This document shows positions 1 to 46,657 of a DNA stretch of 46,657 nt, piece after piece; position 1 is the first letter of the stretch; every line of letters starts with the position of its first letter. The stretch covers positions 1 to 46,657 of the forward strand of contig NZ_JAIEOF010000030.1 in the NCBI RefSeq assembly GCF_019750675.1. The letters are read 5' to 3'. The notes under the pieces were generated by a model that worked only from the letters and a program-made list of their open reading frames with translations, made no database searches and had not been told where the DNA came from. The translations under genes and the position numbers were made by a program. Source of the stretch: Methylobacterium sp. (GTDB lineage Bacteria; Pseudomonadota; Alphaproteobacteria; Rhizobiales; Beijerinckiaceae).

Positions 1-454
1 GAGCCGGGCGCCTGCCGTCGCGAAGCCCGTCTTGCCGGCACCCCGGCAGGCCTTGCAAATCTCAGCGTGGCCAAGAGCGGCGTCACACCGGATTCCCTCT
101 GACGCGTCGAACTCGTTGGACGGTGTGCGGGAGCGAGGCGGCGGCGCTTCACCGGGTGTGGTCGAGCCGAGCCGGCCAGGGTTCACCCTGCGTCCTGACG
201 CACGGCCGCGGCCCGTGGGCCTCTGAGATGGGCGTGTCTATCCGGGGCGCCCGGGACCACCGCAACGGCGGGATCCGGGTTTCTTCCCCGCCGCCTGACG
301 GCGGCTCCTCGCGGAACAACAAACCCGTCCCCCGCCGTCCTCCGCTGCGCTGCGGCCTGCCAAGGCAGGTGCGGCGCCGGGACGCCTCCGGCTCACCGAC
401 CGCCATCGAGGCCCCGACGGCGCGGCCGAGAGCACCGGAACGAGGATCATGACC
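1..454. other. Upstream non-coding region
   Basis: I see no convincing gene here. All open frames are short, arginine/proline-rich and typical of GC-rich shadow frames. The second half contains copy A of the structured repeat described separately. The region should carry the promoter and leader of the DUF736 gene that starts at 455. Confidence 0.5.
276..357 (+). repeat. Structured dispersed element, copy A
   Basis: The outer stem pairs CGGGTTT (276-282) with AAACCCG (321-327). It encloses a GCCGCC-TGAC-GGCGGC hairpin (290-305). Nine bases later comes the conserved box CCTCCGCTGCGCTGCGG (339-355), followed by a further small hairpin with arms near 355-367. Copies B and C share the layout. The outer stem here has different bases from theirs but still pairs, so the pairing itself looks conserved. 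It lies about 98 nt before the DUF736 start. Confidence 0.7.
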
Positions 455-826
455 ATGGCGACCATCGGCACCTTCACCCGCACCGAGAACGGCTTCACCG
501 GCAGCATCACCACCCTGACCATCCAGGCCACCAAGGTCGCGATCGTGGAGGAGAGCCGCGGCGGCGAGCACGCGCCGACCCACCGGATCTTCCTCGGCAA
601 GGCGGAGATCGGCGCCGGTTGGGCCAAGCGCTCGAGCGAGGGGCGGGACTACATCTCGCTCAAGATCGACGATCCGAGCCTGCCGGCTCCGCTCTTCGCC
701 GGCCTGTTCGCGGAGGAGGACGGCCGCACCCACTCGGTGATCTGGTCCCGCTCCACCCCGAAATCCGACCAGCCCTCGAAGAGCCGCTCCGAGGGTCGCT
801 CGAACGCGCGCGGTCGCCGGAACTGA
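455..826 (+). CDS. DUF736 family protein
   Basis: A 123-aa protein opening MATIGTFTRTENGFTGSI, the typical start of DUF736, a small single-domain family common on alphaproteobacterial plasmids and integrative elements. The fold region covers about residues 1-100 and ends in a basic Ser/Arg tail (SRSEGRSNARGRR) that could contact nucleic acid. No biochemical role is established for the family. An ATG at 449 lies only 3 nt after GAGG (442-445), whereas the ATG at 455 has 9-nt spacing and matches the family start, so I chose 455. It is the first gene after repeat copy A, in the predicted leading region of transfer. Confidence 0.85.
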   Translation: MATIGTFTRTENGFTGSITTLTIQATKVAIVEESRGGEHAPTHRIFLGKAEIGAGWAKRSSEGRDYISLKIDDPSLPAPLFAGLFAEEDGRTHSVIWSRSTPKSDQPSKSRSEGRSNARGRRN

Positions 827-841
827 ACCGAGGCCATCGCC

Positions 842-863
842 GCCCCGCCCGGCCGGGCGGGGC
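842..863. repeat. 22-bp perfect GC palindrome
   Basis: The core CCCCGCCCGG/CCGGGCGGGG is perfectly self-complementary over 842-863. It lies 16 nt after the DUF736 stop and 29 nt before the next start. It has no T-run, so it is more likely a processing hairpin, attenuator or weak terminator than a classical intrinsic terminator. Confidence 0.5.
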
Positions 864-891
864 CGCTCCAACGCCGCACGGAGACACGGAA

Positions 892-1140
892 ATGGCTTTC
901 GCCTTCGACACGCTCGGATATTCTAAGACCCTCCGCGCGGCCGGCATCTCGCCGAAACAGGCCGATGCGCATGCCGAGGCGGCCCGGGAGTTCATCATGC
1001 ACGAACTCGTCACCAAGGACGATCTGCGCACCGCCATGGAGCTTCAGACGCTCCAGATGACGGTGCGCCTCGGGGGCATCGTCGCGGCTGGCTTTGCTGC
1101 GGGCTTCGCTGCGCTCGCGGCCCTCATCAAGCTGACCTGA
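892..1140 (+). CDS. Small helical membrane-anchored protein (DUF1640-like)
   Basis: An 82-aa protein. Residues 1-58 are helical and charged (TLRAAGISPKQADAHAEA, then HELVTKDDLRTAMELQTLQM). A single hydrophobic segment follows at about 61-79. The layout resembles coiled-coil DUF1640-type proteins (helical head, TM tail), here much shortened. Function is unknown. The start at 892 follows the SD-like CGGAGACACGGAA; the open frame extends upstream to 619 but that part reads like non-coding sequence. It follows DUF736 by 65 nt on the same strand. Confidence 0.65.
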   Translation: MAFAFDTLGYSKTLRAAGISPKQADAHAEAAREFIMHELVTKDDLRTAMELQTLQMTVRLGGIVAAGFAAGFAALAALIKLT

Positions 1141-1267
1141 AGGGCAGCTCTCAGCCGCCGCCGCGCCTGGCACGGCGCGGCGGTGGTTGGAGGATGAGGC
1201 CGGGATGAATCCCGGCAAAGGCAGTGCCGGAGTCGGAGTGAGCCGGGGCGGGGTGACGGGAGATCAG

Positions 1268-1286
1268 GCCGGAGAGAGGCTCCGGC
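1268..1286 (+). promoter_or_regulatory. AGAGG-loop hairpin 1, upstream of ardC
   Basis: GCCGGAG (1268-1274) pairs perfectly with CTCCGGC (1280-1286) around loop AGAGG (1275-1279). It ends 22 nt before the ardC start. Two other genes (3906 and 4834) have hairpins with the same loop, different but compensated stems, and nearly the same distance to the ATG. Confidence 0.65.
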
Positions 1287-1308
1287 GCCCGTCGCGAAAG
1301 CTCCGCCG

Positions 1309-2328
1309 ATGGCCCGCCGCCCGTCCTCATCCCGGAAACCGTCTTCCGCGCGCGCCGACACCGCTCCAGCCCCACGCGTCGACCTGTACCAGCGCATCAC
1401 CGACACCATCGTCGCCCAGCTCGAGCAGGGCCGGGTGCCGTGGGTGCAGCCGTGGGGCGATCTGCCCGGCACCGCCGCCGTCGGCATGCCGCGCAACGCG
1501 GCGACGAACCGGGCGTATTCCGGCATCAACGTGATGTTGCTCTGGGCCAGCGGCACCGCCCTGGCCTACCCGACCCAGCGCTGGCTTACCTTCAAGCAGG
1601 CACTCGGGCTCGGGGGCTGCGTCCGCCGGGGCGAGAAGGGCACGCCCGTGGTCTACGCCGACCGCTTCACCCCGGAGCAGGAGCGCGAGCGGGCGCAGCA
1701 GAACGGAGAGGAAGCGCGCTCGATCGCCTTCCTGAAGCAGTACACGGTGTTCAACGCGGCGCAGTGCGACGGCTTGCCGGAGGATCTATACGTTCCGCCC
1801 CCGCCCGCGCGCGAGGATCTGATCGAGCCGCGTTTCCGCGCGCTGATGCAGGCCAGCGGCCTGACCATCCATCTCGGCGGCCAGATGGCGTTCTACCGCC
1901 CGGCCGACGACGCGATCGTCCTGCCGCCGCCGCAGGCCTTCCACGAGCCGGTGAACTTTCACAGGACCGCGGCGCACGAGATGAGCCACGCGACGGGAGC
2001 AGCCCATCGGCTCGCCCGCGACTTCACCGGCCGCTACGGCAGCGAAGGGTACGCGCGCGAGGAGTTGGTGGCCGAGATCTCGGCGGCCTATGTCTGCGCC
2101 AGCCTCGGGATCGTTCCGACCGTGCGCCACGCCGACTACATCGCCACATGGCTGGACGTGCTGCGCTCGGACCCCCGCGCCATCGTCCAGGCGGCGGGCT
2201 TGGCCAGCCGCTCGGCCGACTGGCTGCTCGGTCACCTTCCGGCCGATCTGGCCCTCGGCGATGGCGCTACCGCCGACGGCGGCGAGGAGGGAGCGGCCTC
2301 GGCCGAGCCCGAGCGGGAGGCGGCCTGA
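1309..2328 (+). CDS. ardC: ArdC-type antirestriction protein
   Basis: A 339-aa protein with the two-domain ArdC layout. The N-terminal ssDNA-binding domain (about residues 23-150) includes NRAYSGINVMLLW and RRGEKGTPVVYADRF. The C-terminal metallopeptidase-like domain has HEMSH at 223-227 and EELVAE at 251-256 as probable zinc ligands. In the family, ArdC (from plasmid pSA) protects incoming single-stranded DNA during conjugation. The predicted nick at 18556/18557 places this gene in the leading region, which fits such a role. It is preceded by an AGAGG-loop hairpin. Its stop TGA shares one base with the ATG of the next gene, suggesting translational coupling. Confidence 0.92.
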   Translation: MARRPSSSRKPSSARADTAPAPRVDLYQRITDTIVAQLEQGRVPWVQPWGDLPGTAAVGMPRNAATNRAYSGINVMLLWASGTALAYPTQRWLTFKQALGLGGCVRRGEKGTPVVYADRFTPEQERERAQQNGEEARSIAFLKQYTVFNAAQCDGLPEDLYVPPPPAREDLIEPRFRALMQASGLTIHLGGQMAFYRPADDAIVLPPPQAFHEPVNFHRTAAHEMSHATGAAHRLARDFTGRYGSEGYAREELVAEISAAYVCASLGIVPTVRHADYIATWLDVLRSDPRAIVQAAGLASRSADWLLGHLPADLALGDGATADGGEEGAASAEPEREAA

Positions 2329-3314
2329 TGCGCTTCAAGTCCTGGCCCCGGCCCACACCCTTCGAGGACACGCCGCGCAAACGCGCGGCCTACCGGCGCA
2401 AGAGGGAGCGCGAGCAGGCAGCCTTGCCGCTGTTCGCCCCGGCCATCGCCGAGCGCCAGCTCTGTGTGGCCGAGGAGATGGTCCGCCGCACCGGCCAGTG
2501 GGAGCGCCAGCAGCAGGAGGGACGCCGGCAGCGGGCCGCGTCCTGGCGCCGGGTCCGCGCCCGCCTGTTCGCCCTCGAGGGCGCCCGGCGCCGCGCGATC
2601 CGGGCGCTGTGGCGGGTCTGCCCGTATCCGGCCGACCCGAGCTACTTCGGCACCCTGCTCCATGAGATCGCGACCGGCCGGATCGATCCGGAGCGGCCGC
2701 CTTGGGGGGCGGCACACGCGCTGAATCCCCGCACGACGCCGAACCCGGCGGGCTTCGCCGAGGCGTTCCGGCAGATCGGCCAGCGCACGGTCGGCGGTGG
2801 CCGGAAGACCGTCGGCGCCGACGAGCGGCTGTTCTGCGGCAATCTCGGCTCGGGAATCCTGTTCCTGACCACGCGCGTACGGCTGATCGAGCCGAATGAG
2901 AGCTTCTACACCTCGTCGAGCCATCGCCTGCGCGACAGCCATGTCGGGAGCAGTGGGCATTGGGCCGACATCGAGGTGCGCGGCCCCTGCTCGGATGAGG
3001 AGTTCCGCCGGATCACCCGGTTGGCCCGGGCTGCCGACACCCGGCCGGTGGTCATGCGGCGCATCGACCCGATCGCCGGTCGGCCCGGCCGGGAGATCGA
3101 GCGCTCAGCGCCAACGGTCACTGGCGCTGACGCCGATCTTCCGGCCTTCCAGGCGCGCCAGTTCGATCGCGACCTGCGTCCAGAACCAAATCCGCCGTCC
3201 GAGCGGGCGCCGGGCCCGATGGCGGGCGATGTAATAGGCGTTGCTACCATGGCGGCGAAGCAGGACGCGGGCTCGTGCCCGTACCCGGGTCCATCGCCGA
3301 ACCCGCCGCCGTAG
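2328..3314 (+). CDS. Hypothetical protein coupled to ardC
   Basis: A 328-aa protein of unknown function. Residues 15-95 are strongly basic and helical, with many Arg/Gln. A folded-looking region follows at about 100-250, with GGGRKTVGADERLFCGNLGSG near its middle. The last ~65 residues are Pro/Gly-rich and look unlike the rest. That tail overlaps a minus-strand ORF (3105-3350) that reads as more protein-like, so the original stop may have been lost. The start ATG overlaps the ardC stop by one base. I recognise no domain with confidence. Confidence 0.7.
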   Translation: MRFKSWPRPTPFEDTPRKRAAYRRKREREQAALPLFAPAIAERQLCVAEEMVRRTGQWERQQQEGRRQRAASWRRVRARLFALEGARRRAIRALWRVCPYPADPSYFGTLLHEIATGRIDPERPPWGAAHALNPRTTPNPAGFAEAFRQIGQRTVGGGRKTVGADERLFCGNLGSGILFLTTRVRLIEPNESFYTSSSHRLRDSHVGSSGHWADIEVRGPCSDEEFRRITRLARAADTRPVVMRRIDPIAGRPGREIERSAPTVTGADADLPAFQARQFDRDLRPEPNPPSERAPGPMAGDVIGVATMAAKQDAGSCPYPGPSPNPPP

Positions 3315-3350
3315 CGGACACTTCATGATCGTAGCGCAGGCGCGGATCAA
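3105..3350 (-). CDS. Small basic hypothetical protein
   Basis: An 81-aa protein with a TTG start. The segment ARVLLRRHGSNAYYIARH followed by IWFWTQVAIELARLEG resembles a widespread small alphaproteobacterial family with the pattern RHG..A...A..RA......W..I..AI..L (recalled from memory, not searched). It partners the upstream ORF at 3347-3547, whose TGA overlaps this start in a TTGA junction. The gene overlaps the 3' end of the plus-strand gene 2328-3314 by 210 bp in antisense. Translation could instead begin at the ATG nine codons in. Confidence 0.5.
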   Translation of the reverse strand: MIRACATIMKCPLRRRVRRWTRVRARARVLLRRHGSNAYYIARHRARRPLGRRIWFWTQVAIELARLEGRKIGVSASDRWR

Positions 3351-3547
3351 GTGCCTGAATCCGAGGGCGCGCTGTCCGGAGGGCGCCAGCCAAGAATGTC
3401 GAGAATACGACCTAAATTGAGCAATGAACGAGTAAAGTAAGGCTCGTGCTTGCGCTGGTCGTGCTCAGACTTGATCTGTAGGTAGACGCTTCCAAGCTCG
3501 GTGAGATCCAGCGGACGAGCTTCGGCGGGATCTTGTGACGGCTCCAT
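3347..3547 (-). CDS. Small hypothetical protein, first of a minus-strand pair
   Basis: A 66-aa protein reading MEPSQDPAEARPLDLTELGS, then a helical stretch with IKSEHDQRKHEPYFTRSLL and ILDILGWRPPD. Its composition (Asp, Glu, Lys, Ile, Tyr) is unlike the Arg/Pro-rich shadow frames of this window. The ATG at 3547 has GGGGCAG upstream; the frame also extends to a GTG at 3661. The stop overlaps the start of the downstream ORF by 4 nt. Function is unknown. Confidence 0.45.
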   Translation of the reverse strand: MEPSQDPAEARPLDLTELGSVYLQIKSEHDQRKHEPYFTRSLLNLGRILDILGWRPPDSAPSDSGT

Positions 3548-3861
3548 CGGCTGCCCCACCGCAGGCCCGTGTCCGCGGTACGCCCCCGCAAACGAGCCTC
3601 GACCACCCACAGCCGGGGAGTTGGAAAACCGTGACAAGACGGTCCCTACGACCTTTAGCACCGGGGCGCCTGGACATGCGTCGCAGGCTCCCCGACCCGA
3701 AGGGTCAAGGATTCCGGTGCCGCAACGGCCGGCACCAACCGCTTGTCATGGGGTTTCCACGCCCCAGGGCGGCGCGTACCGCCCCGCGACCATGATAGGC
3801 GCCTGCCCGGCCTCATTCCAAGAGCCAGAGACGAGCTTTGCCGGGTAGAAGGATCGTCAAG

Positions 3862-3882
3862 GCCGAGAGAGAGGCTCTCGGT
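3862..3882 (+). promoter_or_regulatory. AGAGG-loop hairpin 2, upstream of ORF 3906
   Basis: CCGAGAG (3863-3869) pairs with CTCTCGG (3875-3881), extended by a G-T wobble, around loop AGAGG (3870-3874). It ends 23 nt before the ATG at 3906. The loop and distance match hairpins 1 and 3, while the stem bases differ in a compensated way. Confidence 0.65.
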
Positions 3883-3905
3883 CCCGCGATCCCGAGGAGG
3901 CCGAC

Positions 3906-4169
3906 ATGCCCCAGGCATCGCACTTCACCATGACCCTCGACCTTGCGGTCCAGGATCGCTGCGCCGTTCTCGAAGCGGCGGCCACGCATTTGACCCGCAT
4001 CGGTACGGTCGCGTCGGTCGAGGCGGCCCGCGCCCATCTCGCCGACGACGTGCCGAAGGCCCTCTCGGTCCTGATCGGCCTGCGCAACCTTGCCTGGGCC
4101 GGAGTCACGGCGACGAAGATCGACTGCACGCCCAGCGAGGCCGAAGGCGCCGCCCAGGGCGGGCTCTGA
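3906..4169 (+). CDS. Small hypothetical protein
   Basis: An 87-aa, probably cytoplasmic, helical protein (MTLDLAVQDRCAVLEAA, then HLADDVPKALSVLIGLRNLAW). No family is recognised. The start is well supported by a strong Shine-Dalgarno, GAGGAGG, 6 nt before the ATG. It stands between the minus-strand pair (3105-3547) and ORF 4256 and is preceded by an AGAGG-loop hairpin shared with ardC and the parB-like gene. Shared control with those genes is an inference from the hairpin. Confidence 0.7.
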   Translation: MPQASHFTMTLDLAVQDRCAVLEAAATHLTRIGTVASVEAARAHLADDVPKALSVLIGLRNLAWAGVTATKIDCTPSEAEGAAQGGL

Positions 4170-4189
4170 GACGATCGGCAGACCGATCC

Positions 4190-4247
4190 GGCCTCCCTCC
4201 GAGCACGAGGGAGGCCCTTCGCCCGTGCGGGATCGCCGCGGCGAAGG
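4190..4247 (+). promoter_or_regulatory. Two stacked hairpins, the second masking the SD of ORF 4256
   Basis: The first hairpin pairs GGCCTCCCTC (4190-4199) with its exact complement at 4207-4216. The second pairs CCTTCGCC (4216-4223) with GGCGAAGG (4240-4247). The second right arm contains most of the Shine-Dalgarno AAGGAG (4244-4249) of the gene starting at 4256, so the folded form should reduce its translation. Whether it responds to a signal is unknown. Confidence 0.5.
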
Positions 4248-4255
4248 AGTGAACC

Positions 4256-4714
4256 ATGGCCGAGTACGTGATGACCACCGTGACCATCGGGGGGCTGCTG
4301 AGGGGGCAGGGGGCGGTCGAGGCGCTGATCGAGGCGGCGGGAGCGTATTTCGAGGACGCCGAGATCGGGGTCCGCGACGCCCTGGCCAGGGGCAGCAGCA
4401 TCACGTTCGAGGCCCTCCAGAATTTCGGAAACACCCCCGACCTCGACGCCTTCTGCCGGGCGCACGGCCTGACCTGGCATCGGTCGTGGGTCGCCCAGGT
4501 CGGGCAGTTCGGGGCCGGTCTGGAATACTGGCGCCCTGGCCTGGCGGGGCCGCTCGAGGAAGCCGCCGACGAGGGCGGCACGCCGATGATGACGTTGGCG
4601 GCCCTGAGGCGCTGCCACCAGGGCGGTCAGACCCTGGCCGAGTTGATCGATCGTCTCGGCCAGGCCGACGCCGCCACCGTCCCGCCTCTGAGCTTGGCGG
4701 CGGACAGCGCCTGA
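4256..4714 (+). CDS. Hypothetical protein
   Basis: A 152-aa acidic protein with no signal peptide or membrane segment. Its features include VTIGGLLRGQGAVEALIEAA near the start, the aromatic stretch GLTWHRSWVAQVGQFG at about 79-94, and a helical end (TLAELIDRLGQADAATV). No family is recognised. The start follows AAGGAGTGAACC, a good Shine-Dalgarno that a hairpin can occlude. It lies 119 nt upstream of the parB-like gene on the same strand and may be co-transcribed with it. Confidence 0.65.
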   Translation: MAEYVMTTVTIGGLLRGQGAVEALIEAAGAYFEDAEIGVRDALARGSSITFEALQNFGNTPDLDAFCRAHGLTWHRSWVAQVGQFGAGLEYWRPGLAGPLEEAADEGGTPMMTLAALRRCHQGGQTLAELIDRLGQADAATVPPLSLAADSA

Positions 4715-4785
4715 TCCGGCTCGGCCCGGCCCCGCGGCTCCCCTCCCAGAGGCAGAGGGGGGCTTCGCCTGCGTGAGGGTTTCGA

Positions 4786-4808
4786 GGCTGGGAGAGAGGT
4801 TCCCGGCC
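4786..4808 (+). promoter_or_regulatory. AGAGG-loop hairpin 3, upstream of the parB-like gene
   Basis: The arms 4786-4794 and 4800-4808 form nine pairs, two of them G-T wobbles, around loop AGAGG (4795-4799). It ends 25 nt before the ATG at 4834. It is the longest of the three related hairpins. Confidence 0.65.
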
Positions 4809-4833
4809 GCCCGCACACAGGGACGATGCCACC

Positions 4834-7080
4834 ATGACCAGCCCGAAGGCCACCACCAAGACCGCCGCCAAGATCACGCTGACCGAGGCGACCGCGATCC
4901 CGTTCGAGAAGCTGTCCCTGAGCCAGGCGAACGTGCGCCGGGTGGCCGGGGACATGAGCATCGAGGACCTGGCCGAGGACATCGCCCGTCGAGGCCTGCT
5001 CCAGTCCTTGAGCGTGCGCCCGATCCTCGACGAGCAGGGCCAGGAGACCGGTCGCTACGAGGTGCCGGCCGGCGGCCGTCGCTTCCGCGCGCTCGAGCAC
5101 CTCGTGAAGACCCGGCGCATGACCAAGGGCATGAAGGTTCCCTGCATCGTCCGCCCGGCCGACAGCGCGATCAGCGCGACCGAGGACTCGATCGCCGAGA
5201 ACGCCATGCGCGAGGCCCTGCACCCACTCGACCAGTTCCGGGCGTTCAAGGCGCTCGCCGACGGCGGTATGCCCCTGGCCGACATCGCCGCCCGGTTCTT
5301 CGTGTCGGAGAAGATCGTGACCCAGCGCCTGCGGCTGGCCGGGATCAGCCCGGTGCTGCTCGACGCCTATGCGGCCGGGGAGCTGACCCTGGAATGCCTG
5401 ATGGCGTTCTCCGTCACCGAGGACCAGGAGCGCCAGGTCAAGGTGTGGGAGGCCCTGTGCAAGCGGGGCGGGGTGAGCAACTGGTCGATCCGGCAGGCCC
5501 TGACCGATCGCACGGTGAGCGTGGGGGATGCCCGCGCCCGCTTCGTCGGCGAGGAGGCCTACGTGGCTGCTGGCGGCACCGTCCTGCGCGACCTGTTCGC
5601 CGAGCGCGGCGACGGCTGGTTCCAGGATGCGGCCCTGCTCGACCGGCTGGCCGAGGAGAAGCTGGCTGCCGTCGGCGCGGAGGTGGCCAAGGAGGGCTGG
5701 AAGTGGATCGAGGTGTCGCTGTCGCTGATGACGGGGCGCACCTACGGCTTGCGCATCCTGCGGACCCGCTCCGAGCTGAGCGAGGCCGAGGAGGCGGCCT
5801 TCGAGGCCGCGGTCGCCAGCTACGACGCGCTCAACGACGAGTACGGCTACGGCGACGACCTCCCGGACGAGGTCGCCGAGCGGCTGGCCGCGCTGGAGGC
5901 CGAGATCGCCGAGTACGAGCTGCGCTCCACCATCTACGACCCGGCCGACATCGCGATCGCCGGGGCCTTCGTCAGCCTCGACTACGATGGCCGACCGACG
6001 GTGAGGCGCGGCTACGTCCGGCCGGAGGACGAGCCCGTCGCAGCCCCGGAGAGTGAGGCCGCGGCGGCGGGGGCGGACTCCGAGGCCGACGCCATCGGTG
6101 CGGGCTCCACGGAGGCTGGGGCGGATGGGCGGACCGTCCGACCGGAGCCGAGCGTGATGCGCACGATCATCACCATCGGCGGCGGCTCGGCGTCGTCGAG
6201 CCCCACGGCCGAACCGGAGGAGGCCGACCGGCCGCTCTCGGAGCAGCACCGGACCGAGCTGACCAGCTACCGCACCATCGCCCTGCGCGAGGCTTTGGCC
6301 GACGATCCCGAGGCCGCCTTCATCGCGGTCCTGCACGCCATGGTGATCCGCGTCATCGGCCTCGGCTACCGCACCGGCACCTGCCTCGAAGTCGTGACCA
6401 CCTCGAGCCGGGTCGACCACACCGTGCAAGGCCTCGACGCCTTCCGGCCGGCGACCGCCCTCGATGCGCGGCGCGAGGCCTGGGCCAAGCGCCTGCCGGA
6501 GGACCACCACGCGATCTGGGACTTCCTGATCGCCCTGGCTCCGGAGGAGCGCACCGAGCTGTTCGCGCTCTGCGCGGGCTTGAGCGTCAACGCCATGCAC
6601 AGCCCCTACGACCGGCGTCTCGACGCGCTCCCGCACGCCGACCGGCTGGCCCACCTCGTCGGGCTCGACATGACCCGGGACTGGACGCCGACGGCGGCCA
6701 ACTACTTTGGCCGCGTGACCAAGACCCGGATCCTCGCCGCCATCCGCGAGGCCAAGGGCGAGGACACCGCGCGCCTGCTCGAAGGTCTCAAGAAGGGGGA
6801 CATGGCGCGCGAAGCCGAGCGGCTGATGGCCGGAAGCGGCTGGCTGCCCGAACTGCTGCGCACCCCCGGCTTGAGCGCCGAGCCGGCAGCCGGCCAGAGC
6901 GAGACCGCCGTATCCGACAAGCCGACGGCGACTGAGGATGTCGCGCTGCCGCCGTTCCTCGGCGAAGCCGTGGAGGAAGCCGCATCCGAGCCGAGCGAGC
7001 CGCTTCCGCCCTTCCTCGACGGCGAAGACGGCTCGGCCGACGGAGATCCCGACATGGGGTACGCCATCGCCGCCGAGTGA
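4834..7080 (+). CDS. ParB/RepB/Spo0J-type nuclease-domain protein (long plasmid form)
   Basis: A 748-aa protein. The ParB N-terminal domain (about residues 20-130) has the CTP-binding-type motif GGRRFRALEHL at 80-90 and ENAMREALHPLDQF from 122. A helix-turn-helix follows (about 145-172, LADIAARFFVSEKIVTQRL). The long C-terminus (about 390-748) is partly Ala/Glu-rich and low complexity, then helical. It is far longer than a partition ParB (about 300 aa) and has no parA beside it. It belongs with the long ParB-domain proteins found next to ArdC and Strawberry-notch genes on plasmids, so a role in early plasmid establishment or regulation is more likely than segregation. That role is inferred. 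Confidence 0.85.
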   Translation: MTSPKATTKTAAKITLTEATAIPFEKLSLSQANVRRVAGDMSIEDLAEDIARRGLLQSLSVRPILDEQGQETGRYEVPAGGRRFRALEHLVKTRRMTKGMKVPCIVRPADSAISATEDSIAENAMREALHPLDQFRAFKALADGGMPLADIAARFFVSEKIVTQRLRLAGISPVLLDAYAAGELTLECLMAFSVTEDQERQVKVWEALCKRGGVSNWSIRQALTDRTVSVGDARARFVGEEAYVAAGGTVLRDLFAERGDGWFQDAALLDRLAEEKLAAVGAEVAKEGWKWIEVSLSLMTGRTYGLRILRTRSELSEAEEAAFEAAVASYDALNDEYGYGDDLPDEVAERLAALEAEIAEYELRSTIYDPADIAIAGAFVSLDYDGRPTVRRGYVRPEDEPVAAPESEAAAAGADSEADAIGAGSTEAGADGRTVRPEPSVMRTIITIGGGSASSSPTAEPEEADRPLSEQHRTELTSYRTIALREALADDPEAAFIAVLHAMVIRVIGLGYRTGTCLEVVTTSSRVDHTVQGLDAFRPATALDARREAWAKRLPEDHHAIWDFLIALAPEERTELFALCAGLSVNAMHSPYDRRLDALPHADRLAHLVGLDMTRDWTPTAANYFGRVTKTRILAAIREAKGEDTARLLEGLKKGDMAREAERLMAGSGWLPELLRTPGLSAEPAAGQSETAVSDKPTATEDVALPPFLGEAVEEAASEPSEPLPPFLDGEDGSADGDPDMGYAIAAE

Positions 7081-7367
7081 GGGCCAGGGACGGGCGCGAG
7101 CCCTGCATTCGTGCCCGTTTCGGTCCCGATCTCCGATTGCGTCCTGCATGACCGCGTCGGGGTCGGGGTCAACGGGCAAGCCGTGGGGTTCGTCAACGAC
7201 ACAACCCGGCAACACCGTGAGAGATGGGCGGATGTCATGGCTACACGCTCGCAAGGCTGAATAAACCGGGTCGGTTCACGAGAGTGAGAGGAGGCCGGAC
7301 GGGAGTAAGCCGACAGTTGGACAGAGAAAGTCCTGCGGGTCGGCCGAACCCCGTCAGGAGGCCGTCC
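7081..7367 (+). other. Intergenic leader before the helicase gene
   Basis: No gene is seen here. The Strawberry-notch frame stays open into this stretch from 7224, but the sequence before 7368 does not look coding. GGAC (7320-7323) and GTCC (7331-7334) can form a weak hairpin with loop AGAGAAA 33 nt before the start, possibly a distant relative of the AGAGG hairpins. The gene's Shine-Dalgarno is AGGAGG (7356-7361). Confidence 0.4.
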
Positions 7368-10300
7368 ATGAACGTTTCGATCCGCACGCCGCACCTCTAC
7401 AGCACGGCCCTCGCGCCTTCGCCCGCGCCCGAGGCCCTGTTCCGCGCCGGCACGCGGCTCGCCGACCGGCTCGCGCAGGGCGGGGCGATCGACACCGAGG
7501 GCCTGCGGGCGACCATGGAAGCTGTCTGCGGCGGCAGCGATGCCGACGGGCTCTGGCTGTGGAAGGACGCCTACGAGGCCGGCGAGATCGCCCAGGTGCT
7601 GTTCCTGCGCCGGTTCTGGCCGGCGATCCGGGCCAAGGCCGCGACCCCGGCCGCGCGGCTCGCCTTGCTCACCCGCATCACCGCGATGCTCCCGACCCAG
7701 ACGCGCCGCTCCGAGGAGAGCGAGGCGTTCCAGCAATTCTCGACGCCGCTGGCCCTCGGCTTCGTCGCCGCCCTCGCGGCCGGGCTTCGCCCGGGCGAGC
7801 GGGTGCTGGAGCCCTCGGCCGGCACCGGCCTGCTCGCGGTTCACGCCGAACTCGCCGGGGCACGCCTGCATCTCAACGAACTGGCCGCGACCCGTGCCGG
7901 CCTGCTCGCCCAACTCTTTCCGGCCGACGCCGTCACCCGGCACGATGCCGCCCAGATCCACGACCGGCTCGACGCGGACGTGATCCCGGACGTGGTGCTG
8001 ATGAACCCGCCGTTCTCGGTCGCGGCGGGGGTCGAGGGCCGGTATCGCGACGCCACGGCCACGCATCTGCGCTCGGCCCTGGCCCGGCTCGCCCCCGGCG
8101 GGCGCCTGGTCGCCATCACGGGGAAGGGGTTCCGGCCGGATCGTCCGTCCAGCGCCGGGGCATTCGCGGCGATGGCCGAGCGCGGCGGCCGGCTGGTGTT
8201 CTCCGCCGGGCTGTCGGGTCGGGCTTACGCCAAGCACGGCACCACCGTCGACGTGCGCCTGTCGGTATTCGACCGGATGCCCGAGGGCGAGGCCGGGGCC
8301 CAGGCAACTCCGCTCGGCCTGTACGCCGATCCCGCCGCCCTGCTCGAGGCCGTGCTGTCCGAGCTGCCGCCCCGGCTTCGCGCGATCCCGGCGCCCGCGC
8401 CGGCCCCGCGCAGCGCCATTCCCGGCTTGGTCCGCCGGCCCGCCGTCGCTCGCCCGACGGCGCCGCGGCCGGCTCCCGCCGCCGCGGACGAGGCCGTCGC
8501 GCCGATCGCCTACACGGTGATCGAGGAACTGCCGGCGACGCTGGTGGCCGAGGCCGCCCTGTACGAGGCCTATGCGCTGGAGACCCTGCGGATCGAGGGC
8601 GCCCAGCCTCATCCGACCCCGCTTGTCCAATCGACCGCCATGGCTTCGGTGCGGCTGCCACGGCCGACCCACGCCCCGCGCCTGCCGGCGCCGGTCGTGA
8701 CCGAGGGCCTGCTCTCGGAGTGCCAGCTCGAGACCGTGATCTATGCCGGCGCCGCCCATGACCGCCACCTGCCGGGCCACTGGACCATCGACGAGACCGG
8801 CACGATCCTCACGGCCGCCGCCGCGGACGCCGAGGGCGCGGCGCGCTTCCGCCAGGGCTTCTTCCTCGGCGACGGCACCGGCGCCGGCAAGGGCCGCCAG
8901 GTTGCCGGCATCATCCTCGACAACTGGATGCAGGGCCGGCGCCGGGCGTTGTGGGTGTCGAAGTCCGACGCCCTGTTGGAGGACGCCCAGCGCGACTGGC
9001 GTCATCTCGGCCAGGAGCCGCTCCAGATCGTGCCGCTGTCGCGCTTCGCCCCGGGCAAGCCTGTGACCCTCGCCGAGGGCATCCTGTTCACGACCTTCGC
9101 GACGCTGCGCGGCGGCAGCCGGAGCGGGGCGGGCTCGCGCCTCGATCAGGTCTGCGACTGGCTCGGGCCGGACTTCGACGGCGTGATCGCCCTCGATGAG
9201 GCCCATGCGCTGGCCAACGCCGCCGCCGGGTCGGGCGATCGCGGCGTGGTCGAGGCCTCGCAGCAGGGGAAGGCCGGGCTCGGCCTCCAGTACCGCCTGC
9301 CCGATGCCCGCGTGCTCTACGTCTCGGCCACCGGGGCGGTGACGGTCGAGAAGCTGGCCTACGCCCACCGCCTCGGCCTCTGGGGCGGCGGCAGCTTCCC
9401 GTTCCCGGCCCGGACGGACTTCGTCGGCGCGATGCAGCAGGGCGGCCTGGCCGCCATGGAGGTGCTGGCCCGCGATCTCAAGGCGCTCGGCCTCTACACC
9501 GCCCGTTCGCTCTCCTATGCCGGCGTCGAGGTCGAGATGCTCGATCACGCGCTGACGCCGGCGCAGACGGCGATCTACGACGCCTATGCCGACGCGTTCC
9601 AGGTGATCCACACCCATCTCGACGCGGCGCTCAAGGCCTCGGGCGTGACCGGCACGTCGGGAACGCTGAACCGGGCGGCGAAGTCGGCGGCCCGCTCGGC
9701 CTTCGAGTCGAGCAAGCAGCGCTTCTTCAACCACCTGCTCACGGCGATGAAGTGCCCGAGCCTGATCGCCGACATCGAGGCGCAGATCGAGGCCGGGCAC
9801 GCCGCGGTGATCCAGATCGTCTCGACCGGCGAGGCGCTGATGGAGCGGCGTCTGGCCGGAATCCCCTCGTCGGAATGGGGCGACCTTCAGGTCGACGTGA
9901 CCCCGCGCGAGTACGTGATCGACTACCTCGCCCACGCCTTTCCGACCCAGCTCTACGAGCCCTACACCGACGCCGACGGCAACCTGCAATCCCGGCCGGT
10001 CACCGACGACGAGGGGCGGCCGGTCCAGTGCCGCGAGGCGGTCGAGGCCCGCGACGGGCTGATCGAGCATCTGTGCGGGCTCGAGCCCGTGCAGTCGGCC
10101 CTCGACCAGATCCTCCACCACTTCGGCGCCGGGGCCGTGGCCGAGGTGACCGGGCGCTCACGCCGGATCGTGCGCCAGACGGGCAAGGACGGCGTCGACC
10201 GCCTCGTGCTCCAGAACCGCCCGGCCGGCTCCAATCTGACCGAGACCCAAGCCTTCCAGGACGACGAGAAGCGGATCCTGGTGTTCTCCGATGCCGGCGG

Positions 10301-11723
10301 CACCGGGCGCAGCTACCACGCCGACCGGAGCGCGAAGAACCGGCGCCTGCGCGTCCACTACCTGCTCGAGGCCGGCTGGAAGGCCGACGCGGCCGTCCAG
10401 GGCCTCGGGCGGACCAACCGCACCAATCAGGCGCAACCGCCGCTGTTCCGGCCGGTCACCACCGACGTGAAGGGCGAGAAGCGCTTCCTCTCCACCATCG
10501 CCCGGCGCCTCGATACCCTCGGGGCGATCACCCGCGGCCAGCGCCAGACCGGCGGTCAGGGCCTGTTCCGGGCAGAGGACAATCTGGAAGGCCACTACGC
10601 CGCCACGGCCCTGCGCCAGCTCTACTGGGCGATCGTGCGCGGTGAGATCGAGGGCTGCTCGCGCGAGACCTTCGAGGCGATGACCGGGCTGTCCCTGGTC
10701 AACGACGCTGGCTGCCTGCTCGACGAACTGCCGCCGATCGGCCGCTTCCTCAATCGGGTGCTGGCCCTGCGCATCGCCATGCAGAACCGCCTGTTCGCGG
10801 CGTTCGAGGAGCGGCTGGCCCTGGTGATCGAGGGCGCGATCTCGGCCGGAGTCTACGACGTCGGCGTCGAGGTGCTGACGGCCGAGTCGTTCACGGTCAC
10901 GGATCGCGAGGTGGCCTACACCCATCCCGAGAGCGGCGCGCGCACCCACCTCCTGACCATCGCCGAGCGGCGCCGGCTGCATCCGCTCGACTTCGACGAC
11001 GCCCTCGCCCTGGTCGCCGACGGCTACCGGCCCATGGTCAACGCGAAGTCCGGGCGGCCGGCGCTGATGGGCAAGGCCGCGAGCGAAACCCGGGAGGATG
11101 GTTCCGTGGTGGCGCGGGTCCGGCTGGTACGCCCGCTCCAGCGCCAGATCCTCGACCGGGACACGTTCGACCGCTCGCGGTTCGAGGAGGTGACGCCGGA
11201 GGCCTTCGCGACGGCTTGGCGCCAGGAACTCGCGAGCCTGCCTGAGTTCGAGGAACGCACCCTCTACATGGTCACCGGGCTGCTACTGCCGATCTGGGAC
11301 CGGCTGCCCGGCATCGACATGCGGGTGTTCCGCCTCGTCACCGACGCGGGCGAGCGCATCGTCGGCCGGGTGGTCGAGCCCGAGGATCTTCAGGTCACCC
11401 GCGAGCGGCTCAACCTCGGCGCCGGCGCGACGATGGCCCCGGCCGAGGCCTTCGCCGCCGTGCTCGGCGGGCGCGCCAGCCTGCATCTGGCCGGGGGGCT
11501 TCAGGTCAAGCGAGCCCGCGTGATGGGCGAGGATCGGGTGGAGGTGATCGGGGCGAGCGAGGGGGCCAGAGCCGGGCTGAAGTCGATCGGGCTGTTTGCC
11601 GAGGTGATCGCCTACCGCACCCGCCTGTTCATCCCGGCCGGCGAGCGCGGGGCCGCCATCCTGGCCGGGGTGTTCGAGCGCCATGCGTTGCTGCGTTGCG
11701 TCGCCGCGTCCGCTCACGCTTAA
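7368..11723 (+). CDS. Strawberry-notch family helicase with N-terminal methyltransferase-like domain
   Basis: A 1451-aa protein. The N-terminal part carries an adenine-methyltransferase-like domain: SAM-binding EPSAGTG at 148-154 and catalytic-type NPPF at 213-216. After a Pro/Ala linker (about 330-400) comes the Strawberry-notch helicase core: Walker A GTGAGKGR with K508, DEAH at 610-613, and helicase-C motif QGLGRTNR at 1011-1018. The rest (to 1451) is the Sbno C-terminal region. Bacterial Sbno-like proteins are frequent on plasmids and phages near ArdC and ParB-like genes; their role is poorly known, but DNA remodelling or anti-restriction during transfer is plausible. I chose ATG 7368 for its AGGAGG, although the frame is open from 7224. 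Confidence 0.9.
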   Translation: MNVSIRTPHLYSTALAPSPAPEALFRAGTRLADRLAQGGAIDTEGLRATMEAVCGGSDADGLWLWKDAYEAGEIAQVLFLRRFWPAIRAKAATPAARLALLTRITAMLPTQTRRSEESEAFQQFSTPLALGFVAALAAGLRPGERVLEPSAGTGLLAVHAELAGARLHLNELAATRAGLLAQLFPADAVTRHDAAQIHDRLDADVIPDVVLMNPPFSVAAGVEGRYRDATATHLRSALARLAPGGRLVAITGKGFRPDRPSSAGAFAAMAERGGRLVFSAGLSGRAYAKHGTTVDVRLSVFDRMPEGEAGAQATPLGLYADPAALLEAVLSELPPRLRAIPAPAPAPRSAIPGLVRRPAVARPTAPRPAPAAADEAVAPIAYTVIEELPATLVAEAALYEAYALETLRIEGAQPHPTPLVQSTAMASVRLPRPTHAPRLPAPVVTEGLLSECQLETVIYAGAAHDRHLPGHWTIDETGTILTAAAADAEGAARFRQGFFLGDGTGAGKGRQVAGIILDNWMQGRRRALWVSKSDALLEDAQRDWRHLGQEPLQIVPLSRFAPGKPVTLAEGILFTTFATLRGGSRSGAGSRLDQVCDWLGPDFDGVIALDEAHALANAAAGSGDRGVVEASQQGKAGLGLQYRLPDARVLYVSATGAVTVEKLAYAHRLGLWGGGSFPFPARTDFVGAMQQGGLAAMEVLARDLKALGLYTARSLSYAGVEVEMLDHALTPAQTAIYDAYADAFQVIHTHLDAALKASGVTGTSGTLNRAAKSAARSAFESSKQRFFNHLLTAMKCPSLIADIEAQIEAGHAAVIQIVSTGEALMERRLAGIPSSEWGDLQVDVTPREYVIDYLAHAFPTQLYEPYTDADGNLQSRPVTDDEGRPVQCREAVEARDGLIEHLCGLEPVQSALDQILHHFGAGAVAEVTGRSRRIVRQTGKDGVDRLVLQNRPAGSNLTETQAFQDDEKRILVFSDAGGTGRSYHADRSAKNRRLRVHYLLEAGWKADAAVQGLGRTNRTNQAQPPLFRPVTTDVKGEKRFLSTIARRLDTLGAITRGQRQTGGQGLFRAEDNLEGHYAATALRQLYWAIVRGEIEGCSRETFEAMTGLSLVNDAGCLLDELPPIGRFLNRVLALRIAMQNRLFAAFEERLALVIEGAISAGVYDVGVEVLTAESFTVTDREVAYTHPESGARTHLLTIAERRRLHPLDFDDALALVADGYRPMVNAKSGRPALMGKAASETREDGSVVARVRLVRPLQRQILDRDTFDRSRFEEVTPEAFATAWRQELASLPEFEERTLYMVTGLLLPIWDRLPGIDMRVFRLVTDAGERIVGRVVEPEDLQVTRERLNLGAGATMAPAEAFAAVLGGRASLHLAGGLQVKRARVMGEDRVEVIGASEGARAGLKSIGLFAEVIAYRTRLFIPAGERGAAILAGVFERHALLRCVAASAHA

Positions 11724-11748
11724 TACGCGAACCCGACGGAGGCCGACC

Positions 11749-12807
11749 ATGCCGACCCATCCCACCGCCGCGGATCTCTCTCGCCAGCTCGCCGACAACG
11801 TCGAGGCGTTCTGCCGGCGTTACCTCTCCAACGGCTCCCGATCCGGCCGCTGGTGGTGCGTCGGCGATGCGTTCAACACGCCGGGCGAGTCGATGTACGT
11901 GCGCCTCACCGGCCCGAGCCGGGGCAAGGGTGCCCGGGGCAAATGGGCGGACGGCGCCACCGGGGAGCACGGCGACCTGCTCGACGTGATCCGTCTCCAG
12001 CGCGGCAGCGACTGGAAGGATGCCATGGCCGAGGCGCGGGCGTTTCTCAGCCTGCCCCCACCTCCGGAGATGGAGCGGGCTCGTCCGATCCCGGAGGCGC
12101 GGGACTCGACCGAGGCGGCGCGGCGAATGTGGCGTTACGGCCGGTCGCTCGCGGGCAGTCCGGCGGCGGCCTATCTGCGCTCGCGCGGGATCGAGCGGGC
12201 GCTCGGTCTGCCCGCCCTGCGGTTCCATCCGCGCTGCCTGTACCGGGCCTCGCGCAAGCATCCGGGGCCGGACACCTGGCACCCGGCCCTGCTCGCCGCC
12301 GTCACGGATCTCGCGGGCACCGTCATGGGCGTCGGCCGGACCTGGCTCGCCGCGGACGGGCGCGGCAAGGCGGATCTCCCGAAACCGCGTCGGGCGCTCG
12401 GCAACCTCATCGGCCACGGCGTGCGCTTTCCCGGCACGGTCGTGGATCTCATGGTGGCCGGGGAGGGGGTCGAGTCGGTGGCGTCGGTCCACCGCCTGAT
12501 GCCCACGGTGCCGCATGTGGCCGCGCTCTCGGCCGGGCATCTCGGCGCCCTGATCCTTCCTCCCGGCCTGCGCCACCTCTACATCGCCCGCGACGCCGAC
12601 GAGGCCGGCGAGCGGGGGGCGGCGATCCTGCGCCGGCGCGCCGAAGCCGAGGGCATCCTGGTGAGCGATCTGATCCCTTGCGAGGACGACTTCAACCGCG
12701 ACCTCTGCCATCTCGGACCGCGCGATCTCGCCCTGCATCTGGCGCCGCAGCTCGATCCGAACCACGCGGTAAGCCACCTCCGGTTCGAGGAGGCGGCGGC
12801 GGCCTGA
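11749..12807 (+). CDS. Toprim-domain protein (DUF7146/primase-like)
   Basis: A 352-aa protein. The N-terminal region (about 1-100) has FCRRYLSNGSRSGRWWCVGD and GKWADGATGEHGDLLDVIRL, as in the zinc-binding/primase-like part of plasmid Toprim proteins. The Toprim domain (about 225-330) has the acidic motif VAGEGVESV and the metal-binding DADEAGERGA. The family is linked to DNA priming or replication of mobile elements. The start at 11749 follows GGAGG with good spacing. It lies 25 nt after the helicase gene and is probably in the same operon. A role in complementary-strand synthesis in the recipient is inferred. Confidence 0.85.
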   Translation: MPTHPTAADLSRQLADNVEAFCRRYLSNGSRSGRWWCVGDAFNTPGESMYVRLTGPSRGKGARGKWADGATGEHGDLLDVIRLQRGSDWKDAMAEARAFLSLPPPPEMERARPIPEARDSTEAARRMWRYGRSLAGSPAAAYLRSRGIERALGLPALRFHPRCLYRASRKHPGPDTWHPALLAAVTDLAGTVMGVGRTWLAADGRGKADLPKPRRALGNLIGHGVRFPGTVVDLMVAGEGVESVASVHRLMPTVPHVAALSAGHLGALILPPGLRHLYIARDADEAGERGAAILRRRAEAEGILVSDLIPCEDDFNRDLCHLGPRDLALHLAPQLDPNHAVSHLRFEEAAAA

Positions 12808-13154
12808 TCCGGTCGGTCCGATCGGGGCATCCGGGTGAGGCCGAGCCGGCTGTCCCGGCCCGGAGGGAGAGCCGGCGTCCACGGCCTTCTCGAGAGGGCG
12901 ACGGGTGCCGGGTCCGGAGCCTTGGGTGCAACGCTCCCGGCCGACGATTTTCCGCCGCCGCCTGACGGCGGCTTTGCATCGCGAAGCAAAATCGACGGCC
13001 TTGGAGCCGTCCTCCGCTGCGCTACGGCCCGCGCCGCCGCATCGCGAAAGGTGCGATGCGGAGGGGTGCGCGGGTGCGCCAGGCCCCGGGCCCGGCCTTG
13101 GGTCGCCACGAAGGCCGCGATGGACGCGGTCCCCGGACCCGATGGAGCCCAGCG
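12808..13154 (+). other. Intergenic region holding repeat copy B
   Basis: No gene is seen. The stretch contains structured element copy B (12941-13029) and, after it, a strong hairpin CCGCATCGC-loop-GCGATGCGG at about 13036-13060. It probably supplies the promoter or leader of the DUF2493 gene. Confidence 0.5.
12941..13029 (+). repeat. Structured dispersed element, copy B
   Basis: CGATTTT (12945-12951) pairs with AAAATCG (12988-12994). Beyond an A-A mismatch, CCG (12941-12943) pairs with CGG (12996-12998). The inner GCCGCC-TGAC-GGCGGC hairpin is the same as in copy A. The box CCTCCGCTGCGCTACGG (13011-13027) has one difference from copies A and C. It ends 125 nt before the DUF2493 start. Confidence 0.7.
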
Positions 13155-14084
13155 ATGCTCGACCACGCGATCCACGATCTCGATGCCGACCTGCCGACGG
13201 CCGACGCGACCCTGCTCGAGGAACTGGCGGTCACCGGTTATCGCCCGTTCGAGGAGCACGACGATCCCCGGCCGCTCCCGGCCAAGCGCGCGATGGACCA
13301 GGGGCTTCAGGTGGCGATGAGCGCCCTCGAACAGGCCTTCGCCGACACCCGTCTGGAGGACGACCTCGAGGACGTGCTGTGGGGCTTCGTCAACGTCTTC
13401 CACCGCCGCGTCGAGCAGATCGAGCGCAAGCTCGACGAGAACGAGCAGGCGCAGCGCGCCAGCCAGCGCGAGCAGGACGGCAGCGAGGTGCTGTCGGTCG
13501 AGCTGGAGCGCCTTACCGCCCTCGGGCTGACGCTGTCGGAGCGCCGCAACGCCTTCGAGTACGCCCGGGACACCGCGGCCAACCTGTTCACCCGCACCAC
13601 CCGGTCGCTGTGGCGCCCGCATTCCGGGTCGCGGGTCAACCGCGCCACCATGACCGCGGCGATGATCGACTCGCGCGACTACATCAGCGCGCGGCGGCGG
13701 GCCGAGACCGAGATCCACCTGCCGCAGGGCACCCGCATCGCCTTCACCGGCGGCAAGGAGTACCAGGACGTCACGGTGATCTGGGACATCCTCGACAAGG
13801 TCCGGGCCAGGCATCACGACATGGTGCTGCTGCACGGGGGCGGCGAGGGTGCCGAACTGATCGCGGCGAAGTGGGCCGAGAACCGCAAGGTCGCCCAGGT
13901 GGTGTTCAAGCCGGACTGGAAGCGCCACAACCGGGCCGCCCCCTTCCGGCGCAACGACACGATCCTGGAGCAGATGCCGATCGGCATCATCCACTTCCCC
14001 GGCGGCGGCATCTCGGACAATCTCGCCGACAAGGCGCTGGCGAAGGGCATCCCGGTCCGGCGTGGCGTGAAGGCCGGCGCTTAG
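13155..14084 (+). CDS. DUF2493 (YspA/SLOG-like) protein
   Basis: A 309-aa protein. Residues 1-185 are helical and acidic, including VFHRRVEQIERKLDENEQAQ. The C-terminal DUF2493 domain (about 193-305) opens RIAFTGGKEYQDVTVIW and continues VLLHGGGEGAELIAAKWA and IIHFPGGGISDNLADKA. DUF2493 belongs to the SLOG nucleotide/ligand-binding superfamily (YspA, cpYpsA-like), with a Rossmann-like fold thought to bind or process a nucleotide ligand. The gene is common on alphaproteobacterial plasmids but its function is unknown. The start follows GGAGCCCAGCG. It overlaps the convergent gene 14081-14548 by 4 bp. Confidence 0.85.
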   Translation: MLDHAIHDLDADLPTADATLLEELAVTGYRPFEEHDDPRPLPAKRAMDQGLQVAMSALEQAFADTRLEDDLEDVLWGFVNVFHRRVEQIERKLDENEQAQRASQREQDGSEVLSVELERLTALGLTLSERRNAFEYARDTAANLFTRTTRSLWRPHSGSRVNRATMTAAMIDSRDYISARRRAETEIHLPQGTRIAFTGGKEYQDVTVIWDILDKVRARHHDMVLLHGGGEGAELIAAKWAENRKVAQVVFKPDWKRHNRAAPFRRNDTILEQMPIGIIHFPGGGISDNLADKALAKGIPVRRGVKAGA

Positions 14085-14548
14085 GCGCCGGCCCCCTCGG
14101 GGCCGGGGCTCCAGGCCGTTCCGCGCAACGCAGCGGCATGACGCATGTAGGCACGCTCGAAAGCCGCCTGAACGCGCGGGTCGGCCAGCAAATCCGACAC
14201 AGACTCGGAGATCCGGTCGTAGTCGGTGCGAGGAATCCGCACCTCGGTGTGCTTGTCGCGGTAGATCACCAGCCGCCGCTCATCCTCGTCGCCCTCTTCC
14301 GAGAGGACGAACCCGTAGCGCTCACAGGCAATCCGATCCTCGTCACGCCGCTGGAACCCCTCGATCAGATCGCCGACATCATCGACACCGCTCGCCACGA
14401 TCTGCGCAAAGCCGAGATCGACCATGATCCGCACGTCGGCGGGTTCGGCGACGGCCAGCGAGACGCGGGTGGCGTGAGCCAGCACCGACTTGAGCGGGGT
14501 CCAAATTGGTTCCGGACCCAGTGACGAAGCGGTTTCAGGCAGGGTCAT
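14081..14548 (-). CDS. Hypothetical protein
   Basis: A 155-aa acidic protein of unknown function. It is predicted cytoplasmic, with VDLGFAQIVASGVDDVGDLIEG in the middle, a charged beta-like stretch (GFVLSEEGDEDERRLVIYRD) and a helical end. It is the second gene of a minus-strand pair, 9 nt after ORF 14558-14806. Its Shine-Dalgarno GAGG overlaps the upstream stop. It converges on the DUF2493 gene and shares 4 bp with it. Confidence 0.65.
   Translation of the reverse strand: MTLPETASSLGPEPIWTPLKSVLAHATRVSLAVAEPADVRIMVDLGFAQIVASGVDDVGDLIEGFQRRDEDRIACERYGFVLSEEGDEDERRLVIYRDKHTEVRIPRTDYDRISESVSDLLADPRVQAAFERAYMRHAAALRGTAWSPGPEGAGA
14088..14106. terminator. GC hairpin at the convergent junction
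   Basis: CCGGCCCC (14088-14095) pairs perfectly with GGGGCCGG (14099-14106) around a 3-nt loop, directly after the DUF2493 stop. There is no T-run, so termination would be inefficient or factor-dependent. It also lies inside the 3' end of the minus-strand gene. Confidence 0.35.
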
Positions 14549-14557
14549 CCGGCATCC

Positions 14558-14806
14558 TCACTGGATCGGCGGCCAGTGTCGGTTTCGTTCTCGTATTGCG
14601 TTGAGTTCGTTCGCCTCGTTCCGCAAGTGATCGAGGATGTGTTTCCGGGCACGCGGGCAGCCTGTCGATTTCCAGGTCTTGGCAAACTCGACGGTTTGGC
14701 GATGCCATTGGCCGGGACCCCTTGGATCCCGAAACACGGCGGGATCGACGCCGAGAACGGCCGCGATCTCGGCAAGAAGCTGATCGGTGGAAGTCGAGCG
14801 GGGCAT
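14558..14806 (-). CDS. Small hypothetical protein
   Basis: An 82-aa protein with segments STDQLLAEIAAVLGVDPAVF, GQWHRQTVEFAKTWKSTG and HILDHLRNEANELNAIRER. It is helical and soluble. The N-terminal part has the spacing of a short DNA-binding or adaptor helix bundle, but no family is recognised. It is the first gene of the minus-strand pair with 14081-14548. An AT-richer stretch (14820-14870) upstream probably holds its promoter. Confidence 0.6.
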   Translation of the reverse strand: MPRSTSTDQLLAEIAAVLGVDPAVFRDPRGPGQWHRQTVEFAKTWKSTGCPRARKHILDHLRNEANELNAIRERNRHWPPIQ

Positions 14807-15372
14807 GATGGACGGGTCGATAATGGAGAATGAAGCGCTTTCCCTTGGGTTGTATCACGCTCCATAGGGTCGTGCACCGTTGAGGTGGGAGCATCCCGCG
14901 TCAAGCTGGAACGACCCTCCCCAGCCGCGGAGCCTCACCTGTCGAGGGCGGTGCCGGCGGCATCCGGCGCGGGTGCCATCGCGAGGAGCGGCAGTGCGTC
15001 GGGGGGCGCCCTCCCGAGCCAGGCTGGAGGCCTGTCGAGGGTCGGAGACGGCCAGGGCGTCCCGTCCGGCCAGCGCAGTGGCCGGTCGACCCGACCCCGG
15101 CGGAACCGGCGGTGAACCGCGGCAGCGACGTTCGCCACAGCGACGGACCGTCCCAACACGATGGCGACAAGGGAACAGACGCCGTCACCGTCCGCAACCG
15201 TCCGGCCCGACGATTTTCCCCTGGCGCTGCGCGCCATTCCTCGCGGGACAAAATCGTCGGTCCGGCCGGTCCTCCGCTGCGCTGCGGCCCTTCGGGTGCG
15301 GCCGGCGCCGCCGCCTGTTTGGGGGGTCGCATCGCGCAGGGACGGTCCCGAGCGCCTCAGGAAACCCCACCG
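14807..15372. other. Intergenic region with the promoter of the minus-strand pair and repeat copy C
   Basis: No convincing gene is seen on either strand; the open frames are Arg/Pro/Gly-rich. The part next to 14806 is AT-richer and should contain the minus-strand promoter. The right half holds structured element copy C. Nothing else is recognisable between about 14890 and 15200. Confidence 0.45.
15207..15289 (+). repeat. Structured dispersed element, copy C
   Basis: CCGACGATTTT (15207-15217) pairs perfectly over 11 bp with its complement at 15250-15260. The inner hairpin GGCGC-TGC-GCGCC differs in sequence from copies A and B but keeps its place. The box CCTCCGCTGCGCTGCGG (15271-15287) is identical to copy A. 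It ends 83 nt before ORF 15373. Confidence 0.7.
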
Positions 15373-15546
15373 ATGCCGCGCCCCACCTCGACCCTCCCCG
15401 CCCACGCCCGCCTCGCCCTCGTCACCCACGTCGCGGAACTGGAGGCCGAGCTGGCCTCGGTCTCCTGCCCGCGCGAACGCCGCACCATCGCCGCCGAGTT
15501 GAAGGCCGCCCGGAGCGCGGTCAGCCAGCTCTCCCCGGAGGGCTGA
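15373..15546 (+). CDS. Small helical protein
   Basis: A 57-aa protein made of two helices (ARLALVTHVAELEAELASV, then RERRTIAAELKAARSAVSQL). The AGGAAACCCCACCG before the ATG is a usable Shine-Dalgarno. The frame is open far upstream, but that part overlaps repeat C and does not look coding. Function is unknown. A GC hairpin follows 15 nt after its stop. Confidence 0.5.
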   Translation: MPRPTSTLPAHARLALVTHVAELEAELASVSCPRERRTIAAELKAARSAVSQLSPEG

Positions 15547-15560
15547 GGCCCTTCCCCCAG

Positions 15561-15578
15561 GGCCGCCTTAGGGCGGCC
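15561..15578 (+). terminator. Hairpin terminator-like structure
   Basis: GGCCGCC (15561-15567) pairs with GGCGGCC (15572-15578) around TTAG, followed by TTCGATCT. The T-content is low, so efficiency is uncertain. It separates the small plus-strand gene from the convergent traG. Confidence 0.45.
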
Positions 15579-15750
15579 TTCGATCTCGACGGAAGAGGGG
15601 GCCTGACCCTGGTTCGTGCCTGGCGATGGCCCCGGTGGGCGCGAGCATCGCTAGGCGGGATCCGTGAGATCGTCACGCGCCGTTTCAGCGACCGGCGCAC
15701 CATTCGACAGGACGGAATTCGCGACGGTCCGCGCCGCGCAAAGCGGCCAA

Positions 15751-17775
15751 TCAGGCCGCCGCCCGCTGGGCTTGATCGGCTCCGTTCGCATCGGCGGCAT
15801 TGTCCGGCCGATCCGATCCGGCGGTTGCCTCCTGCACGTCGCGGGTCTGGAAGCGATTGGCGCCGACCAGGGGCCGCATCTCGGGGCGGCGGTAGTAGAT
15901 CGGACGGCCGCAGCGGATCGGCTCGACGCCGCCGACGAGCAGGATCTGCTCGTCCCGACGCATGGTGTTGATGATCTCGTCGGGCATGATGAGAGCCCGC
16001 TTCTGCAGGCTGGTCGAGGCCGACACGCTCACCCCGTTCGAGCCCTTGCCGCCGGAGCGGGCCTGCTGGCTGTAGGAGACGATCTCCTGGGTAAAATACC
16101 CGCAGCGCTCCGACAGCCACTTGGCGGTGTCGACGTCGGTGATCGCGGAAAAGCTCTGCCAGGAGGTCGACTCGAACCACGCGCTGACGGCGTCCTTGTC
16201 GCCCCATTGCTGGCGAAGCTGGCCGAGGGATTGGTACACGAGCACCATGGTGATGCCGTACTTGCGGCCGGCGTCACGGGCGACCTCGATCAGGCTCATA
16301 TTGCCGAGGCGGGCCGCCTCGTCGAGGATGAAGGCGACGCGTCCGTCGATCTCGCCGTTGGCGTGATAGAGCGCGTTCATCAACCCACCGATGATGACCC
16401 GCGCCAGGCCCGGATAATCCTGAAGCGTCTGGAGGTCGAGCGAGACGAACACGTCGAGATCGTCGTCGATCAGGTCGAGGCTGGAGAAGTCGCCGCCCGA
16501 GACGATGGCGGCATATTCCTTGAACGAAAGCCAGTTGGTGAGGTCGGCCGCGGTGGCGTAGACGCCCGAGAAGGTCTGCTGCGCCATGCTCTTGAACGGG
16601 CCGAGGGCGAGCTTGGCGAACGAACCGTCATTTTCGCTACGAAGGATCAGGATCAGCCGCTCGATGAAGTCGGTTTCGGGTTCCGAGATGATCTCGCGCA
16701 GGGCGCGAAGCGTCCGAGGTCCCGTGTACGATCGGTTCAGGCAGATATGGGCCAGGACGCCGCGAATGAGCTGAAGCGCCGAGTTGCGGAAGAAGTCCTT
16801 GGGATCGTCGCGTTTGACCGGCCCGGTGGCGATCCAGCCGACCACGGCCGAGATGTCCTTCTCGGCGCTGTTCTCCCCCTGACCGATCCAGTCGAGCACG
16901 TTGAAGCCGCTCTTGGGATTGGTCGGGGTGATGCAATGGATCGGCCGCTCGACGTCCTTTCCACGGATCGAGCTGCGGTACTGAGCGAGCATCGGATGCA
17001 ACTCGGTCGAGGGATCGAGCACGACCGCATTGCCCGGCCACGACAGCAGCATCGGGATGACGGCTCCGGTGGTCTTGAAGCCACCGGAGCCGGAGAACAC
17101 GAGGCCGTGGGTCGAGCCGAAATCGCAGTTGAATCCCATCAACGGCTTGCGCCCGCCCGAGGCCCAGGTCTTGGGGTCGTTGGGCTTGAACACGCGCGAG
17201 GTGTTCTTCGGATCGAGATCGGGGCGGTACAGCTCGCCGAGGATCAGATCGCCTTGGGGCGGGAACAGCTCGCCGGCGAGCTTCATCGTCGCCCATTCGG
17301 CGTCGCCGTGGGCGGCGGATTTGGAGCGGATCGGCTTGCTGTAGCCGCGCGTGGTCCGCCGCACCCGAACCAGCGAAACCAGCGGGGTGATGAAGGCGAC
17401 GAAGCCCGCGAACATCACCGCGCAGAACAGCCCGATATCGGCCCGGCGCAGGAGCGAGCGGCCGTCGGCCCCGGGAGCGAGGGTGACGAGACGCAGGTAC
17501 TCGTCGCGCACGGTCCAGGCGATCAGGCCGATCAGAAACAGGGAGACACCGGCGGCGACGACTCGGCCGCTGTCACCCTGCCGGGTGAGCCCGGCGGCAG
17601 CGAAAAGGACCAGGGCGGGGAACGCCACTGCCGCAATTCGCAGCGCGTAAAGCATCATCGAATGGCCGGGCTCGATCACGTAGATCGACCCGACGAGCGG
17701 GGGCAGGAACGTTCCGATCGCGACATGGAGCGCGAGCCCGATCGCGACGACGAAGGCGGCGATGAACCACTTCAT
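15751..17775 (-). CDS. traG: TraG/VirD4-type conjugal coupling ATPase
   Basis: A 674-aa inner-membrane ATPase that should link the relaxosome to the secretion channel. Three to four hydrophobic segments occupy about residues 3-140. Walker A is GSGGFKTT at 229-236 (K234) and Walker B is AFILDEAARLGN with D485-E486. The tail is Asp/Ala-rich. Length and motifs match Ti-type TraG. It is the last gene of the minus-strand traC-traD-traG operon, and its ATG overlaps the traD stop (ATGA). Coupling to an I-type channel rather than a VirB/Trb channel is unusual, because such systems normally use a DotL/TrbC-type partner. Confidence 0.93.
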   Translation of the reverse strand: MKWFIAAFVVAIGLALHVAIGTFLPPLVGSIYVIEPGHSMMLYALRIAAVAFPALVLFAAAGLTRQGDSGRVVAAGVSLFLIGLIAWTVRDEYLRLVTLAPGADGRSLLRRADIGLFCAVMFAGFVAFITPLVSLVRVRRTTRGYSKPIRSKSAAHGDAEWATMKLAGELFPPQGDLILGELYRPDLDPKNTSRVFKPNDPKTWASGGRKPLMGFNCDFGSTHGLVFSGSGGFKTTGAVIPMLLSWPGNAVVLDPSTELHPMLAQYRSSIRGKDVERPIHCITPTNPKSGFNVLDWIGQGENSAEKDISAVVGWIATGPVKRDDPKDFFRNSALQLIRGVLAHICLNRSYTGPRTLRALREIISEPETDFIERLILILRSENDGSFAKLALGPFKSMAQQTFSGVYATAADLTNWLSFKEYAAIVSGGDFSSLDLIDDDLDVFVSLDLQTLQDYPGLARVIIGGLMNALYHANGEIDGRVAFILDEAARLGNMSLIEVARDAGRKYGITMVLVYQSLGQLRQQWGDKDAVSAWFESTSWQSFSAITDVDTAKWLSERCGYFTQEIVSYSQQARSGGKGSNGVSVSASTSLQKRALIMPDEIINTMRRDEQILLVGGVEPIRCGRPIYYRRPEMRPLVGANRFQTRDVQEATAGSDRPDNAADANGADQAQRAAA

Positions 17776-18044
17776 TTCTTGAACTCCTTGTCGCCGCGAC
17801 GGGCGAAGCCCTCGACGATGTCGGGGTCACGGAGGCGCTCGGCCCCATCCAGGAGGAGGCCGAGCAGGACGTTGCTGGGGAGGTCGGCGAGGCCGGCTTT
17901 GATGACGAGGCCGCCGAGTTGGATCTTGCGGTAGGCGTCGGCGCGCCGCTCCTCATGCCGCTTCATCATCGACTGCCTCTGGAGCTTTTCCAGCGCTTCG
18001 AGATCTCTCTGGCGCTGGCTCTTCCACCTTCGATGCTCCCTCAC
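17772..18044 (-). CDS. traD: Conjugal transfer protein TraD (Ti type)
   Basis: A 90-aa protein from a GTG start. The conserved TraD core is RKIQLGGLVIKAGL followed by LPSNVLLGLLLDGAERL at about 39-69. Ti-plasmid TraD is about 70 aa and sits between traC and traG, as here. Family function is accessory to the relaxosome and poorly defined. The GTG start gives a 92-nt overlap with traC; an internal ATG-ATG at 17969 would give a 65-aa protein and only a 17-nt overlap, and is a credible alternative. The stop overlaps the traG ATG. Confidence 0.85.
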   Translation of the reverse strand: MREHRRWKSQRQRDLEALEKLQRQSMMKRHEERRADAYRKIQLGGLVIKAGLADLPSNVLLGLLLDGAERLRDPDIVEGFARRGDKEFKK

Positions 18045-18231
18045 GAAATCGGGCCACGATCGCCTGGAACTCGTGGGTCAGCTCCTCGTCGGAGATGTCG
18101 ATGCCACCGATCCCGCACTTCATCGCGAGAGTTCCGAGCCGCTCGGCTTCGGCCTTGTCGTGGGCCTTCAGCTTCGCTTGTGCCGCCTCGATCTCCTTGA
18201 CGAGTGCCTGACGCGACTTTGTTCTGGCCAT
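17953..18231 (-). CDS. traC: Conjugal transfer protein TraC (Ti type)
   Basis: A 92-aa protein. The basic helical start (MARTKSRQALVKEIEAAQAK, then LKAHDKAEAERLG) is followed by GIGGIDISDEELTHEFQAIV and a disordered acidic tail. Matching features are a short basic-helix protein with a conserved glycine/IDI..EEL segment, placed first in the operon divergent from traA. TraC-family proteins are oriT-binding relaxosome accessories. The ATG at 18231 was preferred over an upstream extension that runs into the oriT region and does not look coding. Confidence 0.85.
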   Translation of the reverse strand: MARTKSRQALVKEIEAAQAKLKAHDKAEAERLGTLAMKCGIGGIDISDEELTHEFQAIVARFREGASKVEEPAPERSRSAGKAPEAVDDEAA

Positions 18232-18597
18232 GAATTTTGAATTCCATTGTCGGTTGCGACGTTGGAAAATTACCAGCCAGCTTACGCAGGGCAAGCCAAG
18301 CTTTCGGCGAAGAACGGGGCCCCCAAGTGTCTGTGGTGATCCAACCACACCGGCGAGCCTCACCTCCCGGCCTGGCGCGCGTCGGGGAGCGGGCTCCGGC
18401 TTCAGAACCAGAGCTGTTCACCTCCCGTCCAACCGCTGGAATTTCGGTCGCGCTGGCCGGCTCCGCCGGACGGATGGGCGGCCCCGATAGGGGCCTGCTC
18501 GAAGCGGAGCTACGGCGCGCAGCGCCTCCGCAAAGTCCCATGAGTTTACGAATGGGCGCACTTATGGGGATATTGCATATCCCTGTGCTTCGGGCTA
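18232..18597. other. traC-traA divergent intergenic region
   Basis: A stretch of 366 bp between divergent traC and traA, the classical oriT position in Ti-type systems. Besides the nic region it contains the hairpin GGCCCC-GATA-GGGGCC (18480-18495) and an AT-rich patch next to traC, probably its promoter. No gene is seen. Confidence 0.7.
18554..18583 (-). other. oriT: Origin of transfer (nic region), RSF1010/MOBQ type
   Basis: Read on the minus strand, an inverted repeat GGGATAT-GCA-ATATCCC (18583-18567) is followed two bases later by TAAGTGCGCCC (18564-18554). This matches the order in RSF1010/R1162, where an inverted repeat is followed by TAAGTGCG^CCC. By that analogy the nick lies on the minus strand between 18557 and 18556. 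The transferred strand would then start with CCC and run toward lower coordinates, traC side first. The inverted repeat ends 14 nt before the ATG at 18598. Confidence 0.85.
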
Positions 18598-18621
18598 ATG
18601 GCCAAGCTCGGGGGTCCGCGC

Positions 18622-21600
18622 TTGGCCATCTACCACCTCTCGGCTCAGGTCATCAGCGCAGGTGCCGGCAAGAGTGCCGTCGCCTCCGCTGCCTATCGCC
18701 GGGCGACCAACATGGTCCGCGAGGCCACCGGTAAGATCCTAACCTACGAGGGCAAGCAGCACGTCGCGCACACCGAGTTGGCCCTGCCGGCCGAGACCCC
18801 GGCGTGGTTTCGCAACGGGATCGACGGCCGCAGCGAGAACGGCGCTTCGGCCTATCTGTGGAACGCCGTCGAGCGGAAGGAGGGGCTGAAGGGCACCGGC
18901 TACGCGATGGAAATGAACATCGCGCTCCCGGTCGAACTCACCCTCGATCAGAACATCGATCTCGCCCGCGACTGGATCGAGAGCGCCATCACCGCGCAGG
19001 GCATGGTGGCGGACTGGGCCCTGCACGATGTGCCGGGTAATCCGCACATCCACGTCATGATCCCCCTGCGCAAATTCAGCGAAAGGGGGTTCGCATCGAA
19101 GTTCGAGTTCGCCCGCGACCGGGACGGAAACGTGCTCTACCGAGACGACGGAAAGCCGCGCTACGAGCGGCTGGCCGGGCCGATGAAGCACCTCGTCCCG
19201 TGGCGGAAATCGTGGGCCGAGACGACCAACCTGCACCTCGCCAAGGCCGGTCTCGACCTTCGCGTCGATCACCGCTCGCATGTCGAGGCCGGGATCAGGA
19301 TCGAACCGACCGAGCATATCGGCGTCCATGCCTTAAACATGGCCAAGCTCGGCAAGCCCAGCAATCAGGTCGAAGCGGAGAGGCAGAAGCGCATCCGCAA
19401 CGCGCAGGCGATCATCGACGATCCCGAGACGCTGTTGCCGATCCTATCGCGCGAAAAGAGCGTGTTCGACGAGCGTGACATCGCCCGGGCGGTGTTCCGC
19501 TACATCGACGATCCGACGGCGTTCGAGGCGGTTCGGTTGCGGCTCGGCCAATCACCCGAACTGGTGGCGGTCGCCGAGGAGGTGTTCGACCCGGAGAGCG
19601 GCCGCGTGGTCGCCCGGGCGCGCTGGACGACACGGACGCTGCTCGAAGCCGAGGTCCGGATGCAGGCCGCCACCGGTCGGCTGTTCGGTGACACCTCGCA
19701 CCGGGTGCCGGATCGATCCCGCGACCGCGCTTTCGCCGCCCGCCCCGAACTGTCGGACGAGCAGCGCGAAGCGGTCCGTCACGTCACGGGAGCAGCTCGG
19801 ATCGCCGCCGTGGTCGGCTTTGCCGGTGCGGGCAAATCGACGATGCTCGGGGTGGCGCGCGCCGCCTGGAATGACGGCGGCCATCGCGTCGTCGGCGGGG
19901 CCCTGGCCGGCAAGGCGGCCGAGGGGCTTGAGCGTAGCGCGGGGATCGCCAGCCGCACCTTGGCCTCGTGGGAACTCGCCTGGAAGAACGACCGCGATCG
20001 GCTCGGGCGGGGTGACGTGTTCGTGCTCGACGAGGCCGGCATGGTCGCGTCGGATCAGCTCTCGCGGATCGTGCAGGAGGTGGAGCGGCGCGGGGCCAAG
20101 CTGGTGCTGGTCGGCGACGCGATGCAGCTCCAGCCGATCGAGGCCGGCGCCGGGTTCCGGGCGATCACCGAGACGATCGGTTATGCCGAACTCTCGGAGA
20201 TCTGGCGACAGGCCGATCCGGCGATGCGGCGGGCGAGCGTCGCCTTCGCCCGCGGCGAGATCGCTGCGGCGCTTGGGCTGTATCGCGAGCGCGGCATGGT
20301 CCGGTTCACGCCCGACCGGGAGGCGGCGCGGACCGCCCTGATCGCTGCCTGGAAGCCGGATTACCTCGGCCGGAAGCCCGATGGGCGAGCGACCGAAACC
20401 CTGATCCTGGCCCAGACCAATGCCGACGTTCTGGCCCTCAACACCATGGCCCGTTCCGCCCTGAAGGCGGACGGCATGCTGACGGGCGAGGCGCGGTTCG
20501 TGACCGAGCGGGGCGAGCGGATGTTCGCGCCCGGCGACCGGGTGCTGTTCCTCGAAAACGACCGAGCGCTCGGCGTGAAGAACGGCATGCTCGCCACGGT
20601 CGAGGCGGCGGAAGCCGGCCGGCTGACGGTTCGGCTCGACCGGGACGGCACCGGTGACGGCGAGCGCATCGAGGTGCGGGCGGAACTCTACCGCAACCTC
20701 GATCACGGCTACGCCGCGACCGTCCACAAGAGCCAGGGCGCGACGCTGGATCGGGTGCATGTCCTGGCCACGCCCGGCATGGATCGGCACCTCACCTACG
20801 TGGCGATGTCGCGCCATCGCCAATCCGTGGTGCTGCACGGCGCGCATGCCGACTTCATCTCGCCGGGGCGCCGGGCCAAGCTCGAGCGTGATCCATCCGC
20901 GGCGGCCCTCAATACGGCGGCGCTCGCCGGAATGGAGTGGCGGCTCGGGCGGGATGGGGCGAAGGCCTCGACCCTCGACTTCGCCGGCGAGGCGGCCTTC
21001 CGCGAGGCAGCCGTGGAGCTGTCCACGCTCGATCCGGGGCGGATCGCCCGCGATCTCACCGCCCTGGCCGGGCGGCTCGAGGCGGATGCCCCGATCCCGG
21101 ACGATCCGGCTTCCGAAGCGGCTCAGGCTCCGGTCCAGGCCGATCCGACCGATCCGTCGGCCTCCCCGGCCCTGGCCGCGCTCGACGCCGCCTTGGCGCG
21201 GTTGGAGCGGGCGGAAACCGAGATCGCCGACAGGGTTCGGCCACAGGATCTTCGCGCCCTCGCCTCGGCCTTCGCCGAGCGTCGCAGCCTCAACGGCCAC
21301 GCCGCGCTCGCCCCCGCCCTGGTCCGCCGGGCGCGTGTCATGGTGCGCAAGGCCCAGGCCCGGTTGCACCGCCTGCACGGCCTTGCCACGCGCCTGTCGG
21401 CGGCGTGGGGCGCGGTCGTCGCGCGCCACGGGATGGCCGCGACCGACATGGTTCAGGCCGCCGGCGCGAAGCCCTCGGCCGCGGTTGTTCCGGCGGCGGA
21501 GCCCGCGGCTCCTCCCGAGCCGAAAGCGCCGCTCGCGCCGTTCCTCGCCGCCGTCGATCTCGGCGCCAACGGCCTCAAGGCCGCCCTTTATGCCCGCGTC

Positions 21601-22311
21601 GATCCTGCGCGGGATCTGAAGCCTGAAATGGACTCGCTTCAGCGCCGCCTGCGCTCCGCGCTCAACAATTCGGGGCCGGTCTATGCCGCGATCCTCGCCG
21701 AGCTTCGACAGCGAAATTCTGTCTATCGGGAACGGATCGGTGCCCTCCTGTCCGATCCGGACGCCCATGGCGGCCTGCGCGGCCGCAAGGGCTGGTTCGT
21801 GCCGAAACAGGAGAAGGAGGAGCGGGCCTTCGCCGAGACCGCGTTCGAGCAGGCCAAGGCTGAGGCCATCAAGCTCAAACACGCCTTCGAGGGGTTGGCG
21901 GAGTCAGGTCGCAGCGCCGAGGTCGAGTACCGCCAGCGGCTGACGATCGAGGTGCCAGGCTTGAGCCCGGCCGCGGCGGCGGCCTTGGCGAAGGTCGGCC
22001 GCACGCCGGCGACGAAAGCCCTCGACGAGGCCGTGGCGGAGGCGGTGGCCACCCCCGAGCTGCGGGCCGAGGTCCTGGCCTTCGCCGAGGCCGTCGGGCG
22101 TCGGTTCGGTGCGAACGGATCGATCGGCCATGACGCGGAACGCGGCCTCGGCCCAGGGCAATGGCTCGACAAGGACGAGCGCGAGATCCTGAGCGGCGGG
22201 GGCTACGTCGCCTCCTACGTCAAGGACGGTTCGCTGTTCCGCGAGCGCTTCATGAGCCGGGCGCAGGAGCGGGACCTGGAGCAGGGCCCCGATCTCGGGC
22301 TGTCGCTGTGA
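18622..22311 (+). CDS. traA: TraA relaxase-helicase (MOBQ, MobA/MobL plus RecD-like)
   Basis: A bifunctional relaxase of about 1229 aa that should nick oriT and unwind the transferred strand. The MobA/MobL domain opens MAIYHLSAQVIS. The predicted catalytic Tyr is Y25, the place it holds in RSF1010 MobA, and the metal-binding histidines are in HIHV (H142, H144). The RecD/TraI-like helicase has Walker A GFAGAGKST (K405), Walker B LDEAG (D470-E471), VHKSQG at 701-706 and MSRHR at 729-733. The long helical C-terminus (about 800-1229) is typical of TraA. I chose TTG 18622 because the family starts MAIYH and GGGGG lies upstream; the in-frame ATG 18598 is the alternative, adding 8 residues. Confidence 0.93.
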   Translation: MAIYHLSAQVISAGAGKSAVASAAYRRATNMVREATGKILTYEGKQHVAHTELALPAETPAWFRNGIDGRSENGASAYLWNAVERKEGLKGTGYAMEMNIALPVELTLDQNIDLARDWIESAITAQGMVADWALHDVPGNPHIHVMIPLRKFSERGFASKFEFARDRDGNVLYRDDGKPRYERLAGPMKHLVPWRKSWAETTNLHLAKAGLDLRVDHRSHVEAGIRIEPTEHIGVHALNMAKLGKPSNQVEAERQKRIRNAQAIIDDPETLLPILSREKSVFDERDIARAVFRYIDDPTAFEAVRLRLGQSPELVAVAEEVFDPESGRVVARARWTTRTLLEAEVRMQAATGRLFGDTSHRVPDRSRDRAFAARPELSDEQREAVRHVTGAARIAAVVGFAGAGKSTMLGVARAAWNDGGHRVVGGALAGKAAEGLERSAGIASRTLASWELAWKNDRDRLGRGDVFVLDEAGMVASDQLSRIVQEVERRGAKLVLVGDAMQLQPIEAGAGFRAITETIGYAELSEIWRQADPAMRRASVAFARGEIAAALGLYRERGMVRFTPDREAARTALIAAWKPDYLGRKPDGRATETLILAQTNADVLALNTMARSALKADGMLTGEARFVTERGERMFAPGDRVLFLENDRALGVKNGMLATVEAAEAGRLTVRLDRDGTGDGERIEVRAELYRNLDHGYAATVHKSQGATLDRVHVLATPGMDRHLTYVAMSRHRQSVVLHGAHADFISPGRRAKLERDPSAAALNTAALAGMEWRLGRDGAKASTLDFAGEAAFREAAVELSTLDPGRIARDLTALAGRLEADAPIPDDPASEAAQAPVQADPTDPSASPALAALDAALARLERAETEIADRVRPQDLRALASAFAERRSLNGHAALAPALVRRARVMVRKAQARLHRLHGLATRLSAAWGAVVARHGMAATDMVQAAGAKPSAAVVPAAEPAAPPEPKAPLAPFLAAVDLGANGLKAALYARVDPARDLKPEMDSLQRRLRSALNNSGPVYAAILAELRQRNSVYRERIGALLSDPDAHGGLRGRKGWFVPKQEKEERAFAETAFEQAKAEAIKLKHAFEGLAESGRSAEVEYRQRLTIEVPGLSPAAAAALAKVGRTPATKALDEAVAEAVATPELRAEVLAFAEAVGRRFGANGSIGHDAERGLGPGQWLDKDEREILSGGGYVASYVKDGSLFRERFMSRAQERDLEQGPDLGLSL

Positions 22312-22455
22312 TGCCGGGGCTGCGGCGATTGCATTGGCGACGTTGGTGCAATGGGTAAGGGTAGGAGATAGAGCGCAGTCGAGGACAGGGCCGTCAGGGG
22401 ACGGGATCGAGAGACTTGCCCGGTGCCGGCCGGGCCGACCGAAGGGGACGACACC

Positions 22456-22743
22456 ATGAGCTTTCGTGATCTGCCGTCGCTGGTGACCCAGCGCGAGGAA
22501 GCCGTGACCCTGCTCGAGGCCATCGCCTCGGGCGTCGACGAGGCCGAACTGGCCCCGTACCTCATGGCGCTGATGACCTACGAGGCCGAGCAGGCCGCGG
22601 CGATCATGCGCGGCTCGGGCAACGAGATGAGCGTGCGGGTGCAACTGGGTGCCCTGCTGACCGAAGCCGGCCTCGTCACCCAGGAGGAGGTGTTCGCGGC
22701 GCTCGATGCCCGGCGGGCCCTCGGCCGGGGAGAGGCGGCATGA
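22456..22743 (+). CDS. Small protein coupled to Fic (candidate antitoxin)
   Basis: A 95-aa acidic helical protein (REEAVTLLEAIASGVDEAEL, LMTYEAEQAAAIMRG, LTEAGLVTQEEVFAALDARR). Its stop overlaps the Fic start as ATGA, the arrangement of class I Fic modules, where a short partner (VbhA) inhibits the toxin through an (S/T)xxxE(G/N) helix. The nearest match here is TYEAEQ, which lacks the final G/N, so the antitoxin role is a hypothesis from position. The start at 22456 follows GAAGGGGAC; the frame opens at 22423. Confidence 0.6.
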   Translation: MSFRDLPSLVTQREEAVTLLEAIASGVDEAELAPYLMALMTYEAEQAAAIMRGSGNEMSVRVQLGALLTEAGLVTQEEVFAALDARRALGRGEAA

Positions 22744-24041
22744 GCGCCGATCCCTACGTCTACGAGGGCACCGACGTCCTGCGGAACACCGCCGACATCC
22801 GCGATCCGCAGGCCCTGGCCGAGCGCGAGCAGATCGTCTCGTTCCGAGCGATGATCCAGATGCAGAAGGAGCCGGTGCTCGGAAACTTCGACCTGGCGCA
22901 CTACGCCGCGATCCACAAGCGGCTGTTCGGTGAGATCTACCCGTGGGCGGGCGAGACCCGCACGATCGATCTGTGGAAGCCCGAGATCGTGCTCCAGGGC
23001 AAGAGCGTGGCCTACAGTCCGCCGGCGGCGATCGAGAGCCATGCCCGGTCGGCGTTGGATCGCCTGCGCCAGCCCCCGGGCGACTTGAAGCAGGACCGGC
23101 CGACGGTCGCCTACGCCCAGGCTTTCTCCGCCCTGTGGCAGGCCCACCCGTTCCGGGAGGGCAACACCCGGACCCTGCTCGCCTTCATGGAGCAGCACGC
23201 TCGCCACCACCGCCAGCCGCTCGACCAAGGCCTCATCAACCGGGTGCCGAGCGAGACCCGCGACGCCCTCGTCCTCGCCACCCGCGGCAAGATCCGGCCG
23301 CTAGCCGAGACGATCCAGAACGCGCGCTACTCGGAGGAGATGCGGGCGCATCCGGTGCTCGGGCGCCTGTCGGCCGACGCGGTTGAGGCGCTGCGCCTGA
23401 TGGGCGCGCCGCGCATCGTCCTGCCCGAGCCGGGCGCCCAGGTCCGCGGGCAGGTGATCGCCATGAGCTATCATCATGCCCTGATCCGTGACTCCCGGCA
23501 GGTCTCGGCCGTGCCGCTGAGCGCCTTCCACACGATGCCGCGCAACAACGACCGCGTCGACGTCCGGGTGCTGCCCGAAGGCCGACGCCCCGAGAGGGAA
23601 CAGCCGCGCGAGGACGCCGTGCGCTCCCAGATCGTCGGCCGGGTCCTGATCCCGGCGAGCCTCCTGGCCCTGAACGACCAGCGACCGGAGGAGGTCGGCC
23701 GCAACGCCATCGAGATCCCGGGGCCGAGCGAAGCGCTCGCCGAGGCCCTGAAGACGCGCTCGCCGCAGGAGATCGCCGCGGATCCCCGGTTGGCCCAGGA
23801 AGTGCGCCAGATCGACCGGAGCTTGATCGACCGCTTCGGGCGCGAAGGGTCGGCCGTGCTGATCGAAGGCTTGTCCGGTGAAGCCAGGAAGCTGCTCCCT
23901 CAGGGCCAGAGCCTGGAGGAGATCCGCGCGGTTCTGAAGCCGCTGCTCAAGGCTGTGGTCGCCGACGACAAGCTGCAGACGAGCCTTGCCCAGCAGCAGA
24001 CGCTCGGCCGAGACGAGCCGTCCCTGGGACGCTCGGCATGA
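22740..24041 (+). CDS. Fic-domain protein (putative AMP-transferase)
   Basis: A 433-aa protein. The Fic fold covers about residues 5-195, starting YVYEGTDVLRN, with the active-site motif HPFREGNTR at 136-144. The canonical motif is HxFx(D/E)GNGRxxR, so H136, E140, G141 and N142 are present but the second Gly is Thr. The family transfers AMP or related groups to target proteins. The C-terminus (about 200-433) resembles the accessory half of VbhT/Bep proteins; the helical stretch SPQEIAADPRLAQEVRQID with a following FG recalls the start of a BID secretion domain, but only by eye. It is coupled by ATGA junctions to genes on both sides. Confidence 0.85.
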   Translation: MSADPYVYEGTDVLRNTADIRDPQALAEREQIVSFRAMIQMQKEPVLGNFDLAHYAAIHKRLFGEIYPWAGETRTIDLWKPEIVLQGKSVAYSPPAAIESHARSALDRLRQPPGDLKQDRPTVAYAQAFSALWQAHPFREGNTRTLLAFMEQHARHHRQPLDQGLINRVPSETRDALVLATRGKIRPLAETIQNARYSEEMRAHPVLGRLSADAVEALRLMGAPRIVLPEPGAQVRGQVIAMSYHHALIRDSRQVSAVPLSAFHTMPRNNDRVDVRVLPEGRRPEREQPREDAVRSQIVGRVLIPASLLALNDQRPEEVGRNAIEIPGPSEALAEALKTRSPQEIAADPRLAQEVRQIDRSLIDRFGREGSAVLIEGLSGEARKLLPQGQSLEEIRAVLKPLLKAVVADDKLQTSLAQQQTLGRDEPSLGRSA

Positions 24042-24958
24042 CGCCCCTGTTCCGCGAGCCGATCACGACCGTCAGCCCCGGCCGGATCGTCGCCCTCGGC
24101 GCCATCGGCTTGGCCACCATGACCATGCTGGGTCTGCTCTGGTGGACCTTCTCGCCGATCCTCGGGCAGGTCTATGCCGGCATGCGCCTCGCCGAGACCG
24201 CCACCCTGTGGCGGTTCACCGGCTGGGGCCAGTACTTCATGACCATGCCGGCCGGGCAGCCCTTCGCCTTCGTCTCGATCTACAAGTCGTCGGTCGGCTT
24301 CGGCCTTGTGGCGACAGGGCTCACCGCGCTTCTGGGCTATCTGGCTTGGCGCAAGCGCAGCCGCGAGCACATCGAGGTCCTCATCACGGCACCCGCTCCA
24401 GGGTTCTCGCAGGAGGTCATCCTGGCGAAGTTCGCGCCGCCGCTCTGCCGGGTTCGGTCGCCCTCAGGCGCGGACGAGGCCGATGCTCCCGCGCGGGACG
24501 CCGTCATCGTCGCCAACCCGTTCGCGGGGCTGCGCGACCTGCGCGACGCGCGGGCGGTGGAGGGCGTTGCGGAATCGGTGCCCTGGCAATTGGCGGCCGT
24601 CCTGTTCCTCACGATCGACGCGGCGGCCCCGCTCAAGGACCGGAAGGCTCACGCCGCCGTGCTGAAGGCCGCCTGGACGGCTTCGGACCGCTTCGCCGCG
24701 GATCCAGCCGCCCCGCCGCTTACAGCGACCCAGGCCGACCTGCGGAGCCTCATGGTGTTGGCAATTTCGGATCAAGCCGGCCGGGACATCGATATGCTCG
24801 ATCGGGTCCACGATCTAGTCGAAGGCGCCGCCACGCTGGACGACGCTGTCACCCGACTGGCGAGCCTTGCCCTGCCGACGGGCCGGCTGTTCTTTCCGGA
24901 TTATGCATGGCTTCGCCATGTCGATCCGACCTTGCAGTCGGTCGTGACGAGCTATTGA
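24038..24958 (+). CDS. Two-TM membrane protein, possibly DotM/TrbA-like
   Basis: A 306-aa protein. TM1 (about 17-40) and TM2 (about 85-105) flank a short loop. A cytoplasmic domain (about 110-306) with IVANPFAGLRDLRDARAVEG and SVPWQLAAVLFLTIDAA follows. This topology fits DotM/IcmP and IncI TrbA, which bind the DotL coupling protein, but no diagnostic motif is visible and the protein is shorter than DotM (about 380 aa). Its start overlaps the Fic stop (ATGA). The genes around it are conjugation genes, which supports a transfer role. Confidence 0.65.
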   Translation: MTPLFREPITTVSPGRIVALGAIGLATMTMLGLLWWTFSPILGQVYAGMRLAETATLWRFTGWGQYFMTMPAGQPFAFVSIYKSSVGFGLVATGLTALLGYLAWRKRSREHIEVLITAPAPGFSQEVILAKFAPPLCRVRSPSGADEADAPARDAVIVANPFAGLRDLRDARAVEGVAESVPWQLAAVLFLTIDAAAPLKDRKAHAAVLKAAWTASDRFAADPAAPPLTATQADLRSLMVLAISDQAGRDIDMLDRVHDLVEGAATLDDAVTRLASLALPTGRLFFPDYAWLRHVDPTLQSVVTSY

Positions 24959-24973
24959 GCCCTGGAGTTGCAC

Positions 24974-25366
24974 GTGCGTGCTTTCGGTCTGGTCAAATAT
25001 ATAACACCAATTCTTATTGTTTTTCCTTTTGTGGCAGTTTCTAAAGATATTTCCTTCCTTCAGAAAGGGTATTATCTTCCTGATGATGTTGGATGTAGCG
25101 GTATCGGAGGTGCTGGTGCGATGTATTTTGATGGATCGAATATCTCGGGGCACTATGAGCAATGCAAAACGCATAAGCTAGATAAAATTGGCAATTACAA
25201 GTTTGTGTGCATTGAGGCGCAGGGGGTAGATCGGCCGATAACGGCTGATATTGAAAGGGATCCTGATAGATCAATTACGGTTGTGCATCTTGATGTCAGG
25301 TCGAGCACATCATTCGTAATGAAGCGGACAATTTATAATCACTGCCCAGAGCCAAAGAGAAATTGA
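24974..25366 (+). CDS. AT-rich secreted hypothetical protein
   Basis: A 130-aa protein with a signal-like N-terminus (MRAFGLVKYITPILIVFPFV) and a probable periplasmic body containing four cysteines (Cys in DVGCSG, EQCKTH, FVCIEA and HCPEP). The base composition is clearly lower in GC than its neighbours and codons end often in A/T, suggesting recent acquisition. The GTG at 24974 is 6 nt after GGAG and is preferred to TTG at 24968. Family unknown. It is followed by a strong hairpin. Confidence 0.6.
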   Translation: MRAFGLVKYITPILIVFPFVAVSKDISFLQKGYYLPDDVGCSGIGGAGAMYFDGSNISGHYEQCKTHKLDKIGNYKFVCIEAQGVDRPITADIERDPDRSITVVHLDVRSSTSFVMKRTIYNHCPEPKRN

Positions 25367-25393
25367 TGTTGTAATTTCTGGTGTCAATTTGGG

Positions 25394-25432
25394 CGCTGGG
25401 CAGACCCGTGAGACCTGCCCAGCGTCAATTTT
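25394..25432. terminator. Intrinsic terminator between convergent genes
   Basis: CGCTGGGCAG (25394-25403) pairs perfectly with CTGCCCAGCG (25415-25424), followed by TCAATTTT. It suits termination of the plus-strand ORF ending at 25366 and may also slow minus-strand transcription leaving the icmD-like gene, whose stop is at 25432. Confidence 0.6.
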
Positions 25433-25848
25433 CAGGTGCCGCTGCCGGTCATGTAGGTGGTGATCACGCCGATGATGACGCCGAGGATGGTGATGCCCGA
25501 GCCGACGACGAGCCCGACCAGGGACCGGCCGGCATCCTCGCGGGCGTTGTCGTCCTGCGAGGACTTGTAGAGCTTCACCCCCGAGATGCCGGCCAAGGCA
25601 ATGCCGACCACCGCGAACAGGATCGTGAACACGATGCCGGCGTTGTTGCCGCCGGTCGCGATGCTGCTGGCGTTGAGCGCCGAGCTGGACGCCTTCTGCC
25701 GGGCCGTCTTGAGGATATCGAGCGGTGCCGTCGGATCGCCGGTGGTATTTTGAGCCCAGGCCGGCAGTACGCCCAGGCCGAACATCGTCACACTCGCGAG
25801 GACGCGGTACTGCATATCCTTGATTTGCACAGGAGCCTCCATGGTCAT
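25432..25848 (-). CDS. IcmD/TraR-like small membrane protein
   Basis: A 138-aa protein. The N-terminal signal (ends near WAQ, residue 33) is followed by two hydrophobic segments (about 71-93 and 109-133) flanking the polar loop KLYKSSQDDNAREDAG. The pilin-like two-TM layout and position beside dotO match IcmD/DotP (IncI TraR), a membrane component of the channel. The first ATG overlaps the dotO stop (ATGA); an internal ATG at residue 12 also lies before the signal region. It is the last gene of the minus-strand apparatus operon. Confidence 0.7.
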   Translation of the reverse strand: MTMEAPVQIKDMQYRVLASVTMFGLGVLPAWAQNTTGDPTAPLDILKTARQKASSSALNASSIATGGNNAGIVFTILFAVVGIALAGISGVKLYKSSQDDNAREDAGRSLVGLVVGSGITILGVIIGVITTYMTGSGT

Positions 25849-28832
25849 GCTGCGGTTCTGGATCGGTCGATCGGAGGCCGAGCTTCGCTCATGATCTCCC
25901 CCAGGACTTGATCGACGATCGTCTTGGCGATCCGGTCCTCTCCGAACCGCGCCAGCGCGGCCACCCGGCCCCACGCCTCGATGGCGGTGCCATCGGGAAA
26001 GCGGGTTGCCAGGATGCGCAGCGCATCGTTGACCGCCATGCGGCGGTACAGCTCGTCTCGCACCAGGCGGTCCTCCGCCTTGGTGGTCAGGGCCCACAGC
26101 ATCCGGGGGCCGAGCGAATTGTTCAGGACGATCCAGCGCTCTTCCTCGCGCAGCTTGAACCGCGTCAGAAGGTTGGCACCCCGCCGGCCCTGCGGGCCGT
26201 GGACCTGGCGCTCCAGCGCGCTCTTCACCGCCAGATCGAAACCGAAGACGCGGCGCGCCTCCTCGCGGATCTCGTTGGAGTCGGCGTTGAGCACCATGAC
26301 CGTCGAGGCCATGTCGGCCAGCGTGTCGAAGTCGGCGAGCAACTGCGAGACCAGGATCAGCTCGAGGCCCCATTTGCGGCCCTCGCGGGCGTCGCTCTTC
26401 ACCTGCTTGGCGATGGTCTCGACGCCGCCGGTCAGGTGATACTCGTCCATGCACAGGCGCTTGGGCGTCTCGGCGATCTCGTGGTAGCGCGCCTCCCAGT
26501 AGCGGACGTATTCCGCTCGCAGGGCCTCGTCCGAGGGCAGATCCATTTTCGGGATTTCCTCGGCGAAGCCGGAGATCTTCGACAGGTAGATGTGCCGGGA
26601 GATCAGGAACATGAGCGCGTTGTTGCGCTCGGCCTCCGGCGACTTGTGGCGCAGGGCCACGTCCTGCACGTCGATCGACACCACCCGCGCCTCGCCGACA
26701 TCGAGGCGGGTCGGCCGGGCGAAGATCGGGTACTTCTCGATCGCGCTCTCCAGCGCGCGCTGGGCCTGGCGGATCAACTCGGGCGTGAAGTCTTGAGCCA
26801 TGATCGGCTCGCCGAGCACCCGGGCGAGATCCTCCAGGATCGGCGTGGCGTAGCGCTGCGCCCGCTGGGCCGCCGTGTAGAGCCGGCGCTCGACGAACGC
26901 GTCGACGAGACGCCACCACTGGACCTTGTTCCCGACCGGAATCCGATGATCGGACAGCAGCCGGTCTATCTCGGGATCGACGTTGGGCTGGTAGATCGAC
27001 GGCGAGGACGAGAATTGCAGGTCGCTCTTGATCTGGAACACCCGGGTGATGAGACGCGGGATCAGGAGCGCGGCCTCCGGTGACGACACGTTGAGGAGCG
27101 TCGCCAGGAAGTTCTCGATGAAGGTGCGCTCGCGATCGAGCGGCAGCCGTCGGCCGAGCCCGAGATCGAACGGGTTGACCGCGTAATCGGGGTGGTTCAG
27201 CGGCCGCACGTAGAACGCCTCGTGCCGCCGCTCGGGCGGCAAGGCGTTGCGCAGCAGCTCGATGAACCCCGACGAGCTGACGCCGACGTCGATCACGCCG
27301 ATGAACGGCAGGGCCGCCCCGGCGCTGAAGGCCGCGAACTCGACGTTGAGCCGGTTCATCAGCACCGACTTGCCCGAGCCCGGCGTGGCGTAGATCAGGG
27401 TGAGCCAGAACAGCTGCTCGGCCGACAGCGCCTCGTAGGGCATCGGCTTGCCGTCGGGCGTCAGCAGCATGCTCTGGCCCTGCTTGAAGATCGGCGCGGT
27501 GCGGTGGAACGGCATCAGGGCCGCGAGGTCGCCGAGCGGCGCGATCGAGCCCGGCGGCACCTCCGCCTGCACCGTCATGCCGGCGACCGTCTCGCACAGG
27601 GCGCGCAGGGGATTGTGGGGCGCGTCGGTCATCACCGCCTCGCCCCAGGTCATCATCCCACTCATCAGGTAGGAGCGGCGCCGCTCCAGCAGGCCCGGAT
27701 CCTCGCCCGGTTCGGTCCAGGTCGTGGCGATGACGCGGCCCTTGACGATCGCCTCGCCGTCCTTGTCGACCACGTCCTCCAACTCGCGCAGCGCCCGGAA
27801 CAGGTTCTTGTTGGTCGGACTCGCGAAGGCGAGGAGCCCGGCCAGGACCTTGCGCAGGCGGAAGCCGACATCGTTGTCGCGCAAAGCCTCGAGGTGGAAG
27901 CAGACCCGGAACGGCATGTCGGCGGTCTTGCTGGAGGACTCCAGCAGGGTCTCCAGCAGCCGGTTGAACGGCAGGAGCGTGGAGGGGAACATCCGCATCA
28001 CGGCGAGCGCGTAGCGGCGCCCGCCGAGGTCGAGGGCCCGCATGTTGCTGGCGGCCTCGGCGTTCGACGTCATGATCTGGCGGGCGACGGTGGGCGTGAA
28101 GAACTCCGAGACGTCGTCGTCGTGCCGCTCCTTGGCGCCGGGATAGCGCCGGGTGCCCGGCCCGTAGGGCGTCCAGCCGTCGGGCGTCTCGTGGTAGAGG
28201 ACGGCCGCCCGGATCTGCTCCAGGTCGCGGCGGCGCCCCTTGTCGTTGGGCGAGAGCACCCGGCCCTGCAGGCGCGCCTCGCCGAGCGCCTCCATGATCC
28301 GGCGCACGAAGGCGCCGTGCGGGCCGGCGATCGATCCGAGATGCAGGTAGGGGTTCTGTGCGTCGCGCGCCGGCGGCAACTCCTGCCAGGCCTTGCGGTT
28401 CGCCTTCTGCTCCTTGCGCACCTCGTCGGCCGCGCCAGCCGAGGGCCGGGTCCAGGCGGCGAGCAGGATCGTCTCCGAGCGCGACCGGCCCTCCAGCACC
28501 GTGCGGCCCTCCTCGATCAGCGCCTCGACCGAAAGGCCCTTTTGCCGGGCGCGCCGGCCCTGCTGCTGCACGAACGGATCGAGTATCTTGGCCGTATTGA
28601 GCGAGGACTCGTAGGAGATCGTGATCTGGTGGCCGGGCCGCTTCAGGATCTGCGCGATCCCGCCGGCAAACCGCTCGACGACGTTGTGGAGGTAATCCTC
28701 GCCCGAGACGATGGACCGGGTGCCGTCGATCTCGATCAGGGTGAGCTGCGAGCCGTCATGGGCGTAGACGACCGCCTCGCTGCGCTCCGGATCGAAACCG
28801 GCAAGGTCGCAGAACTTGTCGGCCGTCCTCAT
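25845..28832 (-). CDS. dotO: DotO/IcmB/TraU-type secretion ATPase (VirB4-like)
   Basis: A 995-aa ATPase that should power assembly or transport at the cytoplasmic base of the I-type channel. Walker A is ATPGSGKSVLMN with K488. Walker B is CMDEYH with D796-E797. The N-terminal half is the VirB4-like non-ATPase region. Length agrees with IcmB/DotO (about 1000 aa) and IncI TraU, and it exceeds VirB4 (about 800). The start overlaps the upstream membrane-protein stop (ATGA) and the stop overlaps the icmD-like start. Confidence 0.92.
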   Translation of the reverse strand: MRTADKFCDLAGFDPERSEAVVYAHDGSQLTLIEIDGTRSIVSGEDYLHNVVERFAGGIAQILKRPGHQITISYESSLNTAKILDPFVQQQGRRARQKGLSVEALIEEGRTVLEGRSRSETILLAAWTRPSAGAADEVRKEQKANRKAWQELPPARDAQNPYLHLGSIAGPHGAFVRRIMEALGEARLQGRVLSPNDKGRRRDLEQIRAAVLYHETPDGWTPYGPGTRRYPGAKERHDDDVSEFFTPTVARQIMTSNAEAASNMRALDLGGRRYALAVMRMFPSTLLPFNRLLETLLESSSKTADMPFRVCFHLEALRDNDVGFRLRKVLAGLLAFASPTNKNLFRALRELEDVVDKDGEAIVKGRVIATTWTEPGEDPGLLERRRSYLMSGMMTWGEAVMTDAPHNPLRALCETVAGMTVQAEVPPGSIAPLGDLAALMPFHRTAPIFKQGQSMLLTPDGKPMPYEALSAEQLFWLTLIYATPGSGKSVLMNRLNVEFAAFSAGAALPFIGVIDVGVSSSGFIELLRNALPPERRHEAFYVRPLNHPDYAVNPFDLGLGRRLPLDRERTFIENFLATLLNVSSPEAALLIPRLITRVFQIKSDLQFSSSPSIYQPNVDPEIDRLLSDHRIPVGNKVQWWRLVDAFVERRLYTAAQRAQRYATPILEDLARVLGEPIMAQDFTPELIRQAQRALESAIEKYPIFARPTRLDVGEARVVSIDVQDVALRHKSPEAERNNALMFLISRHIYLSKISGFAEEIPKMDLPSDEALRAEYVRYWEARYHEIAETPKRLCMDEYHLTGGVETIAKQVKSDAREGRKWGLELILVSQLLADFDTLADMASTVMVLNADSNEIREEARRVFGFDLAVKSALERQVHGPQGRRGANLLTRFKLREEERWIVLNNSLGPRMLWALTTKAEDRLVRDELYRRMAVNDALRILATRFPDGTAIEAWGRVAALARFGEDRIAKTIVDQVLGEIMSEARPPIDRSRTAA

Positions 28833-29302
28833 TGCGGCATTCCCTGCAGGAGGACGGAGAACTGGTAGACCGGCACGCAGAGCGCGAAGAGCCAGGCGCC
28901 GAGAATGCCTGGAACGACAGCCCGCAACAGGGGAGCGGGCCGGACCGTGAGGGCGCAGAAGATCTGGCTGCCGGCGAACACGACCGCCGCGCAGGACAGC
29001 ATGATGCTGGCCGGGTAGTAGACGTAGATCAGCGGACGGGTCGTGATCGCCCCAAACAGGCCTTGGACGAGGCTGGCGTAGAACAGGCCCGTCAGCAGCA
29101 GGCAGCCACCGACCGCCATTCCGCTCAGATGCAGGATCCGCTGCAAGCTCCGGTCGGAGCAGACGAGACGGGCCCAGGCCGGTGCGGCGAAGACCGCGAA
29201 TATGCCCGTGGCCATGGTCAGGGCGATGGCCGCCCCGCTCACCACGGGATGATCGACGAGATAGAAGGCGGTGTTGGCCGTGAGATGGTCGATCGCTTCC
29301 AT
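28829..29302 (-). CDS. Four-TM membrane protein of the type I system
   Basis: A 157-aa protein with four predicted TM helices at about 27-47, 66-86, 93-116 and 128-152, and little else. Position between the pilin-like ORF and dotO corresponds to the TraS/TraT slot in IncI plasmids, but I cannot match it by sequence. The ATG at 29302 follows TAGGTC and lies 7 nt after the upstream stop; a TTG at 29320 would overlap that gene. Confidence 0.65.
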   Translation of the reverse strand: MEAIDHLTANTAFYLVDHPVVSGAAIALTMATGIFAVFAAPAWARLVCSDRSLQRILHLSGMAVGGCLLLTGLFYASLVQGLFGAITTRPLIYVYYPASIMLSCAAVVFAGSQIFCALTVRPAPLLRAVVPGILGAWLFALCVPVYQFSVLLQGMPQ

Positions 29303-29309
29303 GGCGGAC

Positions 29310-29564
29310 CTAATCGGCAAAGTAGAAGGAGATCTGGCCGATCAGGAGCGTGACGCAGGTCATCGCGCTGCCGATGATGACGGCCACGACCCAGTTCCCG
29401 GCGGTGCCGTCGCCGGTGGCGTTCGCCTGATAGACCCGCACCATCGCGTAGCCGGCCATGGCGATGCCAGCCACGCCCGCTCCGACGACCAGCAGCCATG
29501 CGAGGGCGGGTATGCTGTCGATCAGCCCGCGCAGAACGTCGGCGATCCCCTTCGATCCGGTCAT
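29310..29564 (-). CDS. Small two-TM pilin-like protein
   Basis: An 84-aa protein with hydrophobic segments at about 21-42 and 58-80. The first contains small residues (VVGAGVAGIAMAGY), as in VirB2/TraQ/IcmD-like subunits. It lacks a clear signal cleavage site. The ATG overlaps the dotG stop (ATGA). By gene order it may correspond to an IncI TraP/TraQ-region component; the sequence alone does not decide. Confidence 0.65.
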   Translation of the reverse strand: MTGSKGIADVLRGLIDSIPALAWLLVVGAGVAGIAMAGYAMVRVYQANATGDGTAGNWVVAVIIGSAMTCVTLLIGQISFYFAD

Positions 29565-30844
29565 GGCCGCCTCGCGTAGCTGGCCGGCAGGGTCTCCGGC
29601 CGGTAGCCGGCACCGTAGGCCGGATCGGGCCCGTAGCCCGTCCCGGCGCCGGCCGCGACGCGGGCGGCGTCGAGGGGCACCACGACCGGCTGCAGGAAGA
29701 CGATGCCGATGGGGAAGTTCACCGACGAGGACAGGGTCGGGGGGCGGCTGAACGAGCGCGCCGCCGCGGCCGACATCGCCTGCCCCACCGGCATGGCCGC
29801 CCCCAGGCCGGCGGTCAGCCAGTCGATCTTGCGGCCGGACTGGACGGCGAAGCCGTCGCCGAAGGTCGTGTTGGTGTTGAGCTGCGTCAGCTGCTGGCCG
29901 ACTTGGCCGACGCCCTGAATCAGCCCGGCGACGACGAGGCCGCCGTAGCGCTCGAGCACGTGGTTGTCGACATCCTCGGCTACGCCGGTCCGGGCCTGAT
30001 CGACGGTGATCGCGATCGCCTGCATCGGCCCCTGGCGACCGTCCTGCAGGATCATCGTGGTGAAGCGGATCGAGGCTTGGGTCTGAGAGTAGACGATCTG
30101 GCCCATCAGCCGGATGCCGTTGAGGGGGCCCGGCTGCTGGCGCTCGTCGAGATCGACGATGGTGGCGAAGATCGGCGCCGCCGGATCGTCAGAGTTGAAC
30201 CCGCGGTCCAGCACCGCGTAGGCGACGTCGCCGGCGCGCGCCACGGTGGCGTGGCGGATGCCGGGCCCGAACGGCCCGGTCACGACCGGGGCCGCGGCGG
30301 CCCGCGCCTCGGGGGGCTTTTCCCGCTCGCCCTTGGCGAAGGAGCGCACGAGGAATCCGCCGGGGTTCGGCTTGAGCAGCGCCTTGATCTGCTCGTTGAT
30401 CGCCGCGACCTGCTCGGGATCGGCCGTCGGCTGAACCGGCGCATCCTTGTAGACGGTGTGGACGACCTCGCGGTCGCGGTAGACGATCTTCTCCGGCACC
30501 GGGGCCGGGGCGGGCTCGGCCGGCTTTTCCGGGGCCGCGTCCGGCAGTTCCCCCAGCGTCGCGCCACGGCTCTCCGCGATCACGACCGGGGCGACGTAGG
30601 GTTTGCCGGCACCGGCCTTCTCGTCGGCGGCCTGTTGGTTCACGCCCGCCCGCCGATCGGCCTCCGCCTTGCCCACCGGCTTCATCATGTTGTTGGGCGG
30701 ATTGGGCGTCTGACCCCGGATCTCGGAGGCGCCCCCGATGCCCTTATCGGCGCCCGGCGCCTCCGACAGGATGAAGGCCGCGGAGCCGAGCGCCACCATC
30801 AGGACGACACCGCCGAGGGCGGCCGTTTGTTTGGTATCGAGCAT
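29561..30844 (-). CDS. dotG: DotG/IcmE/TraO-type core protein (VirB10-like)
   Basis: A 427-aa protein that should span the periplasm. An N-terminal TM (about 7-27) is followed by a Pro/Ala/Glu linker (about 80-130). A VirB10-like C-terminal domain (about 195-400) contains GDVAYAVLDRGFNSDDPAAP and ERYGGLVVAGLIQGVGQVGQ. Legionella DotG is about 1050 aa because of a long repeat region; plasmid TraO forms are near this length. The start follows GAGGGAGACGGC. It lies 10 nt after dotH. Confidence 0.88.
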   Translation of the reverse strand: MLDTKQTAALGGVVLMVALGSAAFILSEAPGADKGIGGASEIRGQTPNPPNNMMKPVGKAEADRRAGVNQQAADEKAGAGKPYVAPVVIAESRGATLGELPDAAPEKPAEPAPAPVPEKIVYRDREVVHTVYKDAPVQPTADPEQVAAINEQIKALLKPNPGGFLVRSFAKGEREKPPEARAAAAPVVTGPFGPGIRHATVARAGDVAYAVLDRGFNSDDPAAPIFATIVDLDERQQPGPLNGIRLMGQIVYSQTQASIRFTTMILQDGRQGPMQAIAITVDQARTGVAEDVDNHVLERYGGLVVAGLIQGVGQVGQQLTQLNTNTTFGDGFAVQSGRKIDWLTAGLGAAMPVGQAMSAAAARSFSRPPTLSSSVNFPIGIVFLQPVVVPLDAARVAAGAGTGYGPDPAYGAGYRPETLPASYARRP

Positions 30845-30854
30845 GCCGTCTCCC

Positions 30855-32030
30855 TCAGAACTCGACGCTGATGGCGGTCTCCGAGCCGTCGCCGCGTTCG
30901 GCGACGAGGCGCGAAGCCGGGCGCAGGAACTCGTAGATCCGGTAGCCCTCCGGGGCGTCGGCCGACGCCACCGGCTGCGGGCTCACCAGATTGCCCTGGA
31001 CCCGCACGTACATCCGGTCGCGGTAGAGCCAGGCCTGCGCCCCGTTGGCGACGAGCACCTGCGCCCCGGCCGGCGGGGTTCCGGCCCCGAACAGGTGCAG
31101 GAGCGCCGTGGTGTCGGGCGCCCCCGCGCCGCGGGCGGCGGGCCGCCCGCCGCCCTTGCGCACCGGGCCGGAGCTCGCCGCGGCGACCTTGACGGGGGTG
31201 AGCGGCGAGGTGCCGGCCACCCGCACCGTGACCGGGATGTCCACCGTCTCGCTCTGACCGGACAGGACCATCAGGGGGATCGGATAGGGGACGTTCTCCA
31301 GCCGGATCAGGATGTTGCCCCAGGTGTCGTAGCGGCAGGGCATCAGGTTGATCGATGTCGGCCGGTCGGAGCCCGCCGCGGCCGCGACCTGGGTCGAGCC
31401 CATCGCGGCATCGACGCCGCAGCCGGTGCCGTCCTGCGCGAACAGGCGCGGGTCGTAGGCGACCGAGGCGATGGGCCAGGGATGGCCCTTGCCGTCGACG
31501 AAGGTGATCGGCGAGACGATTCCGTAGGCCAGATGCAGCGTTTCCGGGGCCGACCGGCTGACCTCCTGCGTCACCGAGAGCAGCCGCGGCTCCGGCCGGG
31601 GCATGCGCCCGTCGCGGCCCGGGAAGTTGCCGGCGCCCTGCGCGTCCTGCACCGCGCGGCGAACGCCCTGGATCTCGTCCGGCTTGAGGATCACGCCCTT
31701 CGAACTGCCGAGCATGCGCTGGCGCAGCTCCTCGAGTTCGGCCGCCGTCAGCGGGCGCGGTGCCGGCGCGGGGGCCGCATTGGTCGCCGCACCGACGGGC
31801 GGAACACCGGTCGGAGGGACGCCGAACGGGCGGCGGACCGCTCCGGCGCCCGAAGCGGGCGGGCTCGCGCCGCCGGATGCGCTGCCCGCGGTCGCGGCCG
31901 CATCGGCATCGGCAGGCTGCCCGGCCGCATGAACGCCGTGGGCGCGTGCCGCCGGAGCCGCGCCGAGAAGGGCCGCGAGCAGGCAGCCGGAGACCCGAAC
32001 GCGGGTCGAGGCGTGACCGACACGGGTCAT
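30855..32030 (-). CDS. dotH: DotH/IcmK/TraN-type outer-membrane core protein
   Basis: A 391-aa protein. A signal peptide (about 1-29, ending ARA) is followed by a Gly/Ala/Pro-rich disordered region to about 95, then the DotH fold. Recognisable parts are LTAAELEELRQRMLGSSKG, PITFVDGKGHPWPI and PYPIPLMVLSGQS. The C-terminus has the IYEFLRPASRLVAE segment. With DotC and DotD it forms the outer-membrane complex in Dot/Icm systems. The ATG overlaps the dotI stop (ATGA) and has AGGTGA upstream. Confidence 0.88.
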   Translation of the reverse strand: MTRVGHASTRVRVSGCLLAALLGAAPAARAHGVHAAGQPADADAAATAGSASGGASPPASGAGAVRRPFGVPPTGVPPVGAATNAAPAPAPRPLTAAELEELRQRMLGSSKGVILKPDEIQGVRRAVQDAQGAGNFPGRDGRMPRPEPRLLSVTQEVSRSAPETLHLAYGIVSPITFVDGKGHPWPIASVAYDPRLFAQDGTGCGVDAAMGSTQVAAAAGSDRPTSINLMPCRYDTWGNILIRLENVPYPIPLMVLSGQSETVDIPVTVRVAGTSPLTPVKVAAASSGPVRKGGGRPAARGAGAPDTTALLHLFGAGTPPAGAQVLVANGAQAWLYRDRMYVRVQGNLVSPQPVASADAPEGYRIYEFLRPASRLVAERGDGSETAISVEF

Positions 32031-32683
32031 GGACTCACCTGATTGGTCAGTTGCTGCGTCGAGATCACCGAGTCGATCGCGATGCCGTTGGGATTGATCG
32101 GCGAGGGATCGATCCGCACGATCGTCATGGTCAGGAGCCGGCGCTCGACCTTGGTCTCGACGTTGGTCCGGTAGAAGATTTGCAGCGGCACCTCGACGAT
32201 CCAGTAATAGCGACCGCCGGACTTGCCTTCCTCGGAGATGTTGGCCGGATCCGTGGTCACCGCCGAGACGGTCTGGTAGCCGAGCACCACCTTCTGGATG
32301 ATGCCGCTCTCCTGCAGGGCGGCGCGATAACGGTCGCGACCCTTCGGCGTGAAGGACTGGCTGAGCGCGTTGTTGATGAGTGCGCGCCAGTTGGCATAGT
32401 CGTAGCTGTTCAGCTCGACCGCCGCACTGACGGCGAACTCCTTCAGCCGGGCCTGGCTGATGTTCGGTTCGGTCAACGGGATCGCGTCGCAGACGGCTTG
32501 CGCGTCCGAAGTCCAGATGAATTGCTTGATCGGAAAGCGGTAGAAGGCGTTGTAGAACAGCAACCCGTTGACGACGAGCGAGATGCTGAGGAACACCGAC
32601 AGCAACAGGATCCAGTTCCACTGGTTCCGGAGCATCATCTGACCCGCGTCGACCTCCCGCGAGATGCGGTCGGCCGACTTCAT
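32027..32683 (-). CDS. dotI: DotI/IcmL/TraM-type inner-membrane protein
   Basis: A 218-aa protein with one TM (about 22-45, LLLSVFLSISLVVNGLLFY) and an NTF2-like periplasmic domain: DLTEPNISQ-type region near 70 (PLTEPNISQARLKEFAVSA), YDYANWRALINNALSQSFTP, and RRLLTMTIVRIDPSPINPNG. Length and domain order match IcmL/DotI and IncI TraM. Start and stop both overlap neighbouring genes by 4 nt, so it lies in a tightly coupled operon. Confidence 0.9.
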   Translation of the reverse strand: MKSADRISREVDAGQMMLRNQWNWILLLSVFLSISLVVNGLLFYNAFYRFPIKQFIWTSDAQAVCDAIPLTEPNISQARLKEFAVSAAVELNSYDYANWRALINNALSQSFTPKGRDRYRAALQESGIIQKVVLGYQTVSAVTTDPANISEEGKSGGRYYWIVEVPLQIFYRTNVETKVERRLLTMTIVRIDPSPINPNGIAIDSVISTQQLTNQVSP

Positions 32684-32955
32684 GGTTCACTCCTGTCGGT
32701 CTGTAAGGCCGGTTGCGAGACGGCCCGCACTTCGCAGCCGAACACCCCGCCGTCGGCGACGTAGGGGATCACCTCCGCCCGCTGCAGGCAGAAGTAGGTG
32801 AGCCACATCGTCCCTATGAGCGACGCGAACAGGGCACCGGCCAGGAACGAACTGGCGCGCCCGTAGCCGGCGAGCTGCTCGGCCAGGGCCGAGGGCGACA
32901 GGCAGCCCCGGGCCGAGGGCAGGCTGAACGCCCCGATGGTCACGCGGCGGGCCAT
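32680..32955 (-). CDS. Small single-TM protein upstream of dotI
   Basis: A 91-aa protein with one TM (about 36-57, FLAGALFASLIGTMWLTYF) and a short periplasmic tail. It resembles a truncated DotI-like topology and could correspond to IncI TraL in position, but no motif decides. It begins 1 nt after trbB and overlaps dotI by ATGA. Confidence 0.6.
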   Translation of the reverse strand: MARRVTIGAFSLPSARGCLSPSALAEQLAGYGRASSFLAGALFASLIGTMWLTYFCLQRAEVIPYVADGGVFGCEVRAVSQPALQTDRSEP

Positions 32956-32956
32956 C

Positions 32957-33718
32957 TCAGCTCCCGGTCAGGACGGAGCGCAGCTTGGCGTCGTCGCCGG
33001 GCTCGTACCCCACCATGATGGCGAGCCGCCCGTCGGGGCGGGGCACGAACAGCGTCGGCACGCCCGGGCGCAGCTGCGGGGCCGCCGCGAAGATCGAGGC
33101 GAAGGCTTGCCGGTTCTCGTCGAGCTTGGCCGCGATCTCCGGGCTCGGCGCGACAGCCGGGGTGAGCTTGGCGTCGAAGGCGCTCTTGAGTGCTGCGACG
33201 TGATCGGGAGCCGACAGGATCGCCGCGGCCATGCGGGTGCCGGCCTCGGAATCGCCCAGCACCACCACCGGGATCCAGCGTGCCGCGACCTGGCCGTGCA
33301 GGGCCGTGAAGGCGGCGTGGCAATAGGGGCAGCGCGGATCGAAGAAGATCGTCGCCACCCGGCTCTCCGGCGTTCCGGCCGGCACGTCGACGATCGCCGC
33401 GAGCTTCCCCAGCGTCTCGATCACCTGCCCGGCCTTCTTCGAGTCCTCGATGGTCGCGAAGTTCGCCGATGGGGCAGCCGGAGATTGTGCAACCTGCGCA
33501 GAGGGGGGCAGCGCCGGCGAGACCGGAGGGCCCGACGCCAATCCTGTAGCCGGCAAGGCACCTGCCGTAGCGGAGCCGTTTGGGAGCGCTGCCAAATTCT
33601 GAGTAGTCGGGCTCGCAACGATCTGAATTTGCACCGGAACCCAATGTTTATCCGTGGCAAAAAAGACACATGCAATCAAAGATCCCGCCCAAGCGATGTG
33701 TTTGATTGCGCTTTCCAT
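32957..33718 (-). CDS. trbB: DsbC/DsbG-like disulfide isomerase, TrbB-like
   Basis: A 253-aa periplasmic protein. An N-terminal hydrophobic anchor (about 7-22) is followed by a Pro/Ala/Ser-rich linker to about 85, then a thioredoxin fold with active site CPYC at 130-133 and a cis-Pro region (GVPTLFVP). IncI TrbB is a similar DsbC-like protein; the likely role is disulfide formation in cysteine-containing transfer proteins, several of which are encoded here. It is the first gene of the minus-strand operon. The DNA encoding its N-terminus is AT-richer than the rest. Confidence 0.85.
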   Translation of the reverse strand: MESAIKHIAWAGSLIACVFFATDKHWVPVQIQIVASPTTQNLAALPNGSATAGALPATGLASGPPVSPALPPSAQVAQSPAAPSANFATIEDSKKAGQVIETLGKLAAIVDVPAGTPESRVATIFFDPRCPYCHAAFTALHGQVAARWIPVVVLGDSEAGTRMAAAILSAPDHVAALKSAFDAKLTPAVAPSPEIAAKLDENRQAFASIFAAAPQLRPGVPTLFVPRPDGRLAIMVGYEPGDDAKLRSVLTGS

Positions 33719-33995
33719 CGTGGTCCGCCCGCCTACAGTCCTGAATGCTCAGGGTCGGCACTTATTGCGAAGCCTTCCTCGGTATGTCAATGAAACATCT
33801 ATGCGTACCGGGTAATGGGTAGCCATATGGGGCGGGATATGGGCCATAAGTGGGGGTTGTGAGCGACATGTGTTTTGTATGCAATCCACCTTTACTTGGT
33901 TTTAGGTGGGATATCCTTCGCCCTGCGGCGCGGCCGTCAAAGTAATTGGCTGGTCGAGCCCGTGTCCTGTGACGCGGCCCTACCCAGAGCGTGCA
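33719..33995. promoter_or_regulatory. Divergent promoter region of the two apparatus operons
   Basis: A stretch of 277 bp, AT-richer than its surroundings, between the start of trbB (minus) and ORF 33996 (plus). It must carry both promoters, but I cannot fix -35/-10 elements. An open frame on the minus strand (33762-34004) is not convincing as a gene. Confidence 0.45.
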
Positions 33996-34292
33996 ATGCA
34001 GCAAATGTTTAGAGACGCATCGAGGCTTGCGACGACAGTTGTAAACATCGTCGGGTTGTCGGCGGGGCTTTTTACAACGTTACTGATCGGCCCCGTCAAC
34101 GGCGAGGAGGGACGGCAAAACCGATCGAGATTTGAATATCACGACGGGCGTGCTGAAGAAAAACGCCCTTACCGGCGGCCTGATCTCGATACCGATCCGA
34201 CGAATTTGAAGATGGAAGAGCTGCGCGAGCGGATAAACGCGCTGGAGGAAAGATTAGAGCTGCTCGAACGAAATTCGAACAATTCTAAATAG
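33996..34292 (+). CDS. Single-TM coiled-coil protein
   Basis: A 98-aa protein. A TM (about 11-29, TVVNIVGLSAGLFTTLLIG) precedes a charged linker with several Arg/Asp residues and a C-terminal coiled coil (MEELRERINALEERLELLER). Function unknown; the layout suits a scaffold at the membrane. It is AT-richer than later genes. The ATG at 33996 is preferred to the upstream frame opening at 33906, which reads as non-coding. It precedes the TraQ-like gene by 8 nt. Confidence 0.6.
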   Translation: MQQMFRDASRLATTVVNIVGLSAGLFTTLLIGPVNGEEGRQNRSRFEYHDGRAEEKRPYRRPDLDTDPTNLKMEELRERINALEERLELLERNSNNSK

Positions 34293-34300
34293 GTGCGGTG

Positions 34301-34867
34301 ATGGTCGTTCCCGATCTTGGCAGTCTGCTCGTTTCGTTGAGTGAGGTGTTCCCGCTCTTCGTCAATTTGATCTTTTTGGGCATTGCCCTGCTGGGGATCT
34401 GGTTCGGGACGTCCGGCCTCTACGCACTCTACGGTGTCGCGGCCGGGGAACATAAATTCTCCAATCGCCCGGTGACGATCGATACCGCTTTCGGCAAGCT
34501 CGCCCTCGCCGGCGCGATGATCGTGGCGCCGGTCCTGCTGTGGAAATTCGCCAACAGCTTCGTGCTCGGCGGCGATATCACCTACAGCATGTTCAACTAC
34601 GGCGGGTCTCAGCGTGGGTCGACCTGCGATCAGATCAGGGCGGCGATCACATACTTCTTCATGTGCCTCGGCGCCCTGGCGTGGCTCGTCGCCGGACTGA
34701 AGCTCTACAAGGCGACTTCAGGCCAGCATGACGGGGCGGGCTCGGCCTTCCTGTACCTCGTCGGCGGCACCCTGGCGTTCTTCATCAACGACGTCGCCCA
34801 GCTCGTCGGCAACACGATCAAGATGGACGTGTCGCTGTCGAACGTCTGCACGATGATCGGGGGCTGA
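34301..34867 (+). CDS. DotE/IcmC/TraQ-like membrane protein
   Basis: A 188-aa protein with four hydrophobic segments (about 19-48, 67-90, 112-132, 147-165). The LVAGLKLYKATSGQ segment between the third and fourth TMs is close to the loop of the icmD-like protein at 25432 (GVKLYKSSQDDN), suggesting that the two are related. IcmC and IcmD share such homology in Dot/Icm systems. The ATG at 34301 has AGGTG 5 nt upstream; GTG 34298 is a poor alternative. It stands outside the main operon that holds dotO. Confidence 0.7.
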   Translation: MVVPDLGSLLVSLSEVFPLFVNLIFLGIALLGIWFGTSGLYALYGVAAGEHKFSNRPVTIDTAFGKLALAGAMIVAPVLLWKFANSFVLGGDITYSMFNYGGSQRGSTCDQIRAAITYFFMCLGALAWLVAGLKLYKATSGQHDGAGSAFLYLVGGTLAFFINDVAQLVGNTIKMDVSLSNVCTMIGG

Positions 34868-34883
34868 GATGGAGGACGCTCCC

Positions 34884-35405
34884 CTAGCGGCCGCTGCGTC
34901 GGACCAGCCCCTGCACCTCCGAGACCGCGAAGGCCCACAGGGGCGCCCGCGCCTCGAACAGCCTCCCGTGCTCGATCTGCCATGCGCGGTAGCGCGAGAC
35001 CATGGCGGTGGCGCACACCACGAGGCAGAGCAGCGCGGCCCCGAAGAGCGTGAGCCACGAGCGGGCATAGATCGCCCAGGCGGCGGCCAGCACGCCGATG
35101 ATCTCGGCCGCCACGAACAGCGTCAGGGCCTGTTGGCGCTCATAGGCGGCCAGGGTCCGCGGATCGGTGCCGTCGAGGGCGTAGGTGCGGCCGAGTTCCG
35201 CCAGGGAGAAGGTCGCGCCGCAATTCGGGTCGTCGCAGCGGCGCCGATCGAGCGCCTCGGGATCGCTCATCAGGCGGCCGCGCCGGCAGGTGGGGCAGAG
35301 GGCGTGCGTCCCGCCCAGCACCGTCCCGCCCATGGCCGCGAAGCTGCGATGCTCCGGTCCGACCCGGCGCGCGAGGCGTGCCCTCACGAACGAGACGATC
35401 CCCAT
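34884..35405 (-). CDS. Zinc-ribbon membrane protein
   Basis: A 173-aa protein. The zinc ribbon CPTC-x16-CDDPNC uses Cys37, Cys40, Cys57 and Cys62, followed by GATFSLAELGRTYALDGTDP. Two TM helices follow (about 93-110 and 115-133), then a short cytoplasmic tail. Zinc-binding DotN/IcmJ acts with the coupling protein in Dot/Icm systems but has no TM, so that link is only a thought. ATG 35405 follows AGGTGA, better than GTG 35414. It is transcribed opposite to its neighbours. Confidence 0.7.
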   Translation of the reverse strand: MGIVSFVRARLARRVGPEHRSFAAMGGTVLGGTHALCPTCRRGRLMSDPEALDRRRCDDPNCGATFSLAELGRTYALDGTDPRTLAAYERQQALTLFVAAEIIGVLAAAWAIYARSWLTLFGAALLCLVVCATAMVSRYRAWQIEHGRLFEARAPLWAFAVSEVQGLVRRSGR

Positions 35406-35504
35406 CTGGGTCACCTGCTGAAGTTATCGATCCGTCGGCGCTTGTGTAACAGCATCAGTCGGTATCGCAAGGCAAATACAAGTCCGATTACGCGGGGTAT
35501 GATT

Positions 35505-35645
35505 ATGAGCGCAATTCGGGTGAAGGCGGCCGTTAGACTGGTGGCTGTGCTGATCGGTATCGGCGTTCTGCTGCCCGGTTGCGTCAGCACCGGAAGCAGC
35601 ACCTCGGGGCATGTCGATGCCAAGCTGCGTGAGCACGGGATCTGA
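35505..35645 (+). CDS. Small lipoprotein (DotD/TraH position)
   Basis: A 46-aa protein with a lipobox: signal AVRLVAVLIGIGVLLPGC, Cys26 being the predicted lipidated residue. The mature part is only about 20 residues (VSTGSSTSGHVDAKLREHGI). In Dot/Icm and IncI systems a lipoprotein (DotD/TraH) is encoded just before DotC/TraI; here it is 3 nt before dotC, but it lacks the folded domain of DotD (about 160 aa). ATG 35499, two codons upstream, is the alternative start. Confidence 0.6.
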   Translation: MSAIRVKAAVRLVAVLIGIGVLLPGCVSTGSSTSGHVDAKLREHGI

Positions 35646-35648
35646 GCC

Positions 35649-36848
35649 ATGCGCCTGAAGGCAAGGATCCTCTCCGGCGTGCTCGGCACCACCGCGCTCT
35701 GCGTCCTCGGGCAACCGGCCGGGGCTCAGGTCGCCAACACCTACTGCGCCCAGAACCCGGCGGCCTGCGCCCCCGTCGCCCCTGCGGGGGGCTACGGCTA
35801 CGGCGCCCCGGCCGGCGGCGGCTACGGCTACGGCGGACCCGGATATGGCGCTCCCGGCTACGGTGGGGGGTATGGCGCCGGCTATGGCTATGGCGGCCCC
35901 GGCTATGGCGGCCCCGGCTACGGTGGACCGGGCTACGGTGGACCGGGCTATGGCGCCCCCGGCTACGGCGTTCCCGGCTACGGCGGCTATCCGCCGCCCG
36001 GCTACTACGGCCCGGGGGGCCTCGCCCAGGCCAACGTCCTCAATGCCATCGCCAACGGGCCCCGCTCCCTGCCGGGTCAGGACGGGCAGCCGTTCGCGCC
36101 CAACGTCGGCGACAACTCGGCACCGCCCGCCCCGCCTCACCCGTCGAACCCCGACTTCCAGCGCTATTCGGCCGGGGTCTTCGGCGATGCCAACCGTCCG
36201 ACCAAGGTCGTGCAGCGCACCGCCCGGACCGCCGGCATCCAGGATGGCTACCGCGAGGAATCCCGCAGGATCGCCGCCTACCTCGATACGTCCGACATCA
36301 GCGACCGGCTCGACGCCAAGTACCCGTTCGCCACCGTGATGATCGGCCCCGACATCGTGCCGCCGGTGGTGTCCGAGCTGCGCGGGGTGCGCCAGACCCC
36401 GAGCCGCACCCTGTTGGTCACCACGCTCGGCAGCTTCGAGATCCTGCGCGACGCGCGGGTCACGGTGCAGCCGCCGAACTGGCGCGACTACCTCACCGTC
36501 ACGCCCCCGCCCGAGGCCAAGACCACGTGGACCCCGCCCAAGGGCGATATCGAGCAGGCCAACTGGGAGGTCGGGTACAAGGGCGGCCTGGAGGTGGGCG
36601 TGCAGCAGGCCCGCGCCGCCTTCGACGACGGCTTGGCCCGGCTCGACCGCGATTACTCCGGGATGCGCCGCTATCAGGATCTCGCGGCCCAGGGCGCGGT
36701 CAGCCTGCCGATCGTGAAGACACGCGCCACCGCGCTCAAGGTCGGCAAGGGCGGCCGCTCGGCCGCGGTCGATCAGCGCCTCCTCAAGATCGTCGTCACC
36801 CCGAAATTCCTGCGCACCGCCTCGGCGGCGGCCGCGACCCCGGAGTGA
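35649..36848 (+). CDS. dotC: DotC/TraI-type outer-membrane core protein with Gly-Tyr repeat
   Basis: A 399-aa protein. The signal peptide ends near PAGAQ (residue 27) and shows no clear lipobox, unlike Legionella DotC, a lipoprotein. A tandem Gly/Tyr/Pro region spans about residues 48-123. The DotC domain (about 195-385) is recognisable by YREESRRIAAYLDTSDISDR, then LDAKYPFATVMIGPDIVPPVV, NWRDYLTV and WEVGYKGGLEVGVQQARAAF. DotC, DotD and DotH build the outer-membrane ring. It starts 3 nt after the small lipoprotein gene. Confidence 0.9.
   Translation: MRLKARILSGVLGTTALCVLGQPAGAQVANTYCAQNPAACAPVAPAGGYGYGAPAGGGYGYGGPGYGAPGYGGGYGAGYGYGGPGYGGPGYGGPGYGGPGYGAPGYGVPGYGGYPPPGYYGPGGLAQANVLNAIANGPRSLPGQDGQPFAPNVGDNSAPPAPPHPSNPDFQRYSAGVFGDANRPTKVVQRTARTAGIQDGYREESRRIAAYLDTSDISDRLDAKYPFATVMIGPDIVPPVVSELRGVRQTPSRTLLVTTLGSFEILRDARVTVQPPNWRDYLTVTPPPEAKTTWTPPKGDIEQANWEVGYKGGLEVGVQQARAAFDDGLARLDRDYSGMRRYQDLAAQGAVSLPIVKTRATALKVGKGGRSAAVDQRLLKIVVTPKFLRTASAAAATPE
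35791..36018 (+). repeat. In-frame Gly-Tyr tandem repeat in dotC
   Basis: Imperfect 15-bp units, most regular at about 35886-35990, encode repeats of the type PGYGG/PGYGA. The longest run has about seven units. The repeat keeps the reading frame and should expand or contract easily by slippage. Confidence 0.8.
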
Positions 36849-36851
36849 GCC

Positions 36852-38033
36852 ATGCGCTGGACCGGTAAGACCCGATATCCCGAGCAGGAGATCGTCGTGC
36901 ACGGCCGCGACGAGGTGACCCGCCTGTTCCTCCATGCCGTGGCGATCGGCGCCTCCGACGTGATCTTCCAGTCCGGTCAGCCGGTCCTGGCCGCCATCCA
37001 CGGCGAGCTCTTCGCGCTGACCCGCGTCTGGCTTCAGCCGAGCACCATGGCGCGCATCGCCACCGACCTGTCCTCCACCGACTCGATCATGTCGAAGCTC
37101 TATGCGGGGCAGGATTTCGACCGGGCGATCACGATCGAGGACCGGATCGGCGCTAAGCGCGACGCCGAGCCGGTCCGGCACCGCTTCCGTATCAACGTCA
37201 CCGCCGGCTACCACGAAGGCGATACCGGCGTGCAGATCGTCTGCCGTCACATCCCGGCCGATCCGCCGACGGTGGCCACCCTCGGGGTCGAGGACGACAT
37301 CGTGGCCGAGTCCACCCCGGCCCAGGGCGCCGTGATCGTCGCCGGCGAGACCGGCTCGGGCAAGACCACCACGCTGGCCGCGCTGATCCGCCGGATCCTC
37401 GAGGAGGAGACGCCGATCCACGGCAACGTCATCACCTATGAGGCGCCGATCGAGTTCGTCTTCGAGAACGTACCATCGGCGAGCTGCACCATCATGCAGC
37501 ACGAGATCGGCCTGCACCTGCCCACGTTCGCGGCCGGGGTGCGCAATTCCCTGCGGCGCAAGCCCGGCCTGCTTCTGGTGGGCGAGCTGCGCGACATGCA
37601 CACCGTCATGGCCAGCGTCGAGGCGGCCCAGACCGGCCACCCGATCTACACCACGACCCACGCCAACGACGTCGCCCACATCCTGCGACGCCTGACGCTG
37701 ATGTTCCCGGCCGACCTGCAAATCCAGGCGTTCCACGACGTCCTCGGCAGCAGCCACCTCCTCGTCTCGCAGCTCCTCGTGCCGCGGGTCGGTGGCGGCC
37801 GGTTCTGCCTGCGCGAGTGGCAGGTGCTCACCAACCCCGTTCGCCGCGAGGTGGCCCGGGCGGGCATGGCCGAGTCGGTCGAGACCTTGCGCGACATCAT
37901 CGGCCGGGGCGAGGACGGCCGCTCCATGAAGGCCACGGTCGCGATGGCGCTCGACCAGGGCGTGATCGACGTCGCCACCGCCCGCCGCGTGCTCGAGCGC
38001 TATGGATACCGCGATGCCCGTCTCGCGGCGTAG
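36852..38033 (+). CDS. dotB: DotB/TraJ-type secretion ATPase (PilT/VirB11 family)
   Basis: A 393-aa hexameric-type ATPase at the inner face of the channel. An N-terminal domain (about 1-130) precedes Walker A GETGSGKTTT with K171, the Asp-box region NVITYEAPIEFVFE, the Walker B-like LLLVGELRD and the His box TTTHAND. Length matches DotB (about 377) and IncI TraJ. It starts 3 nt after dotC and overlaps the next gene by 32 nt. Confidence 0.93.
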   Translation: MRWTGKTRYPEQEIVVHGRDEVTRLFLHAVAIGASDVIFQSGQPVLAAIHGELFALTRVWLQPSTMARIATDLSSTDSIMSKLYAGQDFDRAITIEDRIGAKRDAEPVRHRFRINVTAGYHEGDTGVQIVCRHIPADPPTVATLGVEDDIVAESTPAQGAVIVAGETGSGKTTTLAALIRRILEEETPIHGNVITYEAPIEFVFENVPSASCTIMQHEIGLHLPTFAAGVRNSLRRKPGLLLVGELRDMHTVMASVEAAQTGHPIYTTTHANDVAHILRRLTLMFPADLQIQAFHDVLGSSHLLVSQLLVPRVGGGRFCLREWQVLTNPVRREVARAGMAESVETLRDIIGRGEDGRSMKATVAMALDQGVIDVATARRVLERYGYRDARLAA

Positions 38034-38646
38034 CCTCCTCACCGGCCTCGCCGGAACCCTGGCCGGCGCGGCGCTCGGCCTCGCGGGCACCGATCCGGCT
38101 TACGCGGCGGCTCTGGCCGGTGCGGGCGCCGTTCCGCCGCCGGTGCGGCTGTGGCTGCGTCGCGACCGCACCGGCGAGGAGGTGAGTGCGATCGTCCGGA
38201 CGCCGGACGGCTACAACACCCGCGACCTGCTCCTCCTGTCGTGGCTCCTGCGCGACGTCGGCGACGGCAGTTCGGCAGTCTGGATCGATCCGCGCCTGTT
38301 CGACCTCCTGGCCTCGGTTCAGGGGGCGATGAGTGCGGTCCACGGCTCGGTGGTGCCGCTGATCGTCACCTCCGGCTACCGCACGCCGCAGCACAATGCC
38401 GGGATCGAGGGTGCCGCGAAGGCCTCGCTCCATCTCGCGGGGCGCGCCGCCGACCTGCGCGCGGCCGGCTACGGCGCGGATGCGGTGGCGGTTGCCGGGG
38501 CACTGTGCGGCCGCGGCGGCGTCGGGATCTATCCAAAATTCTGCCACCTCGACATCGGCAAGGCCCGGGTCTGGGCCGGCGGACGGAAGCCGGCCGGGCA
38601 GCCCGCCCCCGGCACCCCGATCACCAAGCCGGGAGATCCCGCATGA
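38002..38646 (+). CDS. DUF882/M15-like murein peptidase
   Basis: A 214-aa periplasmic protein. A Tat-type signal (SRRSLLTGLAG) is followed by a YcbK/DUF882 domain of the M15 carboxypeptidase family: SGYRTPQHN near 128-136, SLHLAGRAADLR and CHLDIG with the zinc-binding His/Asp. The likely role is local peptidoglycan opening for channel assembly. The ATG at 38002 overlaps dotB; ATG 38014 fits the Tat signal equally well. The stop overlaps the icmT start (ATGA). Confidence 0.85.
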   Translation: MDTAMPVSRRSLLTGLAGTLAGAALGLAGTDPAYAAALAGAGAVPPPVRLWLRRDRTGEEVSAIVRTPDGYNTRDLLLLSWLLRDVGDGSSAVWIDPRLFDLLASVQGAMSAVHGSVVPLIVTSGYRTPQHNAGIEGAAKASLHLAGRAADLRAAGYGADAVAVAGALCGRGGVGIYPKFCHLDIGKARVWAGGRKPAGQPAPGTPITKPGDPA

Positions 38647-38888
38647 GCGGCCGCCATATGCCCTGGCGCTGGTCGGCCGTGCCGATGCGGTTCCTCGGCC
38701 TGCACGGCAGTATCGCGGCGTTTTTCCCGCTGCTGATCCTCACGGGATTGAGCCGTTACACGTTCATCGCGATGGCGTTGTACGCCGGATTTTTGGCGTA
38801 CTGCAATCACCGCAAGATGACGCCGCTGCGCTTTCTCAAATATCTCTGGGCGAAATTTATCGAGGGTGGAAAATGGCCGGCGTTCTGA
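38643..38888 (+). CDS. icmT: IcmT/TraK family protein
   Basis: An 81-aa protein with WRWSAVPMRFLGLHGSIAAF, then two hydrophobic segments (about 24-38 and 40-55), then HRKMTPLRFLKYLWAKFIEG. This matches the IcmT pattern (a W.....P.FF..DA..AFP start, then a Y.G.TP..FLRW.R end). IcmT is a small Dot/Icm component; IncI TraK is its homologue. Its position after dotB also fits IncI traJ-traK. Coupled by ATGA to the M15 gene. Confidence 0.85.
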   Translation: MSGRHMPWRWSAVPMRFLGLHGSIAAFFPLLILTGLSRYTFIAMALYAGFLAYCNHRKMTPLRFLKYLWAKFIEGGKWPAF

Positions 38889-39535
38889 ACTCGCCTCCGC
38901 ACCGGATCCGCCGCCGGATCCGCAAGGTGCTATTGGGCTCCGTCCTCTTGGGCGGCCTCGCCGTCGGCTCCATGCCGGCCTGGGCTCAGACCAGCTCGAA
39001 CTGCCTCGTCCGTCAGGCGGCCGACGCGGCCGTCCAGCGCCAGATCGCGCTGATCGACGCGGCCAAGGTCAATCCCTCGGCCTTCTTCAACGGGCCGAAC
39101 TCCTGCATCGCCGGCGATCTGCTCAAGCGCTTCGACCTGTCGAACCTGATCCCGGATCTGAGTGGCTTCCTCACGGGAGCCGCGCAGGGCCTGATCGGGT
39201 CGGTGATCGACGCGGCCAAGCGGCAGGTCTGCCAGATCCTGGACGAGCAGCTGCGCGACACGATCCGCAGCATCAACCAGCAGATGGGCAGCTTCCAGAA
39301 CTCGGTATCGGGCGACCTGTTCCGGCAACTCAACGGGTCGATCTCGCCGATCAACCTGCCAAACATTACCGGCCTCGGCTCGTACAACCACGTCCAGAAC
39401 ACCGCGTTCGGCTCGGCGCTCACCACGAGCACAGCGCCACAGGGCGCCAGCTCGGTCGCCACCCAGCCGAGCGCGTCCGCGCCGGTCTCGGCACCCCCCC
39501 CGTCCGGCAGCAGCTACGGAGGCATGTACCAATGA
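38873..39535 (+). CDS. Secreted protein of the transfer operon
   Basis: A 220-aa protein. The signal peptide ends at WAQ (about residue 39). The mature part has four Cys (Cys in SNCLV, NSCIAG, QVCQIL) in a helical region (FDLSNLIPDLSGFLTGAAQG, then DTIRSINQQMGSFQNSVSG) and a Pro/Ser/Ala-rich tail. No family is recognised with confidence. It overlaps icmT by 16 nt. Disulfide bonds could be made by TrbB. Confidence 0.65.
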   Translation: MAGVLNSPPHRIRRRIRKVLLGSVLLGGLAVGSMPAWAQTSSNCLVRQAADAAVQRQIALIDAAKVNPSAFFNGPNSCIAGDLLKRFDLSNLIPDLSGFLTGAAQGLIGSVIDAAKRQVCQILDEQLRDTIRSINQQMGSFQNSVSGDLFRQLNGSISPINLPNITGLGSYNHVQNTAFGSALTTSTAPQGASSVATQPSASAPVSAPPPSGSSYGGMYQ

Positions 39536-39951
39536 TCCGCCGTTCCATCGTGCTCGCCGCGGGCCTGCTTCTCGCAGGTTTCGGCTCGGCTCAGGCCGAG
39601 CCAATCACCCTGCCAGCTGGCGACTGGGGATACTCACCCGCCTCACCGGCCGACTGTAAGAGGCCGCCTCTCACAATCGAGAAAGATCGACTGATCCAAC
39701 GAATTGACCAAGAGGGCGTGCGTGGGGAAGCGCGCTGCAAAATTCTAAAAATAAAGAAGCAGCCCAAGGGTATAATCTTTGTCGATACGAAATGCGATTG
39801 GGATGCTCACGTTCCGCAGGGTATGCGCGAAAGCCCAGACAACGAAAACGACGACTCGTTTTCTCTAAAGGTTATCGACAAAACAAAAATACTCTTCAAC
39901 AACACGCAATATGCGTTGTGCTCGTCCAAGAAGGTGTCGGGTAATGATTGA
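39532..39951 (+). CDS. Secreted hypothetical protein, AT-richer
   Basis: A 139-aa protein. A signal peptide ends near AQAEP (about residue 23). The body has four Cys (ADCKRPP, EARCKIL, DTKCDWD, YALCSS) and a charged C-terminal half. From about residue 40 the DNA is markedly AT-richer than the operon, and this continues into the next gene. Start overlaps the upstream stop (ATGA); the stop overlaps the M23 gene by 8 nt. Family unknown. Confidence 0.6.
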   Translation: MIRRSIVLAAGLLLAGFGSAQAEPITLPAGDWGYSPASPADCKRPPLTIEKDRLIQRIDQEGVRGEARCKILKIKKQPKGIIFVDTKCDWDAHVPQGMRESPDNENDDSFSLKVIDKTKILFNNTQYALCSSKKVSGND

Positions 39952-40894
39952 ATTAAAAATTCAATCATCGGCGCTTGTCATACTTATGGCTTCGTCGGTG
40001 CCCGCCCTTTCAGGTACGTGCCTCACGTCTGACATCATGAAACCAGCCGGTCAGAGGGTTTCGTCTCCGTACGGTGTGAACCGAACCGGCAGGGCCGGTG
40101 CGTCTGCCGGTTATCACCAAGGCATGGATATCGTGAATAGCGAAGGGGCTGGAACGAAGATCTTTTCAGGATCATCGGGTGCGATAACGTATCACAATTT
40201 TACTGGCGGCGGGATCATCGCTGATGTGGTCTCTGGAGATACGCGCTTTTTGTATCTTCATATGAACACCGCTGTTTTTAACAAAAGGCAAGACCCACAG
40301 ATCACTGCCGGCGAGCAAGTGGGGACGATGGGTTGCGAGGGCATGAAAAGCTGCGCCCCCCATCTCCATCTCGGCACGCTCCTGAAGGGCAACGTCCTCG
40401 CCGCGACCGGCACCAACGGCCGGGTCTGGAAGATGTATGCCGGCAAGGGCGCGAGCCCGATGACCGCCGATGCGATCAAATCGGCGCTCCCGCAGGCCTG
40501 GTACTACGTCAATCCCGAACCGTTCCTGCCGCGCCAGCTACCGATCTCCAATCCGTACCCCGACATGGCCGGCGGCCCGCGGAACACGACCCTGCCGAAG
40601 ACCTGCACGCCGGGAGCCAATGAGGGCGCGGCCAGCGAGACCGTCTCGCGCTCCGACAGCCAATCGCAGCAATCCGCGATCGCCAGCGCGGCCGAGAGGG
40701 CCACGGGCTCCGAGGACCACGCGGTCAAGGTCGCCAACCAGCCCAACCGCAGCCTCTACATCGAGCTGGCTCGCACGAACTCGGCCGAGTTAGCCGCCAA
40801 CTCCTTCGACTACGACGCCCAGATCGATGCCGCGCTCGCGCAGCTCGTGACGCTCTACGCGCTCGACGCGCGCCCGATGGAGGGGAAGCCATGA
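39944..40894 (+). CDS. M23 (LytM) family peptidase
   Basis: A 316-aa secreted peptidase. Signal at about 1-24, then the M23 core: YHQGMDIV (zinc ligands His and Asp), a Gly-rich strand and APHLHLG (second His pair). The C-terminal half (about 190-316) is Ser/Ala/Asn-rich and not needed for catalysis. It should cut cross-bridges for channel assembly and pairs with the M15-like enzyme. The first ~135 codons are AT-rich, the rest GC-rich. ATG 39944 was chosen because the signal peptide begins there; the frame opens at 39911. Confidence 0.85.
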   Translation: MIELKIQSSALVILMASSVPALSGTCLTSDIMKPAGQRVSSPYGVNRTGRAGASAGYHQGMDIVNSEGAGTKIFSGSSGAITYHNFTGGGIIADVVSGDTRFLYLHMNTAVFNKRQDPQITAGEQVGTMGCEGMKSCAPHLHLGTLLKGNVLAATGTNGRVWKMYAGKGASPMTADAIKSALPQAWYYVNPEPFLPRQLPISNPYPDMAGGPRNTTLPKTCTPGANEGAASETVSRSDSQSQQSAIASAAERATGSEDHAVKVANQPNRSLYIELARTNSAELAANSFDYDAQIDAALAQLVTLYALDARPMEGKP

Positions 40895-41655
40895 CACGGC
40901 CCCTCCCCCTCCTTCCGGCGAGCGCCATCCTGGCCGTCGCCTTGGCGTGTCCGGCTGAGGCGCAGAGCCTCTTCCCGCAATGGGAGATCTCCCTGCAGCG
41001 GGTGTTGTCGGGCATGCGCGTCTCCAGCGCGCAGTCGAGTGGCACCGCGCTCCAGATCACCAACGGCGACAAGGCCAGCGCCGAGGCGGTCGCCTCAACC
41101 CTGGTGAGCCAGGACAACGCCCTGCGGATCGCCAAGGCCCAGCATCAATACGGTTACGATACCGGTACGGGCTACGCCGCCTGCGACATCTCGCTCGGGC
41201 TCTCGCAGGCCAGTGACAGCGAGGCCTCCGCGACGAAGGCCCGCCAAGCCTTCGGGGCAGCAGACCGCCGCTGGCTCACGGAAGGCGGCGATGCCGGCGC
41301 TCGCATTGGCGATTCCCTCGATCAGCGGCGCAGCTTCTATTGCTCGCCCTCGGAGCAGGAGACCGGCTGGTGCAAGGGCGCCCAGCCCGGCGGCTATGGT
41401 GCCGGCGACTCCGACGCGGCGCCTTGGCTGTTCAATCGCAATTACTCGGCCGAGGAGGTGATGACGGCCGCCGACTACCTCGACGTCGTCGCCCCCCTGC
41501 CCACGGTGAAGCCCAACCCGCGAACGGCCGAGGAGGATGCCGCCCTGGTCCAGGCCCGCCGCCAGGGCGCGATCATGAGCGGTGCCCGCGCCGGTCTCGT
41601 CGGGGTCCTCGTCGGCGGCATGGGCGGCGATCGGCGCCAGGGAGGCACCCCATGA
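40891..41655 (+). CDS. Secreted protein, paralogue 1 of 3
   Basis: A 254-aa protein. Signal to about residue 24 (AEA). Conserved core MRVSSAQSSGTALQITNG...ALRIAKAQHQYGYDTGTGYAACDIS, shared in pattern with the next two genes. Cys pairs in AACD and FYCSPSE/WCKG. A C-terminal glycine-rich hydrophobic stretch (AGLVGVLVGGMGG). In IncI systems traW lies just before traY (dotA) in a similar place, but identity is not proven. Coupled by ATGA junctions on both sides. Confidence 0.65.
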   Translation: MTRPLPLLPASAILAVALACPAEAQSLFPQWEISLQRVLSGMRVSSAQSSGTALQITNGDKASAEAVASTLVSQDNALRIAKAQHQYGYDTGTGYAACDISLGLSQASDSEASATKARQAFGAADRRWLTEGGDAGARIGDSLDQRRSFYCSPSEQETGWCKGAQPGGYGAGDSDAAPWLFNRNYSAEEVMTAADYLDVVAPLPTVKPNPRTAEEDAALVQARRQGAIMSGARAGLVGVLVGGMGGDRRQGGTP

Positions 41656-42671
41656 GGGCTCGAACCGCAACCGCCCTCGTCGGGCTCAGCGCCGTCGTCG
41701 CGGCGATCGGCGTCTCGGCGCCGGCACGGGCTCAGAGCTGCGTCGGCGTCGAGGGACGCGTGAACCTCGCGACCTCCACCCTGACCACGGCGATCACCGG
41801 CGCCATCACCACCACCGAGTCCGCCCTGGTCGCCCAGGAACTCGCCGAGCGGGCCCGTCTCATCTCGGCCGTGAAGGTGCTGACGGCTCAGTCGGCCGCC
41901 GGCTCCGACCAGGTGGCCAACGGCTTCCGGGCCTCGAGCCAGGCGCTCGCCACCACCCTCGCCACCCAGGACCAGCGTCAGGCCGTGGCCCTCGCCACCC
42001 ACCGCTACGGCTCGATCGGCTACGACCCGTGCGGGTCGAACACCAAGGCTCAGTCGCTCTACACGGCCTTGACGGGCTCCGCGGCGGTCCGCCAGCAGAT
42101 GGTCACCCAGGTTCACGCCCAGCCCGGCCGCTACGCCGACCCGAAGGACTGGGTCGCCGACGTGAAGTCCGGCGATGCCCCCGATGGCGCCGCGCTCTAC
42201 AGTGGCGACCGCGAGGCCGCCACGAAGTTCATCACCACCGTCATCGGCCCGCCCGACCCGCAGCCGCGCAACACCGGAAACTCCGCGACCAACGATCTCA
42301 ACAAGCTCGAGAAGACCGGCCGGGACACCTACCGCTCGATGACCGCGGTCGTGCTCGCCGACATCGCGGCCGACTACCGGCCGGACGGTCCGATCGCCAA
42401 AACCCGCGCGCTGTCGGGACACTGGCAGGGCAACGACGGCGGTGCGGCTTGGGCCGCCGGCACCGCCGGCCAGCACGACCGCGGCATCATTCAGGACGCG
42501 GTGCGGATGGAAGCGGCCAACCTCGCCCTCCTCGCCCACCAGATCAAACGCGGGATGCGAACCGAGGCCACCGCCGCGGCCCTGCTCCTGTCCATGGTCA
42601 ACGCCCGCATCTCCAGCGTGCCCTCCCCCGGTCGCGGTACCTCGACCCCAGCGAGCTTCCAGACGCCATGA
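41652..42671 (+). CDS. Secreted protein, paralogue 2 of 3
   Basis: A 339-aa protein. Signal to about residue 27 (ARA). The core reads SAVKVLTAQSAAGSDQVANG, then an Ala/Gln helix (ATTLATQDQRQAVALATHRYG) and PCGS. Long helical region, likely periplasmic. Start and stop overlap neighbours by ATGA. The function is not known; as the middle member of the set, it may form a hetero-oligomer with the other two. Confidence 0.65.
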   Translation: MRARTATALVGLSAVVAAIGVSAPARAQSCVGVEGRVNLATSTLTTAITGAITTTESALVAQELAERARLISAVKVLTAQSAAGSDQVANGFRASSQALATTLATQDQRQAVALATHRYGSIGYDPCGSNTKAQSLYTALTGSAAVRQQMVTQVHAQPGRYADPKDWVADVKSGDAPDGAALYSGDREAATKFITTVIGPPDPQPRNTGNSATNDLNKLEKTGRDTYRSMTAVVLADIAADYRPDGPIAKTRALSGHWQGNDGGAAWAAGTAGQHDRGIIQDAVRMEAANLALLAHQIKRGMRTEATAAALLLSMVNARISSVPSPGRGTSTPASFQTP

Positions 42672-43654
42672 AGAAGCCGATCCTCCTCGCTGCGGCCCTG
42701 GCCGCCCTCGCCTCCCCCGTGGCGGCGCAGTCCTGCCTCGTCGTCGACGAGCTCTGGGTCGCCGGCCACACCAAGGCGACCGGCGCCCTGGAAACACGGG
42801 TGGCGACCATGGGCACCAACGTCGCCACCCAGCGCAGCCTCACCCTGGAAATGCTGCTCTCGGCCATGAAGGTGCAGACCGCCCAGGTCTCCACCAACGG
42901 CGAGCGGGAGGTGAACCTCGTCAGCAACACCCAGCAGGCCGTGGCCGCCACCCTGTCCCAGGTCGCCCAGCGCCAGGCCCTGGTCGATGCCCGCGAGCAA
43001 TATTCCATCGACACCGGCCAGGGCGTGAACGCCTGCGGCTCCATCGACCTGATGAACTCCACCAACCGCTCCATGGGCAACGTCGCCATGACCGGCCGGG
43101 AATCCTATCGCGAACTCGACGTCGCGCCGGGCAAGAACGTCCCGATCCCGGAGGCGACCCGCGCCCGCCTGAAGGATCCGACCAAGGCCGATGCCGCGAT
43201 CCTGTTCGATCCCTCCGCGAGCGACGACGACCGCAAGATCGTCATCCAGGACATGGCCGGTCTGCCGATGCCCAAGCCCACGGCCGCCATGCCGGGGGCC
43301 GAGGCCGACCTGATGATGCTGCGGGCCCGCCGCGTCGAGGCCCTGCGCTCGCCCGCCCTGGTGTCGCTCAGCGCCGTCCGGGCGATGTCGTCCACCGACG
43401 ACCACCAGATCGGCACCTCCGCCGCCTCGCCGCTCGCCCAGCTCGAGGCGCTCATCGCCCAGTACGGCGGTGGGCCGCAATACGAAGCGTGGTCGGCCGG
43501 CCTCGCCGGCCAGTCCGAGCACGGCCTGCTCATCGAACTCACCCGCATGCGCTCGATGTCGCTGGCCTTGCGCCAGCAGCTCATCGAGCAGCAGGCCCGC
43601 ACCGCGGCGGTCCTCGGCACCATGCTGGCCACCCAGGCCGGCGGCAATCTGTAG
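42668..43654 (+). CDS. Secreted protein, paralogue 3 of 3
   Basis: A 328-aa protein. Signal to about residue 20 (VAAQ). Core SAMKVQTAQVSTNGEREVNL, then AATLSQVAQRQALVDAREQY and NACGS, the same layout as paralogue 2 and, more weakly, paralogue 1. C-terminal part helical (EALIAQYGGGPQYEAW, then LALRQQLIEQQARTAA). It precedes dotA by 8 nt. Confidence 0.65.
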   Translation: MKKPILLAAALAALASPVAAQSCLVVDELWVAGHTKATGALETRVATMGTNVATQRSLTLEMLLSAMKVQTAQVSTNGEREVNLVSNTQQAVAATLSQVAQRQALVDAREQYSIDTGQGVNACGSIDLMNSTNRSMGNVAMTGRESYRELDVAPGKNVPIPEATRARLKDPTKADAAILFDPSASDDDRKIVIQDMAGLPMPKPTAAMPGAEADLMMLRARRVEALRSPALVSLSAVRAMSSTDDHQIGTSAASPLAQLEALIAQYGGGPQYEAWSAGLAGQSEHGLLIELTRMRSMSLALRQQLIEQQARTAAVLGTMLATQAGGNL

Positions 43655-43662
43655 AGGCCCGT

Positions 43663-45912
43663 ATGCTCCGCAGGATCACGGCCGCCGCCGGCAGCCTCGG
43701 GTTCCTCGCCGCCGCCACGGCGGCGCAGGCCCAGACCACCGGGCGCGAGATCTTCACCCCGGTCCAGAACGACCTCGCGCTCGTGAACCTGCGCAAGCTC
43801 CTCGGCTGCGTGGTCGACGGCGTCTGGACCGCCGCCGCCTGCACCGACGACCGCCCGCTCACGGTCGCGCTCGGCTACTTCAACGTCGGCTGCCTGATCG
43901 TCGCGACGATCCTCGCCTGCTACCTGCTCTATTCGATGGTGGCCGACACCGCCAACGACGGGCAGGCCTTCGGGCGCCAGTCGAGCGCCAAATACACCCT
44001 CCTGCGGGTCATCACGGGCGCGATCCTCAGCCTGCCGATCAAGTCCGGCCTGTCGCTCGTGCAGATCCTCGTCGTCCAGCTCGCGGTCTTCGGCTCGGGC
44101 TTCGGCGACACCCTCTGGACCCGCGTCGCCGGCACCGGCCTCAACGGCATGTACGGCACGCTCACCAGCCCGACCCAGGCGCTCGGGGACTTCGTGCTGC
44201 GCGGCAAGCTCGCCAAGGTGCTGGAAGGCCGCCTCTACGGCTACGTCTGCGCCCAGGCCCTGCAGACCTATGCCGACAACGTCTCCGGTCGCAGCAACGC
44301 CGCGACGGTTCGCCCGGCGGCGAGGACGGAAACCAATTCGTGGAACCCCTGGTCCGACGCGAGGGCGACCACCTATTATTTTACCGACGACAATGGGTAT
44401 TTCCGCAAATCGGACAACCTCTGCGGCGCCGTCGTCTATGAGTACAACAAGCTCGGCTCGCAACTGACCGACGCCAACGATGCCAGCACCACCAAGCTGG
44501 TGATCGATCTGGCCGAACAGCAGAGCCAGCGCAGCTTCCAGGCCGCGATCAACAGCCTCGACGGCGCCGCCGCCGGCATCGCCAGCACCATCAACTCCGG
44601 CAGCCGCGACGATCAGGCGATCAAAGCCCGGATCAAACAGGCGGTCGATGCGGCCTACAACACCGCCGCCCAGAGCATGACCCAGAGCAACAATAGCCAG
44701 CTCAATCAGGCGCTTCGCAACTATCTCACCAACGCGTCCGACAATGGCTGGCTCGCTGCTGCGCTCTGGCAGCGCTCGTTGAGCCTCGTCCAGGCCAAGC
44801 TCCTGGCCTCCTCGGCGGGCCAGAACGCGGCGGTCCGGGTCGTGCCTCCGGCCAACATCAACTCGTATATCCCGTATTTCGGCCACAGCGCCTACGCGCC
44901 GCTCGCCGAGGAGGCGCAGCGCAATCTCACCTACGTGGTCAGCTTCGGCGGCTACATCGCCGCGCAAGGCACCGGCAGCATCGCCAGCGTCGCCAGCGAC
45001 AACCCGGCCGCGCAGGTCGATCCATCCGATGTCTTCGCCCGCGGCCTGGCGCAGATCTACGCCGGCGTCCTCGGCATCATCAGCCAGCCCGAAAGCAGGA
45101 CTTGGGTGGATCCGATCCTGGAAGTCCAGCAGATCGGTCAGCGCATCGCATCATTCGGAATGGGAACAACGGGAGTGGGCGCGACGCTAACCGGGTTTGA
45201 TTGGGTGCTGGGAAAATTCGGCGTTAACGACGATAGTAAGTGGCGGGTCGTCGCTCAGGAACTGTCTTGGTTCGTCTATATCCTGGCGTTGATCCTGTTC
45301 TTTGCCGCCTTCCTGCTGATCGGCCTCGTGCCGTTCGTCGTCATCGTCCACTTCCTGATGGCGACCTTCAACTGGTTCCTCGTCGTCGCCGAGGCGATGA
45401 TCGCCGTACCGATCTGGCTCCTGACCAAGTTCATGCCAGCCCGCTCCGACAGCTTCGTCGGCAACAGCGGCCAGGGCTACATGTTCTTCCTCGGCATCCT
45501 GCTCCGCCCTCCCCTGATCGTCATCGGCATGCTGGTCTCGATCCTGCTCATGCGGGTCGGCATCGACATCACCAACATCTTCTTCCGCGGCGCCCTGGCG
45601 ATGATCTCGCCCGACGGCACCGTCGCCTACGCCATGGTCGGCACCGCCGGATTGTTCGTCTACGCCGTCGTCCTGTTCTCGATCGTCATCACCTCTGCGG
45701 GTCAGATCAGTGCCCTGCCCGAGACGGTGCTGTCCTGGATCGGCGGTCAGATCGAGCGCCGCACCGGCGACCACGCCGCCGTCGCCATGGCCGGGATCGT
45801 CGCGCCCCGCACCCCCGGCCAGATCCCGACAGGATCGATCAATCGCACGGTCAGGGATGCCCGCCAGGGCGGGCAGACCATGCTGGCGAAGATGCGCGGC
45901 AAGGAGTCCTGA
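43663..45912 (+). CDS. dotA: DotA/TraY-type polytopic membrane protein
   Basis: A 749-aa protein. Signal peptide (about 1-23, AQAQ). TM segments near 68-90 and 110-140, a long periplasmic domain (about 150-510) with AQALQTYADNVSGRSN and many Gln/Asn helices, then a TM cluster (about 525-690). This N- and C-terminal TM plus large loop layout, and HFLMATFNWFLVVAEAMIAV, match DotA/TraY. DotA is a polytopic component of Dot/Icm systems. It follows paralogue 3 and precedes the DotL-like gene. Confidence 0.88.
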   Translation: MLRRITAAAGSLGFLAAATAAQAQTTGREIFTPVQNDLALVNLRKLLGCVVDGVWTAAACTDDRPLTVALGYFNVGCLIVATILACYLLYSMVADTANDGQAFGRQSSAKYTLLRVITGAILSLPIKSGLSLVQILVVQLAVFGSGFGDTLWTRVAGTGLNGMYGTLTSPTQALGDFVLRGKLAKVLEGRLYGYVCAQALQTYADNVSGRSNAATVRPAARTETNSWNPWSDARATTYYFTDDNGYFRKSDNLCGAVVYEYNKLGSQLTDANDASTTKLVIDLAEQQSQRSFQAAINSLDGAAAGIASTINSGSRDDQAIKARIKQAVDAAYNTAAQSMTQSNNSQLNQALRNYLTNASDNGWLAAALWQRSLSLVQAKLLASSAGQNAAVRVVPPANINSYIPYFGHSAYAPLAEEAQRNLTYVVSFGGYIAAQGTGSIASVASDNPAAQVDPSDVFARGLAQIYAGVLGIISQPESRTWVDPILEVQQIGQRIASFGMGTTGVGATLTGFDWVLGKFGVNDDSKWRVVAQELSWFVYILALILFFAAFLLIGLVPFVVIVHFLMATFNWFLVVAEAMIAVPIWLLTKFMPARSDSFVGNSGQGYMFFLGILLRPPLIVIGMLVSILLMRVGIDITNIFFRGALAMISPDGTVAYAMVGTAGLFVYAVVLFSIVITSAGQISALPETVLSWIGGQIERRTGDHAAVAMAGIVAPRTPGQIPTGSINRTVRDARQGGQTMLAKMRGKES

Positions 45913-45915
45913 TCC

Positions 45916-46657
45916 ATGGACGATGCTCCGCCCAAGGCCGTCGCCACGCAATTCGGGATCGCGGTCGCCCTCTCCTTCTCGGCCATGGCACTCCCGTTCG
46001 TGCCGGAGGCGATCCTGGCTTATTCGGGCTATCGCTACCTGCGCCACTTCACCTATGGCTGGCGGACCTGGCGCGCGCCGGCCCGCATTCCGCTCCATAT
46101 CGGCAGGCGCGGCTATCGCGACGCGACCACTCGGCGCCGCGGCGATGCCACTTGGCCGGTCGGCCTTGCCGCTACCGGACAGGTCTGGCTCCGGCGCGAG
46201 GATCTCGTGCAGGGCTTGAGCTTCTACAGCGACGGTTCCGTCTGGCACGAGGAGGCTGCCGCCAACCTCGTGTTCGGTGCCTGCCTCAATCGTATGGGTG
46301 CCATCATCGTCCAGAGCACCAATGCGGACATGATGACCGAGCAACTGGCGGAGGTGGCCCGGCCCTTCGGTCGGGACGGCGAAATCAGGGCAATCGATCT
46401 CAGGCAGGCACCTCGGCAGCCCCTGCTGGTCTCCACCGCCAACCTAGCCGATGCGATCGCCGACCTGAGGCTCGGGCCCGAAGCCAGCGCCGTGAATCGG
46501 GCGCTCCTGCCGATCATCGAAATGCTGGCCAGCCGGTATCAGAAGAGTTCCCTCGATCTCTACCAGGCCTTCACCGACGAAACCGCCTTCACGCGCCTCC
46601 TCGCCGGCGAATACGAGATCAACCGCAAGAACGTCAGTGCCGACTCGGCCTCCTCGG
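45916..46657 (+). CDS. DotL/TrbC-like protein lacking a P-loop, partial
   Basis: The first ~247 residues of a gene that runs off the window. A hydrophobic N-terminus (about 12-40) is followed by LHIGRRGYRDATTRR and VWLRREDLVQGLSFYSDGSV, then GACLNRMGAIIVQSTNADM and EQLAEVARPFGRDGEIRAID. From memory this follows the order of DotL/IcmO: W...ED, Walker A, then A...GSGFIYVDGKGD and RxxGR.DDL.VI. Where DotL has GTTGAGKTE this protein reads SFYSDGSVWHEE (about 102-112), so no Walker A is present. Starts 3 nt after the dotA stop. Complete sequence is needed to confirm the family. Confidence 0.6.
   Translation, partial: MDDAPPKAVATQFGIAVALSFSAMALPFVPEAILAYSGYRYLRHFTYGWRTWRAPARIPLHIGRRGYRDATTRRRGDATWPVGLAATGQVWLRREDLVQGLSFYSDGSVWHEEAAANLVFGACLNRMGAIIVQSTNADMMTEQLAEVARPFGRDGEIRAIDLRQAPRQPLLVSTANLADAIADLRLGPEASAVNRALLPIIEMLASRYQKSSLDLYQAFTDETAFTRLLAGEYEINRKNVSADSASS

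Follow-up and report, generated by a model that had tools for sequence, protein, structure and literature searches.

The window analysed here, the whole stretch of 46,657 nucleotides at positions 1 to 46,657 of a Methylobacterium sp. contig (NZ_JAIEOF010000030.1), carries a DUF736 gene (449-826, plus strand; Pfam PF05284, 7.9e-32), a Toprim/DUF7146 primase-like gene assigned with Pfam (11683-12807, plus), a DUF2493 gene named from the annotation of p1METDI (13155-14084, plus) and a 57-aa hypothetical ORF (15373-15546, plus) that is annotated in p1METDI and present in related plasmids. Using the MOBQ nic consensus (PMC3832669), we predict an oriT nic site on the minus strand at 18550-18583, where an inverted repeat is followed by ATAAGTGCG and then, across the cut, by CCC, which places cleavage between 18557 and 18556. 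Beyond it lies the gene for the TraA relaxase/helicase (18598-22311, plus), again named from p1METDI. Between 12700 and 15600 the sequence matches p1METDI of M. extorquens DM4 with 100% identity.

Three copies of a structured element, A, B and C, lie immediately upstream of the DUF736 gene, the DUF2493 gene and the 57-aa ORF, respectively. Each is an imperfect fold of 196-236 nt, drawn here on the minus strand, in which a long-range closing helix is combined with a central hairpin and box hairpins. Element A (218-413), of type I, is closed by GGCCTC (218-223) and GAGGCC (408-413), with its central hairpin at 276-327 and its box, a CCGC/GCGG hairpin, at 339-355 on the plus strand. Element B (12882-13117), of type II, is closed by CGGCCTTC (12882-12889) and GAAGGCCG (13110-13117), and contains a central hairpin at 12942-13000 and a plus-strand box with one mismatch at 13011-13027. 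Element C (15145-15348) has the closing helix GGACCGTCCC (15145-15154) and GGGACGGTCC (15339-15348), a central hairpin at 15204-15260 and a plus-strand box at 15271-15287. A preliminary description had reported three copies on one strand, and the positions and stems that it gave are all present in the sequence; its spacing of about 83-125 nt to the next gene also holds, with ATGs at 449, 13155 and 15373. The extents it proposed cover only the middle of each copy, which the closing helices widen to the limits given above, so that the annotated start of the next gene lies 24-37 nt past the end of the fold in all three cases.

The box by itself is weak evidence, because three matches with up to three mismatches are reached in 16 of 100 shuffles of the window. 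The exact box occurs at three places in the 4.92-Mb genome, all inside the window and all on the plus strand, and the reversed pattern gives zero matches in the same genome. Across 199 genomes of the taxonomic family, our own included, there are 28 box places: three are those of the window, nine coincide wholly or partly with the element and 16 are without it, the best R1 value in 42.5 kb around these 16 being E 1.6e-4, on matches that contain the box. The box alone was accordingly dropped as a family marker. The signal above chance is the whole element, as judged by the E-values of R1, a covariance model built from nine type II/C copies; the restriction was made because MAFFT seeds mixing types I and II misaligned the 5' arm. 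R1 matches B (12942-13028, E 2.4e-17) and C (15208-15288, E 3.3e-13), both of which are among its nine seed sequences, and also A (276-356, E 1.3e-8), which is absent from the seed set. A fourth copy lies on contig C378 (E 3.1e-9).

The three copies are genuine members of a large family. R1 matches were found in 64 of the 297 genomes searched at order level and in 26 of the 385 at class level; outside the class, a single genome was matched, weakly (G1100, 3e-4), among 299 genomes of the phylum, some of which may belong to the class. A listing of 78 of the 87 R1 matches was used, leaving out eight plasmid copies and one inverted copy (L079 8014, plus), the latter being added back later in the orientation count. 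The next gene encodes DUF2493 or DUF736 for 86 of the 93 copies examined; the six of the other seven that were inspected all stand before either a small ORF or a divergent DUF736 gene. DUF736 genes occur on all the Mesorhizobium ICEs compared in PMC8627217, as far as the consulted part of that source goes. A contig may hold up to six copies (G108:C203, one of the six only at E 5e-4), and two copies before DUF2493 genes (L187 and L188) keep the closing helix and the box and are missing the central hairpin. We quote gene distances from the window because an automatic search for starts took the first in-frame-open ATG, giving medians of 32 nt (type II) and 3 nt (type I) with upper quartiles of 36 and 40. 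MucR genes are found near the element in some plasmids. No description of such an element appears in the titles and abstract beginnings of the literature matches listed (for example the best 10 of 36,917 and the best 10 of 645), and among these the family is apparently undescribed so far.

Comparison among copies indicates that the base pairing is conserved and strongly covarying. With the alignment fitted to R1, double-sided changes are seen at 18 of 20 pairs, and the covariation score of 0.371 compares with 0.110 for shuffled and 0.093 for the best slid pairing. The picture is similar when 35 selected type II copies, in minus-strand reading, are aligned with MAFFT (12 of 19 pairs changed on both sides; 0.363 versus 0.110), and 96.1% of the cells in this alignment are paired on the minus strand versus 92.6% if read on the plus. 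Absence of covariation, which would have spoken against the preliminary description, is thus not what we find.

The two strands can be told apart by the wobble pairs that each would tolerate. At outer-stem positions 1-9 (type II) and 1-6 (type I), ranges chosen after the position-wise counts had been seen, A·C on the plus strand, equivalent to G·T on the minus, is observed 39 times against 50.7 expected and 36 times against 42.9, and G·T on the plus strand only 5 times against 17.3 (0.29 of expectation) and 3 times against 18.9 (0.16). Tree-based reconstruction counts 43 gains of G·T on the minus strand versus 8 (37 versus 8 by pair type), with no bias in background mutation, G>A per G being about equal to C>T per C. 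The opposite tendency is seen at positions 10-12 of the outer arm, where, for example, G·T on the plus strand counts 22 at position 11 of type II and 7, 11 and 8 at positions 10-12 of type I; we read these positions as a probable internal loop because Watson-Crick cells drop there. Summed over positions 1-11, the counts are 43 versus 27 and 50 versus 29, a total of 93 versus 56. Wobbles in the apical hairpin (7 versus 4, 5 versus 1) are too rare to tell the strands apart. RNAalifold run on each strand favours the minus, but the wobble pairs that enter the fold are then selected separately for each strand, which is why anchored pairs were counted instead. Single-sequence folding energy was dropped as a strand test: the minus strand folds more stably in 55 of 62 and in 45 of 52 copies, and shuffles show much of the same bias, so that composition could not be separated. 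Since most wobble-type cells read as G·T when taken on the minus strand, it is the minus strand that appears to be under folding selection.

Predicted nic motifs of two relaxase families indicate that this minus strand is the transferred (T-) strand. The motif lies on the minus strand in all seven TraA regions examined (six distinct plasmids), and an RP4-like motif lies on the minus strand 144-148 nt before DUF3363 genes at 14 loci. The claim that the predicted transferred strand is the template for the downstream genes agrees with this polarity. A relaxase was found on 35 of the 58 contigs surveyed, and 61 of the 62 assignable copies are oriented toward their own relaxase, the sole exception being an inverted duplicate that faces away from it (G017); two further copies, in G233, had no relaxase of their own in range and stand outside the 62. 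Upstream relaxases are less well sampled, because upstream flanks (about 10 kb in most of L069-L108, less than about 2 kb in most of L165-L184) are shorter than downstream ones, which reach about 28 kb. Copies are thus neither spread equally over both orientations nor scattered away from leading regions, and comparison of loci points to a conserved position and polarity relative to the predicted nic.

The surrounding sequence was also scanned for sigma70-like box pairs at linear spacings of 16-18 nt, a design in which boxes split between helices would be missed. The scan used 300-nt stretches and 20 dinucleotide shuffles, an earlier version having relied on a single mononucleotide shuffle of each sequence. 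At these spacings the folded part showed no canonical -35/-10. Scores of at least 8 on the plus strand occur in 2 of 62 type II copies (3.6 in shuffles), so there is no sigma70-like enrichment. Type I copies show a plus-strand excess (16 of 52, versus 5.0 in shuffles with a maximum of 7 in 20), located 150-179 nt past the 5' anchor, near the start codon and after the fold, in conserved homologous sequence; it neither proves nor refutes a promoter. Minus-strand sites are not enriched within the 300-nt stretches (4 of 62 versus 3.6; 1 of 52 versus 5.5). Rfam gave no match in the window at gathering score, and one at a relaxed threshold (E 0.67, in 12900-15420).

We consider, with moderate confidence, that the element is best read as activating expression from single-stranded DNA in the manner of F-plasmid Frpo, of which it would be a candidate member. 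As judged from predicted nic sites, it shares with Frpo a leading-region location ahead of leading genes and the T-strand as template, and a T-strand stem-loop is supported by the comparative wobble evidence. The minus T-strand would enter the recipient 5'-first from the nic at about 18557/18556, and each element on it would adopt a closed, multi-branched fold. This fold would recruit RNA synthesis to a point shortly before the next plus-strand gene, with the T-strand as template. The establishment module's DUF2493, DUF736 and small ORFs would then be expressed ahead of complementary-strand synthesis; the transcript may also serve as a primer for the second strand, and the fold would be lost once the DNA is double-stranded. 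The element thus probably acts before the plasmid DNA becomes double-stranded, a stage at which we infer fold formation in vivo and RNA synthesis from the fold, together with the polymerase responsible and the timing. More tentatively, start sites might be recognised without sigma70 -35/-10 boxes, for example by the Toprim/DUF7146 primase or another factor, and the shape of the incoming strand might switch on establishment genes class-wide, in plasmids as well as ICE-like elements that differ in relaxase and secretion system.

The main rival is a single-strand origin (sso/ssi), at which RNA polymerase, the host primase or the Toprim/DUF7146 primase would lay the second-strand primer on the folded T-strand, nearness to gene starts being secondary. 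Elements of this kind are folded, orientation-specific ssDNA in the part of PMC4595007 consulted; our copies are likewise orientation-specific relative to the T-strand (61 of 62, with predicted nic polarity), its polarity and strand-specific folding fit equally well, and a primase-like gene starting about 1.2 kb upstream directly precedes most type II copies. Up to six copies per contig, directly before gene starts, would be needless for priming alone, and their recurrence ahead of individual genes is better accounted for by expression; we regard an origin as unlikely, if a serious contender. The preliminary description had left a choice between a Frpo-type promoter and a leader RNA: the comparative data support the T-strand fold, the template and the leading side, and do not support the leader RNA. 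A riboswitch, attenuator or thermometer on the plus strand would suit an element that lies at the 5' ends of genes; the plus strand allows most of these pairs, and by energy alone B is even marginally more stable as plus (-92.8 versus -90.1 for minus). The G·U pairs that an RNA of this strand should tolerate are nevertheless depleted in the outer stem (5 against 17.3 and 3 against 18.9 expected) while A·C is tolerated, the tree-based gains (43 versus 8) favour the minus strand and Rfam offers no gathering-level match, making this reading improbable.

An antisense RNA from the minus strand, running across gene starts, would give the same wobble pattern. It would not account for a polarity toward nic that is kept across different relaxases, and the 300-nt stretches scanned show no enrichment of sigma70-like sites on the minus strand, promoters deeper in the genes lying outside the scan; we think it a shade less probable again than a leader RNA. 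Least probable is a cruciform, or an operator in duplex DNA, that a regulator, for example MucR, would bind; the conserved TTCC and TCGCG loop sequences and the nearby MucR genes of some plasmids might point to it. Stems that change sequence yet keep pairing, and strand-asymmetric wobble cells, are not needed by a dsDNA site.

What the analysis adds is a large alphaproteobacterial family in which evolution appears to have selected pairing specifically on the transferred DNA strand, and with it a signature, read from sequence alone and resolved by strand, of DNA that works in single-stranded form in the recipient. It singles out DUF2493 and DUF736 as the establishment genes that are probably expressed first from the plasmids and ICE-like elements of rhizobia and methylotrophs, and it opens early zygotic expression beyond the enterobacteria to direct testing.

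Among known systems, the family resembles the structured leader RNAs of Rfam in having a covarying fold before genes, and differs in a wobble pattern that points to the non-coding strand and in lacking a gathering-score match in the window. With sso1 of ICEBs1, as presented in the part of PMC4595007 consulted, it shares orientation-specific structures on a conjugative element, active there as ssDNA; unlike sso1, it is repeated directly before gene starts in Alphaproteobacteria, and its second-strand role is putative. The consulted parts of PMC9849209 and PMC11541004 place Frpo/ssi single-strand promoters in the leading regions of F and ColIb-P9, established for the F plasmid and proposed elsewhere by searches of sequence and structure. 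Like these, the family combines a leading-region position, a probable transferred-strand fold that is the template of downstream genes, and more than one copy per plasmid some kilobases apart; unlike them, it has no canonical -35/-10 seen in the folded part, precedes other genes (DUF2493, DUF736) and adopts a predicted multi-branched fold with a long-range closing helix.

The window is one contig of a draft genome of 4.92 Mb and belongs to a conjugative plasmid. Its stretch 12700-15600 matches p1METDI from Methylorubrum extorquens DM4 at 100% identity, and some gene names used here come from the annotation of that plasmid. From left to right, it encodes DUF736, an ArdC-like zincin, a ParB-like protein, a strawberry-notch helicase, a Toprim/DUF7146 primase-like protein, DUF2493 and a 57-aa ORF, followed by traG/D/C on the minus strand, a predicted oriT and traA. 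Element copy A (218-413, type I) precedes DUF736, copy B (12882-13117, type II) precedes DUF2493, and copy C (15145-15348, a third kind) precedes the 57-aa ORF. According to the p1METDI annotation, positions 15751-46657 combine Dot/Icm-like (MPF_I) secretion genes with a Ti-type TraA relaxase; within a secretion-system ORF (35649-36848), tandem repeats at 35757-35986 with 15-nt spacing encode a Gly-Tyr-rich stretch. A second contig of this genome (L069, G000:C378) carries DUF736, ArdC, ParB-like and strawberry-notch genes with a fourth element copy, and is probably a second, related plasmid.

The preliminary description placed the three copies correctly and drew them too small, as complementary closing blocks flank the central hairpin and box (GGCCTC/GAGGCC in A, CGGCCTTC/GAAGGCCG in B, GGACCGTCCC/GGGACGGTCC in C). 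In aligned loci from many genera, the conserved stretch begins with a block that mostly starts 60-78 nt before the 5' anchor of the central hairpin and ends with a second block past the box, the latter lying 35 nt (A), 37 nt (B) and 24 nt (C) before the annotated start. The mean longest perfect match of a closing block is greater with its own partner (8.42 in type II, 7.91 in type I, 10.11 in C) than with other copies of its type (8.26, 7.36 and 9.18) or with other types (7.52, 6.93 and 7.56). On the minus strand, A, B and C are each predicted to fold into a single closed, multi-branched structure containing the central hairpin and box hairpins.

The alignments indicate that pairing, not sequence, is what is conserved. 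The earlier claim that bases differ while pairing is kept holds across 84 distinct copies aligned to R1, a covariance model from nine type II/C copies: 18 of 20 pairs vary on both sides, with a covariation score of 0.371 against 0.110 when shuffled and at most 0.093 with a slid partner. A model-free alignment of 35 type II copies gives 12 of 19 double-sided pairs and a score of 0.363 versus 0.110. In the apical hairpin C-G and G-C swap freely, and type II copies contain 334 Watson-Crick cells (227 expected) and 15 mismatches (123 expected). Inserts of ~15-37 nt occur in this hairpin at L076, L091, L093, L097, L099, L104, L105 and L181, and several consist of palindromic repeats (CCACCCC...GGGGACCCC); the loop thus tolerates inserts. 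The internal loop of the central hairpin keeps TCGCG in both types, often as self-complementary TCGCGA, which could allow loop-loop pairing between two copies on the same strand. By eye, the type II consensus has an extra ATG ~36 nt upstream of the annotated DUF2493 start and in frame with it, in a small 3' hairpin just past the closing helix; the window copy lacks it.

Folding energies alone are not decisive as to strand, favouring minus for A and C and, slightly, plus for B. Helices tolerate G·U (RNA) or G·T (ssDNA) but not A·C, and the complementary strand shows the reverse cell. In the outer stems, counted in 62 type II and 52 type I copies, cells that read A·C on plus and therefore G·T on minus occur 39 and 36 times (50.7 and 42.9 expected) and G·T on plus only 5 and 3 times (17.3 and 18.9 expected), over a range set after data inspection and with positions 10-12 leaning the opposite way; other mismatches fill 32 and 46 cells. 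Trees built from adjoining coding DNA place 20+23 gains of A·C on plus against 5+3 of G·T, and A·C reverted to Watson-Crick 11 times, G·T on plus never; these event counts lessen the effect of kinship among the sequences without removing it. Strand-biased mutation might produce such asymmetry, but was rejected because the adjoining coding DNA shows about the same rate of G>A (per G) as of C>T (per C): 0.050 vs 0.056 and 0.061 vs 0.054. The wobble pattern points to the minus strand as the strand under selection.

Matches to R1 occur in 64 of 297 genomes from the order and in 26 of 385 from the class (Alphaproteobacteria, since named plasmid records point there), three of these 26 having matched before. 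At phylum level and E 1e-3, 26 of 299 genomes match, many of them already known from the earlier searches; the single match outside the class was weak (G1100, 3e-4). A Methylocystis relative of B had blastn matches in 79 plasmid records and none in phage records; 28 of 30 places among the matches listed carried no annotated feature. In five further DUF2493 plasmid regions, R1 matched at the DUF2493 position or ahead of it in L185 (3.6e-5) and L186 (7.5e-5), before DUF736 in L187 (3.1e-9), partially in L188 (4.2e-4) and weakly in L115 (0.06). By eye, the stretches before DUF2493 in L187 (2639-2905) and L188 (2849-3085) keep closing blocks and box and lack the central hairpin. Among 93 copies on 58 contigs, DUF2493 lies within 450 nt downstream of 52, DUF736 of 34 and neither of seven, which are shares of copies and not of these genes, the loci having been picked via element matches. 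Of the seven exceptions, the six that were read (all but G233:1577101) precede an ORF of 57, 64 or 75 aa, a less certain call as GC-rich DNA yields ORFs easily, or a divergent DUF736. Where DUF736 occurs a second time, close to the relaxase, most such copies showed no element.

The transferred strand is predicted from nic motifs to be minus. On this strand, the traC-traA interval contains an inverted repeat, then ATAAGTGCG and, across the putative nic, CCC, which agrees with the MOBQ oriT consensus (PMC3832669) in its core, apart from the base following CCC. MOBQ-like motifs lie on minus in 7/7 TraA regions (six distinct plasmids, since L031 duplicates the window), as in all seven distinct TraA loci among nine regions in a wider scan. 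Upstream of DUF3363 genes, presumably RlxS-like relaxases, 14 loci carry on minus, at 144-148 nt and mostly following an inverted repeat, TTTATCCTG and then C, which we take to be an RP4-like nic motif. In 37 regions including duplicates, YATCCTGH has 18 occurrences on minus against a single one on plus, the remaining regions having no exact match. With nic on minus, transfer would therefore begin there and the module would enter first. The expectation that copies near oriT share one orientation was borne out: 61 of 62 copies with an own-module relaxase point toward it, the exception being an inverted duplicate (G017:C6), and annotated plasmids carrying a third relaxase type have the same layout.

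We propose that the transferred strand folds strand-specifically on the leading side, repeatedly and directly before genes that it would itself template, as a single-strand promoter requires; the preliminary description had predicted this template relationship, and the nic motifs agree with it. The strongest rival is that the element acts as a single-strand origin instead of a promoter. One element could serve both functions: the original paper on Frpo, the F-plasmid single-strand promoter, reportedly says so in its title. At the gathering score, the window matched no Rfam family. Type I copies have sigma70-like sites above shuffles (16 of 52 vs 5.0) ~150-179 nt past the 5' anchor, near the DUF736 start codon, an excess that may be mere conserved coding sequence. 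In Frpo the fold restores -35/-10 boxes, as an excerpt of PMC9849209 describes, whereas no such sigma70 boxes were seen in the folded part of this element. For that reason we do not class it as Frpo, and suggest from its strand, position and fold that it works like Frpo.
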